A DNA stretch of 64,000 bases, from positions 868,001 to 932,000 of the forward strand of contig CANMOU010000001.1 in the NCBI GenBank assembly GCA_947499555.1. Reading direction: 5' to 3'. A program made the translations under genes and the position numbers. Every line of letters begins with the position of its first letter. The stretch's first letter is position 1. Positions 1 through 64,000 of the stretch are shown here, piece by piece. The stretch is from an uncultured Roseovarius sp. (GTDB lineage Bacteria > Pseudomonadota > Alphaproteobacteria > Rhodobacterales > Rhodobacteraceae). The notes under the pieces are model-generated. The model saw nothing but the letters and a program-made list of their open reading frames with translations, did no database searches and had not been told where the DNA came from.

Positions 1-1
1 C

Positions 2-703
2 TACCCGGTTATGCCGCATTTCCCGGCCCGCATCATCAAGGATCAGGTGGTGCTCGAAGACTGGATCGCCCGCTATCAGGGCGAGGCCGGTGTCAATCAG
101 GCGCTCTTGCTGGCCGGTGGCGTGGACAAGCCCCATGGGCAATACGACAGTTCCATGCAGCTGATGGAAAGCGGTGCCTTTGACCGTGCCGGTTTCAAAC
201 GGCTGCACGTGGCGGGCCATCCCGAAGGGAACAAGGACATTGATCCTGATGGCAGCATGAAAAACGTCGAAGACGCGCTGCAATGGAAGCAGAAATTCTC
301 AGAGCGCACGGACGCCGAAATGGCGCTCGCGACGCAGTTCGCCTTTGACGCAGACCCGATCATCAAATGGGCCGATGATCTGCGCGCCGCTGGCATCACC
401 CTGCCCGTCCATATCGGCATCGCCGGTCCGGCCAAACTGCAGACGCTGATCAAGTTTGCCATCGCCTGTGGTGTGGGCCCTTCACTCAAGGTTCTGCAGA
501 AGCGCGCGATGGATGTCTCAAAGCTGCTCCTGCCCTATGAGCCCACGGATGTGCTGACCAAACTGGCCGCGCACAAGGCGGCCAATCCAGACTTCAACAT
601 CGAACATGTGCATTTCTTCCCGCTGGGTGGAATCAAGACCAACGCCACCTGGGCGATTGAAAATGGCGGCGCCTCGACCAGGCCGGCCAACACGCAAGGA
701 TAA
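2..703 (+). CDS. methylenetetrahydrofolate reductase-like protein (5' end missing)
   Basis: This is the C-terminal part of a protein of the methylenetetrahydrofolate reductase family, which interconverts 5,10-methylene- and 5-methyl-tetrahydrofolate using a flavin. The reading frame is open to the left window edge, so the true start lies outside and the first visible Met is internal. The family signature LHVAGHPEGN is present, preceded by a LLAGGV segment and followed by the TQFAFD and HIGIAGPA segments of the TIM barrel. The stop is 3 bases before the next gene, the methyltetrahydrofolate:corrinoid methyltransferase, which argues for one transcript. Together they would move methyl groups between a corrinoid protein and the folate pool. 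The family is clear; whether this is the housekeeping MetF or a catabolic relative cannot be decided here. Confidence 0.85.
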   Translation, partial: YPVMPHFPARIIKDQVVLEDWIARYQGEAGVNQALLLAGGVDKPHGQYDSSMQLMESGAFDRAGFKRLHVAGHPEGNKDIDPDGSMKNVEDALQWKQKFSERTDAEMALATQFAFDADPIIKWADDLRAAGITLPVHIGIAGPAKLQTLIKFAIACGVGPSLKVLQKRAMDVSKLLLPYEPTDVLTKLAAHKAANPDFNIEHVHFFPLGGIKTNATWAIENGGASTRPANTQG

Positions 704-706
704 GAC

Positions 707-1771
707 ATGACGCAGACCATCGTCGAAAGCAAAACCAAGACCGCCATCATCGGCTTTGATCAGCCCTTCTGCGTGATCGGAGAACGGATCAACCCCACCG
801 GGCGCAAGAAACTGGCGGCCGAGCTGGAGGCCGGGGATTTCTCAACCGTTGAGGCCGATGCGCTGGCGCAGGTTGCAGCCGGGGCCACAGTTCTTGATGT
901 GAACGCGGGTGTGGTCTACAATTCCAATCCCGATCCCAACCAGACCGAACCGCCGCTCATGCGCAAGATGATTGAGCTGGTTCAGGGTTTGGTCGATGTG
1001 CCGCTTTGCATCGACAGCTCGGTGCCCGGCGCCTTGGAAGCGGGTCTGGAGGCCTGTGAGGGCCGTCCGCTTCTGAACTCGGTCACGGGTGAAGAGGAAC
1101 GGCTCGAATCGATCCTGCCGCTGGTCAAGAAGTACAACGTTCCGGTCGTTGCGATTTCCAACGATGACACCGGCATTTCCGAGGATCCCGACGTGCGCTT
1201 TGCGGTGGCCAAGAAGATCGTCGAGCGTGCCGCCGATTTTGGCATTCCGGCCCATGACATTGTTGTGGACCCGCTGGTCATGCCCGTGGGCGCGATGGGC
1301 ACGGCGGGGTTGCAGGTCTTTACCCTGGTGCGCAAGCTGCGCGAGGAACTGGGCGTGAACACCACTTGCGGTGCGTCCAACATCAGCTTTGGCCTGCCCA
1401 ACCGGCACGGCATCAACAACGCGTTCCTGCCCATGGCGATGGGCGCCGGCATGACCTCGGCCATCATGAACCCCGTGGCCCTGCCGGTGAAAGAGGCCGA
1501 CAAGGCCGCCAAACGCGCCGAGATCGAGGCGGCAGGCATCATTCTGCCCGAGGATATGGATGACGAAACCTTCTGTCAGCTCTTTGGCCTTGGCTCTACC
1601 AAGTCGCGCCCCGGCAAGGAAATGGAAGCCATCCGCGCTGCCAACTTCCTGACCAACAACGACCCGCATGGCGGCGAATGGATCCGGTTCAACAAAGCCC
1701 CTGCCAAACCCGGCGAAGAGGCCGGTGGCCGTGGCGGCCGCGCCGGCGGACGGCGCAGACGCCGCGCATAA
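707..1771 (+). CDS. methyltetrahydrofolate:corrinoid methyltransferase (pterin-binding domain protein, split MetH piece)
   Basis: The 354-residue protein is a pterin-binding TIM barrel of the DHPS/MeTr type. Visible motifs are CVIGERINPTGRKK near the N-terminus, LDVNAG, PLCIDSS, LLNSVTGE, the DPLVMPVG strand and NISFGLPNR. It should carry a methyl group between tetrahydrofolate and the cobalt of a corrinoid protein. It corresponds to the folate-binding module of methionine synthase MetH as a separate protein; its likely partners are the corrinoid protein at 57.3 kb and the homocysteine-binding protein at 54.1 kb. The last 15 residues are Gly/Arg only apart from Ala and end in RRRRRA, a tail that ordinary MeTr proteins lack and that recurs at the end of the 54.1 kb protein. 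It follows the reductase gene by 3 bases and is closed by a terminator. Confidence 0.88.
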   Translation: MTQTIVESKTKTAIIGFDQPFCVIGERINPTGRKKLAAELEAGDFSTVEADALAQVAAGATVLDVNAGVVYNSNPDPNQTEPPLMRKMIELVQGLVDVPLCIDSSVPGALEAGLEACEGRPLLNSVTGEEERLESILPLVKKYNVPVVAISNDDTGISEDPDVRFAVAKKIVERAADFGIPAHDIVVDPLVMPVGAMGTAGLQVFTLVRKLREELGVNTTCGASNISFGLPNRHGINNAFLPMAMGAGMTSAIMNPVALPVKEADKAAKRAEIEAAGIILPEDMDDETFCQLFGLGSTKSRPGKEMEAIRAANFLTNNDPHGGEWIRFNKAPAKPGEEAGGRGGRAGGRRRRRA

Positions 1772-1795
1772 GAAACCGGCATTCGCAATGATCAG

Positions 1796-1820
1796 GCCCC
1801 GGCACCGACCGGGGCTTTTT
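1796..1820 (+). terminator. rho-independent terminator after the folate methyltransferase
   Basis: A 7-bp GC stem (1796-1802 with 1809-1815) has a 6-base loop and is followed directly by five T. It lies 25 bases after the stop codon of the methyltransferase gene. Confidence 0.85.
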
Positions 1821-2147
1821 CTTGTGCAGTTCCCAAAGTTATTCCCGTCTCAGAGATCAAGAGCCGTCGCAGCACGTGCGCCACAAAATGGGCCAATTTG
1901 GCATGCTAAGCTGCTGAAGATCACAAGATTTCGAGAGAACCGATGTGCCTGTTGCAGCAAGATACCAAGGCGACAAGACCCGAATTGCATCGTCGTCCTC
2001 GTCCTGCAGGTCCGGTCAATGCAAGGCCAACGCCGCTCCAACAGCATCCAAAAGAAATTTCCAGCAAGATTTGTGCCCGGTGATTTCACCGGTTTGACCA
2101 GTTTCGGAGGCATTCAAACGTAATAATATTCAAGGAGGAAATTGAAC
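1821..2147. other. intergenic region before the low-GC orphan gene
   Basis: About 330 bases follow the terminator. Open frames here on either strand have no recognisable family and unfavourable codon use, so I call no gene. A strong ribosome binding site (AAGGAGGA, 2132-2139) at its right end belongs to the next gene. The leader is AT-richer than the coding DNA to the left. No riboswitch fold was recognised. Confidence 0.5.
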
Positions 2148-3272
2148 ATGCGCGAGTATCACATTCCAAAACAAGAGCTCAAAGTTGTTCCGGGTGTTTC
2201 AATCGTTTTCAAAGGAACGGTTAAAGTGGATTTTCCCAAGGCCCGGATAGAAATCCCCACTCATGTCTCAGGGTGCAAGGATTATACCTATCGCATCTCT
2301 CTCGATCCGACTTCCGGCAAATGGAGCGGCCAGGACACGCATAAGTGGACGCTTGCAAGTTACGAGGTTGCCGTGAGATTGAGCATTGATCCCCAAGCGC
2401 CGCGTTACGTTCAGGCCGAAGTGATCCACCCCACCAAGAACAAACCCAAGCGGCTATGGCACGACAAGTTTGACATCTTCGATCCGTATAAAGAGCGGAA
2501 AGTCGAGATGTTCGCGCAGGGCGCATTCATTGAACCCATCAAATCCAATGCCGATCATACTTATGCGGTTGGCTATGACGACGCGGGCAAGCGAAACTAC
2601 CTTTGGCCCTGCGGTGGCGATCACGACCAGAACCAGCGCTCCATCGGGCACGGCATGGCATTTCAGCCCGAATGCGACTGCCTTTCGCAAACCCGAACCG
2701 ACCCGCTGACGAAAGGATTGGCTGGAATAAGATATGGTCTGGATGGCGTCTGCCATCAGGCAACCAACAGGATCATGTGCACAGCTGGTTTGGAAGTCAA
2801 CGACGCCCTGGGCTACAAAAGCAAAGGCTGGAAATACCTCACCTACACATTGTACGGGCGGTTGGGTCTCAAGGCGCGTGATGGGCTTGGAGCCAAGAAA
2901 TGGAAGAGCATCTGCAAGGGGTGCCTTACTAAAAGCTATCCCTATTGCTCCGAGGAAACCGAATTGCTTTTCTCTGCAGATGAACATCCCGACCTGACAC
3001 AAGCCCATATCGACGCGCATCAAGAGCACATCATTGAGCTTCGCGACACTCTTCTGGACACCTACAAGAAACTTGCCGCCGGAACGCTCTCGGCCCGCGA
3101 CTATGCCGAAAACGCCAATAGCTCAATCAACGCGCACAAGTCCAAAATGCGAGAGGTCTTGGGCGATGCGTTACATGTTGATCTGTTTGAAGATATCGCT
3201 GCGGTCGACGTTACAGTGGTTGAACCCGCCATTGCCGAAACGGTCTTTGCAGATGACCCGAGTTACCCCTAG
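2148..3272 (+). CDS. orphan protein with DGVCHQ motif, unknown function
   Basis: A 374-residue protein that I do not recognise. The ATG at 2148 sits 8 bases after a perfect AAGGAGGA; a TTG six bases upstream is less likely. The middle contains several Cys and His: CGGDHDQ near residue 155, IGHG followed by PECDC, YGLDGVCHQATNR near 200-210, and CKGCLTKSYPYC near 255-265. The Cys-His pair in DGVCHQ and the neighbouring His could be a papain-like or transferase-like active centre, or the cysteines could bind metal. The last 90 residues look helical and charged. There is no signal peptide or membrane segment. GC content is clearly below that of both neighbours, and the gene stands alone between two terminators, both suggesting acquisition by transfer. 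Confidence 0.7.
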   Translation: MREYHIPKQELKVVPGVSIVFKGTVKVDFPKARIEIPTHVSGCKDYTYRISLDPTSGKWSGQDTHKWTLASYEVAVRLSIDPQAPRYVQAEVIHPTKNKPKRLWHDKFDIFDPYKERKVEMFAQGAFIEPIKSNADHTYAVGYDDAGKRNYLWPCGGDHDQNQRSIGHGMAFQPECDCLSQTRTDPLTKGLAGIRYGLDGVCHQATNRIMCTAGLEVNDALGYKSKGWKYLTYTLYGRLGLKARDGLGAKKWKSICKGCLTKSYPYCSEETELLFSADEHPDLTQAHIDAHQEHIIELRDTLLDTYKKLAAGTLSARDYAENANSSINAHKSKMREVLGDALHVDLFEDIAAVDVTVVEPAIAETVFADDPSYP

Positions 3273-3324
3273 GACGCGGGGCCCGCACATTGCCGACCTC
3301 TGGCCGGATCTCCCAAAAAGCAAA

Positions 3325-3350
3325 AGCCCCGGTGTGATCCGGGGCTCTTT
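3325..3350 (+). terminator. terminator after the orphan gene
   Basis: An 8-bp stem AGCCCCGG/CCGGGGCT (3325-3332 with 3339-3346) with a 6-base loop is followed by TCTTT. It is 52 bases after the orphan stop. An AAAAG run on the left side means it may also end leftward transcription from the small gene at 3558. Confidence 0.75.
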
Positions 3351-3399
3351 ACACGCGGGGTCGGGTTATGTGCGCCAAGGGCGCTTGCCCCGGCAGGTG

Positions 3400-3558
3400 C
3401 TACATCATGAAGCCCATCACATAGACGCCCGAAGTCATGAAAACGATGCCACTGACGTAATCAGTCATCTTCAAGGGCGCTTTTGGTTTTTTGGGGTTCA
3501 TGGTCCATTCGGTCCATTTCTTCTGTTCGTCGACAGGTTCTTCGTCATCCCAGTACAT
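3400..3558 (-). CDS. small single-span membrane protein, unknown
   Basis: A 52-residue protein beginning MYWDDEEPVDE. The start at 3558 is supported by a GAAAGG ribosome binding site 8 bases upstream; a start 9 codons earlier has no such site. The N-terminal half is charged (acidic, then KKPKAPLK) and the last 22 residues form one hydrophobic stretch rich in Met, Val and Gly, consistent with a C-terminal membrane anchor. Function unknown. Small tail-anchored proteins of this shape occur as accessory subunits of respiratory complexes, but nothing here ties it to one. Confidence 0.6.
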   Translation of the reverse strand: MYWDDEEPVDEQKKWTEWTMNPKKPKAPLKMTDYVSGIVFMTSGVYVMGFMM

Positions 3559-3775
3559 CGTAACAGCCTTTCTCAGTGCCCCCACCGAGAATGCGTACTG
3601 AGCACTGAGAATGTGACGAAATTATGGCAACCGTGGCGGCGCTGCGTCGAAAGCCCGTAAAAACCGGTGCATTTACCTACAAACTGGAATTAATCTTAGT
3701 GCTTCTGGCGCACTATTCGCGAAACCGAAACCGCCTGCCGATTCGTTCTGCATCGGGATTGCCACTTGTGCGGCT

Positions 3776-4378
3776 CTAGACCAGCCCGATGTCCCGGGCG
3801 CGCATGGCCGCATGCGTCCGGTTTTTCGCCGAAAGCTTTCGCGACAGCGTCTTGACGTGCAATTTGACGGTCACTTCCTCTATTTTCAGATCGCGGGCAA
3901 TTTCCTTGTTAAGCTTGCCCGCAGCCACCCCCCGGAGCACATCGAACTCGCGCGGCGTGAGTTGCACTTCCTCTCCCATGTCATCCGTTTCCAGAAAGGC
4001 TTGGGGCACAAAAATCTCTCCGTTCAACATGAGCCACAAGGCAGCGACGACGTCCTTTGAACTGAGCGTCTTGGGCAGAAAACCGGCAGCTCCCGCCTCT
4101 AGAGCCTGCCGTGCGACTTTGGGCGGCGCGGAACCGGACAGGATCGCAACCGGGCAGTCACATGCAGCGCGCATGATCTTTAACCCACCCAGCCCGATGG
4201 GTCCCGGCAGCGTGTAATCCAAGAGGATCAGATCGAAAGGTCCATTTTCGGCGACCACGCGAAGGGCATCGTCATGGCTGCGGGCCTCAAATACGTCAAA
4301 TCCCTTTTGCCTGCGCAAAAGGTCGGTGAGCGCCTCGCGCATCACATCTTGATCGTCGGCAAAAAGAAGTTTTGCCAC
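3776..4378 (-). CDS. NarL/LuxR-type response regulator
   Basis: The 200-residue protein has an N-terminal receiver domain (DD at residues 8-9, phospho-acceptor Asp in the LILLDYTLPGP strand, Thr/Ser at LSGS, Lys in LPK) and a C-terminal LuxR helix-turn-helix (LTPREFDVLRGVAAGKLNKEIA, then VTVKLHVKTLSRKL). It should be a DNA-binding regulator activated by phosphorylation. The start is GTG with a GGAGG 4 bases upstream. No histidine kinase is adjacent, so it is an orphan regulator, and its target cannot be inferred from neighbours. Confidence 0.85.
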   Translation of the reverse strand: MAKLLFADDQDVMREALTDLLRRQKGFDVFEARSHDDALRVVAENGPFDLILLDYTLPGPIGLGGLKIMRAACDCPVAILSGSAPPKVARQALEAGAAGFLPKTLSSKDVVAALWLMLNGEIFVPQAFLETDDMGEEVQLTPREFDVLRGVAAGKLNKEIARDLKIEEVTVKLHVKTLSRKLSAKNRTHAAMRARDIGLV

Positions 4379-4719
4379 GTCGCCTCCATCAGGCCCCGCT
4401 CACCAGTTGCTGTCGTAGAGAGTTCTCGCCAAGTTTATAGGCCTCTCTTCTGGTGGCACAATGCCGACAAGCCGGATTTCAGATCTTGAAGCTGGATCGC
4501 CTGTTTTCCGGCGAGAATTTGTGCAGCTTTGGAAACAAAGCAGACCTAAGGACTGATTGTTTCTCACATGATCGGCCAGCAGCCTGGTGTCTTGGTGCTC
4601 TGCACCGGACAGAGGCGGTTGATTCCCACGGGCGCGGACACCTGAGAATCAGAGCCAGGCTTTACTTTCGAAAAAATCTTATGTTTCATTCGTCTGGTTC
4701 AAAAATATGTCTGATCGCA
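4379..4719. other. intergenic region between divergent regulators
   Basis: This 341-bp stretch separates the leftward response regulator from the rightward LysR gene. The LysR frame stays open through much of it, but the predicted extension (from 4453) has no family similarity and LysR proteins do not carry such a leader. It presumably holds the two divergent promoters; I could not place a convincing -35/-10 pair. Confidence 0.45.
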
Positions 4720-5700
4720 ATGAAACCATCGGAACTCAGCCTGAAGGCGCTCGAAGTCTTTTTGCTCACTGCGCAGACCGGCTCTGTGCAATCCGCAGCA
4801 CAGGATGCCGGACTGTCGGTCAGCACGGTCTCTCACCATCTCAAATCACTTGAAACCGTATTAGGCACGCAACTTCTCGATCACAGCCGCCGCCCCCTGC
4901 GGGTGACACCGGCCGGAGCTGTTTTTCAGCGCGATATAGATGCTGCGTTGCGGCTTATCCGAAAGGCCCAGGCCGAGGTTCAAGCCGGTTCAGTCGGCGA
5001 AACCCGGTCGCTGGCGCTGGCGCTGATCGAGGATTTTGACAGCGACATCGCCCCGGAACTGGCACGTCATTTGACAACGGCGATGCCCAAATGCCGCTTC
5101 CGGCACCTCTCACGCCCCAGTCACGAGATTTTCGAGTTACTGCGCAGCCAGGACATCGAAATCGGTCTTGCCGCCCGACCGCAATCCGTACCGGACAACC
5201 TGATCGAACACCCGTTGCTGCGCGACCCATATGTGCTTGTCGTACCGGCCAATCAGGATATCCGCGAAGATCGCCTGATTGCCGGGCAGACCGATCTTCC
5301 GTTTCTGCGTTATTCCTCGAACCAGATCATGGCGCGCCAAATCGAGCAGCAACTGCGCCGTCTGGGCCGCAACCTGCCCAGCCAGTATGAGTTTGAGAGC
5401 ACGCAAACCCTGCTAAGGCTGGTTGCCGAAGGCGCAGGCTGGACGATCACCACGCCGATGAATTACCTGCGAGCTCAACGGTTTCACCGGCAGGTACGTT
5501 TGGCCGCCTTCCCTGACAAGGGCTTTGCGCGCACCATATCGCTTTTTGCCACCGATCTGGCAGACCCGGTCGTCGTGCGAACCGTCACGGAAATCCTGCG
5601 GCGACTGATTGAGACGCGCGCCGTGCACCGAGTGACAGAGGCCGCCCCCTGGCTAGAGCACGCTTTCCGCCTTTTGCCGGTCAGTCATGATGGATCCTGA
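4720..5700 (+). CDS. LysR-family transcriptional regulator
   Basis: A 326-residue LysR regulator. Residues 5-65 form the winged helix-turn-helix (LKALEVFLLTAQTGSVQSAA, then STVSHHLKSLE), and the rest is the two-lobed effector-binding domain. The ATG at 4720 gives the normal family arrangement; an in-frame ATG at 4681 would add 13 residues. It converges on the MttB-family gene, and the two coding regions overlap tail to tail by 20 bp. The neighbouring methylated-amine genes are the obvious candidate targets, with a quaternary amine or its breakdown product as inducer, but that is inference from position. Confidence 0.87.
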   Translation: MKPSELSLKALEVFLLTAQTGSVQSAAQDAGLSVSTVSHHLKSLETVLGTQLLDHSRRPLRVTPAGAVFQRDIDAALRLIRKAQAEVQAGSVGETRSLALALIEDFDSDIAPELARHLTTAMPKCRFRHLSRPSHEIFELLRSQDIEIGLAARPQSVPDNLIEHPLLRDPYVLVVPANQDIREDRLIAGQTDLPFLRYSSNQIMARQIEQQLRRLGRNLPSQYEFESTQTLLRLVAEGAGWTITTPMNYLRAQRFHRQVRLAAFPDKGFARTISLFATDLADPVVVRTVTEILRRLIETRAVHRVTEAAPWLEHAFRLLPVSHDGS

Positions 5701-7213
5701 AGCGCCCACGGATGGCTGCGTCCTGTTCCGCCGAAAGATAGGTCGGCTTGTGTGTCGCGAGCACCTCGCGGGCCTTGTCACGCGCCACGCTCCACGCATC
5801 CGGCGCGCCTTTTTCGGCCCAGGTACGTGGCATGTCGCGATCCGCCAGCTTGGGATAGACGTAATCGCGTTCCATCGCCTCAAAGGTCTGCGCCCCGCCA
5901 AGGAAATGCCCTTCGCCCAACACCGCCTCACAGATTGCCTCAAACCCCAGGTTTGCGTCGGTCACTTCAACACCGCGCAGGGCGCGGTAGGTGGCCGCAT
6001 GCATTTCGTCATCCAAGATAAACGCCTCGAAACTCACACCCAGAAGAGAGGCGGTCATGCCCGAACTTTCATAGATCAGATTCCCGCCTGCCAATGCTGC
6101 GGCCAGTGACGTGATCCCCTTCTCTGCCCCATATTGCGCATCAATTGCCTTGGCATCGCTCATTGAGGCGGCCACACCGCTGGGCAGGCCAAGCCAGTTC
6201 GACAATTGCGCCGAGGCTGCGTTGAGCACCGCAATCTCGCCACCGCCCCCGGCAAAGGCCCCTGTCCGCAGATCGATCACCAAAGGCCAGTTGGAAAAGA
6301 TCATCGGATGGCCCGGTTTGATGACATGCACCATCACCAGGCTGGCCAGTGTCTCAGATAGCGACTGCGCCAGAAAACCGGCCAGCGTCGCCGGCGCTGT
6401 CGCCCCCGCCTGTGCCGCAGTGATAAGCGACACGGGGATATTGTGCGCGAGGCACTCAAACGTGACATCCACGGCATCTTCGCCAAAGCGCATGGGGCTG
6501 ATCACCGGGCTGATATGCGCCTTGAGCCAAGGCCGCTTCGCAAATTCGCCCGGCCCTCCCGAAGCGATGTCGAACATGTCGACAATCGGCGCGACATGTT
6601 CGGCCAGCGTAAAGGCCGTTGCCACCGGCTTGGTTGTGTTCCTGATCAGTGCATAGGCCGTGTTCACATCCAGATCCCACGGGTCTTCCATATCGGTGGC
6701 AATGCAGCAGCGCGTGAACCAGCTCACATTGGTCAGTGTGTCTTGCAGCCGGGTGAAATTGTGCAGATCCTCTAGCGTCGAGGGCCGGTAGAGCCCGGTT
6801 TCCAGATCAAGCGTCTGCACCGCCGCGCCACCGGTGCCGAAATGCACGGATTTACCGCCTACCGTAATACTTCGCGCCGGATCACGACCCTGAAAGGTAA
6901 AACTCTTCGCCGCCGACGCGATGGCTGCCTTGACCAAAGAGGTTGGCAAAGACACACGGTCATGCGCCAGATTGCGTGCGCCGTGTTGAAGAAAAAGATC
7001 CGCCAGACGACCCGGCACCTCGCCCACACCCAGATCTTCGAGCAAGCGCAGAGCCGTGTCGAAAATTTGCTGCATATCGGTGTCAGACAGCGGCTTGTAC
7101 TGACCTCCTATTTGACCGGGCGGAGCAGGATTAACCGCAGGAGGCGCCGCCGCCTTGGCCAGGCGTTCACGCCGACCTGAGCGGCGTGGAGATGTACCGG
7201 CCTTTTGCGTCAC
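5681..7213 (-). CDS. MttB-superfamily (non-pyrrolysine) methyltransferase
   Basis: A 510-residue protein of the trimethylamine methyltransferase (MttB) superfamily, which transfers a methyl group from a quaternary or tertiary amine to a corrinoid protein. The frame is uninterrupted, with no in-frame amber codon, so it belongs to the non-pyrrolysine branch (members known to use glycine betaine, proline betaine or carnitine). GTG at 7213 is preferred because GGGAGA lies just upstream; the frame extends 18 codons further without a ribosome binding site. The N-terminus is basic (SPRRSGRRERLAK) before the family starts at about residue 30. It is divergent from the dimethylglycine dehydrogenase-like gene, which suggests glycine betaine as substrate (product dimethylglycine). 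The methyl acceptor may be the corrinoid protein at 57.3 kb. Confidence 0.85.
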   Translation of the reverse strand: MTQKAGTSPRRSGRRERLAKAAAPPAVNPAPPGQIGGQYKPLSDTDMQQIFDTALRLLEDLGVGEVPGRLADLFLQHGARNLAHDRVSLPTSLVKAAIASAAKSFTFQGRDPARSITVGGKSVHFGTGGAAVQTLDLETGLYRPSTLEDLHNFTRLQDTLTNVSWFTRCCIATDMEDPWDLDVNTAYALIRNTTKPVATAFTLAEHVAPIVDMFDIASGGPGEFAKRPWLKAHISPVISPMRFGEDAVDVTFECLAHNIPVSLITAAQAGATAPATLAGFLAQSLSETLASLVMVHVIKPGHPMIFSNWPLVIDLRTGAFAGGGGEIAVLNAASAQLSNWLGLPSGVAASMSDAKAIDAQYGAEKGITSLAAALAGGNLIYESSGMTASLLGVSFEAFILDDEMHAATYRALRGVEVTDANLGFEAICEAVLGEGHFLGGAQTFEAMERDYVYPKLADRDMPRTWAEKGAPDAWSVARDKAREVLATHKPTYLSAEQDAAIRGRFRIHHD

Positions 7214-7376
7214 ATGGCTTCTCCCGCTTTGCAGAAATATCGAGCGGCATCCGGGTGTTTTGAGCAAGCAATTTCATGGCTCAACGATGAAATAGAAACT
7301 CATTTTCGATTTTTTCAAAAGACAAACACATAGCATTGACGCATGCTCTGATTTTTAGCCCTTTGGGAGGATCCAG

Positions 7377-9827
7377 ATGGGAGCTTCTACCATGAAAACT
7401 CAAACCCGGTGCGTGGTGATCGGCGGCGGTATCGCGGGGTGTTCAACGCTCTATCACCTGACGCAGGAAGGCTGGACTGACGTGGTTCTGGTTGAGCGCA
7501 ATGAGCTGACATCGGGCACCACATGGCATTCTGCAGCGCAGGTGACGAACTTTGGCATAAACCAAACGATGGTCGGGCTGAAGACACATTCCATCAATCT
7601 TTACAAGGAATTGGCGGACGATCCTGAATATCCGATCAACTACCATCACGGCGATGGCGGCATCCGTTTGGCCAATACCGAGGCGCAGATGGAGGGCTAC
7701 AGGCATTTCGCGTCCATGGCGCGTGGGATGGATGTGCATTTCGAGGTGATCGATGCCAAGGAATGCGCCCGGCGGCATCCGCTGATTTCAACCGAAAACC
7801 TTTTGGGCGGGCTTTGGGATCCACTCGATGGTGATATTGACCCTGCGCAGCTTTGTCAGGCGCTGGCACGACGGGCGCGCAAGGCGGGGGCCGAGGTTTA
7901 CCGGAACACGCCTGTGACTGCCCTCACCCAACATGCCGATGACAGCTGGACGGTGCACACCGAGAAAGGCGATATCCGGTGCGAGGTTGTCGTCAATGCC
8001 TGCGGCTACCGGGTGAACGAGGTGGGCGCGATGATGGGGGTGCATCACCCGGTGATGTCGATGGAGCATCAATATTTCCTCACAGAACCCATTCAGGCCA
8101 TCATAGATGCCGGACACCGGATGCCGCTGCTGCGCTGCCCGATCAGCGATTACTACTGCCGTCAGGAAAAGCAGGGCCTGCTCGTCGGGTTCTATGAACA
8201 GGAGTGCAAAACTTGGGGTATGGACGGGATTGATCCGAATTTCGTCAATGCGCTTTGTCCTGATGATCTGGACCGCGTGATGGACGTGCTTGAAGGCGCG
8301 TTTGCCCGAATGCCTGCTTTGCGCGAGACGGGCATTCATACTGTGGTCAACGGCCCGATCACTTACACCATTGATGGCGCGCCGCTTGTTGGCCCTATCC
8401 CTGGCAAGCGAAATGCGTTTTGTATCATCGGCTTGCGCGCTGGTCTTGGTGAGGGCGGCGGGCATGGCTGGTTGCTGGCGCAACAGATCGTGCATGGCGA
8501 AGCCTGCTACGACACCTGGGTTCTCGACCCGCGCCGCTTTACCGGACATGGCAATGTCGAATTGACCGCGCTGAAGGCGATTGAGGATTATCAGAACGAA
8601 TTTCGCTTCCATTTCCCGCATGAGCATCGCCCCGCCGGGCGGCCCATCAAGACCACACCCTTAACGCCTATTCTGGCCGCGGAGGGGGCTGAATTTACGG
8701 TCGTAAACGGTTGGGAACGCGCAGATTTCTTCAAACCAGGACCAAACTTTCAGGAGACCCACTCATTCCGGTTCAACGAGGTTTTCGACGTGGTGGCTGA
8801 AGAGGTCAGATCGGTGCAGAGCGGCGTCGGGCTGACCGAAGTCAACGGCTTCAACCGCTTTGAGCTGACCGGCAAAGATGTGTGCAGTTTTCTCGACCGG
8901 ATGATCTGTGGTGCCGTCCCACGCAAGCCGGGGCGCGCGGGGCTGGGTTATCTGCTCAATCACCATGGCATGGTCAAATCCGAATGCACCATCGCCAATC
9001 TGCCCGCCTCTGATCGCGGACCTGAACGGGTCTGGTATGGCTCTGCCGCCGCCTCTGAGGCGCATGACATGGATTGGCTGACCAACCATCTTCGCCCGGA
9101 CGAGAATGTACAGATCCGCTCATCCACGAATGATCAGACGATCCTGGTGCTGGCTGGTCCCAAATCCCGCGACGTTCTGTCCAAGGTAAGCCGCGCGGAT
9201 TGGTCTGCGCAGGCCTTTCCCTGGCTCAGCTTGCGCGAATGCTTCATAGGAATTGCCCCCGCGACAATCTTTTCCTTAAGCTTTTCCGGAGAGTTAGCCT
9301 ACGAAATTCATGTGCCCAACAACCAGCTTTACGCGGCCTATCTGGCCCTGCGCAAAGCCGGGGAGGCGTATGGCCTGCGCCTGTTTGGCAGCCGCGCGGT
9401 AGAGTCCATGCGATTGGAGAAGGGTTTTCTGCACTGGAAATCGGATATTCTGACCGAGTTCGATCCGTTCGAAACCGGCCTGGACCGGTTTGTGCGCATG
9501 GAGAAACCTGACTTCATTGGCAAAACTGCTCTGCAGACGCGCCGCAACGACGGCCCTCGCAAATGTCTGGTTACACTAAGACTTGATAGCCGCGATGCGC
9601 CCGCACATCCCGGTGCATCCGTCATCGAAAAAGATCGCGTGATTGGCACTGTGACCTCCGGCGACTGGGGGCACAGAACCGCGATGAACCTTGCTTATGC
9701 CTTTGTAGAACCTGGGTTTTCGGCCCCTGGCACATCTTTCGAGGTGGACGTAATCGGCACCCGCGTTGCAGCAGAGGTCATCCCCGCTTCACCTTATGAT
9801 CCCGCCATGGCCCTGCCACGCAGCTAG
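7377..9827 (+). CDS. dimethylglycine/sarcosine dehydrogenase-like flavoprotein with GcvT domain
   Basis: The 816-residue protein has an N-terminal FAD-binding oxidoreductase (DAO) domain with VVIGGGIAGCS at residues 14-23, and TSGTTWHS where His51 matches the histidine that carries covalent FAD in dimethylglycine and sarcosine dehydrogenases. A middle FAO-type domain and a C-terminal aminomethyltransferase (GcvT-like) folate-binding domain from about residue 440 follow. Such enzymes oxidise N-methyl groups and hand the formaldehyde-level carbon to tetrahydrofolate. The ATG at 7377 has GGGAGG 6 bases before it. It is divergent from the MttB-family gene (163 bp between them), fitting a route glycine betaine to dimethylglycine to sarcosine. 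The exact substrate is not fixed by sequence. Confidence 0.88.
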   Translation: MGASTMKTQTRCVVIGGGIAGCSTLYHLTQEGWTDVVLVERNELTSGTTWHSAAQVTNFGINQTMVGLKTHSINLYKELADDPEYPINYHHGDGGIRLANTEAQMEGYRHFASMARGMDVHFEVIDAKECARRHPLISTENLLGGLWDPLDGDIDPAQLCQALARRARKAGAEVYRNTPVTALTQHADDSWTVHTEKGDIRCEVVVNACGYRVNEVGAMMGVHHPVMSMEHQYFLTEPIQAIIDAGHRMPLLRCPISDYYCRQEKQGLLVGFYEQECKTWGMDGIDPNFVNALCPDDLDRVMDVLEGAFARMPALRETGIHTVVNGPITYTIDGAPLVGPIPGKRNAFCIIGLRAGLGEGGGHGWLLAQQIVHGEACYDTWVLDPRRFTGHGNVELTALKAIEDYQNEFRFHFPHEHRPAGRPIKTTPLTPILAAEGAEFTVVNGWERADFFKPGPNFQETHSFRFNEVFDVVAEEVRSVQSGVGLTEVNGFNRFELTGKDVCSFLDRMICGAVPRKPGRAGLGYLLNHHGMVKSECTIANLPASDRGPERVWYGSAAASEAHDMDWLTNHLRPDENVQIRSSTNDQTILVLAGPKSRDVLSKVSRADWSAQAFPWLSLRECFIGIAPATIFSLSFSGELAYEIHVPNNQLYAAYLALRKAGEAYGLRLFGSRAVESMRLEKGFLHWKSDILTEFDPFETGLDRFVRMEKPDFIGKTALQTRRNDGPRKCLVTLRLDSRDAPAHPGASVIEKDRVIGTVTSGDWGHRTAMNLAYAFVEPGFSAPGTSFEVDVIGTRVAAEVIPASPYDPAMALPRS

Positions 9828-9913
9828 ACGCGTCAGCATCCTTGCCATTTTGCTGAATTTGTTTACCTTTTCGCGGCACACCGTGTGTTGGGTGCGGCCT
9901 TGGGGAAGGTCTG

Positions 9914-11008
9914 ATGTCGACCATCAAACAGCTCTTGATCCTGTGCGTTCTCGCCGGGCTCGCCTACGGCGGGTACGAGGGCTATCGCTCCTATCTCGCC
10001 CCTCCCGAAGAAGCAGAACGCAGCCGTCCAGACCGGCCCGTCACCATCGAGATTGCCGAGGCCGAGACACGTCGGGTTGCCGAGACGGTCGAGGCCGTCG
10101 GCACCACGCGGGCGATGCGATCCATCGAGATTGTGCCAGAATCCGATGGTCGCATTGTGGATCTGAACATCACGCCCGGCGCCAAGGTCAGCAAGGGCGA
10201 TATTCTCGTCAAGCTGGATGAGACCATTGAGCGTGCCGATCTGGCCGAGGCACGCGCCCGGCTGACAGAACAGCAACTTTCTCTGGAACGGATCGAACGC
10301 CTGATCAGCACCAGCGCCGTTAGCCAGGCATCGCTCGAAGAAGCGACGGCGCGGCTGGCCGAGGCCGAAGCAGCTCTGGAACGGGCCCGCCAAAGGCTGA
10401 CTGACCGAACGATTGCCGCCCCGTTTGACGGCGTCGTGGGCCTTTCTGAGGTGGATACAGGCGCGCGGATCGAAGCCGGCGACATGATTGCGCGGCTCGA
10501 TGATCTTACCGAGGTCGAGCTAGAGTTTTCCTTGCCGGAAACACTATTTGGGCGGGTGCGCACCGGGCTTGCGATTGTTGCGAATAGCCCTGCATTTCCG
10601 GACAAGGAATTTGAAGGGCGTATTGAAGCGGTCGACAGCCGCATTGATCCCATCGCCCGGGCTTTCCGGACACGCGCGGTGATCCCCAATCCAGAGGGCC
10701 TGCTGCCAGCCGGCATGTTCATGTCGCTTACGCTCACACTGTCCGAGACCGACGCGCTTACTGTCCCCGAGGAGGCCATCGTGTTTCGGGCCGCAGCAAC
10801 CTATGTCTTCCGCATTGACGGCGAGGAGGCGCGTCGCGTGTCAGTCACCACAGGCGCCCGCCGCGACGGCCGGGTTGCGGTGCTCTCGGGCCTGAGCGCA
10901 GGAGATGTCGTGGCAATTCGGGGGATATCGCGTCTAAGGGATGGCGTGGCCGTGGTAATCAGGGATGACGGCGACGAAAGCGCCGCAACGCAGGAGGGCG
11001 ACTCGTGA
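9914..11008 (+). CDS. RND efflux periplasmic adaptor (membrane fusion protein)
   Basis: A 364-residue HlyD/AcrA-type adaptor. An N-terminal hydrophobic helix (residues 5-22) anchors or exports it; then come the split biotinyl-lipoyl domain (IVDLNITPGAKVSKGDILVKL and TIAAPFDGVVG), an alpha-helical hairpin rich in Ala, Glu and Arg between about 100 and 165, a beta-barrel and a membrane-proximal domain. It links an inner-membrane RND pump to an outer-membrane channel. The pump gene follows with a 4-bp GTGA overlap. No TolC-type gene is present nearby, so the outer-membrane part must come from elsewhere. Confidence 0.9.
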   Translation: MSTIKQLLILCVLAGLAYGGYEGYRSYLAPPEEAERSRPDRPVTIEIAEAETRRVAETVEAVGTTRAMRSIEIVPESDGRIVDLNITPGAKVSKGDILVKLDETIERADLAEARARLTEQQLSLERIERLISTSAVSQASLEEATARLAEAEAALERARQRLTDRTIAAPFDGVVGLSEVDTGARIEAGDMIARLDDLTEVELEFSLPETLFGRVRTGLAIVANSPAFPDKEFEGRIEAVDSRIDPIARAFRTRAVIPNPEGLLPAGMFMSLTLTLSETDALTVPEEAIVFRAAATYVFRIDGEEARRVSVTTGARRDGRVAVLSGLSAGDVVAIRGISRLRDGVAVVIRDDGDESAATQEGDS

Positions 11009-14000
11009 GGTTGTCGGACGTGGCCGTGCGCCGTCCGGTGCTGGCCGCAGTTGCGAGTCTTTTGATCCTTGTCTTCGGTCTCGCGGCCCTGCAGTCCATT
11101 CCCATTCGCGAATTGCCAGATGTCGACAACGCGGTCGTGTCGGTCAACACCACCTACCAGGGCGCCGCCCCCGAGGTGATCGATTCAGACATCACCGAAA
11201 CGCTTGAAGGCGCACTGGCCACGATCAACGGCATTCGGTCGATCCGCTCCGGCTCGCGCTCCGGACGCTCGGGCATCACCATTGAGTTTGAGACCGGGCG
11301 TGATCTTGATGCTGCCGCCGCCGATGTTCGCAACGCCGTGGCGCGCGTAAGCGGCCGTCTGCCCGAGGAAGCCGAAGAACCGCGCGTGATCAAATCCGAT
11401 GCCGATGCTGACCCGGTCATGCGTCTGGCCATCACATCGGACCGCATGACAACGGCGGAAATTACCGATTACATCGACCGCTTCATTGCCGACAGGATTT
11501 CCACGGTTGAAGGCGTGTCGACCCTTCGCATCTACGGGCAACGCCCCTTTGCCGTGCGCATCTGGATTGACCGCCGCGCGTTGGCGGCCCGCAAGCTCAC
11601 CGTTGCCGATATCGAAGCCGCCCTGCGGCGCAACAATATCGAACTGCCCGCAGGCGAGGTGAAATCCGACAGCCGCCAGCTTTCGGTGCGCCTCAACAGC
11701 CGGTTGAACAGCATCGAGGATTTCCGAGATGTCGTGATCGACCGCGTGGCGGGATATCCTGTGCGCCTGCGGGACGTGGCCCGCGTGGACCCTGGTGTGT
11801 CCGATGAAACGACTGTGGTGCGCACCAATGGCAAAGATGCCGTCGGCATGGCTGTGCTGCGCCAGAGCCGGTCCAATACTCTGGCTATTTCGAATGCTGT
11901 GCGGGCCGAGATTGACGCCATCACCCCTACCCTGCCCGAGGGCATGAAAATCATCGTGGGATCCGATGACGCGCTCTTTGTCGGGGCCTCGATCCGCGAG
12001 GTGCTTATTGCACTGTCGATTTCGCTCGCGCTGGTCGTCCTGGTGATCCTTGTCTTCCTGCGATCCTTCCGCGCGACCCTGGTTCCGGCAATCGCGATCC
12101 CGATCTCTTTGGTGGGCTGTTTCATCCTGATCTCGGCCTGGGGGTTTTCGCTGAACACGCTGACGCTTCTGGCACTGCTGCTGGCCATCGGACTTGTGGT
12201 GGATGACGCCATCGTCGTGCTGGAAAACATTCAAAGGCGCATCGAACTTGGCGAAACACCCCTAGTCGCCAGCTATCGTGGCGCGCGTCAGGTCACCTTC
12301 GCCGTGATTGCCACATCGCTCACGCTGATCGCAGTGTTTGTGCCGCTCTCGTTCATGCCCGGCCAGGTCGGACGGCTTTTCATCGAGTTCGGCTGGGTTA
12401 TGGCCGGTACGGTCGCAATTTCCACCTTTGTCGCGCTGACCGCCTGCCCGGCGCTGGCCTCCAAGCTGCTCAGACAGCGCAGTGCAGGCACCGAGCGCGC
12501 GCCCGAAGACCGCACATGGCCCCAGCGGTTCTATGAGCGGCTTCTCAACCGAGCAGTGACGATGCCGCTTGTCGTGCTGGCACTCGGAGCCACTGTGACC
12601 GCTGGCGCCGCACTCTTCTACCAGGATCTCCCACGGGAACTTGCCCCACGCGAGGATCGTGGCGTCGGATTCGTGCCTCTGACAGCCCCGCAAGGCAGCA
12701 CCGTGGCACACACCGATCTAGCCGCCCGTCAGGTCGAGGAAATCCTCGAACCCATCCGCGAATCCGGTGTTGTGGAGACGGTCTTTACCTTCACCGGCTG
12801 GAACAACCGGGCCTATCGTTCATTCGTAGTGTTCCGGCTTGCGCCGTGGGAAGCCCGCGATGTGCCCGTCAGCGACGTGGTCGACCAGATCCGCAAACGC
12901 ATTGGCGAGGTCACAATTGCGCGGGGCTTCCCTGTCACGCCAGCCGGCCTTGGCTTGCGCGGCAACTCCACGCCCGTGCGCGTGGTGGTCAGCGGCGCGG
13001 ATTTCGAGAGCGTCAAGGAATGGGCGCAAAACCTTCTGGAACGCGCCAAAGAGATCGAAGGGCTTGTCGATCCGGAAATCAACTTTGAACAAAACCTGCC
13101 GCAACTTGACGTCAGTGTTGACCGCCAGCGCGCCGATGATCTTGGCATCTCGGTCGAAACCATCGCCAACACCCTGCAGACCATGCTGGCCTCGCGCGAG
13201 GTCACCGGTTTTGTCAGCCAAAGCCGGGAATATCCCGTCATTCTACAGGCCGAGGGCAACCAACGTCGCACACCATCCGATATTGCCAATATCTTCGTGC
13301 GGGCGGGCGATGGCGAAACGCTGGTACCATTGGGCGCTTTGGTGAAGCTGGAAGAAAACGCCGCTGCACCCTCGCTGCGCCGCTATGACCGCCTGCCATC
13401 TATCCAGCTTTCAGGTTCACTTGGTCCCGGGGCCAATCTTGGCACGGTCTTGTCAGCGGTCGAAGACGCCGCGGCAACAATTCTGCCGCCCGAGGCCAAG
13501 CTGAGCTATTCAGGACAATCTCGGACCTTCAAGGACACGTCGGCCGGCATAGGCCTTGTCCTGGCACTGGCCATGCTCATTGTCTTTCTTGTCCTGGCCG
13601 CTCAGTTCGAAAGTTTCGTGCATCCGGTGACCATCATGCTCACCGTGCCTGCAGGCATTGCCGGGGCCATCTACGCGATGGCCCTTGGTGGGCTCACGCT
13701 GAATGTCTACAGCCAGATCGGGATAATTCTGCTGGTCGGGCTGGTGGCCAAAAACGGCATTCTGATCGTGGAGTTTGCCAACCAGCTTCGAAGCGAGGGG
13801 CTGGAACGGCGCGAGGCTGTGATCCGCGCCTCGGTCTTGCGGCTGCGGCCTATCGTGATGACCGTGATTTCAACCGCTTTGGGCGCCATGCCGCTCGTGC
13901 TGGCCACTGGCGCGGGGGCCGAAAGCCGTCAGGCAATCGGCACGGTGATCGTTGCGGGCCTGTTGCTGGCCAGTCTTTTGATGCTGGTGGTTACGCCGGT

Positions 14001-14094
14001 TCTCTATGATTTGCTGGCACGCTTCACCAAGCCGCAAGGTGCGCTCGAAAAGCGTCTTGAAGCGGAATTGCGGGAAAAGCCGGCCGCACTCTAG
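11005..14094 (+). CDS. RND efflux pump (AcrB/MexF-like inner-membrane transporter)
   Basis: A 1029-residue RND transporter of full family length. The pattern is one N-terminal helix, a large periplasmic loop, six helices, a second loop and six helices. Helix 4 carries the proton-relay pair in LAIGLVVDDAIVVLENIQR, and the second half has GLVAKNGILIVEFANQ and a Lys in the matching helix. It starts with GTG at 11005 inside the adaptor stop codon, with AGGAGGG 7 bases upstream, so translation is coupled. Substrate unknown; lying in the methylated-amine region it may still be a general efflux system. It ends 4 bp into the convergent cupin gene. Confidence 0.92.
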   Translation: MRLSDVAVRRPVLAAVASLLILVFGLAALQSIPIRELPDVDNAVVSVNTTYQGAAPEVIDSDITETLEGALATINGIRSIRSGSRSGRSGITIEFETGRDLDAAAADVRNAVARVSGRLPEEAEEPRVIKSDADADPVMRLAITSDRMTTAEITDYIDRFIADRISTVEGVSTLRIYGQRPFAVRIWIDRRALAARKLTVADIEAALRRNNIELPAGEVKSDSRQLSVRLNSRLNSIEDFRDVVIDRVAGYPVRLRDVARVDPGVSDETTVVRTNGKDAVGMAVLRQSRSNTLAISNAVRAEIDAITPTLPEGMKIIVGSDDALFVGASIREVLIALSISLALVVLVILVFLRSFRATLVPAIAIPISLVGCFILISAWGFSLNTLTLLALLLAIGLVVDDAIVVLENIQRRIELGETPLVASYRGARQVTFAVIATSLTLIAVFVPLSFMPGQVGRLFIEFGWVMAGTVAISTFVALTACPALASKLLRQRSAGTERAPEDRTWPQRFYERLLNRAVTMPLVVLALGATVTAGAALFYQDLPRELAPREDRGVGFVPLTAPQGSTVAHTDLAARQVEEILEPIRESGVVETVFTFTGWNNRAYRSFVVFRLAPWEARDVPVSDVVDQIRKRIGEVTIARGFPVTPAGLGLRGNSTPVRVVVSGADFESVKEWAQNLLERAKEIEGLVDPEINFEQNLPQLDVSVDRQRADDLGISVETIANTLQTMLASREVTGFVSQSREYPVILQAEGNQRRTPSDIANIFVRAGDGETLVPLGALVKLEENAAAPSLRRYDRLPSIQLSGSLGPGANLGTVLSAVEDAAATILPPEAKLSYSGQSRTFKDTSAGIGLVLALAMLIVFLVLAAQFESFVHPVTIMLTVPAGIAGAIYAMALGGLTLNVYSQIGIILLVGLVAKNGILIVEFANQLRSEGLERREAVIRASVLRLRPIVMTVISTALGAMPLVLATGAGAESRQAIGTVIVAGLLLASLLMLVVTPVLYDLLARFTKPQGALEKRLEAELREKPAAL

Positions 14095-14453
14095 CCCTGT
14101 GGCGGTGATTCCTCGCCTTCCGCAAAGACCGCGATAAGGCAGCCGGTTTTGGTGGTTGACGAATGTTCCGTCCCCGGTGCGAGCCAAACCACATCGCCCG
14201 GCCGATAAACCGTGCCATCATTGTCAATAAGCTCGCCTTCAAGCATCAGGAATTCCTCGGCCCCACCATGCTGATGCGGCGTGGAGCTTGCGCCGGGTTC
14301 CATTTTGTAGATGTAAAACCCAACGTCACGCGGCAGATCGGTGTTGAGCTTGAGCATCGATGTCCCCGGCTCGTCATTCTCGTCAAAAGGCTCAAACGCC
14401 GCCGAATCCCGGATATTCGCCACGCGCCGCTCATGTGCTTCAATCGGTTTCAT
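14091..14453 (-). CDS. small cupin-domain protein
   Basis: A 120-residue single-domain cupin. Motif 1 is visible as STPHQHGGAEEFLMLEGE, with two His and a Glu suited to metal binding; motif 2 is PGDVVWLAPGTEHSS with the third His. ATG at 14453 follows AGGAGA by 7 bases. Cupins of this size include sugar isomerases, dioxygenases and metal-dependent sensors; the substrate cannot be read from sequence. It points away from the amine dehydrogenase gene, with which it shares an upstream region of 86 bp, so common regulation is possible. Confidence 0.78.
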   Translation of the reverse strand: MKPIEAHERRVANIRDSAAFEPFDENDEPGTSMLKLNTDLPRDVGFYIYKMEPGASSTPHQHGGAEEFLMLEGELIDNDGTVYRPGDVVWLAPGTEHSSTTKTGCLIAVFAEGEESPPQG

Positions 14454-14539
14454 CGACAGGTCTCCTATTGTTGTCAAAAACAAAAATAGCCTCGTCTAAG
14501 GCCTTGACGCAAAGGAAAAGCGGGCCGCAAGGTCAGCCC

Positions 14540-16639
14540 ATGACCCGTGATCCCCGCTACGATATCCTCTTCGAACCAATGAAAATCGGTCCGGTCACCG
14601 CCAAGAACAGATTCTATCAGGTGCCGCATTGCACAGGCATGGGATATCTGCGCCCGCGTATGCTTGCCGATATGCGCGCCATGAAGGCCGAGGGCGGCTG
14701 GGGCGTGATTTGTACCGAATACAACTCCATCCACCCGTCATCGGATGATCTGACACATGCTTCGGCATCGCTCTGGGATGAAAGCGATATTCGCGCCCAC
14801 GCGCTGATGACAGAGAAGGTGCATGCCCATGGTGCACTTGCCGGAGCAGAGCTTTGGTATGGGGGTGCGCGAACAGCCAACATGATGACGCGTGAAGTGG
14901 CGATGGATCTGGCAAGCCTGCCAAACGCTGCAGGCCACCCGTTCCAGACGCGCGCCATGGACAAGACCGACATTCGCAACCTGCGACATTGGCATCGCAA
15001 AGCGGCGCTCAGGGCGCGGGATGCGGGGTTTGACATCGTCTATGTCTACGCGACCCATACCTATCTTTTGTCCAATTTTCTTAGCCCCAAGAGCAACTCA
15101 CGCACCGATGAATACGGCGGCAGTCTTGAAAATCGCGTGCGCCTCGTCCGGGAATTGATCGAGGAGACAAAAGACGCTGTGGGCGATCGTTGTGGCGTGG
15201 CCGTGCGCTTTGCCGCCGACGAGGAGATTGGCGAGGATGGGGTTCCCATCCACGGAGAGCGGCGCGATATGTTCGCTCTGCTGGCCGAGTTGCCTGACTT
15301 ATGGGACATCAACATTGCCAATTATGGCGTCGAGATGGGCACGTCGCGATTCACCAAAGAGGCCGCCCTTGAGCCCTACATGGATTTCGTCAAAAGCCAG
15401 ACATCCAAGCCTGTGGTCACCGTTGGGCGCTTCACGTCGCCTGACACGATGGTCAACCAGATCAGACGACGCATAACTGACCTGATCGGTGCCGCCCGGC
15501 CCTCTATTGCGGATCCCTTCTTGCCCAGGAAGATTGAGGAAGGGAGGCTTGAGGATATCCGGGAATGTATCGGCTGCAATATTTGCTACTCGGGTGACAC
15601 GTTGGGCGTACCCATTCGCTGTACGCAAAACCCCACGATGGGCGAAGAGTGGCGCAAGGGCTGGCATCCGGAAGAGATGAACGCCAAGCGTTCTGACGCG
15701 TCTGTGTTGGTCGTCGGGGCCGGACCTGCGGGATTGGAAGCGGCCCGGGCCCTGGGCTTGAGGGGCTACAAAGTGACTTTGGCAGATGCGGGAAAGGAAC
15801 TCGGTGGCCGTCTGCCGCGAGAGGCCGCATTGCCGGGGATGAGCGAATACATCCGCGTGCGCGACTATCGCGCCCAGCAGTTTTACAAGATGACAAATGT
15901 CGAGGTTTTCCTCGAAAGCAAGCTGACCGCGCAAGATGTGCTGGAGTTTGGCGCAGATCACGTCGCGTTGGCCACCGGCGCGGACTGGCGCAAGGAAAGA
16001 TTTGACGGCCATACCTATGTAAGCGTGGCGGCAGAGGGCAGCAGCCCCGAAATCCTGACCGCAGATGACATCATGGACGGCAAGCGGCCCACTGGCCCGA
16101 CGCTCGTCTATGACGAGGACAAATACTATATGGGTGGCGTGATTGCCGAAAAGATAAAGTCGGCCGGGATCGACGTCACCCTCTGCACCCCGTCGGAAGT
16201 GGTGTCGGAGTGGGCTGGAAAGACATCGGAACGCTGGCGCATCCGTACACATTTGATGAGGCTGGGCATCGGCACGGAACTGGCGCAGGCATTGACCCTG
16301 TTTGACGGGAAGACCGCAACGCTTACATGTCAATTCACCGGCTTGGAGAAAACCCTCAAGGTGGCTTCGGTGGTGATGGTCACACAACGCGCGCCCCGGG
16401 ACAGCCTTTACAAGGACATCCTCGCTTTGGCTGGCGGTGCGCAGGAAAGCCTGCCCTTCTCGCTGACCAAGATCGGCGATTGCGACGCTCCGGCAATTAT
16501 CGCGGCCGCAACCTACGCAGGGCATCAATTCGCCCGCCAACTCGAAGAAAACATCGATATTGATGAGCCACTGAGGCATGACCGCGCGGATGTTGGTGCC
16601 GCCACGGCTGTCGAAAACACCGCCGAAGATGCGAATTAG
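14540..16639 (+). CDS. trimethylamine dehydrogenase-family iron-sulfur flavoprotein
   Basis: The 699-residue protein aligns by eye over its whole length with trimethylamine dehydrogenase: an old-yellow-enzyme barrel, then a 4Fe-4S site, then ADP- and NAD-binding-like domains. Cys31 in FYQVPHC matches the cysteine bearing covalent FMN. Cys343, 346, 349 and 361 (CIGCNIC, then RCTQN) match the cluster ligands. Of the three aromatic residues that form the amine pocket in the trimethylamine enzyme, Tyr61 (TEY) and Trp255 (DLWDI) are kept, but the third Trp is missing in CYSGDTLG, one residue shorter here. The substrate is therefore probably another methylated amine, such as dimethylamine or dimethylglycine. 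It is followed 4 bases later by a second enzyme of this superfamily. Confidence 0.87.
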   Translation: MTRDPRYDILFEPMKIGPVTAKNRFYQVPHCTGMGYLRPRMLADMRAMKAEGGWGVICTEYNSIHPSSDDLTHASASLWDESDIRAHALMTEKVHAHGALAGAELWYGGARTANMMTREVAMDLASLPNAAGHPFQTRAMDKTDIRNLRHWHRKAALRARDAGFDIVYVYATHTYLLSNFLSPKSNSRTDEYGGSLENRVRLVRELIEETKDAVGDRCGVAVRFAADEEIGEDGVPIHGERRDMFALLAELPDLWDINIANYGVEMGTSRFTKEAALEPYMDFVKSQTSKPVVTVGRFTSPDTMVNQIRRRITDLIGAARPSIADPFLPRKIEEGRLEDIRECIGCNICYSGDTLGVPIRCTQNPTMGEEWRKGWHPEEMNAKRSDASVLVVGAGPAGLEAARALGLRGYKVTLADAGKELGGRLPREAALPGMSEYIRVRDYRAQQFYKMTNVEVFLESKLTAQDVLEFGADHVALATGADWRKERFDGHTYVSVAAEGSSPEILTADDIMDGKRPTGPTLVYDEDKYYMGGVIAEKIKSAGIDVTLCTPSEVVSEWAGKTSERWRIRTHLMRLGIGTELAQALTLFDGKTATLTCQFTGLEKTLKVASVVMVTQRAPRDSLYKDILALAGGAQESLPFSLTKIGDCDAPAIIAAATYAGHQFARQLEENIDIDEPLRHDRADVGAATAVENTAEDAN

Positions 16640-16643
16640 ACCG

Positions 16644-18605
16644 ATGGCAGGGGCGTTTAAACACCTGTTCGAACCCTTGCAGATCCGGGGGCTGACCCTG
16701 CGCAACCGCATCTTTTCGACCGGACACATGGCGGTCATGCTCGATGACGGCAAAATCGCAGATGCCATGGTTGCCTATCACGCGGCCAAGGCCCGTGGTG
16801 GCGCGGCACTCACCATCATCGAGGCCGCGCGTGTTCACCCGTCAGGCATGAGCGGCAGACCAGCTATCCGCGCCTACGATCCTGATTGCGTACCAGGCTA
16901 TGCCAGGTTGGCGGTCGTGTGCCACGACGAGGGTTGCAAGGTTTTTGCCCAGCTCAGCCATCCGGGCCGGGAAATGACAATGGCAGCGGACGGCACCCAT
17001 GCAGTCGCCTACGCCCCCTCCGCCGTTCCGAACGAACGCTTCCATGTGATGCCGCGCGAGATGAGCCCAAAGTTGATTGCCGAGGTTGTGCAGGGATTTG
17101 AAATCTCAGCGTCCCACATGCGCGATGCGGGCCTTGACGGCGTCGAGATCGTGGCCTCTCATGGCTATCTTCTTGGTCAGTTCCTGAACCCGCGCGTGAA
17201 CCAGCGATCCGATGCGTACGGAGGCAACGCCGAGAACCGGATGCGCATTATTCACGAGGTGATTGCCGCTGTTCGCCGGGGTGCCGGGCCGGATTTGGTG
17301 ATTGGTATCCGGCTTTCAGGTGAGGAAAAGGATCACGATGGGGTCGATGCCAACGAGATGCTGCAAATGGCGCAAGCGTTCGCCGCAGACAGCGATCTTG
17401 ACTATCTGAACGTCACAGCCGGTACATCCGCTGGATTGGCCGGGTCGACGCATATTGTTCCATCCATGCGTTTTGAGGCCGGATACACCACAACCCTGTC
17501 AGCCGCGATCCGTGCGGTCACCGAAAAGCCGGTTTTCGTTGCGGGCCGCATCAACCAGCCCCAGATTGCCGAGAAGACCCTCGCAGACGGGGCGGCGGAT
17601 ATGTGCGGCATGACGCGCGCATTGATTTCGGACCCCGAAATGCCGCTCAAGGCGCAGGCGGGGGCGCTGGATGATATTCGCGCCTGCGTTGCCTGCAATC
17701 AGGCCTGCATTGGTCACATGCTGAACGCTTGCTCGATCTCCTGCATCCAGCACCCCGAAACCGGGCGCGAACTGACCTTCGGCACACGTGTCCCGGCAAA
17801 AACCCGGCGCAAGGTCATGGTTGTCGGCGGCGGGCCGGCTGGATTGAAAGCGGCGGCAGTCGGCGCCGAACGCGGCCATGACGTCACGCTATATGAGGCA
17901 CGCGCTCAGTTGGGTGGGCAAGTCAACCTTGCGCAACTCCTGCCGGGCCGCGCCGAGTTTGGCGGTGTGACAACCAACCTTGGTCGCGAAGCGCAGCGGG
18001 CGGGCGTCAAAATCCGGCTCAACACCGAAGTCACCCACGATTTGGTGCAGGATCTGTCCCCTGATGCGGTTGTTATCGCATCAGGCGCTTTGAGCCGCGA
18101 ACCTGATATCGAAGGTGCAGATGAGGCGCATGTTGTGTCGGCGTGGCAAGTGCTCGAGGGCCGCGCCAATGTTGGCGGGCGCGCGGTGATCGCTGACTGG
18201 CGCTGTGACTGGGTCGGCCTGGGTCTTGCAGAACGACTGGCCCGTGACGGCTGCCATGTTCGCCTTGCAGTCAACGGCATCGTTGCAGGGCAGACGATCC
18301 CGCAATACGCCCGCGACACCTGGCTTGGAGATCTGCATCGGCTTGGGGTCGAAATACTTCCGCACATGCGCCTTTATGGTATCGACCGTCAGGACGCCTA
18401 TTTCCAGCACACCCTAAGCGGAGAGCCGGTGATCCTGCATGAGGTCGACACGCTTGTCACTGCGCTTGGAACGCACTCGGTCACAGAGCTGGAAACCGGG
18501 CTGGAAGACTGGGGCGGAGAGACGCACATAATCGGCGACGCGCTTTGCCCCCGCACGGTCGAAGAAGCCGTACTTGAAGGCCTGAAAGTCGCCAGTCTAC
18601 TGTGA
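16644..18605 (+). CDS. NADH:flavin oxidoreductase (OYE / 2,4-dienoyl-CoA reductase-like, DgcA-like)
   Basis: A 653-residue protein with an N-terminal FMN barrel (LFEPLQIRGLTLRNRIF; VEIVASHGYLLGQFLNPRVN; SDAYGGNAENR), a 4Fe-4S motif CVACNQACIG with a further Cys in SISCIQHP, and a C-terminal dinucleotide-binding region (KVMVVGGGPAGLKAA). Homologues of this architecture demethylate dimethylglycine or stachydrine in other bacteria (DgcA type). The start lies 4 bases after the previous stop, so the two dehydrogenase-like genes are co-transcribed and may form two steps or two subunits. The precise substrate is unproven. A small partner gene follows after 7 bases. Confidence 0.85.
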   Translation: MAGAFKHLFEPLQIRGLTLRNRIFSTGHMAVMLDDGKIADAMVAYHAAKARGGAALTIIEAARVHPSGMSGRPAIRAYDPDCVPGYARLAVVCHDEGCKVFAQLSHPGREMTMAADGTHAVAYAPSAVPNERFHVMPREMSPKLIAEVVQGFEISASHMRDAGLDGVEIVASHGYLLGQFLNPRVNQRSDAYGGNAENRMRIIHEVIAAVRRGAGPDLVIGIRLSGEEKDHDGVDANEMLQMAQAFAADSDLDYLNVTAGTSAGLAGSTHIVPSMRFEAGYTTTLSAAIRAVTEKPVFVAGRINQPQIAEKTLADGAADMCGMTRALISDPEMPLKAQAGALDDIRACVACNQACIGHMLNACSISCIQHPETGRELTFGTRVPAKTRRKVMVVGGGPAGLKAAAVGAERGHDVTLYEARAQLGGQVNLAQLLPGRAEFGGVTTNLGREAQRAGVKIRLNTEVTHDLVQDLSPDAVVIASGALSREPDIEGADEAHVVSAWQVLEGRANVGGRAVIADWRCDWVGLGLAERLARDGCHVRLAVNGIVAGQTIPQYARDTWLGDLHRLGVEILPHMRLYGIDRQDAYFQHTLSGEPVILHEVDTLVTALGTHSVTELETGLEDWGGETHIIGDALCPRTVEEAVLEGLKVASLL

Positions 18606-18612
18606 GGGCGAG

Positions 18613-18963
18613 ATGATACACATGCTGTCCAGTTTTGATCTTAAGCCCGGTGAGGACTGGGATGTCTTTTTGCAGGACTACGAGACGTTCCTTGCCGACC
18701 TGCGAGAGGCGGACCTGATTGTGGACGCAGGGCCACTGGGCCGTCGCGTGGAAAATACGCCCATGGATACGGATATAGGCCGCAACCAGAGATTCTACTC
18801 CGTCATGCAGTTTCGTGATCGCAGCCAGCTTGATGCGGCATATGCTCATATCGAGGCCCGCAGCCGGCCAGGCACGACAACACATCTCAGGATGCATCGC
18901 AGACTGACCAACTCTGTCTTTCTGTGTTGGGAAGACGCCGATGCGGGACCAGACAAGGGCTGA
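18613..18963 (+). CDS. small conserved protein accompanying the amine oxidoreductases (DUF6614-like)
   Basis: A 116-residue protein starting MIHMLSSFDLKPGED. The pattern of alternating strands and helices (SSFDLKPGED, RFYSVMQFRDRSQLDAAYAHIEA) looks like a dimeric ferredoxin-like fold, as in stress-responsive alpha-beta barrel and monooxygenase-like proteins. From memory it fits the DUF6614 family. It lies 7 bases after the oxidoreductase gene and ends just before a strong terminator, so it is the last gene of that operon. Its role is unknown; an accessory or substrate-handling function is only a guess. Confidence 0.75.
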   Translation: MIHMLSSFDLKPGEDWDVFLQDYETFLADLREADLIVDAGPLGRRVENTPMDTDIGRNQRFYSVMQFRDRSQLDAAYAHIEARSRPGTTTHLRMHRRLTNSVFLCWEDADAGPDKG

Positions 18964-18996
18964 CCGAACATCTGTGTTTTGAGCAATCCAAGAAGC

Positions 18997-19037
18997 GGCC
19001 ATGGCCCCAAGAGCATCGGGGCCATGGCCTTTGTTTT
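18997..19037 (+). terminator. strong terminator closing the amine-oxidoreductase operon
   Basis: A perfect 12-bp stem (GGCCATGGCCCC, 18997-19008, with 19018-19029) with a 9-base loop is followed by TTTGTTTT. It separates the rightward operon from the convergent EF-Tu gene. Confidence 0.9.
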
Positions 19038-19044
19038 CAGGCTT

Positions 19045-20232
19045 TCAGTTCGCAACCTCGGTCACGATGCCCGCGCCGACGGTCTTGCCGCCTTCGCGCA
19101 AGGCAAAGCGAATGCCTTTCTCGATCCCCACAGGCTTGTGCAGGACAAAGCCAACCTCGGCCTGCGCCCCCGGCATCACCGGCAGATCATCAGTGACGTC
19201 GATCACACCGGTGATATCGGTCACACCGAAGAAGAACTGCGGGCTGTAGCCGGTTGAAAACGCCGTATGACGTCCCCCTTCTTCAGCGGTCAGCACGAAG
19301 ATCTCCGCCCGGCCCTTCTGGAAGGGCTGGATGACACCCGGTGCGCTAAGGATCTGGCCACGCTGGACCTCATCGCGCTTCAGACCACGCAGAAGCAGAC
19401 CGACATTCATGCCCGCCCGTGCTTCGGCCACGTCCTTGCGGAAAGCCTGCGTGCCGGTCACGACAAGCTCTGCGCCGTCATTGGACAGGCCGATCACTTC
19501 GACCGGCTGACCAACCTTGATTACACCGCGCTCGACCCGACCTGATACAACGGTGCCGCGGCCCGGAATGGTGTGCACGCCTTCAATCGGCATCATGAAC
19601 GGACTGTCGTAATCCCGCACAGGGTTGGGAAAGTGACGATCCATCGCATCCACCAGATCTTTGACGCAAGCCACTTCCGGCGCATCAAGATCACCGCGCA
19701 GAGCCGCATCAAGCGCCTGCAAGGCGGACCCGAAGATGAAGGGGGTGTTTTCATACCCCTGCGCCTCCAGAAGCGCGCCGGTTTCCAGCTCGATCAATTC
19801 AGCCATTTCAACCCGTTCGGCATCCGAAAGCATGTCCATCTTGTTGACGAAGACAACCATGTTGGCGACGTTCACCTGACGCGCGAGCAAAATATGCTCG
19901 ATCGTTTGCTTGGCCGCACCTTCGGTGCCGTCGATCAACAGGATTGCTCCGTCCATCTGGGACGCGCCGGTGATCATGTTCTTCACGTAATCGGCGTGCC
20001 CCGGACAGTCGATATGCGCATAGGTTCGCGTCTCGGACTCGTACTCGACATGGCTGGTATTGATCGTGATCCCACGGGCCTTTTCCTCGGGCGCTTTGTC
20101 GATCTGGTCGAAAGACAAAGCCTGACCGCCCAGGCGCGCGGCCTGGATCTGCGTCAGCGCAGAGGTCAAAGTGGTTTTGCCGTGGTCAACGTGACCGATG
20201 GTGCCCACATTCACGTTCAGTTTCATAGCCAT
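19045..20232 (-). CDS. tuf: divergent, stand-alone elongation factor Tu
   Basis: A 395-residue EF-Tu, delivering aminoacyl-tRNA to the ribosome. G1 [10 protein letters not shown]2 ARGITI, G3 DCPGHADY, G4 NKMD and G5 GSALQA are all present, as are the tRNA-domain motifs [13 protein letters not shown] and [19 protein letters not shown]. It differs from usual alphaproteobacterial EF-Tu: it begins [11 protein letters not shown] instead of the KxKFERxKPH leader, has an altered segment around [19 protein letters not shown] for NKVD, and many substitutions in domains 2 and 3. It is not next to rpsG-fusA, tRNA-Trp or secE-nusG, where the housekeeping copies are found. ATG at 20232 follows GGAG by 7 bases. 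It is probably a specialised paralogue, with the normal tuf elsewhere in the genome. Confidence 0.9.
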
Positions 20233-20361
20233 CTTACTTCTCCTTTGGTCTATGAGCGCCGCCCCATACACGCTGGCCAAGCGCATATGAGACGGCCATT
20301 GGCATTGGCGCGCCAATCTCGGATCGAACCCTCTGCGGATGGCATAAGGCCCGAAATAGAA

Positions 20362-20390
20362 AACCCCGGAGGCAACGGCCATCCGGGGTT
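20362..20390 (-). terminator. terminator between the small peptide gene and tuf
   Basis: A 9-bp stem (AACCCCGGA, 20362-20370, with 20382-20390) with an 11-base loop. On the minus strand it is followed by TTCTATTT. It lies 56 bases after the stop of the 27-residue peptide gene and 130 bases before the tuf start, so it would end or attenuate transcription entering tuf. Confidence 0.75.
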
Positions 20391-20445
20391 TCCTTGCGGA
20401 CCCAAGCGGAGGCCATCGCCTCCGGAATTCTCGTTCAGAGGCGGT

Positions 20446-20529
20446 TTACATGTCCCATGACGCAACTGCAGACGCAGCAGCGGCAGCTGATGCGATAGGC
20501 AGGTTCAGGTTTGCAAAAACCGGTTTCAT
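20446..20529 (-). CDS. 27-residue Ala-rich peptide, unknown
   Basis: A very small gene reading MKPVFANLNLPIAS, then an alanine-rich stretch, ending VASWDM. ATG at 20529 follows CAGAGGA by about 8 bases; an ATG three codons earlier has its binding site too close. The stop is followed 56 bases later by a clear terminator on the same strand, so it makes a complete tiny transcription unit upstream of tuf. Residues 14-24 are small and hydrophobic but too few for a firm membrane span. It could be a regulatory leader, a secreted peptide or a chance frame. Confidence 0.5.
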   Translation of the reverse strand: MKPVFANLNLPIASAAAAASAVASWDM

Positions 20530-20700
20530 GACGGTCATCCTCTGAGTTAAGCGGCTTACTTAGTCGCACGTACTGCGTAATGCAAGGTTTACATCACCAG
20601 GCTCTGCAATGGGCGACGCCTTGGCGAAGAACCAACAAATGCAGTTTCAGTCAATGACGTCACTGCCGCGCAGCAGGAAAAAAGCATCAGGAAATTTAGA

Positions 20701-20790
20701 TGGCGGAGAGACAGGGATTCGAACCCTGGAGACGGTTTCCCGCCTACACGCGTTCCAGGCGTGCGCCTTCGACCACTCGGCCACCTCTCC
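20701..20790 (-). tRNA. tRNA-Ser (anticodon GGA)
   Basis: The minus strand folds as a type II tRNA: acceptor stem GGAGAGG pairing near 20790 and 20705, D-arm GCCGAGTGG, anticodon stem CACGC/GCGTG with loop CTGGAAC (anticodon GGA, reading UCC and UCU), a long variable arm, T-arm GGGTTCGAATCCC and an encoded 3' CCA (20701-20703). Confidence 0.95.
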
Positions 20791-20893
20791 GGTGTGCCCT
20801 CTCTATCGTCGGGTGTGCGCGCAATTCAAGTGGATTTTCTCAGTCCGGCTTTAGATTTGCCAGATATCCGGGCGTGGCCCCAGATCGCAGAGA

Positions 20894-21505
20894 TCATTTG
20901 CCTGCCTCCATCGCCTCGAGGACTTCATCAAGGCTGCGAACAGCGCCGTGCTGCAGATACTCAACCGCCCGGAGCGATGCCTGATGCGCCTCAAGGCTGG
21001 AACCTGCCACGCAGTCTTCGATCACGCGGGCAAAGTAGTCTCCCTGATGGGCATCCACGAAGGTGTAGTGCACACAGACATCAGTCAGGCCACCCACCAG
21101 GATCAGTGTCTCAGCCTTTAGTCCCCGCAACAGGATTTCCAGATCAGTGCCGTAAAAGGCAGAATACCGGCGTTTCTGAATCTTGTAGTCGTCCGGACGG
21201 ATACCCAGTTCTTCGACCGCCAAGTCTGTCAGCGGGTTGTTGTCGAGACAATGTACAGCTTCATCGCCATCGGTCTCACGCCCCATATCCACTAGATCGG
21301 CCCGGTGGATTTCCTGAATGAAGATCACCGGAATGCCGACCTCACGCGCCTTATCAATCGCGATGCGCGCGCGCTGCATCCGGTCTGCGTAATCCGGCAT
21401 GTGGGCAATGGCGCGTTCGTCATCTGACAAAGGCGCAAATGTCGATTTCTGGATATCAATGACGATCAGCGCTGCACGGCCTTCGATCAGGTTTCGCTTT
21501 GCCAT
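20894..21505 (-). CDS. isochorismatase-like cysteine hydrolase
   Basis: A 203-residue isochorismatase-family hydrolase, a family including nicotinamidase, N-carbamoylsarcosine amidase and ureidoacrylate hydrolase. The catalytic triad is visible as Asp in LIVIDIQ (about residue 17), Lys in IQKRRYSAFYGT (about 110) and Cys in LVGGLTDVCVHYT (about 144), with the usual cis-peptide segment before the Cys. It is the last gene of a long leftward run, 23 bases after the AlaX-type gene. Substrate unknown. A carbamoylsarcosine-type activity would fit the amine genes to the left, but nothing in the sequence selects it. Confidence 0.83.
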   Translation of the reverse strand: MAKRNLIEGRAALIVIDIQKSTFAPLSDDERAIAHMPDYADRMQRARIAIDKAREVGIPVIFIQEIHRADLVDMGRETDGDEAVHCLDNNPLTDLAVEELGIRPDDYKIQKRRYSAFYGTDLEILLRGLKAETLILVGGLTDVCVHYTFVDAHQGDYFARVIEDCVAGSSLEAHQASLRAVEYLQHGAVRSLDEVLEAMEAGK

Positions 21506-21528
21506 AAATTTCTCGTCCCACCTTGCCG

Positions 21529-22248
21529 TCAGCTGTCCAGATGCAAGTAGACGCGCCGGTTCTGGCGGCCCTTCTTTTCGATCTTGCCGATCCGTAGTTT
21601 ACCGATTTCACCAGTGCGCGCCACATGGGTGCCACCACATGGCTGCAGATCGACCTGCGCGTCGCCCTCGCCGATACGCACAAGCCGCACCTGCCCTTCG
21701 CCCATGGGTGGCTGAACCGACATTGTCTTCACCAGTCCGGGATTGGCCCGCAATTCCGCATCGCTGATCCAGGTCTCTGTGACCGGCAGGTTCAGAGCCA
21801 CCAACGCGTTCAGCATTTCCTCAAGTTCCGTCTTGTCCTCGGGGGGCTCGGCCATGTCGAAATCAAGCCGTCCCTTTTCAGTGCCGATCGATCCACCTGT
21901 CACCGGCAGCGGCAAGACGACGGACAGAAGATGCAAGGCGGTGTGCACACGCATGTGCCTGTAGCGGCGATCCCAGTCGAGATGTTGTTCCACAACCGCG
22001 CCGACCGGCGGCAGCGGCTGCGGCTCGGCCGGGATCAGCGCGATCTGCCAGGCGTCAAGCTTGACCGCGGTCGCGATTTCCAGCCGGGCGTCTGCCCAGG
22101 CGATAAAGCCGTTGTCACCGGGCTGTCCGCCGCTTGTTGCGTAAAAGAGCGACTTGTCGACAACAATGCCACCTTCAGGCGTGTGCGCCGTTACCGTCCC
22201 CAGCCCATCCCGCTGATAGGCGTCATCGAGAAAGAGACGGTCGGTCAT
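21529..22248 (-). CDS. AlaX-type alanyl-tRNA editing protein
   Basis: A 239-residue homologue of the editing domain of alanyl-tRNA synthetase, which removes serine or glycine wrongly attached to tRNA-Ala. Zinc-binding residues are seen as HTALH (about residues 101-105) and CGGTH (about 205-209). The N-terminal beta-barrel part (FYATSGGQPGD) makes it an AlaX-M-like form. It overlaps the mechanosensitive channel gene by 4 bp (ATGA), so translation is coupled. Confidence 0.88.
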   Translation of the reverse strand: MTDRLFLDDAYQRDGLGTVTAHTPEGGIVVDKSLFYATSGGQPGDNGFIAWADARLEIATAVKLDAWQIALIPAEPQPLPPVGAVVEQHLDWDRRYRHMRVHTALHLLSVVLPLPVTGGSIGTEKGRLDFDMAEPPEDKTELEEMLNALVALNLPVTETWISDAELRANPGLVKTMSVQPPMGEGQVRLVRIGEGDAQVDLQPCGGTHVARTGEIGKLRIGKIEKKGRQNRRVYLHLDS

Positions 22249-24707
22249 CGCCCGTCCCCATCCCCGGCGTCTTCGCCGCCCTTGCCGGTTTCGACCTCGC
22301 TATCCTCCTTGGGCGTGTCTGCGGGCATCGGCAATGCATCCTTGCTCTGCGGGCCTGCGCCGGGCCGCCCGCGGCCAACCAAAGCTTCCGGATTGCGAAT
22401 CCAGATATCGCTTTGCGCGAAGGGCACTTCGATACCGTCTTCCTCAAACCGGCGCGCAATCTCGTGGTTCAGCTCCGAATGCACGACCATGACGTAGTTC
22501 ACGTCTCTGAGAATCGCGCGGATCTCGAAATCCAGAGAGGAGGCCCCAAAGGATCGGAACAGGACCACCGGCGGCGGGTTCATCAGCACCAGCGGATGGT
22601 TATTGGCAACCTCTTGCAGGATGCTCTCGACCTGTTTGGTATCCGTACCATAGGCCACACCCACCGGGACGATAACCCGGCCAACGGTGTTTCCTCTTGT
22701 GTAGTTCGTCACCCGTCCGCTGACGAGATCGGAATTGGGCACAATAACATCAGAGCGATCAAAGGTCTGGATGATGGTCGAGCGCACCGAGATGTCCTGC
22801 ACCGTGCCATGGACACCGCCCACCTCGATCCAGTCGCCTTCCGAGATCGGGCGCTCGATCAGCAGGATGATGCCCGAGACAAAGTTCGAGACGATATTCT
22901 GCAGGCCAAAACCGATGCCAACCGACAGCGCACCGGCGACAATCGCGATGGAACTCAGATCAAGACCCGCGCTGGTAATCGCGATGATGGCCGCAAGGAA
23001 AATCCCGATGTAGCCTACCCCTGAGACAATCGCGTTGCGACCGCCGGGATCAATCTTTGTTTTGGGCAGGATGGTGTTCTTGAGTGCTCCCTGCACCATC
23101 CGCGTCGCCACATAGCCCAAGACGAAGACAAGCGCGAAAGTCAGGAAGATCGTCGGCGAGATGCGAACGCCGCCAACGCTGATCCCATTCAGGATCTGCG
23201 TCCAAAGCTCGGTCAGATCGGCAACGCGCGCGCCCCAGATAAGCGCAAAGATCGGCAGGGACAGCAAGACCAGCAGGAACCCGATCAGAATGGGGATCAG
23301 CGACTCCGCCGCGCCGTCACGATTGCCGGTGATGAGCACATAGACCTCGACCACCAGGCGCTGCAGCACAAGCAACACGGCCAGCAACTCCAGCGACGCC
23401 AGCGACGGCAGCAGAAGCCATTCAGCGAGATGAAAATAGCCAATCGCCGCCAGAAGCGGCGCCAGAAATGACAGCACGACAAGCCCGATGGCGAGAAGCC
23501 GGATCAATGTTGTGCGATAATTCTCTTCGCCGTCGCCTTCGGTCGAGTTTCGGACATGCGCCCGCAGCAGATTGGCCAGCCGCCAAAGCAGTAACCCGGC
23601 AACCACGAGGACCGGGAAGATCGCAACATTCTTGGCCGCCGTGGACCAGTTGGAAATGTCGGCCACGTCTCCAAGAAAAACGGCTGCGGCCGCCACAAGA
23701 CCAAGGCTTGCCCCATAAAGACGCCCGCGCGAACGCTGTGTGCGGTCCAGAACAAGCGGCAAAGTGCGCGCCTCATCTGCCGGAAAAACCCGTGTCGCAA
23801 GCCAGCGCGCCAGCAAGAAGGCAAAGGCCGCTGGCACGAATGCCGCCAGTATCTGATCGCCACGCAAGCCAACTAGGCCCGTGGTGACGATCGCCTCCAC
23901 CAGAAGCAGGATACCGACAAAGGGAAGAACAAGACTGCCAAGCGAAGCGACAAAGCCTGCAATCCAAAGCCCCGCGCCAGGGTCCTCACCCAGCACACGA
24001 TTGGTGATCCGTCGGCTCCAGACCCGCCCCCGGAACACTAGCACGAGCCCCAGAAGCGCCAGAACCGCGACAACCGGCATAGTCCGGCGGGTTTCTTCAG
24101 CCTGCACCGGATTGGCCCAGGCGCTTTTCATTTCCGACGAGACCTGCGTCAGGGTCTCTGGCAGGACTGCCAGCCCTGCGGCCCAATGCACGGGATTCAG
24201 AGGCGAAGGCCCGAATTGCAGAAGCTCTTCGGCCTGTCGCTCCCGGATGATCTTGTCGATGCCCTGAATAAGCCCGTCGGCGCGGCTGAACGCTAGTTCC
24301 GCGCGCAGGACTGGCGCATTCAACCGGTCAAGCCGCTCTTGCAGAAATTGCCTGTTGGCGACGACGTCCTTTGGTTCTTCGCCACTTTCCGGCACCGGGC
24401 CAAGATCGCTGATCTGGCGGCGCACGGTGGCCAGCGCATTGCTGTTAATGCCTTGCGCTGCGAGAAAACGTTGCCGCCATTCCACAAGGTCCTCGCGCAA
24501 CGCCTCCAGGGCGTTGGTCGATGCCCTCGCTGCCTCAATGGCTTCATCGGCACGGTCCGCCGTCCGGATCCACGCCTCGTAGTCCGGCTCAGCCGCCGAA
24601 ATTTCCGATGACTGGGCAAAAGCCGGAGCCGAACCCTGCAAGAGCGGTGCCGCCCCGCACAGGGCGAGCGCGAAAATCAGTACAAGCCGCGAAAGAATGC
24701 GGATCAT
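22245..24707 (-). CDS. large MscS-family mechanosensitive channel (DUF3772 type)
   Basis: An 820-residue mechanosensitive ion channel. A signal peptide ends near AFAQSS (about residue 32); a long periplasmic helical region follows (DUF3772-like, about 35-190), then about nine to ten membrane helices, then the conserved MscS core with the pore helix rich in Gly/Ala (VAGALSVGIGFGLQNIVSNF) and the cytoplasmic beta domain (GDWIEVGGVHGTVQDISVRSTII). It releases solutes upon osmotic downshock. Its start overlaps the cysK stop by ATGA (24704-24707), and its own stop overlaps the AlaX start. The proline- and glycine-rich tail is disordered. Confidence 0.9.
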   Translation of the reverse strand: MIRILSRLVLIFALALCGAAPLLQGSAPAFAQSSEISAAEPDYEAWIRTADRADEAIEAARASTNALEALREDLVEWRQRFLAAQGINSNALATVRRQISDLGPVPESGEEPKDVVANRQFLQERLDRLNAPVLRAELAFSRADGLIQGIDKIIRERQAEELLQFGPSPLNPVHWAAGLAVLPETLTQVSSEMKSAWANPVQAEETRRTMPVVAVLALLGLVLVFRGRVWSRRITNRVLGEDPGAGLWIAGFVASLGSLVLPFVGILLLVEAIVTTGLVGLRGDQILAAFVPAAFAFLLARWLATRVFPADEARTLPLVLDRTQRSRGRLYGASLGLVAAAAVFLGDVADISNWSTAAKNVAIFPVLVVAGLLLWRLANLLRAHVRNSTEGDGEENYRTTLIRLLAIGLVVLSFLAPLLAAIGYFHLAEWLLLPSLASLELLAVLLVLQRLVVEVYVLITGNRDGAAESLIPILIGFLLVLLSLPIFALIWGARVADLTELWTQILNGISVGGVRISPTIFLTFALVFVLGYVATRMVQGALKNTILPKTKIDPGGRNAIVSGVGYIGIFLAAIIAITSAGLDLSSIAIVAGALSVGIGFGLQNIVSNFVSGIILLIERPISEGDWIEVGGVHGTVQDISVRSTIIQTFDRSDVIVPNSDLVSGRVTNYTRGNTVGRVIVPVGVAYGTDTKQVESILQEVANNHPLVLMNPPPVVLFRSFGASSLDFEIRAILRDVNYVMVVHSELNHEIARRFEEDGIEVPFAQSDIWIRNPEALVGRGRPGAGPQSKDALPMPADTPKEDSEVETGKGGEDAGDGDGR

Positions 24708-25735
24708 TCTACAAAGACCCCCGGGATGCTTTGTGGTGCCTGCGTCATCCATTTCGCGACGGGCAAGTCTTTCTCGCGCAGGAAGTCAGGGTTGAAGAGC
24801 TTGGATTGATAGCGCGTTCCGTAGTCACAAAGGATCGTTACAATCGTATGCCCCGGTCCCATTTCCTTGGCCATTCGGATCGCACCCGCAATGTTGACAC
24901 CGGTGGAGGCCCCCATGATCAGCCCTTCATGCTCCAGCAGGTCAAAGACAATCGGCAAAGCTTCTTTATCGGTGATCTGATAGGCAAAATCTGGCGTCAG
25001 ACCTTCAAGGTTGGCAGTCACACGCACCTGCCCGATACCTTCGGCGATAGAGCCACCTTCGGCCTCCAACTCGCCTTTCGTGAACCAGGAGAAAAGCTTG
25101 GCCCCCATGGGATCGGCAAGACCGATCTTGACGCCTTTCGACTGCAGCGCCATCGCGACACCGGTCAACGTCCCGCCTGAGCCACAAGCACAGATAAACC
25201 CGTCAACCTTGCCGCCTGTCTGTTCCCAGATTTCGGGGCCTGTGGTCTCAATATGGGCCTGCCGGTTGGCGACATTGTCAAACTGATTGGCCCAGACAAC
25301 GCCATTGGGCGCTTTTTCGGCCAGCTTTTCTGCCAGACGGCGCGAATAATGCACAAAGTTGTTCTGGTTTGCATAAGGCGCCGCGGGCACCTGAACAAGT
25401 TCCGCCCCTGCCAGACGCAGCATGTCCTTCTTTTCCTCACTTTGCGTCTCGGGAATGACGATCACCGTCTTGAATCCCATTGACGCTCCGACAACAGCCA
25501 GGCCAATGCCGGTATTGCCTGCGGTGCCTTCCACGATGGTGCCACCGGGTTTAAGATCGCCACGCGCGATGGCATCGCGAATGATGAAAAGTGCCGCACG
25601 ATCCTTGACGGACTGACCGGGGTTCATGAATTCGGCCTTACCGTAAATCTCGCAGCCGGTTTCCTCGCTGGCTTGCCGCAGGCGGATCAAAGGGGTGTTC
25701 CCGACAGCATCGGCGAGATCCTTGGCAATGCGCAT
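24704..25735 (-). CDS. cysK: cysteine synthase (CysK, O-acetylserine sulfhydrylase)
   Basis: A 343-residue fold-type II PLP enzyme. The PLP lysine is in NPGQSVKDRAA (about residue 44), the substrate loop is EGTAGNTGIGLA, and the phosphate-binding loop is CGSGGTLTG. It makes cysteine from O-acetylserine and sulfide. In Rhodobacter sphaeroides cysK lies with trgAB and contributes to tellurite resistance; here trgB ends 55 bases upstream, the same arrangement. AAGGAG lies 9 bases before the ATG. The channel gene overlaps its stop. Confidence 0.9.
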   Translation of the reverse strand: MRIAKDLADAVGNTPLIRLRQASEETGCEIYGKAEFMNPGQSVKDRAALFIIRDAIARGDLKPGGTIVEGTAGNTGIGLAVVGASMGFKTVIVIPETQSEEKKDMLRLAGAELVQVPAAPYANQNNFVHYSRRLAEKLAEKAPNGVVWANQFDNVANRQAHIETTGPEIWEQTGGKVDGFICACGSGGTLTGVAMALQSKGVKIGLADPMGAKLFSWFTKGELEAEGGSIAEGIGQVRVTANLEGLTPDFAYQITDKEALPIVFDLLEHEGLIMGASTGVNIAGAIRMAKEMGPGHTIVTILCDYGTRYQSKLFNPDFLREKDLPVAKWMTQAPQSIPGVFVE

Positions 25736-25790
25736 TTCTGAGGCTCCTTGTCAGTGCTGCGCCCAGACTTAGAGCCTCTGAAGGGCTAAC

Positions 25791-26885
25791 TCAAGCAAGA
25801 GAGCGCAGGCGCGGCCGCTCTCGGTCCAGCCAGAAAAGCAAAAGCACCAAAGGTCCGATATTGGCCTCTCCGCTGCGGGTCAATTCAAGCGCATCTTGAA
25901 AGCTTAGCACATGGGTCCGGATGTCTTCATGCTCGGTCTCAAGACCGCCCAGTCCGGTTGCCAAATCCGGCAGATCGCAAAGACCGACATAGCAATGAAA
26001 CACTTCTGTCGAGCATCCTGGCGAACAATAGTGGCTTGAGACATGTTCAAGCGCCTGCAGCTCCAGCCCGGCCTCTTCTGCGCATTCGCGTCGCGCCGTT
26101 GTCTCGGGCGGCTCGCCCGGATCAACCCGGCCCGCCACGGGCTCCAGCACCCAGGGATACGCATCGCCTCGACCAAATGGGCCCATCCGGAACTGTTCGA
26201 CCAGGAGAACCCGGTCGCGCACCGGGTCATAGGGTAAAACGATTGCCGCATCCGTGGCCACAAAGACCTCTCGCCGCACCCGATCGCTCAGCCCACCTGC
26301 AAAAGTGGGATGCTGCAACGCGAAGGTTTCGGTCAAAAAATACCCCTCATGAGGCGCATCTTGCGTGTGGATGACCACGTCCCGCGCGGCCTGCGTGCTG
26401 CGGACATGCGTTGGCGCCGTGTCGCGCGCCGCAACACGTGACTGCGCGCGGGCCAGGATCATGGGCAGGCGAGCCGCAACCACTTTGGCCTCCAAACGGC
26501 CAAAATAGCGCATGATCTCTTTCGCTGCATGGGATAGCAACTCGAAAACCTGCGCATCTTCGCACTGCGGGTGCTGCGCTGCGTCCCCTTCGGCGCACAA
26601 AAAGAACGTCAGGACACCACGATGATCTTCGCTTGAGGCCGCCGTCAGGCCAAAGACAGCTGTAAAAAACAGAAGCCTGCTCGCATCTTCGGCCTCACAA
26701 GACAGAAACGCACCCTGCACCACCCGATCTTTTGCAGCTCGCAGACCCGTCATGCTTGTATGTTGACCTTGGGTTTCGGCAAACCCCGACAGTTCGTCGG
26801 GCTGCAGATTCAGCGGCGTGTCCAGAACTATCTGCTGGAGAAGAGCCGGCTTGGCTAAAGCACCGGTCAAAAAGAACCGGCGCAT
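25791..26885 (-). CDS. trgB: TrgB-like Nudix hydrolase with N-terminal GGCT-like domain
   Basis: A 364-residue two-domain protein. The N-terminus (FFLTGALAKPALLQQIVL) looks like the gamma-glutamylcyclotransferase/AIG2 fold. The C-terminal half is a Nudix hydrolase with the full box GRVDPGEPPETTARRECAEE followed by AGL, matching ADP-ribose pyrophosphatases. ATG at 26885 is preferred because it falls 4 bases after the trgA stop; an ATG 11 codons earlier would overlap trgA. Order trgA-trgB-cysK matches the tellurite resistance locus described in Rhodobacter sphaeroides. The physiological role is likely nucleotide clean-up under oxidative stress. Confidence 0.82.
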   Translation of the reverse strand: MRRFFLTGALAKPALLQQIVLDTPLNLQPDELSGFAETQGQHTSMTGLRAAKDRVVQGAFLSCEAEDASRLLFFTAVFGLTAASSEDHRGVLTFFLCAEGDAAQHPQCEDAQVFELLSHAAKEIMRYFGRLEAKVVAARLPMILARAQSRVAARDTAPTHVRSTQAARDVVIHTQDAPHEGYFLTETFALQHPTFAGGLSDRVRREVFVATDAAIVLPYDPVRDRVLLVEQFRMGPFGRGDAYPWVLEPVAGRVDPGEPPETTARRECAEEAGLELQALEHVSSHYCSPGCSTEVFHCYVGLCDLPDLATGLGGLETEHEDIRTHVLSFQDALELTRSGEANIGPLVLLLFWLDRERPRLRSLA

Positions 26886-26889
26886 CAGG

Positions 26890-27348
26890 TCAGGACCATC
26901 GTCTCGCAATCCATTCACAGATCAGACCAAGCACCGCGCCCCCGCCAAAAAGCAGAATGCCCAGTGGCACGTGCAGGATCTTGGTCCCGTAATCGACGGC
27001 AATTTCAAAAACCGCCACAAGACCCTGTACCGGACCGGAATACCGGCTTTCCAAGGCAAGGCGCAGCATCTCGTTCAGACTTTGAAAGAACAGCGCCCAG
27101 AAAATCAGCGCGACGACACCGGTCAGACCGGCGCTGATCCCGTCAAGGTAGCCACGGTTAAGCCGCGTTCCGATCACCACCCAGCCAACGACCAGCCCCA
27201 AAAACACATTGAACTCGTTGAACCAGCCAAAATCGGTGCCTTCCGGCATCAAAGGCCGGATCATTTCAGAGGCGTACCAGGCAATCCCTGCGAGGCCGAG
27301 CGCGGCCACCGCCTTGCCTGTGGTTGGCATGTGATCTGTTAGGGGCAT
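26890..27348 (-). CDS. trgA: TrgA-family membrane protein
   Basis: A 152-residue protein with about four hydrophobic segments (around 10-27, 42-62, 70-90 and 120-145) and no catalytic motif. Its size, topology and place directly before trgB and cysK identify it as TrgA, a membrane protein linked to tellurite resistance in Rhodobacter. The start ATG abuts the cfa stop (TAGATG), so it is translated from the same message as cfa. Molecular function unknown. Confidence 0.8.
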   Translation of the reverse strand: MPLTDHMPTTGKAVAALGLAGIAWYASEMIRPLMPEGTDFGWFNEFNVFLGLVVGWVVIGTRLNRGYLDGISAGLTGVVALIFWALFFQSLNEMLRLALESRYSGPVQGLVAVFEIAVDYGTKILHVPLGILLFGGGAVLGLICEWIARRWS

Positions 27349-28557
27349 CTACTCTGGCCGTGCGATTGTGATCTGTGTCACATCGCAATTACCCGTTAAG
27401 AACGCGCCCGCACAAGAGGTCAGATAAAAATTCCACATTCGTTGAAATCGTGCATCAAAGCCCAATTTCGCCACCTGATCCCATTTTTCGTTGAACGTTT
27501 CGTGCCATCGCCGAAGGGTCTGACTATAGCTTTCGCCGAATTCGATGGATTTCCGCACGGTCAGACCGGCCTTGGCCGCTTGCTCTTTTAGCGCTGACGG
27601 GCTTGGCAACATCCCACCGGGGAAGATGTATTTCTGAATGAAATCAACATCGTTGCGGTATGCATCAAACCGGTCATCACCCACGGTAATAATCTGCAGC
27701 GTGGCGTTCGCCCCAGCCTTGAGCCGCGCATGGACCGTCTCAAAGTAGATGGGCCAGTATTTTTCACCCACCGCCTCGAACATCTCGATGCTGGCAATGC
27801 CGTCATACTGGCCCCGCTCATCTCGATAATCCTGCAGCTTGAACTCGACCCGATCTGAAAGTCCCGCTTTTTCAATACGTTGCCTGGCGTAGTTGAACTG
27901 TTCCTGGCTAATGGTCAGCCCGGTCACCTTCAAACCACGCTCTTTCGCCGCATATTCGGCAAACCCGCCCCAGCCACATCCGATTTCCAGCACATGATCA
28001 CCGGGTTTGACACCCATCTGATCAACCATTGAGGCGTATTTCGCGATCTGTGCCCTTTCCAGACTGTCCTGCCCGGTTTCAAAGATGGCGCTGGAATAGG
28101 TCATCGTCTCATCAAGCCAGAGCGAATAGAAATCGTTCCCCAGATCATAGTGATAGCTAATGTTCTTGCGCGCCTGCTTTTTCGTGTTTCGCTGAAACCA
28201 GAAGCGCAGTTTCTCATAAAGCTCGACAAGTCTCTGGCCGGGATAGCCATTGTACATGTCGTCGTTGTCCGAGTTCACAAGGTCCATAAAGGCCTGCAGA
28301 TCGGGCGAACTCCACCAGCCGTCAAGATAGGCGTCGCAAAACCCAAGATATCCTTCGCGCACCATGCGGGCGAAAACATCCGCGTTGTGAATATCGATCC
28401 GCGCCACAGGTCCCGGCGCGGCCCCCTCGACCCGGAAGACGCGGCCATCCGCAAGCCCGATATCGAGGCGGCCATGTTGCAGCCTCTGCGCCACTGCAAA
28501 CATCTGCGAGAAATAGCGCGGAAGCCCCGCCTGCCCGCGTGTATCTGTCAGGATCAT
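27349..28557 (-). CDS. cfa: cyclopropane-fatty-acyl-phospholipid synthase
   Basis: A 402-residue SAM-dependent enzyme that adds a methylene group across the double bond of membrane phospholipid acyl chains. The SAM-binding motif VLEIGCGWGGFAEYAA, the upstream YHYDLGNDFY and SLWLDETMTYS, and downstream SIEMFEAVGEKYW are all as in Cfa. ATG at 28557 follows GTGGGGA by 4-5 bases. The frame continues 27 codons up to a TTG that overlaps the phr stop (TTGA), an alternative coupled start. It sits directly behind phr, an arrangement tied to the RpoE singlet-oxygen response in Rhodobacter. Confidence 0.9.
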   Translation of the reverse strand: MILTDTRGQAGLPRYFSQMFAVAQRLQHGRLDIGLADGRVFRVEGAAPGPVARIDIHNADVFARMVREGYLGFCDAYLDGWWSSPDLQAFMDLVNSDNDDMYNGYPGQRLVELYEKLRFWFQRNTKKQARKNISYHYDLGNDFYSLWLDETMTYSSAIFETGQDSLERAQIAKYASMVDQMGVKPGDHVLEIGCGWGGFAEYAAKERGLKVTGLTISQEQFNYARQRIEKAGLSDRVEFKLQDYRDERGQYDGIASIEMFEAVGEKYWPIYFETVHARLKAGANATLQIITVGDDRFDAYRNDVDFIQKYIFPGGMLPSPSALKEQAAKAGLTVRKSIEFGESYSQTLRRWHETFNEKWDQVAKLGFDARFQRMWNFYLTSCAGAFLTGNCDVTQITIARPE

Positions 28558-28634
28558 GACATCCCCACTTGTGTCATCCTTGCCTGACACTATGGGTGGA
28601 ACAGGCTGGCCTGCAAGGGGGTTTGTGAATGTAT

Positions 28635-30059
28635 TCAAAACGTTCTGGCCTCATATGCTTGCAGTGCGCGGTTGCGCCCTTCGCTCAAGTCGACAATTCG
28701 GTCGGGATACGGCGCGGACGGAGACATGTCCCAGCTTTTGGGGATCGCCTCAAAGTAGCTCAGTGCCGTCTCGGGTGGATCATCCTGCCCTTCGGCAATC
28801 CAGCGGGCGCGGTAGACACCATTTGGGTCAAACTTCTCTGCCTGAGTTTCGGGGTTGAAGACGCGGAAGTAGGGTGCCGCGTCCGGGCCGCTTCCGGCAG
28901 TCCACTGCCAGCCCATGGCGTTGCTGGCGGGATCCCAGTCCGTCAAACAATCGGCGAACCAGCGCATCCCGATTTTCCAGTGTGTCATCAGGTGCTTGGT
29001 CAGATAACTTGCCACGATCATCCGCGCACGGTTGTGCATTTTGCCGGTCACATATAGCTCGCGCATCGCCGCATCGACGAAAGGCTCTCCGGTGCGCCCC
29101 TGCTTCCACGCCACAACCTCGGGGTGATCTTCATCCTCGTTCCATGGAAACGCATCCCAACCGGACTTCCAGTTCCCGGCCAGAATCTCGGGCGTGTGGT
29201 AGATCAGATGATAGGCAAACTCGCGCCAGACGAGTTCTTTCAGCCAATGCTCGGCCCCGCGCCCCCCATCTTCTTCAAGCGCACGCTGACCGGCATGCCA
29301 GCACTGACGCGGCGATATCTCTCCGTAAGTCAGGTTTTCAGACAGGGTTGAGGTGGCATCTTCCGCCGGAAGATTGCGCGCATCCTTGTAAGGCTCAATG
29401 GCTTGGCTGATGAACCAGCCCAGCCGACCTTGCGCCGCCTCCTCGCCAATCCGTTGATGTGGCAGGCAAACGGCTGCGCCACACCGCATGGCGGCACCCA
29501 TCTGCCAATCGTCTAGGTCGTCACTTTCGGGCCAGTCCTCAGGTGCCGGTATCTCATTCGGCTGCGGTAGTGTCGGCGGCACGGTCCGATCTCGTACCGC
29601 ACGCCACATCGGCGAATAGACGCGGTAAAAGCCGCCTGTCTTGGTCTCGACTGTCCAGGGTTCAAAAAGAACGTGGCCAATGAAGCTTTCGACCTCGACG
29701 CCATTGTCTTTCAAGGCACCTTTGACCAAGGTGTCGCGCGCAATCGCATCCGGATCGTAAAGCCGCGACCAATAGACCGCCCCGGCCCCGGTTTCGCGCA
29801 CCAATGCCTCAAGTTCGCTCAACGCCTCGCCTTTACGGAAGACCAGTTTGCTTCCCAACGCCTCGAGTCGCTCGCTGAGGTTCTGCAGCGACAGGCCAAG
29901 TCGCCACTTCGCAGCCGCCCCAAGGTTTTCGACGCTGTGATCATGGATGAACACAGGAATGACCGGCCCACCGCGCTTGACGGAAGCCACCAGCGCCGGA
30001 TGATCCGAAAGGCGCAAATCGCGCCGAAGCCAAAGCAAAGTTGGTGATGTGGTACTCAT
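28635..30059 (-). CDS. phr: deoxyribodipyrimidine photolyase (class I, CPD type)
   Basis: A 474-residue photolyase that repairs UV-induced pyrimidine dimers with blue light. The N-terminal Rossmann antenna domain starts LLWLRRDLRLSDHPAL; the C-terminal FAD domain shows LTYGEISPRQCW, LKELVWREFAYHL, MRELYVTGKMHNRARM and WFADCLTDWDPASNAMGWQW. It is probably the first gene of the unit continuing into cfa-trgA-trgB-cysK. A sigma-E-like promoter candidate lies about 30 bases upstream. Confidence 0.93.
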   Translation of the reverse strand: MSTTSPTLLWLRRDLRLSDHPALVASVKRGGPVIPVFIHDHSVENLGAAAKWRLGLSLQNLSERLEALGSKLVFRKGEALSELEALVRETGAGAVYWSRLYDPDAIARDTLVKGALKDNGVEVESFIGHVLFEPWTVETKTGGFYRVYSPMWRAVRDRTVPPTLPQPNEIPAPEDWPESDDLDDWQMGAAMRCGAAVCLPHQRIGEEAAQGRLGWFISQAIEPYKDARNLPAEDATSTLSENLTYGEISPRQCWHAGQRALEEDGGRGAEHWLKELVWREFAYHLIYHTPEILAGNWKSGWDAFPWNEDEDHPEVVAWKQGRTGEPFVDAAMRELYVTGKMHNRARMIVASYLTKHLMTHWKIGMRWFADCLTDWDPASNAMGWQWTAGSGPDAAPYFRVFNPETQAEKFDPNGVYRARWIAEGQDDPPETALSYFEAIPKSWDMSPSAPYPDRIVDLSEGRNRALQAYEARTF

Positions 30060-30089
30060 ACCGGCCGTGCCCCCATGGTCATTCGAGGG

Positions 30090-30119
30090 GCATTACGGCC
30101 AGCTGCGCCCTCTGGATTA
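30090..30119 (-). promoter_or_regulatory. possible RpoE (ECF sigma) promoter of phr-cfa
   Basis: On the minus strand TAATCC (30114-30119) and TAATGC (30090-30095) are separated by exactly 18 bases. The RpoE consensus in Rhodobacter sphaeroides is TGATCC-N18-TAAGA, so the -35 differs at one base and the -10 at about two. It ends 30 bases upstream of phr, a known RpoE target together with cfaA. Matches this short can arise by chance. Confidence 0.35.
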
Positions 30120-31337
30120 AAGCGTTTCGTCCAGCGCGTTCAACAGCTTGTTGATTTCATCGCGGGATGTGTAATGGACAAAACTAAGCCGCAAGACGCC
30201 CTTGTCCAGATCAATCCCCATCGCCTGAAGCGGACGGGACCCATAAAAGTCCCCGCCACCGGTCATAATCCCGTGACGCGCCAGTTTTGCCGCCGCCACT
30301 TCGCCCGGCCCGGGCAGTTCAACTGCCACGGTCGGCGCTTTTTCGGACGCGTCGCGCGGGCCGATCAGGCGTACAGAGTTCTTCTCGGCCAGATAATCCA
30401 GCACCGGCTGCAACAGTTCGGTCTCATGCATCCGCATCAGGTCGTGAACACCTGCCGTCCGCTCCGTCGCCGAGCCACTGATCCCGTGATGGGCGGCCAT
30501 GGTCTCATAGTAGTCCGCCATGCCTGCGCAGGCAGCCACCTGCGCATGGTCCGGGCCTGCGGGCGTGAAGCGTTTATAGAGGCTATCGGCGTTAAACCAG
30601 TGCCCCTGGTTGGGCAAAAGCGAACCAAGCTCGCGCCGGATGACCATGATGCCCTGATGCGGCCCGTAGGTCTTATATGCCGAGAAAAGGTAGATATCCG
30701 GCCCCATATCGCCCACATTCACAAATCCATGCGGTGCATAAGACACGCCGTCGACACAGACAAATGCGCCGGCTGCATGGGCTGCGGCGGTGATCTCGAC
30801 CACAGGGTTGATCGCACCGACGATGTTTGAGCAATGCGGAAAGCACACCAGTCTCACCCGCTCATCCAGCAGGTTTTCCAGCGTCCCAAGCTCCAAAAGT
30901 CCGGTTTCGCGGTTAATCTGCCATTCGCGCACCTCGATGCCCGCATCCGCCAGCCGCCGCCAAGGGCCGGAATTGGCCTCGTGATCCTGATCGGTCACGA
31001 TGATCGCGTCCCCTTCGCTCAGCCACTCGCGAAAGGCCTGCGCCAGAACATAGGTGTTTTGCGTGGTTGACGGACCAAAGCTCAGCTCATCATGGTCAAC
31101 GCCCAGCATCTCGGCCAGACGCGCGCGCGCCTCGTCCATCTCCTCACCAGCAAGTCTGCTTGCCTCGTAGGGCGCATAAGGTTGCACCTTGCGCTCGCGG
31201 TAATAGCGCTCGAGCCGCTCTATCACGGGGCCACACGTATAGGATCCCCCGGCATTCTCAAAAAACGCCTGCCCCTGCAGGTTCGGCTCGGAAAACGCGG
31301 GAAATTGCGCCCGCACGAAATCAGGATCCAGTGTCAT
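30117..31337 (-). CDS. class V aminotransferase, cysteine desulfurase-like
   Basis: A 406-residue PLP enzyme of the class V aminotransferase family, close to the cysteine-desulfurase-like subfamily. The PLP lysine is in LFSAYKTYGPHQG, with the cofactor Asp in VCVDGVSYAPHG and His in DQDHEANSG. It lacks the SufS/IscS partner genes and an obvious catalytic Cys loop, so desulfurase activity is doubtful; a selenocysteine lyase, kynureninase-like or deaminating role is possible. The start at 31337 gives the expected N-terminus; an ATG 19 codons upstream has no ribosome binding site. It ends 57 bases before phr. Confidence 0.8.
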   Translation of the reverse strand: MTLDPDFVRAQFPAFSEPNLQGQAFFENAGGSYTCGPVIERLERYYRERKVQPYAPYEASRLAGEEMDEARARLAEMLGVDHDELSFGPSTTQNTYVLAQAFREWLSEGDAIIVTDQDHEANSGPWRRLADAGIEVREWQINRETGLLELGTLENLLDERVRLVCFPHCSNIVGAINPVVEITAAAHAAGAFVCVDGVSYAPHGFVNVGDMGPDIYLFSAYKTYGPHQGIMVIRRELGSLLPNQGHWFNADSLYKRFTPAGPDHAQVAACAGMADYYETMAAHHGISGSATERTAGVHDLMRMHETELLQPVLDYLAEKNSVRLIGPRDASEKAPTVAVELPGPGEVAAAKLARHGIMTGGGDFYGSRPLQAMGIDLDKGVLRLSFVHYTSRDEINKLLNALDETL

Positions 31338-31568
31338 CCGGCCATGAACACCGAACTTATCGGATGGGTCAAGATTGTATTCAATTGCATGCAAAAACTA
31401 TCGCACAAATAGGTCGTAATCGACCAGATTCGCGGCGCAATCGAGCAGGCTCAATTTGCCAATTGGCCTCACGCTGTTGCGATAACTGCGCCGCAAGATG
31501 CGCAGCACGACATGTAGGATGCGTAAGGGGCACGTGTCCGCTCGATACAAATCACAGGGACATATCAA

Positions 31569-33416
31569 ATGAGTATCAAACCTCCGTTCACGGACGTGGA
31601 CATCAGGACTCAAGACGATGGCTTTTACAAAGACAACAGCCTGCCAATCGCCTTGATTTCCAAATCCATCATGGTCGCGCTTGTGCTTTGGGCACTGGTG
31701 TTTCCGGCCAACGCAAACGGGACATTGGGCAGCCTGAACGGCCGCCTGCTCGAAGTGTTCAATCAGTTCTACATCATCATCGTGGGCTGCTTCATTTTCT
31801 TCCTGCTGGTCGTGGCGCTCTTGCCGAAAACCGGCGCGCGGGTCATGGGCACGCCAGGTGAGAAGCCGGAGTTTTCGAATTTCTCCTGGTTTTCCATGAT
31901 GTTTGGTGCCGGTCTTGGAGTTGGCCTCATGGTCTTTGCCACGGCTGAACCGCTCAGCCTTTGGGGATCCAACCCCGTGGTTGTTGCTGGTGAAGTGCAA
32001 GGCAACACCGAAGAAGCAATCCAGTCGGCCTATCGCTATACCTTCGCGCATTACGGCTTTCATGCCTGGGCCATCTATGTGGTGACCGGGTTGAGCCTCG
32101 CCTATTACGCCTACACACGCGACATGCCTTTGACGATCCGCTCAGCGCTGACCCCACTCTTTGGCTCTGCTCTAAATGGGTTTCTGGGACACGTCGTTGA
32201 TGTTCTGGGCGTTGTGGCCACAATCCTTGGTGTCTCTGTGACCATCGGTTATGGCGTGAGTCAGTTCATCGACGGCCTCTATGCCATCACAGGTATGGAC
32301 TGGATGATGAACATCGTCGAAGGCGAAGCCCCTGCACCGGGCAAGGTTGGCCTGATTGCTGGTTTGCTGATGATCATGGGTATGTCCATCATCTCGGCCG
32401 TGTCAGGCGTGGGCCGCGGGGTGAAGTACCTTTCGAACCTCAACCTGGTTCTGTCCGTCATCTTGCTTCTGACATTCGTCATCTTCGGCTCTTTCACATT
32501 TGCCATGACGACCTACGGTGCGGCATTCGTAGACTACATCATCAACTTCTTCTCGATTAGTTTCTCCGCATGGGGACCACAATCTGAAGCAGATTTTGCA
32601 GCCGCCATTCCAGAAGCGGCGCAGCCGCTGGCTGGTGAGCTTTTTGCCGGGGCCACCAACGCCTGGAGCGCGTGGGGTGGGTCTGTGGGCTATGACGTCT
32701 TTAAGTCTGGTCTTGAGGGTGCTGCAGCCGAGCTGGACGAGGCCACGTTGGCCGCAGTCTATGAGGCTGGGAATCATGGCCGTCAATTCGGCTGGCAAGC
32801 CGGCTGGACCACCTTCTACTGGGCCTGGTGGATCGCATTCTCGCCGTTTGTGGGTCTCTTCCTGGCCCGCATCTCCAAAGGGCGAACAGTGCGTGAGTTC
32901 ATCATCGGCTGCGTGATCGCACCCGCACTGGTCTGTTTTGCCTGGATGACCATTCTGGGTGGAACGGCCATTGACCTTGAGCTCAACGGCAATGCCGAAG
33001 GTGCCATCGTCGGCGCATCGAACACCGCGAAGCTTTTCGTCACGCTGGGACAGATGTTGGAGCCAGGTCTGTTGTCGGCCCTGACCGTGATGTGCGTTGT
33101 GCTGATCATGACATTCCTCGTGACCTCAGCTGACTCCGGCATTCTCGTGATGAACACCATCATGTCAGGCGGCAGTCAGGAGACCGGCATCAAGCATCGG
33201 ATCATCTGGGGTCTTATCCTGACCGCGGTAATCGGCACGCTCATTGTCGCTGCAGGCGAAAACAACCCGATGGATGCGCTCAGGAACGCCATGATCATTG
33301 GTGCCCTGCCATTCACCATAGTCATGGGGCTGATGTGCGTGGCTCTGGCCAAGGCACTATATCGCGATGGGCTTCGCGAGAAACATGGCGTGGTCGAGCC
33401 AAACCCGGCTGAGTAA
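31569..33416 (+). CDS. BCCT-family betaine/choline-type transporter
   Basis: A 615-residue secondary transporter of the betaine-choline-carnitine family with about 12 membrane helices. Family marks are the glycine-rich helix FGAGLGVGLMVFATAEPLSLWG and the segment WTTFYWAWWIAFSPFVGLFLARISKGRTVREFI carrying the aromatic box. AGGGAC lies 7 bases before the ATG. It probably takes up glycine betaine or a related zwitterion such as DMSP or carnitine, either as osmoprotectant or to feed the methylated-amine enzymes at 5-19 kb. It stands alone, with its own terminator. Confidence 0.9.
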   Translation: MSIKPPFTDVDIRTQDDGFYKDNSLPIALISKSIMVALVLWALVFPANANGTLGSLNGRLLEVFNQFYIIIVGCFIFFLLVVALLPKTGARVMGTPGEKPEFSNFSWFSMMFGAGLGVGLMVFATAEPLSLWGSNPVVVAGEVQGNTEEAIQSAYRYTFAHYGFHAWAIYVVTGLSLAYYAYTRDMPLTIRSALTPLFGSALNGFLGHVVDVLGVVATILGVSVTIGYGVSQFIDGLYAITGMDWMMNIVEGEAPAPGKVGLIAGLLMIMGMSIISAVSGVGRGVKYLSNLNLVLSVILLLTFVIFGSFTFAMTTYGAAFVDYIINFFSISFSAWGPQSEADFAAAIPEAAQPLAGELFAGATNAWSAWGGSVGYDVFKSGLEGAAAELDEATLAAVYEAGNHGRQFGWQAGWTTFYWAWWIAFSPFVGLFLARISKGRTVREFIIGCVIAPALVCFAWMTILGGTAIDLELNGNAEGAIVGASNTAKLFVTLGQMLEPGLLSALTVMCVVLIMTFLVTSADSGILVMNTIMSGGSQETGIKHRIIWGLILTAVIGTLIVAAGENNPMDALRNAMIIGALPFTIVMGLMCVALAKALYRDGLREKHGVVEPNPAE

Positions 33417-33435
33417 ATCCTGCCAGTACCAAAAA

Positions 33436-33468
33436 GTCGGCGTCTGCCATTGGCGGCGCCGATTTTTC
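33436..33468 (+). terminator. terminator after the BCCT transporter
   Basis: A 7-bp stem GTCGGCG/CGCCGAT (33436-33442 with 33457-33463, one wobble) is followed by TTTTTCTTT, 20 bases after the transporter stop. Confidence 0.75.
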
Positions 33469-33504
33469 TTTGCACTCAAGGAAAATTCAGAGACCCAAAA
33501 GTAG

Positions 33505-33537
33505 AGAGGTCGGCCTGCTATTCGCTGGCCGACCTCT
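33505..33537. repeat. perfect 11-bp inverted repeat
   Basis: AGAGGTCGGCC (33505-33515) is repeated in inverse orientation at 33527-33537 with an 11-base loop. There is no T-run to the right; to the left, on the minus strand, only a short CTTTTG follows. It may be a second hairpin isolating ssrA, or a leftover palindromic element. Confidence 0.6.
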
Positions 33538-33839
33538 GCCCCACCCAAGAGCTGGTTGTCGAATTCCGCTCTCGAAACGGTCTGTCGCGGCGTCTAGAAG
33601 GGACCAACCTGCATCATGCGCGCTGACGGACCGTCAGGTATCTGTAAAATGTAGTTAACACGATTCTCTGCGTCTGCGCGGGTGAGATGAAAAGGATGCC
33701 TGAAACCGGCAAATCCTTGCTCAATTGGGGTACTCTCTGAGCCAAGAGCCGCCGGATTGCCGAAATTTTAGGCAAAATCGCGGCATCCTGACCAAGCACA
33801 ACCGCCGCAGCGCGGTCTTGGGCATGCGGCAAACCATCT

Positions 33840-33867
33840 TTGCAATTCCAATCTAAGTGCCTATATT
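33840..33867 (+). promoter_or_regulatory. predicted ssrA promoter (sigma-70 type)
   Basis: TTGCAA (33840-33845) and TATATT (33862-33867) are separated by 16 bases, placing the start near 33874, just before the acceptor piece of the tmRNA. The stretch 33538-33839 between the palindrome and this promoter holds no gene I can support. Confidence 0.6.
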
Positions 33868-33873
33868 CGCTTT

Positions 33874-34190
33874 GTCCTTCGGGACTATGGACATAAACGC
33901 GCTCGTAATAAGCGGATCGGACCCGGGGGCGGTACCCGGCGGCTCCACCAACACTCCTTCGTTTGGGGATCATGGGGCCGAAACAGGATCGACGAACGTC
34001 TAAAGGGGTTAGCTTTGTCCCGGTGAGTTACCACCGTTATCGGTACACCTAAGCTAGTTGCAAACGACAACAAAGCTCCGGTTGCTCTCGCTGCGTAAGC
34101 AGTGCGAAAAACCGAAATCTAAGCCCTAGCCTCTAGCAAGGTTAGGCGGGGTTCGCAGGCACCTGGCAACAGAAGCCTGCACTTTCCTGT
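33874..34190 (+). ncRNA. ssrA: tmRNA, circularly permuted two-piece form
   Basis: tmRNA frees stalled ribosomes and tags the unfinished protein for ClpXP. The gene is permuted as in other alphaproteobacteria. The acceptor piece comes first: a GTCC-TTCG-GGAC hairpin, a T-arm CCGGG/CCCGG and the 3' end CGGCTCCACCA finishing at 33950. A 23-base spacer (33951-33973) is removed, then the coding piece begins at 33974 with GGGGCCG, which pairs with the acceptor strand over 7 bp, and continues with the tmRNA signature ACAGGATCGACG. The tag frame is at 34060-34098. Further hairpins CCTAGCC/GGTTAGG and GCAGGC/GCCTGC lie downstream. The outer ends are approximate. sspB, the tag-delivery adaptor, lies 3 kb to the right. 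Confidence 0.92.
34060..34098 (+). other. tmRNA proteolysis tag reading frame
   Basis: The resume codon GCA (34060) starts the frame A-N-D-N-K-A-P-V-A-L-A-A, ended by TAA; with the alanine already on the tRNA the tag is AANDNKAPVALAA. It matches the Rhodobacter-type tag, keeping the SspB-binding AANDN part and the ClpX-binding LAA end. Confidence 0.93.
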
Positions 34191-34256
34191 CATGATCTCT
34201 CCCTGTTCTACTCATAGGTGTGCTATTACACCTTGGATCCAACCAAGAGGGCAGTC

Positions 34257-34685
34257 ATGATGGACAATCGAGAATTTCTGGAAACCTGGTATCGTCGGGT
34301 CTGGTGGGAAGAAGATCTCAGCGCCATTGACGAGATGATGGCGAAGACCGCACCGGTAGAAGGCATCAACAAGAAGACGCAGGTCGGCCCCGAAGATTTC
34401 AAGGCGTTCACCGCGGCCCTTCTTGAGCTTATCTGTGAAACCCGCGTGTCTATCTCTGAATTCATGGACACGGGCGAGCATATCTCTGTCCTGATGGATA
34501 TCACCGCGAAATGCCGCAAGACCGGTATGCCCCTGCATTTCGCCGGGCTGGCCATGGGTCAGATCAAAGACGGTAAGATTGTCTATGCCCATAACCATAT
34601 TGATTTCATCACCATGTTCGAACAACTGGGGCAACTGCCGGACAACACGATGGCGCGGTGTCTACAGGGAGAGTGTCTGGCTTAG
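34257..34685 (+). CDS. SnoaL/NTF2-like protein
   Basis: A 142-residue single-domain protein of the cone-shaped SnoaL/NTF2 superfamily: an N-terminal helix pair (FLETWYRRVWWEEDLSAIDEMM), strands around CRKTGMPLHFAGLAMGQIKDGKIVYAHNHID and a closing helix. Members are ester cyclases, isomerases or ligand binders, so no reaction can be assigned. The start at 34257 has AGAGGG 5 bases upstream; a second ATG follows at once. It lies just behind the tmRNA gene as an independent unit. Confidence 0.75.
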   Translation: MMDNREFLETWYRRVWWEEDLSAIDEMMAKTAPVEGINKKTQVGPEDFKAFTAALLELICETRVSISEFMDTGEHISVLMDITAKCRKTGMPLHFAGLAMGQIKDGKIVYAHNHIDFITMFEQLGQLPDNTMARCLQGECLA

Positions 34686-34928
34686 TCCATCGCCTCGAAT
34701 GGCAATCCCCACCGTGGCGCGGCCTCGGCCCAGCAGGTCAAAGTAGGCCCGGGTTCACCCCGGCGCATGGGTGCTGTTCTCTCCATGTGGGGGACCTCCC
34801 CCCCTGCCCGACGCGCTTGACCATCTATTCGCTCTAGGACATGCTGACCTTATGGGGCCAACTTGCGACTGCCCCTTGAGGCTATGGCCCAAAGTCGCAT
34901 CCACTGTTTGTCAGAGGATGCTTTTGCC

Positions 34929-35738
34929 ATGCCTGCACCGAATGAAATCACCGTTTCCCAACTTAACCGCCTGATCGGCACGCCGGATTGTCCGGATATT
35001 ATTGACGTCTGCATCGATGAGGATTTTGTCGATGATCCCTATCTGATCCCCGGTTCTCGACGGCATTCGCATCAAGACATGCCCGGTCTCGTTGATACCC
35101 TGAAAACACCCTGCGCCATCGTCGTCTGCCAGAAGGGCCTGAAACTCAGCCAGGGCGTGGCGGCTTGGTTGCGCAGCGAGGGGATTGCGGCAGATTACCT
35201 CAAGGGCGGGATGTACGCGTGGCGCGACGCGCCCGAAGCCCGTCGCATTCCTGCAAATTCCGTCCCCGGCATTCTGGCCGGGCAGACAATCTGGGTCACA
35301 CGCCATCGCCCCAAGATTGACCGCATCGCCTGCCCCTGGCTCATCCGTCGCTTTGTGGACCGCCACGCGCGGTTTCTCTTCGTGTCGCCCGCCGATGTGG
35401 AGGCCGTGGCGGAAAAGTTCGGTGCGACAGCCTTCGATATCGAAAACGCGTTCTGGTCGCATCGCGGCGCGGGCTGCACCTTCGACACGATGCTGGAGGA
35501 GTTCCAGCTCACCTGCCCGGCGCTGTCACGTATGGCAGATATCATCCGTGCTGCCGACACCAACCGGCACGATGATCACCCCGCTGCAGCAGGTCTGCTG
35601 GCCTTGTCAGTGGGTTTGTCACGGCAATACCGGGATGATCACAGCCAGCTTGACGCCGGGTTGACTCTTTATGATGCCCTGTACCGCTGGGCGCGCGACG
35701 GGTATGAGGAAACCCACCAAGATCCCAGCCGCCGGTGA
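34929..35738 (+). CDS. chrB: chromate resistance protein ChrB-like with N-terminal rhodanese domain
   Basis: A 269-residue fusion. Residues 1-100 form a rhodanese-like domain with the reactive-loop Cys in AIVVCQKGLKLSQG and the ending LKGGMYAWRDAP. Residues 115-269 match the ChrB C-terminal domain (WVTRHRPKIDRIACPWLIRRFVD, SHRGAGCTFDTMLEEF). ChrB proteins help sense or handle chromate. The next gene, chrA, starts inside its stop codon (GTGA), so the two form one unit. AGAGGA lies 10 bases before the ATG. The rhodanese fusion hints at a sulfur or sulfate link. Confidence 0.85.
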   Translation: MPAPNEITVSQLNRLIGTPDCPDIIDVCIDEDFVDDPYLIPGSRRHSHQDMPGLVDTLKTPCAIVVCQKGLKLSQGVAAWLRSEGIAADYLKGGMYAWRDAPEARRIPANSVPGILAGQTIWVTRHRPKIDRIACPWLIRRFVDRHARFLFVSPADVEAVAEKFGATAFDIENAFWSHRGAGCTFDTMLEEFQLTCPALSRMADIIRAADTNRHDDHPAAAGLLALSVGLSRQYRDDHSQLDAGLTLYDALYRWARDGYEETHQDPSRR

Positions 35739-36994
35739 AGATGATGCAGGTATCCAATTCAGAGCTGTTGCGGGTCTTTGGTCGCATCGGCCTCCTCTCC
35801 TTTGGGGGGCCAGCCGCGCAAATCTCACTGATGCAGACCGAGTTGGTCGACCACCATAAATGGCTGACCGAAGACCAGTTTCTCAAAGCCTTGTCCTTTT
35901 GCATGTTGTTGCCCGGCCCTGAGGCGATGCAACTGGCCACTTATGCCGGCTGGCGCCTGCGCGGCGTGCCTGGTGGGCTTCTCGCTGGTTTGCTTTTCGT
36001 CGGACCAGGCGCGCTTGTCATTTTCGCGCTTGCCCTGGGATACGCCACATTCGGGCAGGTGCCGCTTGTGCAATCGCTCTTTGCCGGGATCAAGGCCGCG
36101 GTTGTGGTGATCGTGTTTCAGGCCCTTTTCCAGCTCACACGTCGCGCCCTGACTTCGTGGCAGGCTCGCGGCCTCGCACTGGCCGCCTTTGTCGCGATTT
36201 TCTTTTTCGCGGTGCCATTTCCGGTGATCATCGCTGCTGCCGCCGTGATCGGCCTATGCCTCGCCCAGCCTATGAAAAGCCCCCCTGCCCATCCCGCACC
36301 AACCCGGCCGGCAACACCATTTCGCACCGCCTTGATCTGGGCGCTGATTTGGGCCGCGCCGATCGTCCTTGTCTGGCTCCTGAATGCCCAGCTGCTTCTG
36401 GACATGGCGCTCTTTTTTTCCAAGCTCGCCGTTGTCACCTTTGGCGGGGCCTACGCGGTGCTGGCCTATATGACGCAGGAAATCGTGCAATCGCATGGCT
36501 GGCTGAGCACAGATCAGATGATCGACAGCCTGGGCCTTGCAGAAACAACGCCCGGCCCGTTGATCCTTGTCACGCAGTTTGCCGCCTTTCTGACCGGATA
36601 TCAGGCCGGCGGCCCGGGACTGGCCTTTGTCGCTGCAAGCCTCACGCTCTGGGTGACATTCGCCCCCTGTTTCCTCTGGATTTTCGTCGCGGCCCCTTAT
36701 GTTGAGGCCCTTCTGGCACGCCCAAGGCTCAAAGGTGCATTCGATGCCATTTCCGCCAGCGTTGCCGGTGTCATTCTCAATCTGGCTGTCTGGTTTTCCC
36801 TGCATGTGATCTTCACTGAAATCACCTCTGGCAGGTTCGGACCAAGCCCAATTCTAGCAAGTTTTTCACCTCATGACACCGTGCTCGTTCTGATAGCCGC
36901 GCTCTTATCTCTTGGCCTGCGATGGTCTATGGCCAAAACGCTCGGCACGATGGCGCTGATCGCCGGGGCAAGCCAATTGATCCTTGCGGCCTGA
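35735..36994 (+). CDS. chrA: chromate transporter ChrA (two-domain form)
   Basis: A 419-residue membrane protein made of two homologous CHR halves. The first shows FGRIGLLSFGGPAAQISLMQ and LPGPEAMQLATYAGW; the second FSKLAVVTFGGAYAVLAYM and AETTPGPLILVTQFAAFL. ChrA exports chromate from the cytoplasm. The start could be the GTG overlapping chrB or ATGs 6 and 9 bases later. The gene is followed by sspB after 62 bases without a visible terminator. Confidence 0.9.
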   Translation: MKMMQVSNSELLRVFGRIGLLSFGGPAAQISLMQTELVDHHKWLTEDQFLKALSFCMLLPGPEAMQLATYAGWRLRGVPGGLLAGLLFVGPGALVIFALALGYATFGQVPLVQSLFAGIKAAVVVIVFQALFQLTRRALTSWQARGLALAAFVAIFFFAVPFPVIIAAAAVIGLCLAQPMKSPPAHPAPTRPATPFRTALIWALIWAAPIVLVWLLNAQLLLDMALFFSKLAVVTFGGAYAVLAYMTQEIVQSHGWLSTDQMIDSLGLAETTPGPLILVTQFAAFLTGYQAGGPGLAFVAASLTLWVTFAPCFLWIFVAAPYVEALLARPRLKGAFDAISASVAGVILNLAVWFSLHVIFTEITSGRFGPSPILASFSPHDTVLVLIAALLSLGLRWSMAKTLGTMALIAGASQLILAA

Positions 36995-37056
36995 GGCCTT
37001 TTGTTTTGGTCAAAATTGCTTATGCTGAGTCGTGTGAACCATCTCGGGATTGGCAG

Positions 37057-37533
37057 ATGACGCGCTCCATCGACTATGGAAAATTGATGCACCGGGCGAT
37101 GCGCAGTCTTATTCAGGATGTGCTGTGCGATGTGCGCGACAATGGCCTGCCCGGCGCGCATCACTTCTTCATCACCTTTGAGACGACCCATCCCGAAACC
37201 CAGATCGCCGATTGGCTCAAAGAACGGTATCCAAGTGAGATGACTGTGGTCATGCAGCACTGGTTCGATGATCTGACCGTCAACAATGACGGCTTTGGCG
37301 TGACCCTTAATTTCGGCGACCAGCCCGAGCGCCTTTATATCCCCTATGATGCGATCCAGACCTTTGTTGATCCCTCTGTAGAGTTCGGTCTTCGGTTTGA
37401 ATCGCAAGACGAGGATGAAGATGACGAGGCGCCGACAACCGGACCGGAAGACGTTGAAACAAATGCCGACGCGCCATCAGCAGGTCAGCCAAGCGAGGCC
37501 GACGTCGTAAGCCTCGACAGTTTCCGGAAATAG
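37057..37533 (+). CDS. sspB: ClpXP adaptor SspB (alphaproteobacterial type)
   Basis: A 158-residue protein that tethers ssrA-tagged substrates to ClpXP. The folded part (residues 1-110) has HHFFITFETTHPE and VVMQHWFDDLTVNNDGFGVTLNFGD, which build the tag-binding groove. A long acidic disordered linker follows, and the tail VVSLDSFRK is the short motif that docks on the ClpX zinc domain. The ATG at 37057 gives the standard N-terminus. fumC follows after 74 bases, and the tmRNA gene is 3 kb upstream. Confidence 0.92.
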   Translation: MTRSIDYGKLMHRAMRSLIQDVLCDVRDNGLPGAHHFFITFETTHPETQIADWLKERYPSEMTVVMQHWFDDLTVNNDGFGVTLNFGDQPERLYIPYDAIQTFVDPSVEFGLRFESQDEDEDDEAPTTGPEDVETNADAPSAGQPSEADVVSLDSFRK

Positions 37534-37607
37534 TCGCCTTCCCAAAGATTGCACTTCCGGACCGTTGAGGTATGAAAAGCCCAACGGTTTTCGACGGAGA
37601 GCACATG

Positions 37608-39002
37608 ATGTCTACCACGCGCACTGAATCCGACAGCTTTGGTCCCCTGGAGGTTCCAACCGAGAAATACTGGGGCGCGCAGACACAGCGATCCTTGATG
37701 AATTTCCCTATTGGCTGGGAAACACAGCCGGTAGCGATTGTCCGGGCACTTGGGGTGATCAAACAGGCCTGCGCGATGGCCAACAAGGACGCTGGTGCGC
37801 TGGATGCCAAACTGGGCGATGCGATCATTCAAGCGGCCGGCGAAGTGGTGGCGGGCGCGCTGGATGACCACTTCCCACTTGTTGTCTGGCAGACAGGCTC
37901 TGGCACACAGTCCAACATGAACGCCAATGAGGTCATCGCCAACCGCGCGATTGAAATTCTGGGCGGCGTCATTGGCTCGAAGGACCCTGTGCATCCCAAC
38001 GATCACTGCAATATGGGACAGTCATCAAACGACACGTTCCCCACTGCTATGCATATCGCCACGGCGATGAGCGTGCGCGATGTGCTTTTGCCGGGGCTGA
38101 CAAAGCTTCTGGCCGGGCTGGAGCAGAAATCCGAGGAATTCAAGGACATCATCAAGATCGGCCGCACCCACACGCAGGACGCCACGCCGCTGACGCTGGG
38201 ACAGGAGTTCTCCGGCTATGCCCATCAGATCCGTCAGGGGATTGGCCGCGTTGAAGCCTGCCTGCCCGGCATCTATGAGCTGGCGCAGGGCGGGACGGCT
38301 GTGGGCACAGGCCTTAACACACATAAAGGCTGGGGCGAAACCGTGGCCGCCAATATGGCCAAGATCACCGGCTTGCCCTTTGTGACCGCGCCGAACAAGT
38401 TCGAAGCGCTGGCGGCGCATGACGCCATGGTGTTCATGTCGGGCGCTTTGGCGACCGTGGCAGGCAGTTGCTACAAGATCGCCAATGACATCCGCTTCCT
38501 GGGATCCGGGCCGCGTTCCGGTCTGGGCGAGTTGATCCTGCCCGAGAACGAACCCGGCTCTTCCATCATGCCGGGCAAGGTCAATCCGACACAGGCCGAG
38601 GCGCTTACACAGGTTGCAGCCCATGTGATGGGTAATGATGCCGCGATCAAGTTTGCTGGCTCGCAGGGGCATTTTGAGCTCAACGTCTACAATCCGATGA
38701 TGTCCTACAACCTTTTGCAGTCGATCCAGCTTCTGGGGGATGCCGCAGACAGTTTTACAGAGCGCATGCTCCTGGGAATCGAGGCAAATGAACCCCGCAT
38801 CGACAAGCTGATGAAAGAAAGCCTGATGCTGGTTACGGCGCTGGCGCCCACCATTGGCTATGACAACGCCACGAAGGTTGCCAAGACCGCGCATAAGAAC
38901 GGCACGACGCTGAAGGAAGAGGCTATCGCGCTGGGCTTTGTCGATGAAGAGACCTTTGACCGGGTCGTGCGCCCGGAAGATATGATCGGTCCCAAGGATT
39001 GA
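37608..39002 (+). CDS. fumC: class II fumarate hydratase
   Basis: A 464-residue fumarase converting fumarate to malate in the citric acid cycle. The family signature [15 protein letters not shown] is present, as are [28 protein letters not shown] and [16 protein letters not shown]. The ATG at 37608, or the one just before it, follows CGGAGA. Its stop overlaps the next small gene (TGATG), so fumC leads a short operon with the DUF4169, ribbon-helix-helix and 76-residue genes. Confidence 0.95.
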
Positions 39003-39178
39003 TGAGCAAACCCGTCAACCTCAACCAGGTCCGCAAGGCCCGGGCGCGCGCTGATCGCCGCGCCAGGGCTTATGAGAACGCGGTCAAGTTCGGGCGAACC
39101 AAGGCGGAAAAAGAGCTGGATCAGAAACGCGAACGCAAATCGCGCGAGGCAATTGATCAACATCGGCGTGAGGAATGA
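39002..39178 (+). CDS. DUF4169-family small basic protein
   Basis: A 58-residue protein rich in Arg, Lys and Glu (starts [20 protein letters not shown], ends HRREE), predicted to be one long charged helix. It matches DUF4169, small proteins found behind fumC and before a ribbon-helix-helix protein in Rhodobacterales. The start overlaps the fumC stop and its stop overlaps the next start (ATGA), so it is translationally coupled on both sides. Function unknown; RNA or DNA binding is plausible from charge only. Confidence 0.8.
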   Translation: MSKPVNLNQVRKARARADRRARAYENAVKFGRTKAEKELDQKRERKSREAIDQHRREE

Positions 39179-39390
39179 GCGGGCGGCCTGTCAAACATTC
39201 GCTGTCGTTGCGTGGCCATCGCACCAGCGTCTCATTGGAGGATGAGTTCTGGCAAGCCTTTCGCGAGATCGCGGCGGAACGGGGCCAGCCGATCAATGCA
39301 CTGGCAGCCGAGATTGACGAAGCACGCGGCGTAGACATGGGGCTGGCCTCGGCCATCCGCGTGTTTGTGCTGCGGCATTATCGCGGTTAA
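39175..39390 (+). CDS. ribbon-helix-helix domain protein
   Basis: A 71-residue protein of the RHH_4 type. A beta-strand (HRTSVSLEDEFWQAFREIA) is followed by two helices, the pattern of MetJ/Arc-like dimeric DNA-binding proteins. It lies in the fumC operon, coupled to DUF4169. It could regulate this operon or act elsewhere. Confidence 0.8.
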   Translation: MSGRPVKHSLSLRGHRTSVSLEDEFWQAFREIAAERGQPINALAAEIDEARGVDMGLASAIRVFVLRHYRG

Positions 39391-39424
39391 CCGGGATTTA
39401 ACTCCCGCCACACAGATTGACCTG

Positions 39425-39655
39425 ATGTCCCATCTTCAACTGATGCTGCCCGCCGATATCTGGATGCAGAAGATCTTTGACGCCAAGGCGGCGTGCGAGG
39501 GCGGCGTGGTCAGGCGCAGCACACGGGATGTGGAGCGCATTGTCGGACTTGCGAGATTTCTGGGCGAAGTAAAGCGGCGCGGCTATCACGCCGTGGAAAA
39601 CTCAGGCCAGATTGTGATCTTTTGCAATAATGACCGCGTACAGGTTCTTTGCTAG
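39425..39655 (+). CDS. short hypothetical protein
   Basis: A 76-residue protein beginning MSHLQLMLPADIWMQKIFDAKAA; it ends with a strand-like stretch (GQIVIFCNNDRVQVL). From memory, relatives in Rhodobacteraceae are labelled phosphoribosylanthranilate isomerase, but it is far too short and has no such motif, so I treat the name as wrong. No strong ribosome binding site. It is the last gene before a double hairpin. Confidence 0.6.
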   Translation: MSHLQLMLPADIWMQKIFDAKAACEGGVVRRSTRDVERIVGLARFLGEVKRRGYHAVENSGQIVIFCNNDRVQVLC

Positions 39656-39659
39656 GCGC

Positions 39660-39705
39660 AAAAGCTTTTTGAAAGCTTTTGAGAAATCCCTTCTGAAGGG
39701 ATTTC
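39660..39705. terminator. double hairpin between convergent genes
   Basis: Two inverted repeats in series: AAAAGCTTT/AAAGCTTTT (39660-39668 with 39672-39680) and GAAATCCCTT/AAGGGATTTC (39683-39692 with 39696-39705), each with a 3-base loop. They lie between the rightward fumC operon and the leftward P450 gene and could terminate both. Confidence 0.75.
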
Positions 39706-39707
39706 CT

Positions 39708-41060
39708 CTAGCGTGGTTTTACCCGCAACCAAATCCCGTCCTTGCCCCGCACCGTGAGATGCGCCACCGGCATCGCCGGTCGGCCCGGCACCAACTCAAA
39801 GCGATAGGCCCGCACCAAGAGCGCCAGCAACAGCACGCCTTCGATCATCGCGAACCCGGCCCCGGTACACACCCGCTGTCCGGCAGAAAACGGCATATAC
39901 GCCTCGCGCAGGCAGGCTTTGCCATTCTCCGTCTCAAAGCGCGTCGGATCGAAGACATCCGGCTTCTCCCAAAGCCGCTCATGGCGGTGCAGATGCCAGG
40001 GGCTCAGAACAATCTGGCTACCGGGCTTGATATCACGATCCCGAAACCGTTCCGGACAGGCCGCTTCGCGCACCATCATCGGCACTGGCGGATAAAGCCG
40101 CAGGGTTTCGCGAAACACATCCCGCGTGACCTTGAGCTGCCCGATATCAGAGAACCCAATCTCGCCGGCACCTGCCTCTTCGGCGATCCGGTCCTGCCAC
40201 TCGGGATAAAGCGCCAGAAGATAAAGCGCCCAGGCCAGGGCCGAGGCGCTGGTTTCATGCCCGGCCAGAAAGAAGATCGCCACCTGATCGACCATGTCAT
40301 CCGTTTCAAACCGCGCGCCGGTTTCGGGGTCTACCGTGGTCATGATTTTAGTGGCCAGATCATCCGGCGCGGTGCCATCCTCAATCTGCACCATGCGAGC
40401 TTCGGTCATCTGGGTGATCAAGGCCCGGATCTGGGCGGCAGTCCTCACCGTATCCCGCCGGTGCGGGCGTGGCATCCATTTCGGCAGGGGCAGAAGCGCC
40501 GCCAGATTGACCACGGGCTGCGTGCGTTGATGGGCGCGGAACGCCGCAAAAACCGCGCTGGCCTTTTCGTCTTCGATCGGCACGGAAAACAGCGTGCGGA
40601 AAATCACATCCGCCGCCACATGACTGGTCTGCGCCTCGATCTCAAGCGGCACACCATCGGCCAGCGACTGCAGACGCGCCACCGCACTTTGTCCGGCCGC
40701 CAGCATCGCGGGAAACGTATCGCGCAGCCGCCCGCCTTCAAAAGCCGGATCAATGATCCGCCGCTGCTGCTTCCAGGTTTCTCCATTGGTGACAAAAACC
40801 GAGTTTCCCAGCAATGGCGCCAGACCCTCTCGAATGCGGTCGGATTTTGGAAAATCATCCGGGCGGGATTTCAGAACGGTGTCGATCAACGCTGGCTGAT
40901 TGCACAGGTAAGACCGAAAAAACGGCGTGCGGAACTCGGCCATCCAGGCGCGGTAAAGCCGCGCGGGCTGGGCCGACAGAAGGTCTTGTTTGAAAAGTTG
41001 CATATACCGCCAGAGCGACACTCGACCGGCGCGCGAGGGCGGTTTTGGCGGCAGCGTCAT
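39708..41060 (-). CDS. cytochrome P450
   Basis: A 450-residue soluble P450 monooxygenase. The heme-ligand loop FSAGQRVCTGAGFAMIE gives the axial Cys, the I-helix has FFLAGHETSASAL with the oxygen-activating Thr, and the K-helix ExxR is in FRETLRLYPP. Its sequence resembles CYP102/CYP4-like fatty-acid hydroxylases more than camphor-type enzymes, though no reductase is fused. The start overlaps the upstream hydrolase-like gene (ATGA), so the pair is coupled. Redox partners and substrate are not encoded nearby; a lipid or fatty ester substrate would suit the partner. Confidence 0.92.
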   Translation of the reverse strand: MTLPPKPPSRAGRVSLWRYMQLFKQDLLSAQPARLYRAWMAEFRTPFFRSYLCNQPALIDTVLKSRPDDFPKSDRIREGLAPLLGNSVFVTNGETWKQQRRIIDPAFEGGRLRDTFPAMLAAGQSAVARLQSLADGVPLEIEAQTSHVAADVIFRTLFSVPIEDEKASAVFAAFRAHQRTQPVVNLAALLPLPKWMPRPHRRDTVRTAAQIRALITQMTEARMVQIEDGTAPDDLATKIMTTVDPETGARFETDDMVDQVAIFFLAGHETSASALAWALYLLALYPEWQDRIAEEAGAGEIGFSDIGQLKVTRDVFRETLRLYPPVPMMVREAACPERFRDRDIKPGSQIVLSPWHLHRHERLWEKPDVFDPTRFETENGKACLREAYMPFSAGQRVCTGAGFAMIEGVLLLALLVRAYRFELVPGRPAMPVAHLTVRGKDGIWLRVKPR

Positions 41061-42292
41061 CGCGAAACGTCCCTAAAGCCTGATACCGGCGTCTCAATCC
41101 GGCTGGGCGATGGGTGTCGCCCGCCATAGCGCGCCGCAAGGCTCTGCGGCCCTGCAGTGATCTGAAAATAGTCGTAGTCCCCTGGGCGATCAAAGGCACA
41201 GAGATACTGGAAATGCAGCCTAAAGAACCGCCAGCGCAAGGCCCGCCACCGCTCGGGGCTTAAGGTTTGCGTGAAGGCGGCGGACAGCACCAACGGCCAG
41301 TGTTTCTCGGTTGGGGCCACACCTGTCACGCTGACCGGATCGCAGAGCGCAAAGGCACAGCCGTCTCCGGGTGCGGTCACATCCACCCAGGTCATCTGCT
41401 TTTGCGCGCTGAGATACTGCAAATCCCCACGCAACCGGTTGGCTTTGGGCAGAAAAGACACCATCGGCACCACCTGTCCCAGCGAAAGAAAGGCCAGCTG
41501 AGAGGCCCCTTGTGGCGTGTCACGTCGCAAAAGATCGGCAAGCACGGAAACACCCAGATGCGCGCCCGAGGAATGGCCTACGACCAGCACCTCGTCCACC
41601 TCCTCGCGCAGAGCCTTGTCAATGTCGTCAACGAAGTCCGAAATGCGCGCCTCAAGCTCGGGCGGATTGGCGCCCTTCAACTGCGCGGAATAGGCATAAT
41701 CCTGCATCAGGTAATAGGCAAAAAACTTGCCGTCCTGTGCCTTGAACCAGCGCATCAGACCAACAAAAAGCGCGACCGCGACCATACCCGATACAGCATC
41801 CCCAAAGAGCCCCAGACGCGGAGCCAGAAGCCATTTGCCCAGCCAGAGCAAGATGGCTGCCGCGGCGAGCGACAGGAAAAGCTGCACCAGCAGAAACCCC
41901 ACCGGATAAAGGGCTGCGATCACCGGCCCCTTGCGCAGCCGCATGAGCCGAAAGAGCGCCCCGGAGGATATGTAGATCCAGGCGGTGTGCAGCATCAGGA
42001 AGTAGGTGCCAAGAATGCCCCGATTCATGCTGCCCTGCACGATATCGGACCACATCAGGACCGTGACATCTGTGTGAACCTCTTGGCCTTCGATACCCGC
42101 CTCGACCTGCCAGCCAAATCGCGCAGCCCCGTCCCGCGCAGGCTTCAGCGCAATTTCATATCCCGATATTCCCGCCTGCGCCGTGCTTTCCTTGCGATAA
42201 AGCTCGCGATACCGCCGCGGCGGGAACGGGTCATAGCCGGGTATGTAAAAGACATGCCTGCGGCGGATGGTGGGCTGGGTCTGGCTGCTCAT
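41057..42292 (-). CDS. membrane-associated alpha/beta-hydrolase-like protein
   Basis: A 411-residue protein with HVFYIPGYDPFPPRRYRELY at the N-terminus, two or three hydrophobic helices in the middle (about 105-175) and the nucleophile elbow VVGHSSGAHLGVS near residue 240. It looks like a serine hydrolase of the alpha/beta fold with a membrane insertion. ATG at 42292 follows AAGGA by 5-6 bases. It is coupled to the P450 gene downstream, so the two probably act on one substrate, perhaps a membrane lipid. No close characterised family came to mind. Confidence 0.72.
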   Translation of the reverse strand: MSSQTQPTIRRRHVFYIPGYDPFPPRRYRELYRKESTAQAGISGYEIALKPARDGAARFGWQVEAGIEGQEVHTDVTVLMWSDIVQGSMNRGILGTYFLMLHTAWIYISSGALFRLMRLRKGPVIAALYPVGFLLVQLFLSLAAAAILLWLGKWLLAPRLGLFGDAVSGMVAVALFVGLMRWFKAQDGKFFAYYLMQDYAYSAQLKGANPPELEARISDFVDDIDKALREEVDEVLVVGHSSGAHLGVSVLADLLRRDTPQGASQLAFLSLGQVVPMVSFLPKANRLRGDLQYLSAQKQMTWVDVTAPGDGCAFALCDPVSVTGVAPTEKHWPLVLSAAFTQTLSPERWRALRWRFFRLHFQYLCAFDRPGDYDYFQITAGPQSLAARYGGRHPSPSRIETPVSGFRDVSR

Positions 42293-42347
42293 ACCGGTCC
42301 TTACTTTGGCCAGCACGTTAGAGGAGATTTCGCGTCAGCGGTAGAGT

Positions 42348-43100
42348 TTAGCCGACATAGGCCAGCGCCGGGAAAACTTCCAAAAGCCAGTAGGAAAAGG
42401 CCGAGAAACCGCCCGTGAGCATCAATAGACCGATGGTCCACAGCAAAAGCCCCATGACCCGCTCGATCTGCGCCATGTGTCGCTTCATCCAGTCCATCAA
42501 CCCCGTCAGGCGCGGCAGGAAAATGGCCACTAGCAGGAACGGGACACCAAGGCCCACGGCATAAACGCCCAGAAGAAACGTACCGCGTGTGACAGAGCCT
42601 TCCGAGGCTGCAAGCGACAGGATGGCGCCAAGCTGAGGCCCGATGCAGGGTGTCCAGCCAAAGGCGAAAGCCAGACCCAGAACATAAGCCCCCGAAGCCG
42701 TACCCCCCCGATCGCCCACATCAAGGCGCGCTTCTCGATCGAGGATTTTGATGCGGTAGACACCTACAAAATGCGCCCCGAAAGCCATGACAACAACGCC
42801 CGCCAACACATTGAAATAGCTTTGATATTGCAAAAAAGCCCGGCCAGCGGCTGAGGCGGCGAATCCAAGGAATAAGAAAACGGTCGATAGGCCCAGAACA
42901 AAGAAAAGCGCAGGCACAACCGCTTTGTTGCGTGCCTCGCGCTCTTCGCTCAAGTCAGTGACAGACACGCCGCTCATATACGCCAGGTAAGGCGGCACAA
43001 TCGGCAGCACGCAAGGGCTTAGAAACGAAAAGACACCGGCTACCATAGCCACGAACATGGCTGGCAAAAGCGCAGCGTCTATGATTTCGATCCCGAACAT
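42348..43100 (-). CDS. ccdA: CcdA-like thiol-disulfide membrane transporter
   Basis: A 250-residue protein with six membrane helices of the DsbD/CcdA family, which carries reducing power across the membrane for cytochrome c maturation or other periplasmic thiols. The two redox cysteines are in FLSPCVLPIVPPYL (helix 1) and GWTPCIGPQLGAIL (helix 4), each in the expected SPC/TPC context. It is divergent from tusA, 92 bp between the starts. Which acceptor it serves is not shown. Confidence 0.9.
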   Translation of the reverse strand: MFGIEIIDAALLPAMFVAMVAGVFSFLSPCVLPIVPPYLAYMSGVSVTDLSEEREARNKAVVPALFFVLGLSTVFLFLGFAASAAGRAFLQYQSYFNVLAGVVVMAFGAHFVGVYRIKILDREARLDVGDRGGTASGAYVLGLAFAFGWTPCIGPQLGAILSLAASEGSVTRGTFLLGVYAVGLGVPFLLVAIFLPRLTGLMDWMKRHMAQIERVMGLLLWTIGLLMLTGGFSAFSYWLLEVFPALAYVG

Positions 43101-43192
43101 GTCCCCTACCTATTGTAAAACCCCTGTAACGTCACCCGGCCAAAAGTCACATCTCTGTGGACAGGACGTTATCAACACCATAAGTCCAAATC

Positions 43193-43423
43193 ATGACACC
43201 AGACGAGACCATAGACGCCCGGGGATTGCTTTGTCCTCTACCTGTGTTGAAGCTGTCCAAACGCATGAAATCATTGCAGATTGGCGGCACGGCCTGCCTT
43301 TTGGCAGATGATCCGGCGGCCGTGGTGGATGTGCCACATTTTTGCGCGGAATCGGGTCATGAACTGGTTGAAATGACCCAAGCCGAGGGGCATCAGGCCT
43401 ATCTGGTGCGTAAGGCAAAGTAG
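43193..43423 (+). CDS. tusA: TusA/SirA-like sulfur carrier protein
   Basis: A 76-residue sulfurtransferase-type protein. The persulfide cysteine sits in the signature DARGLLCPLPVLKL near the N-terminus. TusA-like proteins carry sulfur for tRNA thiolation, molybdenum cofactor or sulfur oxidation; the role here is not decided. A second Cys pair (ACLLADD, HFCAESG) follows. No strong ribosome binding site precedes the ATG. Confidence 0.88.
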   Translation: MTPDETIDARGLLCPLPVLKLSKRMKSLQIGGTACLLADDPAAVVDVPHFCAESGHELVEMTQAEGHQAYLVRKAK

Positions 43424-43446
43424 CAGGACCATTTGCCCACGAGCGT

Positions 43447-43519
43447 CCGGAAACTCAAAAAGTTTCCGGGCAGATCTCGTTTCGAGGAACCGCGCTCTTG
43501 TCGGCGAACACGCGGTTCC
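43447..43519. repeat. two 9-bp hairpins between tusA and rne
   Basis: CCGGAAACT/AGTTTCCGG (43447-43455 with 43461-43469) and GGAACCGCG/CGCGGTTCC (43486-43494 with 43511-43519). Neither is followed by a T-run. They separate the convergent tusA and rne genes and may protect the transcript ends. Confidence 0.6.
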
Positions 43520-43532
43520 GCCGGCTCGGCAT

Positions 43533-46196
43533 TTACCTCACTGACCACCAGCCCTTGCGCTTGGGTTTTGCAGGGTCCGCCGTAGCCTCGGCCACAGTCG
43601 GCTCCGGCGCTGACGCGGCAGCAGGCTCAGGATTGGGCTCTGCTTGCGCCTCAACCACAGGTTCGGGCTCCGCGGCTTTGGGTTTGCGGGTGCGCGTGCG
43701 CTTCTTCGGCTTCTCGTCGGCCACCGCCTCCGGCTCATCTGCGGTGTCCGCCGGCGCGTCGGCCGTGGCCTCCTCTGCATCCGCCTTCTTCTTGCGCGTG
43801 CGCGGCTTGCGCTTGGGCTTTTCGGCCTCTGGCTCGGCCTGCGTTTTCGCATCCTCCTTCACAGCATCTTCGGCCTTGGCCTCATCCGTGTCAGGCTTGG
43901 TGTCTGCGTCGGTCTCATCCTTTTTCTTGCGCGACCGGCTGCGAGGTTTGCGTTTTGGCTTCTCGTCAGGCTGTGCATCTGCATCTGGCAGCGCCTCTGA
44001 TTCTGCGGCATCGCTCTCCGCGTCAGTTGCCGCATCCGCGCCTTCGCCCGACTCCTCCGTCGAATTGGTCTCATCGCCCTGATTATTCTTGTTCCGTGAC
44101 CTGCGGCGGCGGCGGCGGCGGCGCTTTTTGGGGCGCTCTTCGCCATCGGTCTCGGTCTCTGGCGTTTCCACCTCATCCTCTTCTTCAGGCAGGTCGAGAT
44201 CATCCAAAAGAGCGCTGCCCGCAGACACAACCGTTTCCGAGGCTTTCACAACCCGTGTCGCGGTCTTGAACTTCTCCAAGCTGAAATCGGGACTGATGAG
44301 CGCTGGATCCCCCTCAATGCGCACCGAGAGACCATAGCTCACCTCGATATGCGCCACGCGCTCGCGTTTCTGGTTCATCAGGAAATTGGCAATACCCACC
44401 GGGCACTTCACCAGCACTTCCCGTGAGCGGTTGCGCGTCGCCTCTTCCTCGATCTGGCGCAAAATGCTCAGCGCGAGATTGTCATCGGAACGGATCAAGC
44501 CAGTTCCATGGCAGGATGGGCATGGCTGTGTTGTGGCCTCGATCATCCCCGGGCGTAGACGCTGGCGGCTCATCTCCATCAGGCCAAAGCCCGAGATGCG
44601 GCCCACCTGAATGCGCGCGCGATCGGTCTTGAGCCGGTCTTTCATCCGCTTTTCGACCGCCGAGTTGTTCTTGCGCTCATCCATATCGATGAAGTCGATC
44701 ACAATGAGCCCGGCAAGGTCACGCAGGCGCAGCTGGCGCGCCACCTCTTCTGCGGCTTCCAGATTGGTCTTGAGCGCGGTGTCCTCGATTGAGCCTTCCT
44801 TGGTGGCTCTTCCTGAGTTCACGTCGATGGCCACGAGCGCCTCGGTCACGCCGATCACGATATAGCCGCCCGACCTAAGCTGCACCGTCGGGTTGAACAT
44901 GCCCGCGAGGTAACTTTCAACCTGGTAGCGGGCAAAGAGCGGCAGCGCATCAGTGTAATGTTTCACGTTCTTGGCATGGGACGGCATGATCATCTTCATG
45001 AAGTCCTTGGCAATGCGATAGCCACGCTCGCCTTCGACATGCACCTCATCAATCTCGCGGTTGTACAGGTCGCGGATCGAGCGTTTGATCAGATCGCCTT
45101 CCTCGTAAATCTTCGCAGGCGCGATGGATTTCAGCGTGAGTTCGCGAATTTGCTCCCACAGCCGCTGCAGATACTCATAGTCGCGCTTGATCTCGGCCTT
45201 GGTGCGTTTTGCCCCGGCCGTACGCACAATAAGACCGGCACCTTGCGGCACGTCGATCTCACCGGCGATTTCCTTGAGCTTCTTGCGGTCGGCGGCATTG
45301 GTGATCTTGCGGCTGATCCCGCCACCGCGCGCGGTGTTGGGCATCAAAACGCAGTAGCGGCCCGCAAGCGACAGATAGGTTGTCAGCGCAGCACCCTTGT
45401 TGCCGCGCTCTTCCTTGACGACCTGCACCAGAAGAATCTGGCGCACATTGATCACTTCCTGGATCTTGTACCGGCGTGGGCGGGGCTTACGTGGTGGGCG
45501 AATATCGTCCTGATCGTCCTCATCGGCCACAGATTCGATCGTTTCGTCTTTCGACGATGCATCTGCCCGCGCCTCACCCGTATCGTCCTCTTCCACCTCA
45601 CCGGCATCCGCATCCTCGTCGGATGGTGCTTCGTCGGCAGCGTCCTGATCACCCTCGTCAGAGGCTTCATCAGGTTCTTCGACGGGCGTCTCTGCCACGG
45701 TCTCCATTGGCGACAGCCCTTCTTCGCTGTCAGCCGCGATCTCGACCTCGGCCTCGACACCCTCATCAAGATCGATTGTCTCCATGCCCGACACTTCGCC
45801 GGTCACCACCGCATCCTCGGCGTCTGCCTTGGCGGCCTTTGAACGGCGGCGGCGGGGACGCTTGGGCTTTTTCTCTTCTTCCTCGTCGCGGGCCCTCATG
45901 GCCTCTGCATGGGCGCGTTCTTCTTCCAGAAGCGCCTCCCGATCCGCCACAGGGATCTGGTAGTAATCGGGATGGATTTCCGAGAAGGCAAGGAAGCCAT
46001 GGCGATTGCCGCCATAATCCACAAACGCCGCCTGAAGCGACGGCTCAACCCGGGTTACTTTTGCAAGGTAGATGTTGCCAGCAAGCTGGCGTTTGTTCTC
46101 AGATTCAAAGTCAAATTCCTCAACCTTGTTTCCGTCCACCACCACAACGCGGGTTTCCTCCGCGTGGGTGGCGTCGATAAGCATTTTCTTAGCCAT
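43533..46196 (-). CDS. rne: ribonuclease E
   Basis: An 887-residue RNase E, the main mRNA-decay endonuclease. The S1 domain (AGNIYLAKVTRVEPSLQAAFVDYGGNRHGFL) is split by an acidic, low-complexity insertion of about 160 residues, usual in alphaproteobacteria. Then come the RNase-H/5'-sensor region, the catalytic aspartates in VAIDVNSG and IDFIDMDER, and the zinc-link CPSCHGTG. The C-terminal 270 residues are disordered, with blocks of basic repeats (KPKRKPRSRSRKKK, KPKRKPRTRKKK, KPKKRTRTRKPK) for RNA and partner binding, ending GWWSVR. ATG at 46196 starts MAKKMLIDA, five codons inside the longest frame. The 5' leader is long, in keeping with autoregulation. Confidence 0.95.
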   Translation of the reverse strand: MAKKMLIDATHAEETRVVVVDGNKVEEFDFESENKRQLAGNIYLAKVTRVEPSLQAAFVDYGGNRHGFLAFSEIHPDYYQIPVADREALLEEERAHAEAMRARDEEEEKKPKRPRRRRSKAAKADAEDAVVTGEVSGMETIDLDEGVEAEVEIAADSEEGLSPMETVAETPVEEPDEASDEGDQDAADEAPSDEDADAGEVEEDDTGEARADASSKDETIESVADEDDQDDIRPPRKPRPRRYKIQEVINVRQILLVQVVKEERGNKGAALTTYLSLAGRYCVLMPNTARGGGISRKITNAADRKKLKEIAGEIDVPQGAGLIVRTAGAKRTKAEIKRDYEYLQRLWEQIRELTLKSIAPAKIYEEGDLIKRSIRDLYNREIDEVHVEGERGYRIAKDFMKMIMPSHAKNVKHYTDALPLFARYQVESYLAGMFNPTVQLRSGGYIVIGVTEALVAIDVNSGRATKEGSIEDTALKTNLEAAEEVARQLRLRDLAGLIVIDFIDMDERKNNSAVEKRMKDRLKTDRARIQVGRISGFGLMEMSRQRLRPGMIEATTQPCPSCHGTGLIRSDDNLALSILRQIEEEATRNRSREVLVKCPVGIANFLMNQKRERVAHIEVSYGLSVRIEGDPALISPDFSLEKFKTATRVVKASETVVSAGSALLDDLDLPEEEDEVETPETETDGEERPKKRRRRRRRRSRNKNNQGDETNSTEESGEGADAATDAESDAAESEALPDADAQPDEKPKRKPRSRSRKKKDETDADTKPDTDEAKAEDAVKEDAKTQAEPEAEKPKRKPRTRKKKADAEEATADAPADTADEPEAVADEKPKKRTRTRKPKAAEPEPVVEAQAEPNPEPAAASAPEPTVAEATADPAKPKRKGWWSVR

Positions 46197-46912
46197 ATTA
46201 GTCCGTTGCACGCACCGCGCGCGCCAGACCCTGGGGGAGGTAAGGCGCGTCGGTCGTGTCTATTCAAAGCGAAAATAGACGCACGGCGGGGCCGGTTCGA
46301 TTGGCCTCGGCTTGGCAACATCACTGTGCTCGCGCGCGTCATCGCGGTTCTTCTCCAGGGCATCGACCTCGGCCTTGGCCCCAATTTATATGCCGCGTCA
46401 CCGCATCATATGTGGGTGCGCTGGCGTCTCATGGCCTCTCTCAAGGCCCAATCGGTTGCCTCAACGCCTCCATGGGCTTGAAACAGCGAAACTCACCGGC
46501 CCGCTTTCGAACCGTATCTCTTAGTTAAGGTGTCGAATGGGGGAAAGACAATGGGGAATCGTGTTTTGTAGGGAGAAAGGTGGTTTAGGGTGGGGCTTGC
46601 CATATGCCTTTGCCCGATGATTACGGGTACAAGCTTGGACAGTTGTGAGTTTCGCAAAGCACATAGGGAAGGTAAGCAATGAGCCCTGAGTTGCCGTTGT
46701 TTCATCGCACCAAAGGCACGGAATCAAGGGGCGCAGCCCCGCCGTGCCAGCGACGGACCGGCCCTATGGGCCGTCGCTTTGTCTGAGCTGAGTGCACCGA
46801 ATGTTTGGTTGAATGACTTGGCAAATATCAAGTGCGCCATTCAAAAGTTGCTGCGCCGTCCCCCGGTCCGCCGCTGGCACGGCTTAGGGTAAGGTCGGCT
46901 CTGAGCCCAGAG
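46197..46912. other. long intergenic region upstream of rne
   Basis: 716 bp without a supported gene. The left third should be the rne leader and promoter; a TATAAA on the minus strand (46385-46390) is a possible -10 about 190 bases before the ATG, but I found no good -35. The right part is AT-richer and contains the inverted repeat at 46741-46883. Short open frames on both strands here have no recognisable family. Confidence 0.5.
46741..46883. repeat. 21-bp imperfect inverted repeat flanking about 100 bp
   Basis: The 21 bases at 46741-46761 (GCCGTGCCAGCGACGGACCG and G) are repeated inverted at 46863-46883 with one mismatch. The left arm also forms its own hairpin, AGCGACGG/CCGTCGCT, around CGGCCC-TAT-GGGCCG at 46749-46778. 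No transposase and no clear target-site duplication are visible, so it may be a MITE-like relic or a large hairpin. Confidence 0.6.
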
Positions 46913-47611
46913 TTACCCGGACAATGTTGCATTCGCATCTTTGAAAGGGAGACCGTCAAACGCCTCAACAAAAATAGAGTGACCGGCAAACAACCCTTGA
47001 TCTGCGTAGCAAAATATCAACATCTTTCCACTCACATCAACGCTGCTCAACAGTATCTTCGCTTCAAATGCTTCTGGTGTGAGTACTGGGTTTTCGACGT
47101 CTTTCACTGTTCCATCGTCACTCGTGATACTGTAGCGCCTCCAACTCTCATTGTATTCGTTCAAAAGGTCACGCGAAGCCACTGACCGGGCCTTTTTGTC
47201 CAGAGATATGAGAGATTTACTGAGAGTTCGCGCCGTATTTAGGCTTTCTTCCAGTGGTTCTCCATCCGGGTCGACTGAAAGCTCGATATTCCGGTTCTCG
47301 AAGCTAACATGCCCGACCAAACGGCCTTTGATCTGATGATCTTCATCCATTTGCCCAAGCACTGGATCAACCAATACAGTTTCGTCAGCGATTTTCGCGA
47401 CACCAACGCCTCTTAACCAATCGCCAATTCGTCTAAGCACTATATCACCATTGAGAGACTTTAGATGAAATTTGCAGAACCTGACAGATTTAGCAACGGC
47501 AGCAAAGTCCGCATAACAGCCATTGCGGGTTATTACATCGAAGCTTGAATTTACGTGAACAGCCCAGCTCGTGACTTGTCGCGGCCAACCTGTCTGTGCC
47601 ACGTTGACCAT
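46913..47611 (-). CDS. DUF2262-domain protein
   Basis: A 232-residue protein. The last 140 residues match what I remember of DUF2262: QIKGRLVGHVSFENRNIELSVD at the start and YADQGLFAGHSIFVEAFDGLPF at the end. The first 90 residues are unfamiliar, and the true start may lie downstream since no ribosome binding site precedes 47611. GC content is clearly lower than in rne and dctD on either side. DUF2262 genes are often found in variable neighbourhoods; function unknown. The neighbouring inverted repeat and composition suggest a small acquired patch. Confidence 0.7.
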   Translation of the reverse strand: MVNVAQTGWPRQVTSWAVHVNSSFDVITRNGCYADFAAVAKSVRFCKFHLKSLNGDIVLRRIGDWLRGVGVAKIADETVLVDPVLGQMDEDHQIKGRLVGHVSFENRNIELSVDPDGEPLEESLNTARTLSKSLISLDKKARSVASRDLLNEYNESWRRYSITSDDGTVKDVENPVLTPEAFEAKILLSSVDVSGKMLIFCYADQGLFAGHSIFVEAFDGLPFKDANATLSG

Positions 47612-47645
47612 CTACGACACGTCCCGCTGGCTTCTCAAGACAAAC

Positions 47646-48980
47646 TCAAAGATAATCCGACCGCTGCAGGCCATACTTGGCCATCTTTTCATTCAGCGTC
47701 CGGCGTGGCAGGCAGAGCTCGTCCATGACGCTTGCAATAGAGCCTTTGTGGCGGCGCATGGTGTTGTCGATGAGCATGCGTTCAAACGCCTCGACATACT
47801 CCTTGAGCGGCTTGCCCTCGGTGGTCATCACTGGCTGCATGTCCTGGTGATCGGACATCAGAAGCGACGCAATTGTGCCAGAACCCCGGCGCGATTGCAG
47901 AACGGCGCGTTCGGCGATGTTGATGAGCTGGCGCACGTTGCCCGGCCACGGGGCCTGCAGAAGCTGCGCGGCCTCCTGTGCGCTCACTTGCGGTGTCTCA
48001 CAGCCGTAATCATCGGCAAAGCTCTCACTGAAGCGCGTAAAGAGCGTCAGGATATCTTCGCCACGCTGGCGCAGCGGCGGCACCGTGATGCGCAGGGATG
48101 CCAGACGATAGAACAGATCCGAGCGCAGCGCATCTTCGCAGGTGCGGTCCTGTTCTTGCATGTTGGAAATGGCCACAACGCGGGTTTCGGGCGGCGTGCC
48201 CTCATCATTGATAAACGTCAAAAGCCGTGCCTGAGCCGTCTCAGAGAGCGTCTCAATGTCCTCCAGCACAAGCGTGCCACCGCGCGCTTCTTCTACCGCA
48301 GGCAATTGCGCGTCATCGGGCTGCATCGGGCCGAAAAGCCGCTTCATCAGCGCGTCTTCTTCATAGGCTGAGCAGGAGATCAGCACGAATTTCTTGCCCG
48401 CCCGTGCCCCCACAGCGTGTAGCGCGTGGGCCACAAGGGTTTTGCCGGTGCCGGTCTCCCCTTCGATCAGCACATGCCCATCGGCCTGGCCCAGATCGAG
48501 AATGTCTTCCTTCAGCCGCTCCATCACCGGCGAGGCGCCGATCAGCTTTTTGATCAGCTGCCCACCATCGGACAACTCACGCCGTAGTGCACGGCTATCA
48601 AGCACCATACGACGCGAATTCGTGGCCTTCTTGGCAAGCTCGTTCATCCGGTCCGGGTTGAACGGCTTTTCCAGGAAATCAAACGCCCCGATGCGCATCG
48701 CCTCGACCGCCATGGGCACATCACCGTGACCCGTGATCATGATCACCGGCAAGGCGCTATCGGTGCCCATGAGTTTCTTGAGAAACTGCATGCCGTCCAT
48801 GCCGGGCATGCGAATGTCAGTCACCACGATGCCCGGATAATCCGGCCCAAGCACCTTCAGCGCCTCTTCGGCGGATGGAAACGCCTCGGTGTCATAGCCC
48901 GAGAGCGCCAGCCACTGGCTGATCGACTGACGCATGTCTTTTTCATCATCGACGATGGCGATTTTCATGGCACTTGGCAT
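47646..48980 (-). CDS. dctD: NtrC-family response regulator DctD-like, lacking GAFTGA
   Basis: A 444-residue three-domain regulator: receiver (phospho-Asp in GIVVTDIRMPGMDG), AAA+ domain (Walker A GETGTGKTLVAHALH; Walker-B-like GGTLVLEDIETL; arginine finger region SDLFYRLASLRI) and a Fis-type helix-turn-helix at the C-terminus. Pairing with the dctB-like kinase upstream suggests control of C4-dicarboxylate uptake. The sigma-54 contact loop GAFTGA is absent: only 15 residues separate RLFG from GGTL, where about 28 are usual. Walker B also reads LED rather than LDE. The protein may therefore act with sigma-70 or as a repressor, as reported for Rhodobacter capsulatus NtrC. It starts 5 bases after the kinase stop. 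Confidence 0.85.
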   Translation of the reverse strand: MPSAMKIAIVDDEKDMRQSISQWLALSGYDTEAFPSAEEALKVLGPDYPGIVVTDIRMPGMDGMQFLKKLMGTDSALPVIMITGHGDVPMAVEAMRIGAFDFLEKPFNPDRMNELAKKATNSRRMVLDSRALRRELSDGGQLIKKLIGASPVMERLKEDILDLGQADGHVLIEGETGTGKTLVAHALHAVGARAGKKFVLISCSAYEEDALMKRLFGPMQPDDAQLPAVEEARGGTLVLEDIETLSETAQARLLTFINDEGTPPETRVVAISNMQEQDRTCEDALRSDLFYRLASLRITVPPLRQRGEDILTLFTRFSESFADDYGCETPQVSAQEAAQLLQAPWPGNVRQLINIAERAVLQSRRGSGTIASLLMSDHQDMQPVMTTEGKPLKEYVEAFERMLIDNTMRRHKGSIASVMDELCLPRRTLNEKMAKYGLQRSDYL

Positions 48981-48985
48981 GTCAG

Positions 48986-50749
48986 CTACTCCGCTGCTCG
49001 GGTTTCATCCGGTAAGATCGGCAATCGCATCTCGAACACGGCCCCACCCGTTTCTGCATTTCTGGCCGTCAACCGGCCTCCTAGGTCGTTGACGATGCCG
49101 GAAGAAATGGCAAGCCCCAAGCCGACCCCGTCGCCCGGTTCCTTGGTGGTGTAGAACGGCTCGAACAAATTCTCGATATCGACAATCCCGGTTCCGTTGT
49201 CGCGCACCGTGAGCACTGCTGTGTCACCCGAAACAAGCAAGATCTCGATGCGTGGCTCATCATTGGATTTGGTGGCGTCAAGCGCATTGCGCAAGAGATT
49301 GATGATCACCTGCTCGATCCGCACCCGGTTACCCATCACCCAGACCGGCTCGGATGGCAATGTACGCGTGATATCAACCCGCCCCTGACGCAGCTGCGGT
49401 TCCATCAGCGCAAGCGAGGAATGCACCGCATCGCCCATATTTACAGGCTGAATGTCCTCTCCGTCCTGGCGCGCATAGGATTTGAGCTGCTTGGTGATGA
49501 CGCCCATACGCTCGATCAGGTCATCGATCCGCTGGAAGGATGACAGGGCCTCATCGGGGCGATTTCGATTGAGCAAAAGCCGCGCCCCGGCCAGATAGGT
49601 CTTCATTGCGGCAAGCGGCTGGTTAAGCTCGTGGCTGACCGCCGCAGACATCTCGCCCAGCACCGCCAGTTTCGAACTTTGCTGCAGGGTTTGTTCGGCC
49701 ACGGCAAGGTTCTCTTGCACCCTCTGACGCTCGGCGATTTCCCGCTGCAGCCTTGCGTTCAATGCGCGAAGCTCTGCCGATTCCCGCTGGAAGACATTCA
49801 TCCGCGCGGCCGTTTTTCGGTTCAGGAAATAGAAGGCCAGCGCCAGCAGAATCGCGAATACCATGATCTCAAGCGCCAGAACGCCGTTCACCCGGTCTCG
49901 AATACTGGCAAAGGTGGTGAAGGAGGTGATCCGCCAGCCGCGAAACGCCACCCTGCCCTGCACCCGCATCACCGCCTCGCCCGACAGATAGGCATCCGGC
50001 GGCAGGGCCGATGACCAGTCCGTGGTGGCCTGCAGCGCGCGCAGGATGGCCGAGTTTGCGGGCTGCTGCGCGAGGGCATCTTGTTCGGTCAGTCCGCGCC
50101 AGCGTGGTTCGGTTGCCAGGATAATCTGGCCGTTGCTGTCGGTCACCAGAATAGCATCGGAAATACCGGCCCAGGCACGTTCGAATTTCTGCAGATCGAC
50201 TTCGACGACAATCATACCCGCCAAGGACTGATTGCTCGTGATCCGCCGGGAATAGACAAAGCCGAAATCGCCTGCCTCGCCTTGCACAACGGTGAAGATG
50301 TTGTCCGCTGACCGCAGGGTCTCGACAAAGTAAGGATCCTGACGTTTGCTTTGCCCGATCTGCGCACGATCCGTGGCCGCAACGACCCGCCCATCCTTGT
50401 CGAGCATCGTCAGAGAGGCCGCGCCGATCTCTTCATTGAACGCGATAAGTCGTTGTGAAGACTGCGCATATTCGCCGCTGTCAAGCGCCGCGATCAGCGC
50501 CGGGTCCCGCGCCAGAAGCTGCGGCACAATTGCGTTCTGCCGCAACTCTGACAGCAGGTTACCACTGTAGAGCGCCAGACGCAGCTCGGCTCGGTTGCGG
50601 GTGTTTTCGGTAAATCGATCCGTGAGAAGCCGGTTGGTGACAAACACCACCGCAATGGCGATGGCCGTGAGCAACAGCAAGGCCAATCGTGCGCGCCAGC
50701 CAATTGTCTTGGCCTCATGCTCGGGATCGGGCGTGCGCAACCTTATCAT
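48986..50749 (-). CDS. dctB: DctB-like sensor histidine kinase
   Basis: A 587-residue membrane kinase. Membrane helices at about 18-40 and 290-312 flank a double-PAS periplasmic sensor domain (ARDPALIAAL; AATDRAQIGQSKRQDPYFVETL), as in DctB proteins that sense succinate, malate or fumarate. A coiled coil follows, then the H-box LGEMSAAVSHELNQPLAAMKTYL and the ATP-binding N, G1 and G2 boxes (NLLRNALDATK, VRDNGTGI, GDGVGLGLAIS). It is followed by its response regulator. No dicarboxylate transporter gene is within the window. Confidence 0.88.
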   Translation of the reverse strand: MIRLRTPDPEHEAKTIGWRARLALLLLTAIAIAVVFVTNRLLTDRFTENTRNRAELRLALYSGNLLSELRQNAIVPQLLARDPALIAALDSGEYAQSSQRLIAFNEEIGAASLTMLDKDGRVVAATDRAQIGQSKRQDPYFVETLRSADNIFTVVQGEAGDFGFVYSRRITSNQSLAGMIVVEVDLQKFERAWAGISDAILVTDSNGQIILATEPRWRGLTEQDALAQQPANSAILRALQATTDWSSALPPDAYLSGEAVMRVQGRVAFRGWRITSFTTFASIRDRVNGVLALEIMVFAILLALAFYFLNRKTAARMNVFQRESAELRALNARLQREIAERQRVQENLAVAEQTLQQSSKLAVLGEMSAAVSHELNQPLAAMKTYLAGARLLLNRNRPDEALSSFQRIDDLIERMGVITKQLKSYARQDGEDIQPVNMGDAVHSSLALMEPQLRQGRVDITRTLPSEPVWVMGNRVRIEQVIINLLRNALDATKSNDEPRIEILLVSGDTAVLTVRDNGTGIVDIENLFEPFYTTKEPGDGVGLGLAISSGIVNDLGGRLTARNAETGGAVFEMRLPILPDETRAAE

Positions 50750-50794
50750 GGCGCTATGCTAGACCGCCGTGGCCCGCGCCTCAAGCGGGCAGCG

Positions 50795-51463
50795 TCATGC
50801 ATCGGCAAGTTGTCCGACAAGGCTTGTAAACAATGTCGCCCCTTCAGTGTTGCCATGGGTCGGCTCTGCCATCCGCTCTGGGTGCGGCATCATTCCCAGA
50901 ACCCGGCGGTTTTCCGAAAGGATGCCGGCAATATCCTGCTGTGAGCCGTTGGGGTTCTCGACATAGCGAAAGGCGACACGTTCTTCGTCATTCAGCTTCT
51001 GCAACACATCTGCATCGGCGAAGTAATTGCCATCATGATGTGCAATCGGAATGGTGATCGTCGTGCCGGCATTATAGCCAGACGTAAAGGCGGAATTAGA
51101 TGTTTCCACTTTCAGATCAAGCGCTTTGCAGACATACTTCAAGCCTGAATTGCGCAGCAACACCCCCGGAAGCAGGCCGGTTTCAGTCAGCACCTGAAAC
51201 CCGTTGCAGATGCCAAGCGCATAGCCGCCGCGTTCCGCATGTGCCTTGACCGACTGGCAAATCGGCGAATTCGCCGCAATCGCCCCGCAGCGCAGGTAAT
51301 CGCCAAAGGAAAAGCCGCCCGGAATACCCACCACATCCACGCCTTTGGGCAGGTCGGTGTCCTTGTGCCAAACCATCGTGACCTTGGCACCGGCATTCTC
51401 GAAAGCGACCTTCATGTCGCGATCACAATTCGAGCCGGGGAAAACGATGACAGCCGCGTGCAT
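50795..51463 (-). CDS. purQ: phosphoribosylformylglycinamidine synthase, glutaminase subunit PurQ
   Basis: A 222-residue class I glutamine amidotransferase supplying ammonia to PurL for the fourth step of purine synthesis. The nucleophile Cys is in [14 protein letters not shown] (about residue 86), and the His-Glu pair is in MPHPERM. It works with PurS (52.5 kb) and a PurL outside the window. It is the last gene of the leftward pur cluster, 12 bases after the alcohol dehydrogenase gene. Confidence 0.95.
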
Positions 51464-51475
51464 GGGAAATCTCCT

Positions 51476-52519
51476 TTACTGCGTGAAGTCTGTGATAACC
51501 GCCACGCCGGGCGGTGCGGGATGATCAAAGGCGGCCAGTTCGGCGCTGGCGGCACTTAAGGGTACCGTGCGTGTCACTAGCGGAGCAAGCTCAAGCTGAC
51601 CGCCCGCAATGAGATTGAGAAGCGACGGGTATCGCCAGCTTGGCATGCCGCGCGTGCCGTGCAGGCTTAGCTGGCCACTGTAAAGCGCGTCCATCGGAAG
51701 GGTCATCTGCGTGTGCTGGCCGGTGGGCATGCCGATTTGCACCATGCGGCCCAGTTTGCGCAAAGACCGCAGCGCGGCGGTGGTGGTCGTCTCGATCCCC
51801 AGGGCCTCAATTGCCACATGCGCGCCGCCGCCGGTGATCTCGCGCACCGCCTCGGCCGCATCTCCGGAGGTGGCATTCACAACGCCATCGGCACCAAGCG
51901 AACTGGCGTAATCAAGCTTTTCGGCCACCACGTCGACAACGACGACCCGCGCCCCGAGCGCGCGTGCCAGCAGCAAGGTGGAAATTCCCACACCGCCACC
52001 ACCAAACACCGCAACCCATTCGCCGGGCTGCAATTCGGCACGCCCCACCAAGGCCTGCCAGGCCGTGGTCACGCGACAGCCAAGCCCGGCGGCCAGATGC
52101 ACATCCAACCCCTCGGGCAGCGCTGCGAGGTTGGCATCGGCATGGGCCACCGCAACATATTCCGCAAAGGCACCATCACAGGTAAACCCAGGCACAACCT
52201 GTTGCGCGCAAATGGTCTGCTGACCTGCCGCGCAATCGCGACATCTGCCGCAGCCCAGGATGAAAGGCGCGATCACCCGGTCCCCAACGGCCCAGCGCGC
52301 CACGCCCGCACCTGTTGCGACAACCTCACCGCAAAATTCGTGCCCCGGCGTGATCGGCAGCGCCACATCGGGGTCCGACCCGGTCCAGGCATGCCAGTCA
52401 GACCGGCAAATACCGCAGGCCAGCACACGCAGAACAACGCCACCGGCGGGCGGCACAGGATCATCGATCTCGGTTATGTCCAGAGGCGCGCGATAGGCGG
52501 TGATCCGGGCGGCGCGCAT
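51476..52519 (-). CDS. zinc-dependent alcohol dehydrogenase-family protein
   Basis: A 347-residue medium-chain dehydrogenase. Catalytic-zinc ligands are Cys in LACGICRSDWHAW and His-Glu in TPGHEFCGEVV; the structural-zinc cysteines are in GCGRCRDCAAGQQTIC; the NAD-binding loop is VFGGGGVGIS. The substrate is an alcohol or aldehyde that cannot be specified. It lies inside the purine cluster, 3 bases after purS and 12 before purQ, and must be co-transcribed with them, though it has no known part in purine synthesis. Confidence 0.88.
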   Translation of the reverse strand: MRAARITAYRAPLDITEIDDPVPPAGGVVLRVLACGICRSDWHAWTGSDPDVALPITPGHEFCGEVVATGAGVARWAVGDRVIAPFILGCGRCRDCAAGQQTICAQQVVPGFTCDGAFAEYVAVAHADANLAALPEGLDVHLAAGLGCRVTTAWQALVGRAELQPGEWVAVFGGGGVGISTLLLARALGARVVVVDVVAEKLDYASSLGADGVVNATSGDAAEAVREITGGGAHVAIEALGIETTTTAALRSLRKLGRMVQIGMPTGQHTQMTLPMDALYSGQLSLHGTRGMPSWRYPSLLNLIAGGQLELAPLVTRTVPLSAASAELAAFDHPAPPGVAVITDFTQ

Positions 52520-52522
52520 CGC

Positions 52523-52762
52523 TCAGGCGATCTCCACCGAATAGGATTCAATCACCGTATTGGCCAAAAGCTTCTCACACATCGCCGTCACGGTCTCTTC
52601 AGCTTTGGCGGCGTCGGTCTCGGCCAGATCAAGCTCGATCACCTTGCCTTGCCGCACGCCTTCGACCCCGTCGAAGCCAAGTTGGCCCAGCGCATGACGC
52701 ACCGCCTCGCCCTGCGGGTCGAGAACGCCGTTTTTCAGCATGACATGTACGCGTGCTTTCAT
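52523..52762 (-). CDS. purS: phosphoribosylformylglycinamidine synthase subunit PurS
   Basis: A 79-residue protein (starts MKARVHVMLKNGVLDPQGEA, then LGQLGFDGVEGVRQGKVIEL) that is the small structural subunit of the three-part FGAM synthase, joining PurQ to PurL. It lies 13 bases after purC and 3 bases before the inserted dehydrogenase gene. Confidence 0.93.
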   Translation of the reverse strand: MKARVHVMLKNGVLDPQGEAVRHALGQLGFDGVEGVRQGKVIELDLAETDAAKAEETVTAMCEKLLANTVIESYSVEIA

Positions 52763-52775
52763 CTGCTGTTGCCCC

Positions 52776-53537
52776 TCAGTTGATCAGCGTCGGTTTGGTC
52801 ATGGGCGTGGCCCCTTTTGGCATCACGCCCAAACGTTTGGCCACTTCCGAATAGGCATCCGTCAGGTTGCCCAGGTCGCGGCGGAACACATCCTTGTCAA
52901 GCTTGCGGCCTGTCTCGATATCCCAAAGGCGGCAGCTGTCAGGAGAGATTTCATCGGCCACGATAAGACGCATGAAATCGCCTTCGTAAATCCGGCCAAT
53001 CTCAATCTTGAAATCGATCAGGCGAATGCCGGCCCCATACATGACGCCCGACAGGAAATCATTCACCCGCAAGGCCAGCGACAGGATATCTTCCATATCC
53101 TGCTGGCTTGCCCAGCCAAAGGCGGCGATATGCTCTTCGGTGACAAGAGGATCGCCAAGGCTGTCATCCTTCAGGCAGTATTCCACCACCGGACGCGGCA
53201 GCTGCGTGCCCTCGTCCATGCCCAAGCGCTTGGCCATCGTACCCGCGGCGTAATTGCGGACGATCACTTCCAAAGGCACGATCTCGCAGGACCGAACGAG
53301 CTGTTCGCGCATATTCAGCCGTTTGATGAAATGGTTCGGAATGCCGACATTGGTCAGGCCGGTCATGAAATACTCGCTCAACATGTTGTTGAGCACACCC
53401 TTGCCGTCAATGACGTCTTTTTTCTGGGCATTGAAGGCCGTGGCATCATCCTTGAAATACTGCACAATTGTGCCGGGCTCGGGCCCTTCAAAGAGTGTTT
53501 TCGCTTTGCCTTCGTAGATTTTCTTGCGCCGCGCCAT
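52776..53537 (-). CDS. purC: SAICAR synthase PurC
   Basis: A 253-residue phosphoribosylaminoimidazole-succinocarboxamide synthase, which joins aspartate to CAIR in purine synthesis. Signatures are [20 protein letters not shown] at the N-terminus, [17 protein letters not shown] and the ATP/aspartate site [10 protein letters not shown]. It heads the leftward cluster purC-purS-adh-purQ and is divergent from the ATPase zeta-subunit gene. Confidence 0.95.
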
Positions 53538-53707
53538 GGGCTCACTTTCATCTGTGTCCGCGACAGGGACTCGCGGTATATGGCGCTCTCATAGTGCATG
53601 GGGAGAATTGGAGCAAGGTGGCCCATAAACCCTTGCGCCCCGCTGGCCTTGCGGCCATATCTTGGGCAACGGCACCCTATGGCGCTGTGCTTAGAACGGA
53701 GAGCATA

Positions 53708-54022
53708 ATGAGCACCTTTGACGACCGCGAAAACGCCTTTGAAAACAAATATGCCCATGACGAGGAAATGAAATTCAAGGCCGAGGCGCGCCGCAACAAA
53801 TTGCTGGGCCTGTGGGCCGCAGACCTTCTGGGCAAATCCGGCGAAGACGCGGACGCCTATGCCAAAGAGGTGATCTTGTCAGACTTCGAAGAGGCCGGTG
53901 ATGATGACGTTCTGCGCAAAGTCGCAGGTGACCTGGGCGACCGCGCCGACGCCGCGACAGTACGCGCCAAGATGGACGAGCTGATGCTCGTGGCGCAAGA
54001 GCAGATCATGAACGAGATCTGA
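53708..54022 (+). CDS. F1-ATPase inhibitor subunit zeta (DUF1476)
   Basis: A 104-residue protein starting MSTFDDRENAFENKYAHDEE. It matches the alphaproteobacterial zeta subunit, whose helical N-terminus enters the F1 catalytic interface and blocks ATP hydrolysis, while the four-helix C-terminal part binds the enzyme. The inhibitory segment with AHDEEMKFKAEARRNKLLGLW is intact. The longer open frame to the left has no similarity; ATG at 53708 gives the full family protein. ATP synthase genes are not nearby. Confidence 0.9.
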   Translation: MSTFDDRENAFENKYAHDEEMKFKAEARRNKLLGLWAADLLGKSGEDADAYAKEVILSDFEEAGDDDVLRKVAGDLGDRADAATVRAKMDELMLVAQEQIMNEI

Positions 54023-54130
54023 CACCAGAGCCTTCACAAATTCGGCTCACTATCTTCATGAAGATTATGAGTTTGCGCGCGCATGCGTGACGTGGCAGAC
54101 CTCGACATCCACAAAACGGGGTATATCACG

Positions 54131-55153
54131 ATGGGCCACGCGCTAAGCACGCTGCTGTCAGAGCGGGACTGGATTCTGGCCGATGGCGCGACCGGAACCA
54201 ACCTCTTCAACATGGGGTTAAGTTCGGGCGACGCCCCCGAGATGTGGAATGTGGAGCATTCTGATCGTGTCACACTTCTGTACAAGCAAGCTGTCGATGC
54301 TGGCTCGGATCTTTTTCTGACCAACTCCTTCGGAAGCAATGCCTCGCGCCTGAAGCTGCACGGTGCAGAGAAGCGCGCGCATGAGCTGTCGCGCATCGCC
54401 GCCGAGCTTGGCCGCGAGGTGGTCGACCGGCAGGACCGCAAGGTTGTTGTTGCAGGCTCCGTGGGCCCCACGGGTGAGATCATGGCGCCGATGGGGTCCC
54501 TTACTCATGAACTGGCTGTAGAGATTTTCCACGAACAGGCTGACGGGCTGAAAGACGGTGGTGCCGATGTGCTGTGGCTGGAAACCATTTCCGCGCCTGA
54601 AGAATACAAGGCCGCCGCCGAGGCTTTTGCGCTGGCAGACATGCCCTGGTGCGGCACGATGAGTTTTGACACTGCGGGGCGCACCATGATGGGGCTGACC
54701 TCGGCCGATATGTCGAAGATGGTCGAGAAACTGCCGAATGCGCCGTTGGCATATGGTGCGAATTGCGGAGTCGGCGCCTCTGATCTGCTACGCACGATCC
54801 TGGGTTTTACCACCCATGGCACAGACCGACCAGTGATTGCCAAAGGCAATGCCGGTATCCCCAAATATGTGGACGGGCATATTCACTATGACGGAACGCC
54901 GGAGTTGATGGCCGACTATGCCGTGCTGGCACGCGATGCGGGAGCGACGATCATCGGTGGCTGCTGCGGCACGCAGGCCGAGCATCTGGCACTGATGCGC
55001 GAGGCGTTGGAAACACGCCCACGCAGCGACGCCCCAACACATGAGGCCATCGCGCAAGCGCTTGGTCCCTTTTCCTCTGCCGTGGATGGCACCGAAAAAA
55101 ATGCCGGCAGCGCAGAACGTGAACGCCGCGGAAGACGCCGCCGGCGCGCCTGA
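54131..55153 (+). CDS. homocysteine/betaine-type methyltransferase (split MetH homocysteine module)
   Basis: A 340-residue TIM-barrel S-methyltransferase. DGATGTNLFNMGL near the start and the three zinc cysteines, in YGANCGVG and in GGCCGTQ, define the homocysteine-binding module of MetH/BHMT. It would accept the methyl group from the corrinoid protein at 57.3 kb to form methionine. A direct betaine-homocysteine reaction is the alternative suggested by usual annotation. After the conserved fold comes a short linker and a strongly basic tail, ERERRGRRRRRA, resembling that of the pterin-binding protein at 0.7 kb. ATG at 54131 gives the family N-terminus; another ATG lies at 54083. Confidence 0.85.
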   Translation: MGHALSTLLSERDWILADGATGTNLFNMGLSSGDAPEMWNVEHSDRVTLLYKQAVDAGSDLFLTNSFGSNASRLKLHGAEKRAHELSRIAAELGREVVDRQDRKVVVAGSVGPTGEIMAPMGSLTHELAVEIFHEQADGLKDGGADVLWLETISAPEEYKAAAEAFALADMPWCGTMSFDTAGRTMMGLTSADMSKMVEKLPNAPLAYGANCGVGASDLLRTILGFTTHGTDRPVIAKGNAGIPKYVDGHIHYDGTPELMADYAVLARDAGATIIGGCCGTQAEHLALMREALETRPRSDAPTHEAIAQALGPFSSAVDGTEKNAGSAERERRGRRRRRA

Positions 55154-55330
55154 GCTTGCATCCGGATAGCTGAAACCGGTTGGACACATTGCCTGTTGCT
55201 CGACAAAGCGGTGGTTTTTTTGGCACAGAACCATGCATCTGCAGAATTTCTGGTGGAAAGGTCAAAAAAATATACCGGCAAGACGCAAGATATGGTATGA
55301 ATCACCTATTGAGTACATTGGGGCAGTAAC

Positions 55331-55963
55331 ATGAAACATTTCTTCAAATCGCTCGCTGTTTGTGCGGGACTTCTTGTGCTTTGCAGCGCGGCACAGGCCG
55401 CAACCGTCACCGCCGGACCAGGTGGATTTGATGGCGGATACGCCACCACAATCACCTATGAAAGTGACAACAGTTTTGCGCGCCGTGGCACAAGCAACGA
55501 CCGGGACAATCCGCTTAACGCGCTCGGCGCAACCGACGGCGCCTTTTTCGAGCTGGGCTTCCGTGGCACTGCCGATTTCACCTTTGGCACCCGTTTCGCC
55601 AACACGATTGAAATCACCGAAGTGACATTCGGCAGTCCATCGAACTTTCCCGAGGCCGTGAAGGTCTATGTGGGTGACGGTGGCTTGTTCCAGTTTGTCA
55701 CCGAGCTCACCAATGTCGCGGCGCAGGGTGGCGGCGTGATCTCTCTGGCCGGTCTCATCGGCACAAGCTTTGACACGGTGCGCCTTGTCGATGCCTCGCC
55801 GCTGTCCTCCACGGCACAAAGCGATGCGTTTGGACCTCTGGGTGGATTTGACATCGACTCGATCCGGGTGGCCCCAGTGCCGCTTCCGGCAGCAGGTGTG
55901 ATGCTTCTCACCGCCTTGGGTGGCATGGCCTTCATGCGCCGACGTCGGAAGAACGACGCCTAA
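55331..55963 (+). CDS. secreted protein with VPLPA-type C-terminal sorting signal
   Basis: A 210-residue protein. A signal peptide covers residues 1-23 (cleavage after SAAQA). The body is rich in Gly, Thr and Asp and beta-strand-like, resembling a carbohydrate-binding or discoidin-like fold (FANTIEITEVTFG). The C-terminus has the tripartite signal: VPLPAAG, a hydrophobic helix (VMLLTALGGMAFM) and RRRRKNDA. VPLPA signals are recognised by exosortase-type enzymes in exopolysaccharide-producing bacteria. It is a single-gene unit with its own terminator. Function unknown, probably at the cell surface. Confidence 0.85.
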   Translation: MKHFFKSLAVCAGLLVLCSAAQAATVTAGPGGFDGGYATTITYESDNSFARRGTSNDRDNPLNALGATDGAFFELGFRGTADFTFGTRFANTIEITEVTFGSPSNFPEAVKVYVGDGGLFQFVTELTNVAAQGGGVISLAGLIGTSFDTVRLVDASPLSSTAQSDAFGPLGGFDIDSIRVAPVPLPAAGVMLLTALGGMAFMRRRRKNDA

Positions 55964-55986
55964 GTCAAACGAATTTCTACAGCGGA

Positions 55987-56015
55987 TGGCCTGCACTTCG
56001 GTGCAGGCCATTTTC
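55987..56015 (+). terminator. terminator after the VPLPA protein gene
   Basis: A perfect 10-bp stem TGGCCTGCAC/GTGCAGGCCA (55987-55996 with 56001-56010) with a TTCG tetraloop, followed by TTTTCG. It lies 23 bases after the stop and 3 bases before the convergent radical SAM gene ends. Confidence 0.88.
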
Positions 56016-56017
56016 GT

Positions 56018-57109
56018 TCAGTCAAAGAGCGACAGTTGCGCACCTGCCGTCAGCGGCGGCTTGAACAAATCACTGCGCAACTTCCCGATCTCGCCATCCA
56101 GCCCCAGCCGCTTGGCAGTAAGGCGGAATCTCTGCGCGATCATCTCGGCGTAGGGCCCTTCCCCACGCATCCGCCTGCCCCAGTCTGATGCATAGTCCTG
56201 GCCGCCATGCATGTCCCGGACATGGCCCGTCACCCGTTTCGCCCGATCCGGCACATGCACTTCAAGCCACTCGCGAAACAGCGGTGACACCTCCAGAGGC
56301 AGACGCAGCATGACCCAGGTTGCCACCTTGGCGCCAGCCTCTGCACCCGCCTTCAAAATCGGCTCCATCTCATGGCAGGTCAGTCCCGGAATGATCGGCG
56401 AAACCATGATCCGCACTGGAATGCCCGCACTTGCAAGCCGTTCAATGGTTTGCAGCCGGTGTTTTGGCACAGGCACGCGCGGCTCAAGCCTGCGCGACAG
56501 GTCGGGATCAAGTGTTGTAACCGTGATCCCGACCTTAACAAGTCGCCGCGAAGCCAAATCCGACAGGATGTCGATGTCACGCTCAATCAGCACACCCTTC
56601 GTGGCGATAGTCACCGGGTGGTTGCAATCAGACAGCACCTCAAGACAGGCCCGCAAGATCTCGTAGTCTTTTTCAATCGGCTGGTACGGGTCGGTATTTG
56701 TTCCGATAGCAACCGGCGCAACACGGTAGCCAGGTTTCGACAAGTCTCGCGCCAGAACCTCTGCTGCATCAGGGCGCGCAATCAGCTTGGTCTCAAAATC
56801 AAGCCCCGCCGACAGCCCAAGCCAGGTATGCGTGGGCCGCGCAAAGCAATAGATACATCCGTGCTCACAGCCCCGATACGGGTTGATCGAGCGATCAAAC
56901 GGCACATCCGGCGAGCTGTTGTAAGTGATGATCTTGCGCGGGCGTTCAAGGCCGACTTGCGTGCGCAAGGCGTCCTGACCCGTCTCCTGATACCACCCGT
57001 CCGCTTCAAAACAGCGGTCGTACGCCTCATATCGACCAACCGTGTTGCTGACGGCCCCCCGACCACGCACCCGCAAAACGGGGTCCACTGAAATTTTGCT
57101 GTCGTCCAT
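56018..57109 (-). CDS. radical SAM protein of the PA0069 / SPL-like family
   Basis: A 363-residue radical SAM enzyme. The cluster motif is CEHGCIYCFARPTH at about residues 75-88, preceded by SSPDVPFDRSINPYRG, and the fold continues with AIGTNTDPYQPIEKDYEI and TIATKGVL. These features match the PA0069/Rv2578c family, distantly related to spore photoproduct lyase, whose reaction is not established. The start at 57109 (MDDSKIS) gives the family length; the longer frame adds 70 codons of unrelated sequence. It is divergent from the corrinoid protein gene with 209 bp between them. Confidence 0.85.
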   Translation of the reverse strand: MDDSKISVDPVLRVRGRGAVSNTVGRYEAYDRCFEADGWYQETGQDALRTQVGLERPRKIITYNSSPDVPFDRSINPYRGCEHGCIYCFARPTHTWLGLSAGLDFETKLIARPDAAEVLARDLSKPGYRVAPVAIGTNTDPYQPIEKDYEILRACLEVLSDCNHPVTIATKGVLIERDIDILSDLASRRLVKVGITVTTLDPDLSRRLEPRVPVPKHRLQTIERLASAGIPVRIMVSPIIPGLTCHEMEPILKAGAEAGAKVATWVMLRLPLEVSPLFREWLEVHVPDRAKRVTGHVRDMHGGQDYASDWGRRMRGEGPYAEMIAQRFRLTAKRLGLDGEIGKLRSDLFKPPLTAGAQLSLFD

Positions 57110-57318
57110 CTTTCGATGTTGGAACAAAATAAGAACACTTGCAATAAACTCATATATCCCTTCGAAACTTTTCATGCCACGAAGGTGCAAATTTGCGGTA
57201 GAGGTCGGGGAAAGCGCGACCGATGTCGCAATCAAACCAGTGATTCCGCCGCATTTCGGCGAAAGCTCGAAAGTGTATACATGCGCGCACAGGCGCCCGA
57301 GACTTAAGGTTAAAGCCA

Positions 57319-58023
57319 ATGTCTGACGAAGAAGACGACATCATCCTCAGCGAACTGGACGACGAAGAACTTGTCCAACAAATGTGGGACGACCTTTATG
57401 ACGGTCTGAAGGAAGAGATCGAGGAAGGCGTCAATATCCTGCTGGAGCGCAAGTGGGAGCCCTATGATGTGCTTACCAAGGCGCTGGTGGGCGGCATGAC
57501 CATCGTCGGCAAGGACTTTCGCGACGGCATCCTGTTTGTCCCCGAAGTGCTGCTGGCGGCCAACGCGATGAAGGGTGGCATGGCCATCCTCAAGCCGCTT
57601 CTGGCCGAAACCGGCGCACCCCGGGTTGGCAAGATGGTCATTGGCACGGTGAAGGGCGACATTCATGACATCGGCAAGAACCTTGTGTCGATGATGATGG
57701 AGGGCGCGGGGTTCGAGGTGGTCGATCTGGGCATCAACAACCCGGTCGAGAACTATCTTGAGGCCATCGAGAACGAACAGCCCGACATCCTCGGCATGTC
57801 GGCCCTGCTGACCACCACGATGCCTTACATGAAAGTCGTGATCGACACGTTGGTCGAACAGGGCATCCGCGATGACTATATCGTGCTGGTGGGCGGTGCG
57901 CCGTTGAACGAAGAGTTCGGCAAGGCCATCGGTGCCGACGCCTATTGCCGCGACGCCGCCGTCGCGGTGGAAACCGCCAAGGAACTGGTGGGCCGCAAGC
58001 ACAATCAGGGTGCCACAGGCTAA
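57319..58023 (+). CDS. stand-alone corrinoid (B12-binding) methyl carrier protein
   Basis: A 234-residue protein with the MetH-type cap helices (about 20-95) and a B12-binding Rossmann domain. The cobalt-ligand motif is GDIHDIGKN with His116; MSALLTTT and VGGAPLNEE are the other base-binding loops. It carries methyl groups on cobalt between methyltransferases. The N-terminus is unusually acidic: 17 Asp/Glu against one Lys in the first 37 residues (SDEEDD, LDDEEL, KEEIEE). It corresponds to the cobalamin module of MetH, or to MtbC/MttC proteins, and is the natural partner of the proteins at 0.7, 5.7 and 54.1 kb. No reactivation domain is fused to it, so a separate reductase or RamA-type activator is needed. 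Confidence 0.92.
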   Translation: MSDEEDDIILSELDDEELVQQMWDDLYDGLKEEIEEGVNILLERKWEPYDVLTKALVGGMTIVGKDFRDGILFVPEVLLAANAMKGGMAILKPLLAETGAPRVGKMVIGTVKGDIHDIGKNLVSMMMEGAGFEVVDLGINNPVENYLEAIENEQPDILGMSALLTTTMPYMKVVIDTLVEQGIRDDYIVLVGGAPLNEEFGKAIGADAYCRDAAVAVETAKELVGRKHNQGATG

Positions 58024-58049
58024 ACCGGTGGTGAAAGTCCAAAATTAGG

Positions 58050-58078
58050 CCCTGTCGCGCAGCGGCAGGGTTTTTGTT
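58050..58078 (+). terminator. terminator after the corrinoid protein
   Basis: A 9-bp stem CCCTGTCGC/GCGGCAGGG (58050-58058 with 58062-58070, one wobble) and a 3-base loop, followed by TTTTTGTTT. It lies 26 bases after the stop. Confidence 0.88.
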
Positions 58079-58118
58079 TGCACCGGAAGGCTTATCTTTG
58101 GACCAAAGGAGATTGCAC

Positions 58119-58334
58119 ATGCCCTTGGACAAGCTTGTATTGATTATCGTCAGCATCGTTGCCGCCGCTGCGGCGACCGTCTGGCTTGGCGTTCTGGTGA
58201 TGACCGCGTTTGAGCTTCCGTTTGGCTGGCTCGCCGTGATCCCGGCAGTTCTTGTCGGCTATGTGGTCTTTCGCGTGATTATGGAACGTGTCGGCAACGC
58301 CGAGGAAGACCACTATGACGGGATGAAACACTGA
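58119..58334 (+). CDS. small two-helix membrane protein
   Basis: A 71-residue protein with two hydrophobic helices (about 6-28 and 33-52) and a charged C-terminus (ERVGNAEEDHYDGMKH) that includes two His. ATG at 58119 follows AAAGGA by 8 bases. It leads a three-gene unit with the YbjQ-like and DUF1638 genes (one base gap to the next). Function unknown. Confidence 0.75.
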   Translation: MPLDKLVLIIVSIVAAAAATVWLGVLVMTAFELPFGWLAVIPAVLVGYVVFRVIMERVGNAEEDHYDGMKH

Positions 58335-58335
58335 T

Positions 58336-58662
58336 ATGCTTTACGTCACCACACCCACAATCGCCGGGCACGACATCACGGCCACCCTGGGCTTTGTCCG
58401 TGGATCGACGGTGCGCGCCAAGCATGTCGGCACCGACATCGTAGCCAGTCTGAAACAGATGGTCGGCGGCGAGCTTAAGGGGTATTCGTCCCTGATGGCC
58501 GGCGCGCGTGAACAGGCCATTGACCGTATGCTCGACGAGGCGCAGCAGCTGGGTGCCGACGCAGTTGTCGCAGTCCGGCTTGAAACCTCTTCCATTGCGA
58601 GGGGCGCTTCTGAACTGGTGGCCTATGGCACAGCGGTCAAGCTTGATGCTTCCCAGCGATGA
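58336..58662 (+). CDS. YbjQ-family (DUF74) protein
   Basis: A 108-residue protein of the YbjQ/DUF74 family: MLYVTTPTIAGHDITATLGFVRGSTV at the N-terminus, then the helix-strand segment REQAIDRMLDEAQQLGADAVVAVR that defines it. Members form pentameric rings and may bind metals or small ligands; no reaction is known. The end overlaps the DUF1638 start by 17 bp. Confidence 0.85.
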   Translation: MLYVTTPTIAGHDITATLGFVRGSTVRAKHVGTDIVASLKQMVGGELKGYSSLMAGAREQAIDRMLDEAQQLGADAVVAVRLETSSIARGASELVAYGTAVKLDASQR

Positions 58663-59275
58663 TATCCTGACCGAAGACGGATTTGCCCCGAAAGGAACGG
58701 GACGAATTCTGCTCATCGCCTGCGGCGCGTTGGCCCGCGAAATCCTGGCATTGAAAGCGGCCAATGGCTGGGATCACATGGCGCTGCAATGCCTGCCTGC
58801 CAAATACCACCTCTACCCGGACAAAATCACCGACGCGGTCGAGGAAATGGTGAAAAAACACCGCGACGCCTATGAGCGCATCTTCGTGGTCTACGCCGAT
58901 TGCGGCACCGGTGGCCTGCTGGAGGCCAAATGCAAGGAACTCGGTGTCGAAATGGTGGCAGGCCCGCATTGCTATTCTTTCTTTGAAGGCAACGAGGCTT
59001 TTGCCAATCGCGACGAGATCACCGCCTTCTATCTCACTGATTTTCTGGTCAAGCAATTCGATGCTTTCGTTTGGAAACCCATGGGGCTCGACCGCCACCC
59101 TGAACTGCGAGACATGATCTTTGGCAATTACACCAAGCTGGTCTACCAGGCGCAAATCGAGGACCCCGATTTACGTGCCAAGGCTGAAGACTGCGCCAGA
59201 CGGCTCGGACTTGATTACGAATACCGCTTCACCGGCTACGGCGATCTTGCCGCGGCCCTCGAAAAGCAGGCCTGA
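58646..59275 (+). CDS. DUF1638 protein linked to corrinoid methyl transfer
   Basis: A 209-residue protein matching DUF1638. The Rossmann-like start is GRILLIACGALAREILALK; further conserved-looking cysteines occur in VVYADCGTGGLLEAKC and AGPHCYSFFEG. In Rhodobacterales and in some methanogens the family lies beside corrinoid proteins and methyltransferases, as here, 0.6 kb from the corrinoid gene, so a role in delivering, reducing or reactivating the cofactor is likely but unproven. The start at 58646 overlaps the previous gene; the longer frame adds unrelated residues. Confidence 0.82.
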   Translation: MLPSDDILTEDGFAPKGTGRILLIACGALAREILALKAANGWDHMALQCLPAKYHLYPDKITDAVEEMVKKHRDAYERIFVVYADCGTGGLLEAKCKELGVEMVAGPHCYSFFEGNEAFANRDEITAFYLTDFLVKQFDAFVWKPMGLDRHPELRDMIFGNYTKLVYQAQIEDPDLRAKAEDCARRLGLDYEYRFTGYGDLAAALEKQA

Positions 59276-59307
59276 TCTTTCTTCTTGCTCGAAATATCCC
59301 GGGGAGC

Positions 59308-59359
59308 GCGAGGGGCTGGCCCCTCGCATAAAGGTGCAGCGCGAGGGGCCAGCCCCTCG
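59308..59359. repeat. pair of GC-rich palindromes (REP-like)
   Basis: Two near-identical palindromes: GCGAGGGGC-TG-GCCCCTCGC (59308-59327) and CGAGGGGC-CA-GCCCCTCG (59342-59359), separated by 14 bases and both preceded by the same GCGCGAG context. They lie between the convergent DUF1638 and sufE genes. A third hairpin AGTCTTTTC/GAAAAGACT follows at 59364-59382. They may double as terminators. From memory, similar sequences recur between genes in Rhodobacteraceae genomes. Confidence 0.8.
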
Positions 59360-59411
59360 TCCAAGTCTTTTCTGAAAAGACTGGGGCCAAAAGCTCTCAA
59401 AAAGCTTTTCC

Positions 59412-59822
59412 TTACCCGGCCTCAGACGCCACCAATCGAATACGCTCAATCATTGCGCGCAGCCCGTTGGAGCGCTGCGACGACAGATGATCATTGAGCC
59501 CCAGCCGCGCGAGTTCGCCATGCGCATCAATGCCCGGCACCGCAGACACTTTCTCGTCATTATAAAGCGCTCTCAGCACCGCTATCAGCCCCCGCACGAT
59601 CATCGCATCTGAATCCCCGTCAAATCGAAACACGCCAGCCTCGATCTGAGGATGCAGCCAGACCTGGCTGGCACAGCCGTCAACCTTGGTCGCCGGCACT
59701 TTGAGCGCATCGTCAAGCGGGTCCATCGCCTTGCCCTGGTCAATGACATACCGATATCGGTCTTCCCACTCGTCGAGAAACTCGAAATCCTCAACAATGG
59801 CTTCAAAAGCTGCGCTGGCCAC
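59412..59822 (-). CDS. sufE: cysteine desulfuration protein SufE
   Basis: A 136-residue SufE-like sulfur acceptor that takes persulfide sulfur from a SufS-type desulfurase for iron-sulfur cluster assembly. The active-site Cys is in VPATKVDGCASQVWL. GTG at 59822 is chosen: AGGAG lies 9 bases upstream and the protein then starts just before the conserved FEAIVEDFEFLDEWEDRY; a longer frame adds 38 unrelated residues. No suf cluster is adjacent. Confidence 0.92.
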   Translation of the reverse strand: MASAAFEAIVEDFEFLDEWEDRYRYVIDQGKAMDPLDDALKVPATKVDGCASQVWLHPQIEAGVFRFDGDSDAMIVRGLIAVLRALYNDEKVSAVPGIDAHGELARLGLNDHLSSQRSNGLRAMIERIRLVASEAG

Positions 59823-59993
59823 AGATCCGCACTCCTCTCTGTTGCGTCCTGACAGGTAGGCGCAGCATCGCGTGGCGTCCAGAGAGAATTCACGCCAATA
59901 AAGAGGAAGCCATCGATAAACTTCACACGCTTGCATCTTTTCAAGTCGCGGAGGATCGGGTACTCGGGAAGGAAGCGGATAAAGGCGGTGATG

Positions 59994-60584
59994 ATGCGGG
60001 GCGTTGTTTCGGTTCTCTTGATTGGCACTCTGGTTCTGACCAGTTGCAGCGCCTGGCGCGAGTCGCGCGCAAACCCGTCAAACTGGTTTGGCAAAAGCCG
60101 CTCCACGGCCGTTGAGGCCAGCGCACCAAGATCGCAAGAGATTGCTCCGGATGACCGTCAGACCGGCAACCCGCTGATTGAAACTGAAAATAGCAATCAG
60201 CTTGTCCGCCGTAACGTGACCACCATTCAGCGCACAGGTATTTTGCGCCGCCGCAACAAGGAAGTTCTCTACGAGGGCACCCTTGTGGATGAGGTCACCG
60301 ACCTCGTTGTCGAGCGCACGCCAACCGGCGCGATTGTCCACGTGACCGGCCTGCCCAACCGCGAAGGGGCCTTTGATGTGCGTCTCCTGCGCGTCAATCT
60401 CGATGGTCCGGTGGATGGCGTGCTGGAATTCACTCTGAACGCTGTCCAGCCAATTGAGGCCCCTGTGGGGACGCCCCGCACGCGTGCAATCAAGGCCGGC
60501 GCCTTTGTGAGCAATGACACGCTTCTGGAGATCCGCGAAATTCGTGTCATCGCCGAACGCAACGTCCGATCGACACGGCGCTAG
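59994..60584 (+). CDS. predicted lipoprotein, unknown function
   Basis: A 196-residue protein starting MRGVVSVLLIGTLVLTSCSAW: an N-terminal hydrophobic helix and a lipobox (LTSC), so it should be lipid-anchored in the envelope. A Ser/Glu-rich linker leads to a beta-rich domain (GTLVDEVTDLVVERTPTGAIVHVTGLPNREGAFDVRLLRV). Arg is unusually frequent toward the end. It converges with rnd, 3 bases apart. Not assigned to a characterised family. Confidence 0.75.
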   Translation: MRGVVSVLLIGTLVLTSCSAWRESRANPSNWFGKSRSTAVEASAPRSQEIAPDDRQTGNPLIETENSNQLVRRNVTTIQRTGILRRRNKEVLYEGTLVDEVTDLVVERTPTGAIVHVTGLPNREGAFDVRLLRVNLDGPVDGVLEFTLNAVQPIEAPVGTPRTRAIKAGAFVSNDTLLEIREIRVIAERNVRSTRR

Positions 60585-60587
60585 CCC

Positions 60588-61748
60588 TTAAAGTTCTACG
60601 GTCCGAATTGTGCCGCCCTTCGCGGCAAGAGCGACCTCTCCATTGCATAGACGCAGGGCATCGGCACCAAACACATCATACCGCCAGCCGCCAAGTGCCG
60701 GCAAATCGCGCTCTCCGGCAGAAATCGCATCAAGCTCTGCGGCAGACGCAATAAGCTTTGAGGCCACGGAGTATTCCTCGGTCTTGGCCTTGAGCAGCAC
60801 CCGCAATAGATCCGCGAGTGCCGGATTGACCTGTAGCTTCTCCCGGGATCGATCTGGTTTGGGCAGATCCCCATTGGCGCAGGCCACGCCATCGGCCACG
60901 GCCTTTAATATACCGTCCGCAATATCTCCACGCCGCGCCTCGCGCAGCAAAAGCCGGGCGCGCGACAAATCCTTGTGCGAGCCTGGCTTGGTCGAGGCCA
61001 GCTCGACAAGCGCGTCATCTTTGAACACCCGGTTGCGCGGCACGTTGCGCGCCTGGGCATATTCTTCACGAAACCGTGCAAGTTCGCGCACGATGGCCAG
61101 AAACCGCCCCGAGACATTACGCGTCTTTACCCGGAGCCAGGCATCTTCAGGCCGGGTAATATACGTCTCCGGGTTGGTGAGCACCTCCATCTCCTCGGCA
61201 ACCCATTTATCGCGGCCCGTCTCGGACAGCTTGGCTGAAAGATGCTCGTAAATCTGGCGCAGATGCGTGACATCGGCCAGCGCATACTTCTTCTGTGCAC
61301 CCGTCAGCGGACGGCGCGACCAATCGGTGAAGCGAGAGGTCTTATCAAGCGATTGCTTGGCAATCCGGCGCACCAAGGTCTCGTAGCCCACCTGCTCACC
61401 AAAGCCACAGACCATGGCCGCGACCTGGGTGTCGAAAAGCGGTGCCGGAATAAGCCCGCCATCGACATGGAAAATCTCAAGATCCTGCCGTGCCGCATGA
61501 AAGACCTTGACCACGTCCGACGCTCGAAAGAGCTCGTAAAGCGGCTCCATCGACATCGCGCTGCCCTCGATCGGGTCCACCAGAACGGCATCGTCCTCGT
61601 CCTGTCCGGGCAAGGCCAGCTGAATAAGGCAAAGCTTGGAATAGTAGCTGCGCTCGCGCAGAAACTCGGTATCGACCGTCACATAGTTCACATCCTGAGC
61701 GCGTTTGCAAAACTCGGCCAGCTCATCGGTGGTTGTGATTGTCTTCAT
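60588..61748 (-). CDS. rnd: ribonuclease D
   Basis: A 386-residue 3'-5' exoribonuclease for tRNA and small RNA trimming. The DEDD catalytic residues are in YVTVDTEFLRE, FHAARQDLEIFH and KKYALADVTHLRQIYEHL; an HRDC domain follows (about 205-285, ARFREEYAQARNVPRNRVFKDDAL). It is a single gene, about 90 bases from purN. Confidence 0.95.
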   Translation of the reverse strand: MKTITTTDELAEFCKRAQDVNYVTVDTEFLRERSYYSKLCLIQLALPGQDEDDAVLVDPIEGSAMSMEPLYELFRASDVVKVFHAARQDLEIFHVDGGLIPAPLFDTQVAAMVCGFGEQVGYETLVRRIAKQSLDKTSRFTDWSRRPLTGAQKKYALADVTHLRQIYEHLSAKLSETGRDKWVAEEMEVLTNPETYITRPEDAWLRVKTRNVSGRFLAIVRELARFREEYAQARNVPRNRVFKDDALVELASTKPGSHKDLSRARLLLREARRGDIADGILKAVADGVACANGDLPKPDRSREKLQVNPALADLLRVLLKAKTEEYSVASKLIASAAELDAISAGERDLPALGGWRYDVFGADALRLCNGEVALAAKGGTIRTVEL

Positions 61749-61838
61749 CTAGGGCGGGTCTTGTCTGTTGTTGATTTTCTCAGGCCCCAAGCCTCACTCC
61801 GGTATAGGCCAGCCCGGTCCAAATGAAAACGCCTGAAT

Positions 61839-62432
61839 TCAGGGCAGCAAGACCGGCCTCCTGTCACCCGCTGCAAAGCGTTTCAGTACGGCAGGGTATA
61901 GAATATGCTCCTGCTCTAGCACGCGCGCGGCAAGCGTATCGGGCGTGTCTTTGGGCAGAACAGGTACCCGCGCCTGCCCCAGCAACGGGCCATCATCAAG
62001 CTCAAGACGCACTTCATGCACGCTGCACCCGGCCTCGCGCTCGCCCGCCTCGAGCGCGCGCGCATGGGTGTTGAGACCTTTGTATTTTGGCAAAAGCGAC
62101 GGGTGAATGTTGATCATCTGACCGGCCCAGCGCGAAATAAACCGCTCGGTGAATATCCGCATAAACCCGGCGAAGCAGATGATATCAGGCGCATGGGCCG
62201 CCAATGTCTCGTTCAGCACCGCCTCAAACGCGTCCCGGTCGCCCTCGAAGGGTCTGTGGTCCACCACATCGGTGGCCACGCCCAAGGCCTGAGCCTTGGC
62301 CAGTCCCGGCGCTTCGGCGTTGTTGGACACCGCGACCACCGGGCGCGCGGGGTGGTCGCCCGCCATGCTCTCAATAAGCGCCACCATGTTGGAGCCACTG
62401 CCGGAAAACAGGATCGCCACGCGTTTGGTCAA
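61839..62432 (-). CDS. purN: phosphoribosylglycinamide formyltransferase PurN
   Basis: A 197-residue enzyme transferring a formyl group from 10-formyl-tetrahydrofolate to GAR in purine synthesis. It has the phosphate-binding start [36 protein letters not shown] with the catalytic His, and [10 protein letters not shown] with the Asp. TTG at 62432 overlaps the purM stop (TTGA), giving the standard N-terminus; an in-frame GTG at 62420 is the alternative. It is coupled to purM. Confidence 0.93.
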
Positions 62433-63475
62433 TGGAGTGACCCGGCGTAGCGCACACCCTCTCCGGCGCTCACTTGGCCCAGGCGATAAACCGTCTCGCC
62501 CTCGGCGCTGAGCAGGCCCTGAAGCGCATCCGCCCGGTCCGCCGCGACAGCCAGCACCATGCCGATGCCGCAGTTGAACGTTTTGAGCATTTCCGCTTCC
62601 GCCATACCGCCAGTGGTCTGCAGCCATTCAAACACCGGTGGCAATGCGAACGATGCCAGATCAATCTCGGCCGCCATGCCCTCCGGCAGAACCCGCGGGA
62701 TGTTTTCGGTCAGGCCGCCCCCGGTGATATGGGCCAGCGCATGCACGCCCCCCGCGCGCACCGCCGCAAGCGCCTGCTTCACATAAAGCCGGGTAGGTGT
62801 CAGAAGTACGGCTCCCAGCGTGTCATCGGACCAAGGGCACGCGGCCTCCCAATCAAGGCCGGAAACCTCCACAAGCTTGCGCACAAGGCTGTAGCCGTTG
62901 GAATGCACCCCGTCTGACGCCAGCCCCAAAAGCACATCGCCCTCAACGACACCAGCAGGCAGGTCCGCCCCTCGCTCCATCGCGCCCACGGCAAATCCGG
63001 CCAGATCAAAATCCCCATCAGGATACATGCCCGGCATCTCCGCCGTCTCCCCGCCGATGAGCGCACAGCCCGAACGCACACAGCCTTCCGCGATCCCTTC
63101 GATGATGCGCGCAGCGGCGTCTGTATCAAGCTTACCAGTGGCGAAATAGTCGAGAAAGAAAAGCGGCTCAGCGCCTTGGCACACAAGGTCGTTCACGCAC
63201 ATCGCCACCAGATCAATGCCCACGCCATCCACGTTGCCGGTGTCAATCGCGATGCGCAGCTTGGTGCCCACGCCATCGGTGGCCGCGACAAGAATTGGGT
63301 CGGAATAGCCAGCTGCCTTAAGATCAAAGAGCGCGCCAAACCCGCCAAGCCCGGCCATCACGCCGGGCCGCGTCGTGCGCTTCGCCGCAGGTTTGATCCG
63401 GTCCACAAGCGCATTGCCTGCGTCAATATCCACGCCCGCATCCGCATAGGTGATGCCGTTCCTACCGTCGCTCAT
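62429..63475 (-). CDS. purM: phosphoribosylformylglycinamidine cyclo-ligase PurM
   Basis: A 348-residue AIR synthetase of purine synthesis. The N-terminus [20 protein letters not shown], the ATP-site segment [12 protein letters not shown], the motif [15 protein letters not shown] and [12 protein letters not shown] are as in PurM. ATG at 63475 follows GGAG by 6 bases. It forms a two-gene operon with purN and is divergent from the CAU tRNA gene. Confidence 0.95.
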
Positions 63476-63543
63476 GACCCGCTCCGCTTTCATCTTGCGA
63501 TGTTCGGTTAGACCATCAAACGAGTCCACGCAATCACAAAGCC

Positions 63544-63572
63544 TTGACGCCTCATCCCTGCCCCCCTAGGAC
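63544..63572 (+). promoter_or_regulatory. possible promoter of the CAU tRNA
   Basis: TTGACG (63544-63549) and TAGGAC (63567-63572) are 17 bases apart, ending 11 bases before the tRNA. The -35 is good and the -10 weak. Confidence 0.45.
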
Positions 63573-63583
63573 GATCAAAGGTC

Positions 63584-63660
63584 GGGCCTGTAGCTCAATT
63601 GGTTAGAGCAGAGCGCTCATAACGCTTTGGTTGGGGGTTCGAGTCCCTCCGGGCCTACCA
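63584..63660 (+). tRNA. tRNA with CAU anticodon (tRNA-Met or tRNA-Ile2)
   Basis: A 77-base cloverleaf with encoded CCA: acceptor GGGCCTG/CGGGCCT, D-arm GCTCAATTGGTTAGAGC, anticodon arm AGCGCTCATAACGCT (loop CTCATAA, anticodon CAU), T-arm GGGGGTTCGAGTCCCTC. It is not the initiator type. Whether it is elongator tRNA-Met or the lysidine-modified tRNA-Ile2 reading AUA cannot be decided safely by eye. Its 3' end appears to be the attachment site of the element carrying the adjacent integrase. Confidence 0.93.
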
Positions 63661-63688
63661 GCACTTCTTCTTTATCGAAAAGAATTAA

Positions 63689-64000
63689 TTACTTATTCTC
63701 TTTTTTGGCGAACCTTACAGAAAGGTTCGCCAAATTTTGTTCCCGATTTAGGCTATCATCAAGCTTCTCAAAAGCTGCGTCGGCAAGGTTCGATCTACCA
63801 AACTTCGAGCAATATCTCTGGGCCTCTGCCAGAGACACATGACCGCTGACCGACATAATCTCATGCGCTGTGCCGCCAGCTTCGGCAATTCGTCTACACA
63901 TTGCCTTTCTAAGACCGTGAGAAGAACAGTTCTCTAGTCCTGCTTTGTCGCACCACTTGCGCATTGCCCTCCCGAGGCCGTCAGGCGATCTCTGACGCCC
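63689..64000 (-). CDS. tyrosine recombinase / integrase (partial, 5' end outside)
   Basis: The C-terminal 103 residues of a phage-type integrase; the frame is open to the right edge, so the Met at 63964 is internal. The catalytic H-x-x-R is in SSHGLRKAMCRR, the second His in MSVSGHVSLAEAQ and the nucleophile Tyr in AQRYCSKFGR. It starts 28 bases after the CAU tRNA and reads toward it, the standard layout for an integrase next to its attachment site. Base composition drops sharply after the tRNA. The rest of the island or prophage lies beyond the window. Confidence 0.9.
   Translation of the reverse strand, partial: GRQRSPDGLGRAMRKWCDKAGLENCSSHGLRKAMCRRIAEAGGTAHEIMSVSGHVSLAEAQRYCSKFGRSNLADAAFEKLDDSLNREQNLANLSVRFAKKENK

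What the first reader, a model, noticed from the sequence alone, without database searches (positions are those of the whole stretch)
707..58023. Opposite-charge tails on the separate parts of a corrinoid methyl-transfer system
The free-standing corrinoid protein (57319-58023) begins with a very acidic segment: 17 Asp/Glu and one Lys in its first 37 residues. The proteins expected to dock on it have arginine-rich ends: the pterin-binding protein at 707-1771 ends GGRRRRRA, the homocysteine-binding protein at 54131-55153 ends RRGRRRRRA, and the MttB-family protein at 5681-7213 begins SPRRSGRRERLAK. The two C-tails are encoded by different codons, so they are not a DNA repeat. In intact MetH the modules are covalently linked; here charged tags may replace the linker and let several methyl donors and acceptors share one carrier. 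To my knowledge such a tag system has not been described.
Basis: partly seen in the sequence, partly recalled or inferred. Interest (0 to 1): 0.85.

Follow-up and report, generated by a model that had tools for sequence, protein, structure and literature searches.

The report
Arginine tags on B12 methyl-carrier partners
In many alphaproteobacteria a free vitamin-B12 methyl carrier has a strongly acidic front end, and the separate enzymes that must take turns on it carry arginine-rich ends, which look like shared docking tags not mentioned in the papers looked at here.

Summary
The proteins belong to a known system, the split methionine synthase / glycine betaine methyltransferase MtgBCDE; its charged ends I found described nowhere. 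They are conserved across the class (MtgC read in 34 families): a strongly acidic N-terminus on 140 of 140 MtgC; a basic, Arg-dominated C-tail on 38 of 40 MtgD (one doubtful row dropped) and 92 of 92 MtgE; an Arg-rich N-tail on 71 of 73 MttB proteins, including 9 of 9 in this genome. A parallel split corrinoid system in the same class lacks the Arg runs and the MtgC motif, though its carrier is mildly acidic. So four unrelated client families share one kind of tag, tied to one carrier. Most likely the tags tether clients to MtgC weakly and transiently. Binding was not tested: no structure could be predicted, and charges do not covary. MtgC's segment also has invariant leucines, so charge is not the whole story.

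The parts
57319..58023 (+). mtgC, free corrinoid (B12) carrier protein
   Evidence: Pfam B12-binding and B12-binding_2; orthologues of 72% identity or more across the class
57319..57369 (+). acidic N-terminal extension of MtgC (17 residues before the cap domain); acidic with invariant Leu/Gln positions
   Evidence: 140 of 140 orthologues keep L-14, L-11, L-6, Q-3
707..1771 (+). mtgD, methyl-tetrahydrofolate:corrinoid methyltransferase (pterin-binding)
   Evidence: Pfam Pterin_bind; NCBIfam NF005719 above cut-off
1724..1768 (+). Arg-rich C-tail of MtgD (last 15 residues)
   Evidence: conserved in 38 of 40
54131..55153 (+). mtgE (also called bmt), homocysteine methyltransferase
   Evidence: Pfam S-methyl_trans; NCBIfam NF005718 above cut-off
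55106..55150 (+). Arg-rich C-tail of MtgE (last 15 residues)
   Evidence: conserved
5681..7213 (-). MttB/MtgB-family (PF06253) methyltransferase, one of nine in this genome; substrate unknown
7154..7213 (-). Arg-rich N-tail of the MttB-family protein (first 20 residues)
   Evidence: 71 of 73 family members
11..703 (+). metF2-like methylenetetrahydrofolate reductase next to mtgD (pathway neighbour, no tag; may begin upstream of the window)
   Evidence: weak Pfam MTHFR match below cut-off; adjacent to mtgD as in R. pomeroyi
58646..59275 (+). DUF1638 protein; its homologue is needed for methionine synthesis in P. inhibens; carries no Arg tail (start inferred)
   Evidence: Pfam DUF1638; literature passage; 8 of 130 relatives reach 5 K/R in the last 20

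Best explanation
The window holds separate parts of MtgBCDE, a system in which one small corrinoid protein (MtgC) is methylated by methyl-tetrahydrofolate through MtgD or by methylated amines through MttB/MtgB enzymes, gives the methyl to homocysteine through MtgE, and is re-reduced by a RACo/RamA-like reactivase when its cobalt oxidises. Each of these client enzymes carries an Arg-rich end on what looks like a flexible linker (N-terminal on MttB proteins, C-terminal on MtgD, MtgE and the reactivase), and MtgC carries an acidic N-terminus just before its cap domain. I propose that the Arg tags pair with that acidic segment in a weak, fast-exchanging tether. All clients use the same kind of tag, so each can find and leave the one carrier quickly, while the folded surfaces decide the productive pose. 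Shown here: presence, conservation, specificity and co-occurrence of the tags. Known from others: the genetic roles of the parts. Inferred: that tag and acidic segment touch, and that this raises transfer rates.
For: Ends conserved class-wide: MtgC 140 of 140 acidic; 5 or more K/R in the last 20 residues in 38 of 40 MtgD (39 of 41 with one doubtful row), 92 of 92 MtgE (90 with 5 or more Arg) and 37 of 38 RACo; 5 or more Arg near the N-end in 71 of 73 MttB, against 13 of 658 internal blocks. Specificity: in 1818 genes around MtgC in 122 loci, 83 of 100 MtgE/MtgD/RACo genes but 6 of 1718 others have 6 or more Arg in the last 15 residues. Paralogues in the same genome that are not known to serve MtgC (two other homocysteine methyltransferase-family proteins and a second Pterin_bind protein, probably dihydropteroate synthase) have no such tail. 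In the parallel corrinoid system 0 of 14 reactivases have a tail and 0 of 14 pterin proteins reach 6 Arg, even in genomes that also hold the tagged set (G404, G264, G256). MttB genes occur in 37 of 37 MtgC genomes and in 2 of 64 MtgC-less ones. The tag sits on four different protein families, at either end, and its letters drift while its charge stays (92 distinct 15-mers in 92 MtgE; mean net +5.3). Arg is favoured over Lys in the tags (R/(R+K) 0.91-0.99 against 0.58-0.71 in the bodies), also in loci of 32-33% GC (L247, L307).
Against: No binding data and no structure model. Net charge of MtgC and of the tags does not covary across genomes (rho -0.10 to 0.09, n 34-86), though both are near saturation. 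The MtgC segment has three invariant Leu and one invariant Gln, which electrostatics alone does not explain; it could pack on the cap domain. Corrinoid proteins of the parallel system, whose partners have no Arg runs, are themselves mildly acidic here (net -1 to -10 in the matching 40 residues; 5 of 21 reach -9 or below), so acidity alone does not mark a tag receiver. One reactivase lacks the tail (L377, genome G089) and one has a weak one (L170, second copy in G262). One MtgE tail is followed by acidic residues (L232). DUF1638, genetically part of the system, has none. MtgE (Bmt) of P. inhibens is active alone in vitro on betaine and DMSP. Tags of several clients would compete for one site.
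Confidence: 0.6

Rival explanations
1. The Arg tags co-localise the clients on some other polyanion (RNA, polyphosphate, membrane surface) or in a condensate, and MtgC's acidic end is recruited to, or regulates, that assembly.
For: Arg-rich, linker-borne tails are typical RNA- or condensate-binding elements (general knowledge). Preference for Arg over Lys fits phosphate contacts as well as carboxylates.
Against: The strongest acidic N-end of the sampled genes is on the one protein that all tagged enzymes share (1 of 1124), and the tags are missing where that protein is replaced by another corrinoid protein.
Confidence: 0.18
2. The acidic segment is a structural part of MtgC (an extra cap-domain helix), and the Arg tags serve each enzyme separately, for solubility, oligomerisation or stability; the pairing of charges is coincidence.
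For: Invariant L-14, L-11, L-6 and Q-3 in 140 of 140 MtgC. Other corrinoid proteins are also somewhat acidic here without tagged partners. The first residues of methanogen MttB stabilise its oligomer (passages of PMC9842639).
Against: Four different families would have gained the same tag for separate reasons; reactivases, pterin proteins and homocysteine methyltransferases that serve other systems lack it.
Confidence: 0.17
3. Arg-rich ends are a general habit of GC-rich Rhodobacterales proteins and mean nothing.
For: Arg is abundant in such genomes.
Against: 4 of 1124 genes in this genome have 6 or more Arg in the last 15 residues, three of them MtgC clients. Tails stay basic and Arg-dominated in the loci of 32-49% GC, though some there also hold Lys.
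Confidence: 0.02

Closest known systems
Split methionine synthase of Phaeobacter inhibens (Price et al. 2018, PMC5764234) and MtgBCDE of Ruegeria pomeroyi (Mausz et al. 2025, PMC12478193)
   Same: Same proteins: MtgC, MtgD, MtgE, PF06253 MtgB, RamA-like reactivase, DUF1638; genetic proof that MtgC and MtgD serve both methionine synthesis and betaine demethylation.
   Different: The charged ends are not mentioned in what I read (term searches; sections).
Methanogen MttB-MttC and MtaB-MtaC complexes (PDB 7XCN, 2I2X; PMC9842639, passages)
   Same: TIM-barrel methyltransferase docking on a cap-domain corrinoid protein; an N-terminal extra on MtaC helps binding.
   Different: Docking there is by folded surfaces (MttB dimerisation loop, MtaC N-terminal domain). 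The solved glycine betaine methyltransferase 9YCE starts two residues before its aligned part, so it shows no Arg tail; the source organism (D. hafniense) is from recall and a construct could be trimmed.
MetH, single-chain cobalamin-dependent methionine synthase
   Same: Same three chemical modules plus reactivation (general knowledge).
   Different: Modules are covalently joined; here they are free and, on this reading, joined by tags.
Terminal docking tags of multi-enzyme systems, such as microcompartment encapsulation peptides or carrier-protein docking domains (from recall; PMC12339742 seen in a search listing only)
   Same: Short terminal element on a linker that brings an enzyme to a shared partner.
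   Different: Here a soluble cofactor carrier is the hub and the tag is Arg-rich and degenerate in sequence.

Membership tests
MtgBCDE / split methionine synthase | free corrinoid protein with B12-binding cap and core domains | tested here: met
MtgBCDE / split methionine synthase | separate pterin-binding and homocysteine-binding proteins, not fused to each other or to the corrinoid protein | tested here: met
MtgBCDE / split methionine synthase | PF06253 methyltransferases in the same genome | tested here: met
   nine copies; 37 of 37 other MtgC genomes
MtgBCDE / split methionine synthase | RamA-like/RACo reactivase and DUF1638 present | tested here: met
MtgBCDE / split methionine synthase | methionine auxotrophy and loss of betaine growth on deletion | not testable with these tools
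   shown in R. pomeroyi (both) and P. inhibens (methionine) by others
Electrostatic docking-tag system (proposed) | tag conserved on each known client family and acidic segment conserved on the carrier | tested here: met
   exceptions named
Electrostatic docking-tag system (proposed) | tag absent from paralogues that do not use this carrier | tested here: met
   0 of 14 parallel reactivases and 0 of 14 parallel pterin proteins reach 6 Arg in the last 20 (1 of 14 pterin proteins has 5; 10 of 14 do have 5 or more K/R)
Electrostatic docking-tag system (proposed) | acidic segment absent from carriers with untagged partners | tested here: inconclusive
   0 of 21 parallel corrinoid proteins have the MtgC motif (135 of 140 MtgC do), but they are mildly acidic (net -1 to -10)
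Electrostatic docking-tag system (proposed) | charges of the two sides co-evolve | tested here: not met
   no correlation
Electrostatic docking-tag system (proposed) | tag and acidic segment bind each other | not tested
   structure machine busy on every attempt; only single chains would have been possible
MtgBCDE tags outside Alphaproteobacteria | same tags in the gamma- and deltaproteobacterial MtgBCD that Mausz et al. report | not tested
   no call covered these classes

The most novel reading that the evidence does not exclude
An address-tag system for a metabolic hub: four different enzyme families acquired a degenerate Arg tag that sends them to one acidic cofactor carrier. Having the tag would then predict which uncharacterised methyltransferases (up to 15 PF06253 copies in one genome) feed methyl groups into this carrier, and grafting the tag should be enough to recruit a new methyl donor.
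Probability: 0.48. Interest if true: 0.88.

Novelty: new variant of a known kind. Interest (0 to 1): 0.79.

Why it matters
MtgC sits where methionine synthesis meets betaine breakdown in abundant marine bacteria (PMC12478193), and it must be visited by at least four kinds of enzyme without getting stuck. How corrinoid carriers choose partners is still being worked out (passages of PMC9842639). A conserved shared tag gives a simple, testable answer, a marker for new clients among uncharacterised MttB enzymes, and a part for building synthetic methyl-transfer pathways.

Tried and rejected
Chance or composition: rejected by the gene screens and by low-GC loci. DNA repeat: rejected, codons differ. 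Lineage quirk of Rhodobacterales: rejected, tails are class-wide. Quantitative charge covariation between partners: looked for, not found (between the MtgD and MtgE tails rho 0.36, p 0.06, n 28). Counting Arg N-tails genome-wide: unreliable, because my simple start-site choice cuts such tails off (it missed four of seven MttB starts) and alternative starts give many false tails, so the MttB evidence rests on orthologue alignments. Structure prediction: machine busy. Literature: searches listed no paper on such tags (listings only; one search matched 1,310 papers, 12 listed); the library holds open-access PMC papers only, and supplements were not read.

Rows dropped or doubtful: the 92 MtgE leave out L378, a broken fragment in a genome without MtgC (93). 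One of 41 MtgD rows (second copy in L210, same stretch as L134, genome G174) ends in a long unrelated stretch, probably a frameshift; without it 38 of 40. MttB genes cut at contig ends (L251, L252, L254) or without a tblastn hit (L256) were not read. Both MttB exceptions are pieces of one gene (L306). Start codons were chosen as the nearest to the position expected from the alignment, so N-end counts depend on that rule.
Full report
What the parts are. 707-1771 is a pterin-binding methyltransferase (MtgD), 54131-55153 a homocysteine methyltransferase (MtgE), 57319-58023 a free corrinoid protein (MtgC), and 5681-7213 (minus) a PF06253 MttB-family protein. This is the split methionine synthase found by Price et al. 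2018 (PMC5764234, passages read) and renamed MtgBCDE by Mausz et al. 2025 (PMC12478193: abstract, passages, part 1 of Results, Discussion). [quoted passage not shown] The charged ends are not discussed in what I read: 'arginine' does not occur in the main text of the 2025 paper, nor 'arginine-rich' in the 2018 paper, nor 'arginine' or 'tail' in the P. inhibens Bmt paper PMC12366255 (passages).

The observation. Letters and coordinates hold, except that the quoted MttB stretch starts at residue 8. The C-tails are coded by mixed Arg codons. In the first 37 residues of MtgC, 1-17 are an extension before the cap domain and 18-37 are its first helix (Pfam match from residue 19; the five best solved corrinoid proteins align from residues 15-24).

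Conservation near by. In 80 loci holding MtgC, by their titles nearly all Rhodobacterales (the best 80 of at least 578), all 80 have 15-17 D/E and 0-1 K/R in the first 37 residues. MtgE lies in the fetched DNA in 61 of them, and all 61 have 5 or more K/R in the last 20.

Conservation across the class. MtgC was sought in 387 genomes; by my count of the listing 80 genomes hold an orthologue of 72% identity or more. I read 41 copies from 40 loci in 34 families: D/E 11-18 and K/R 0-4 in the first 40. Over all loci in hand the distinct proteins give: MtgC 140 of 140 acidic (11-18 D/E, mean 15.6; K/R mean 1.0); 5 or more K/R in the last 20 in MtgD 39 of 41 (38 of 40 without a doubtful row), MtgE 92 of 92 (90 with 5 or more Arg), RACo 37 of 38, DUF1638 8 of 130. 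MttB has 5 or more Arg in a 20-residue window of the first 45 residues in 71 of 73, against 13 of 658 internal blocks. All nine MttB paralogues of this genome have it; some need a non-ATG start. Two named examples, plasmids of Sinorhizobium sp. M103 and Paracoccus methylovorus, hold MttB, MtgC, DUF1638, MtgD and RACo close together (no MtgE match there), with charged ends as expected, though MtgC and MtgD are weaker in P. methylovorus.

Screen of genes at large. Genes were called in 1.264 Mb (34%) of the own genome: 1124 genes. Four have 6 or more Arg in the last 15 residues: MtgE (8), MtgD (7), a 682-residue protein ending GGDGGRRRRRRA, and a 274-residue protein that looks like an ABC transporter ATPase (from recall, not searched). 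The 682-residue protein (G000 contig 3, 242510-244558, outside the window) is a RACo/RamA-like corrinoid reactivase. The stretches were chosen partly because they hold MttB and paralogue genes, not because of this gene. Only MtgC has an N-end with 11 or more D/E and at most one K/R in 25 residues. In a second screen, 1818 genes of 122 MtgC neighbourhoods, 6 or more Arg occur in 46 of 58 MtgE, 16 of 20 MtgD, 21 of 22 RACo, 0 of 113 MtgC, 0 of 98 DUF1638, 0 of 18 MttB (C-end) and 6 of 1489 others. Fisher's test gives 3e-118, but the sequences are related, so this is descriptive only.

Controls. In the own genome two other S-methyl_trans proteins and a second Pterin_bind protein have no Arg tail. 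Some alphaproteobacteria hold a second corrinoid protein, 41-51% identical to MtgC. In the operon examined by Pfam (L181) it sits with a URO-D methyltransferase, its own RACo and its own pterin protein. 0 of 14 RACo proteins beside such corrinoid proteins have a tail (0-3 Arg in the last 20). 0 of 14 pterin proteins have 6 Arg in the last 20, one has 5, and 10 of 14 do have 5 or more K/R because the folded end itself is basic. On the carrier side the control is weaker: 0 of 21 such corrinoid proteins have the MtgC motif (135 of 140 MtgC match the same pattern), but they are mildly acidic, net -1 to -10 in the matching 40 residues against -9 to -17 in MtgC. Genomes G404, G264 and G256 hold both kinds of RACo, each with its own kind of end. 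PF06253 genes occur in 37 of 37 MtgC genomes and in 2 of 64 without MtgC, both as fragments. In 80 MtgC-less genomes MtgE found a match in 4: one MtgE-like but broken (G082), three at 32-36% identity. MtgC-type RACo occurs in 39 of 40 MtgC genomes and 0 of 30 others, 10 of which have only the parallel type.

Character of the ends. MtgE tails are 92 distinct 15-mers in 92 proteins, mean pairwise identity 0.33 (0.21 when letters are shuffled within each tail), mean net charge +5.3 (lowest 0; in L232 acidic residues follow the Arg run); the 20 residues before the tail are net -2.8 and of linker-like composition. Arg makes up 0.91-0.99 of basic residues in the tags against 0.58-0.71 in the bodies; below 50% GC it is 0.76-1.0 against 0.40-0.68, from 2 to 6 proteins a family. 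The MtgC segment is more than charge: L-14, L-11, L-6 and Q-3 counted from the DDLY motif are invariant in 140 of 140, so it may form an acidic amphipathic helix. Charges on the two sides do not covary.

Mechanism. Chemistry requires the cobalamin of MtgC to enter, in turn, the barrels of MtgD, MtgE and MttB proteins and to meet the reactivase. In the solved MttB-MttC complex the docking is through folded surfaces and the partner subunit's dimerisation loop (passages of PMC9842639). The solved glycine betaine methyltransferase 9YCE shows no N-tail. I infer that in the alphaproteobacterial system Arg tags give an extra, weak and exchangeable tether to the MtgC N-terminus next to its cap domain. 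Shown: presence, conservation, specificity. Inferred: contact and effect on rate. Not tested: binding, activity, other classes.

Noticed in passing
L170-L189, e.g. L181:5738-10669 and L180:3916-8798: A second split corrinoid operon in alphaproteobacteria: URO-D methyltransferase, corrinoid protein with a different N-terminal segment (MAELSDIxN...), RACo and pterin protein; methyl donor unknown. It served as the control without Arg runs.
   Followed up: partly
G000 contig 3, 242510-244558 (outside the window): RACo/RamA-like reactivase with a C-terminal run of six Arg, on another contig than the window's genes of the system.
   Followed up: yes
5681-7213 and eight further loci: Nine PF06253 MttB-family paralogues in one genome, three of them (L007, L008, L009) scoring about half of the rest, as if a divergent subfamily; substrates unknown.
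   Followed up: partly
707-1771: MtgD of the two genomes read from the window's own family (G000, G038) is about 50 residues longer before the Arg tail than MtgD of other families.
   Followed up: no
55331-55963: Small secreted-looking protein ending in a VPLPA...FMRRRRK motif, like a VPLPA-CTERM sorting signal (name from recall).
   Followed up: no
G089 (L201, L377, L152): Genome whose reactivase lacks the Arg tail and whose MtgC is one of the two least acidic (net -9); a possible case of tag decay, or a frameshift.
   Followed up: no
L063: A 91% identical MtgC locus in a record titled Enemella evansiae, by recall an actinobacterium; probably contamination of that assembly.
   Followed up: no
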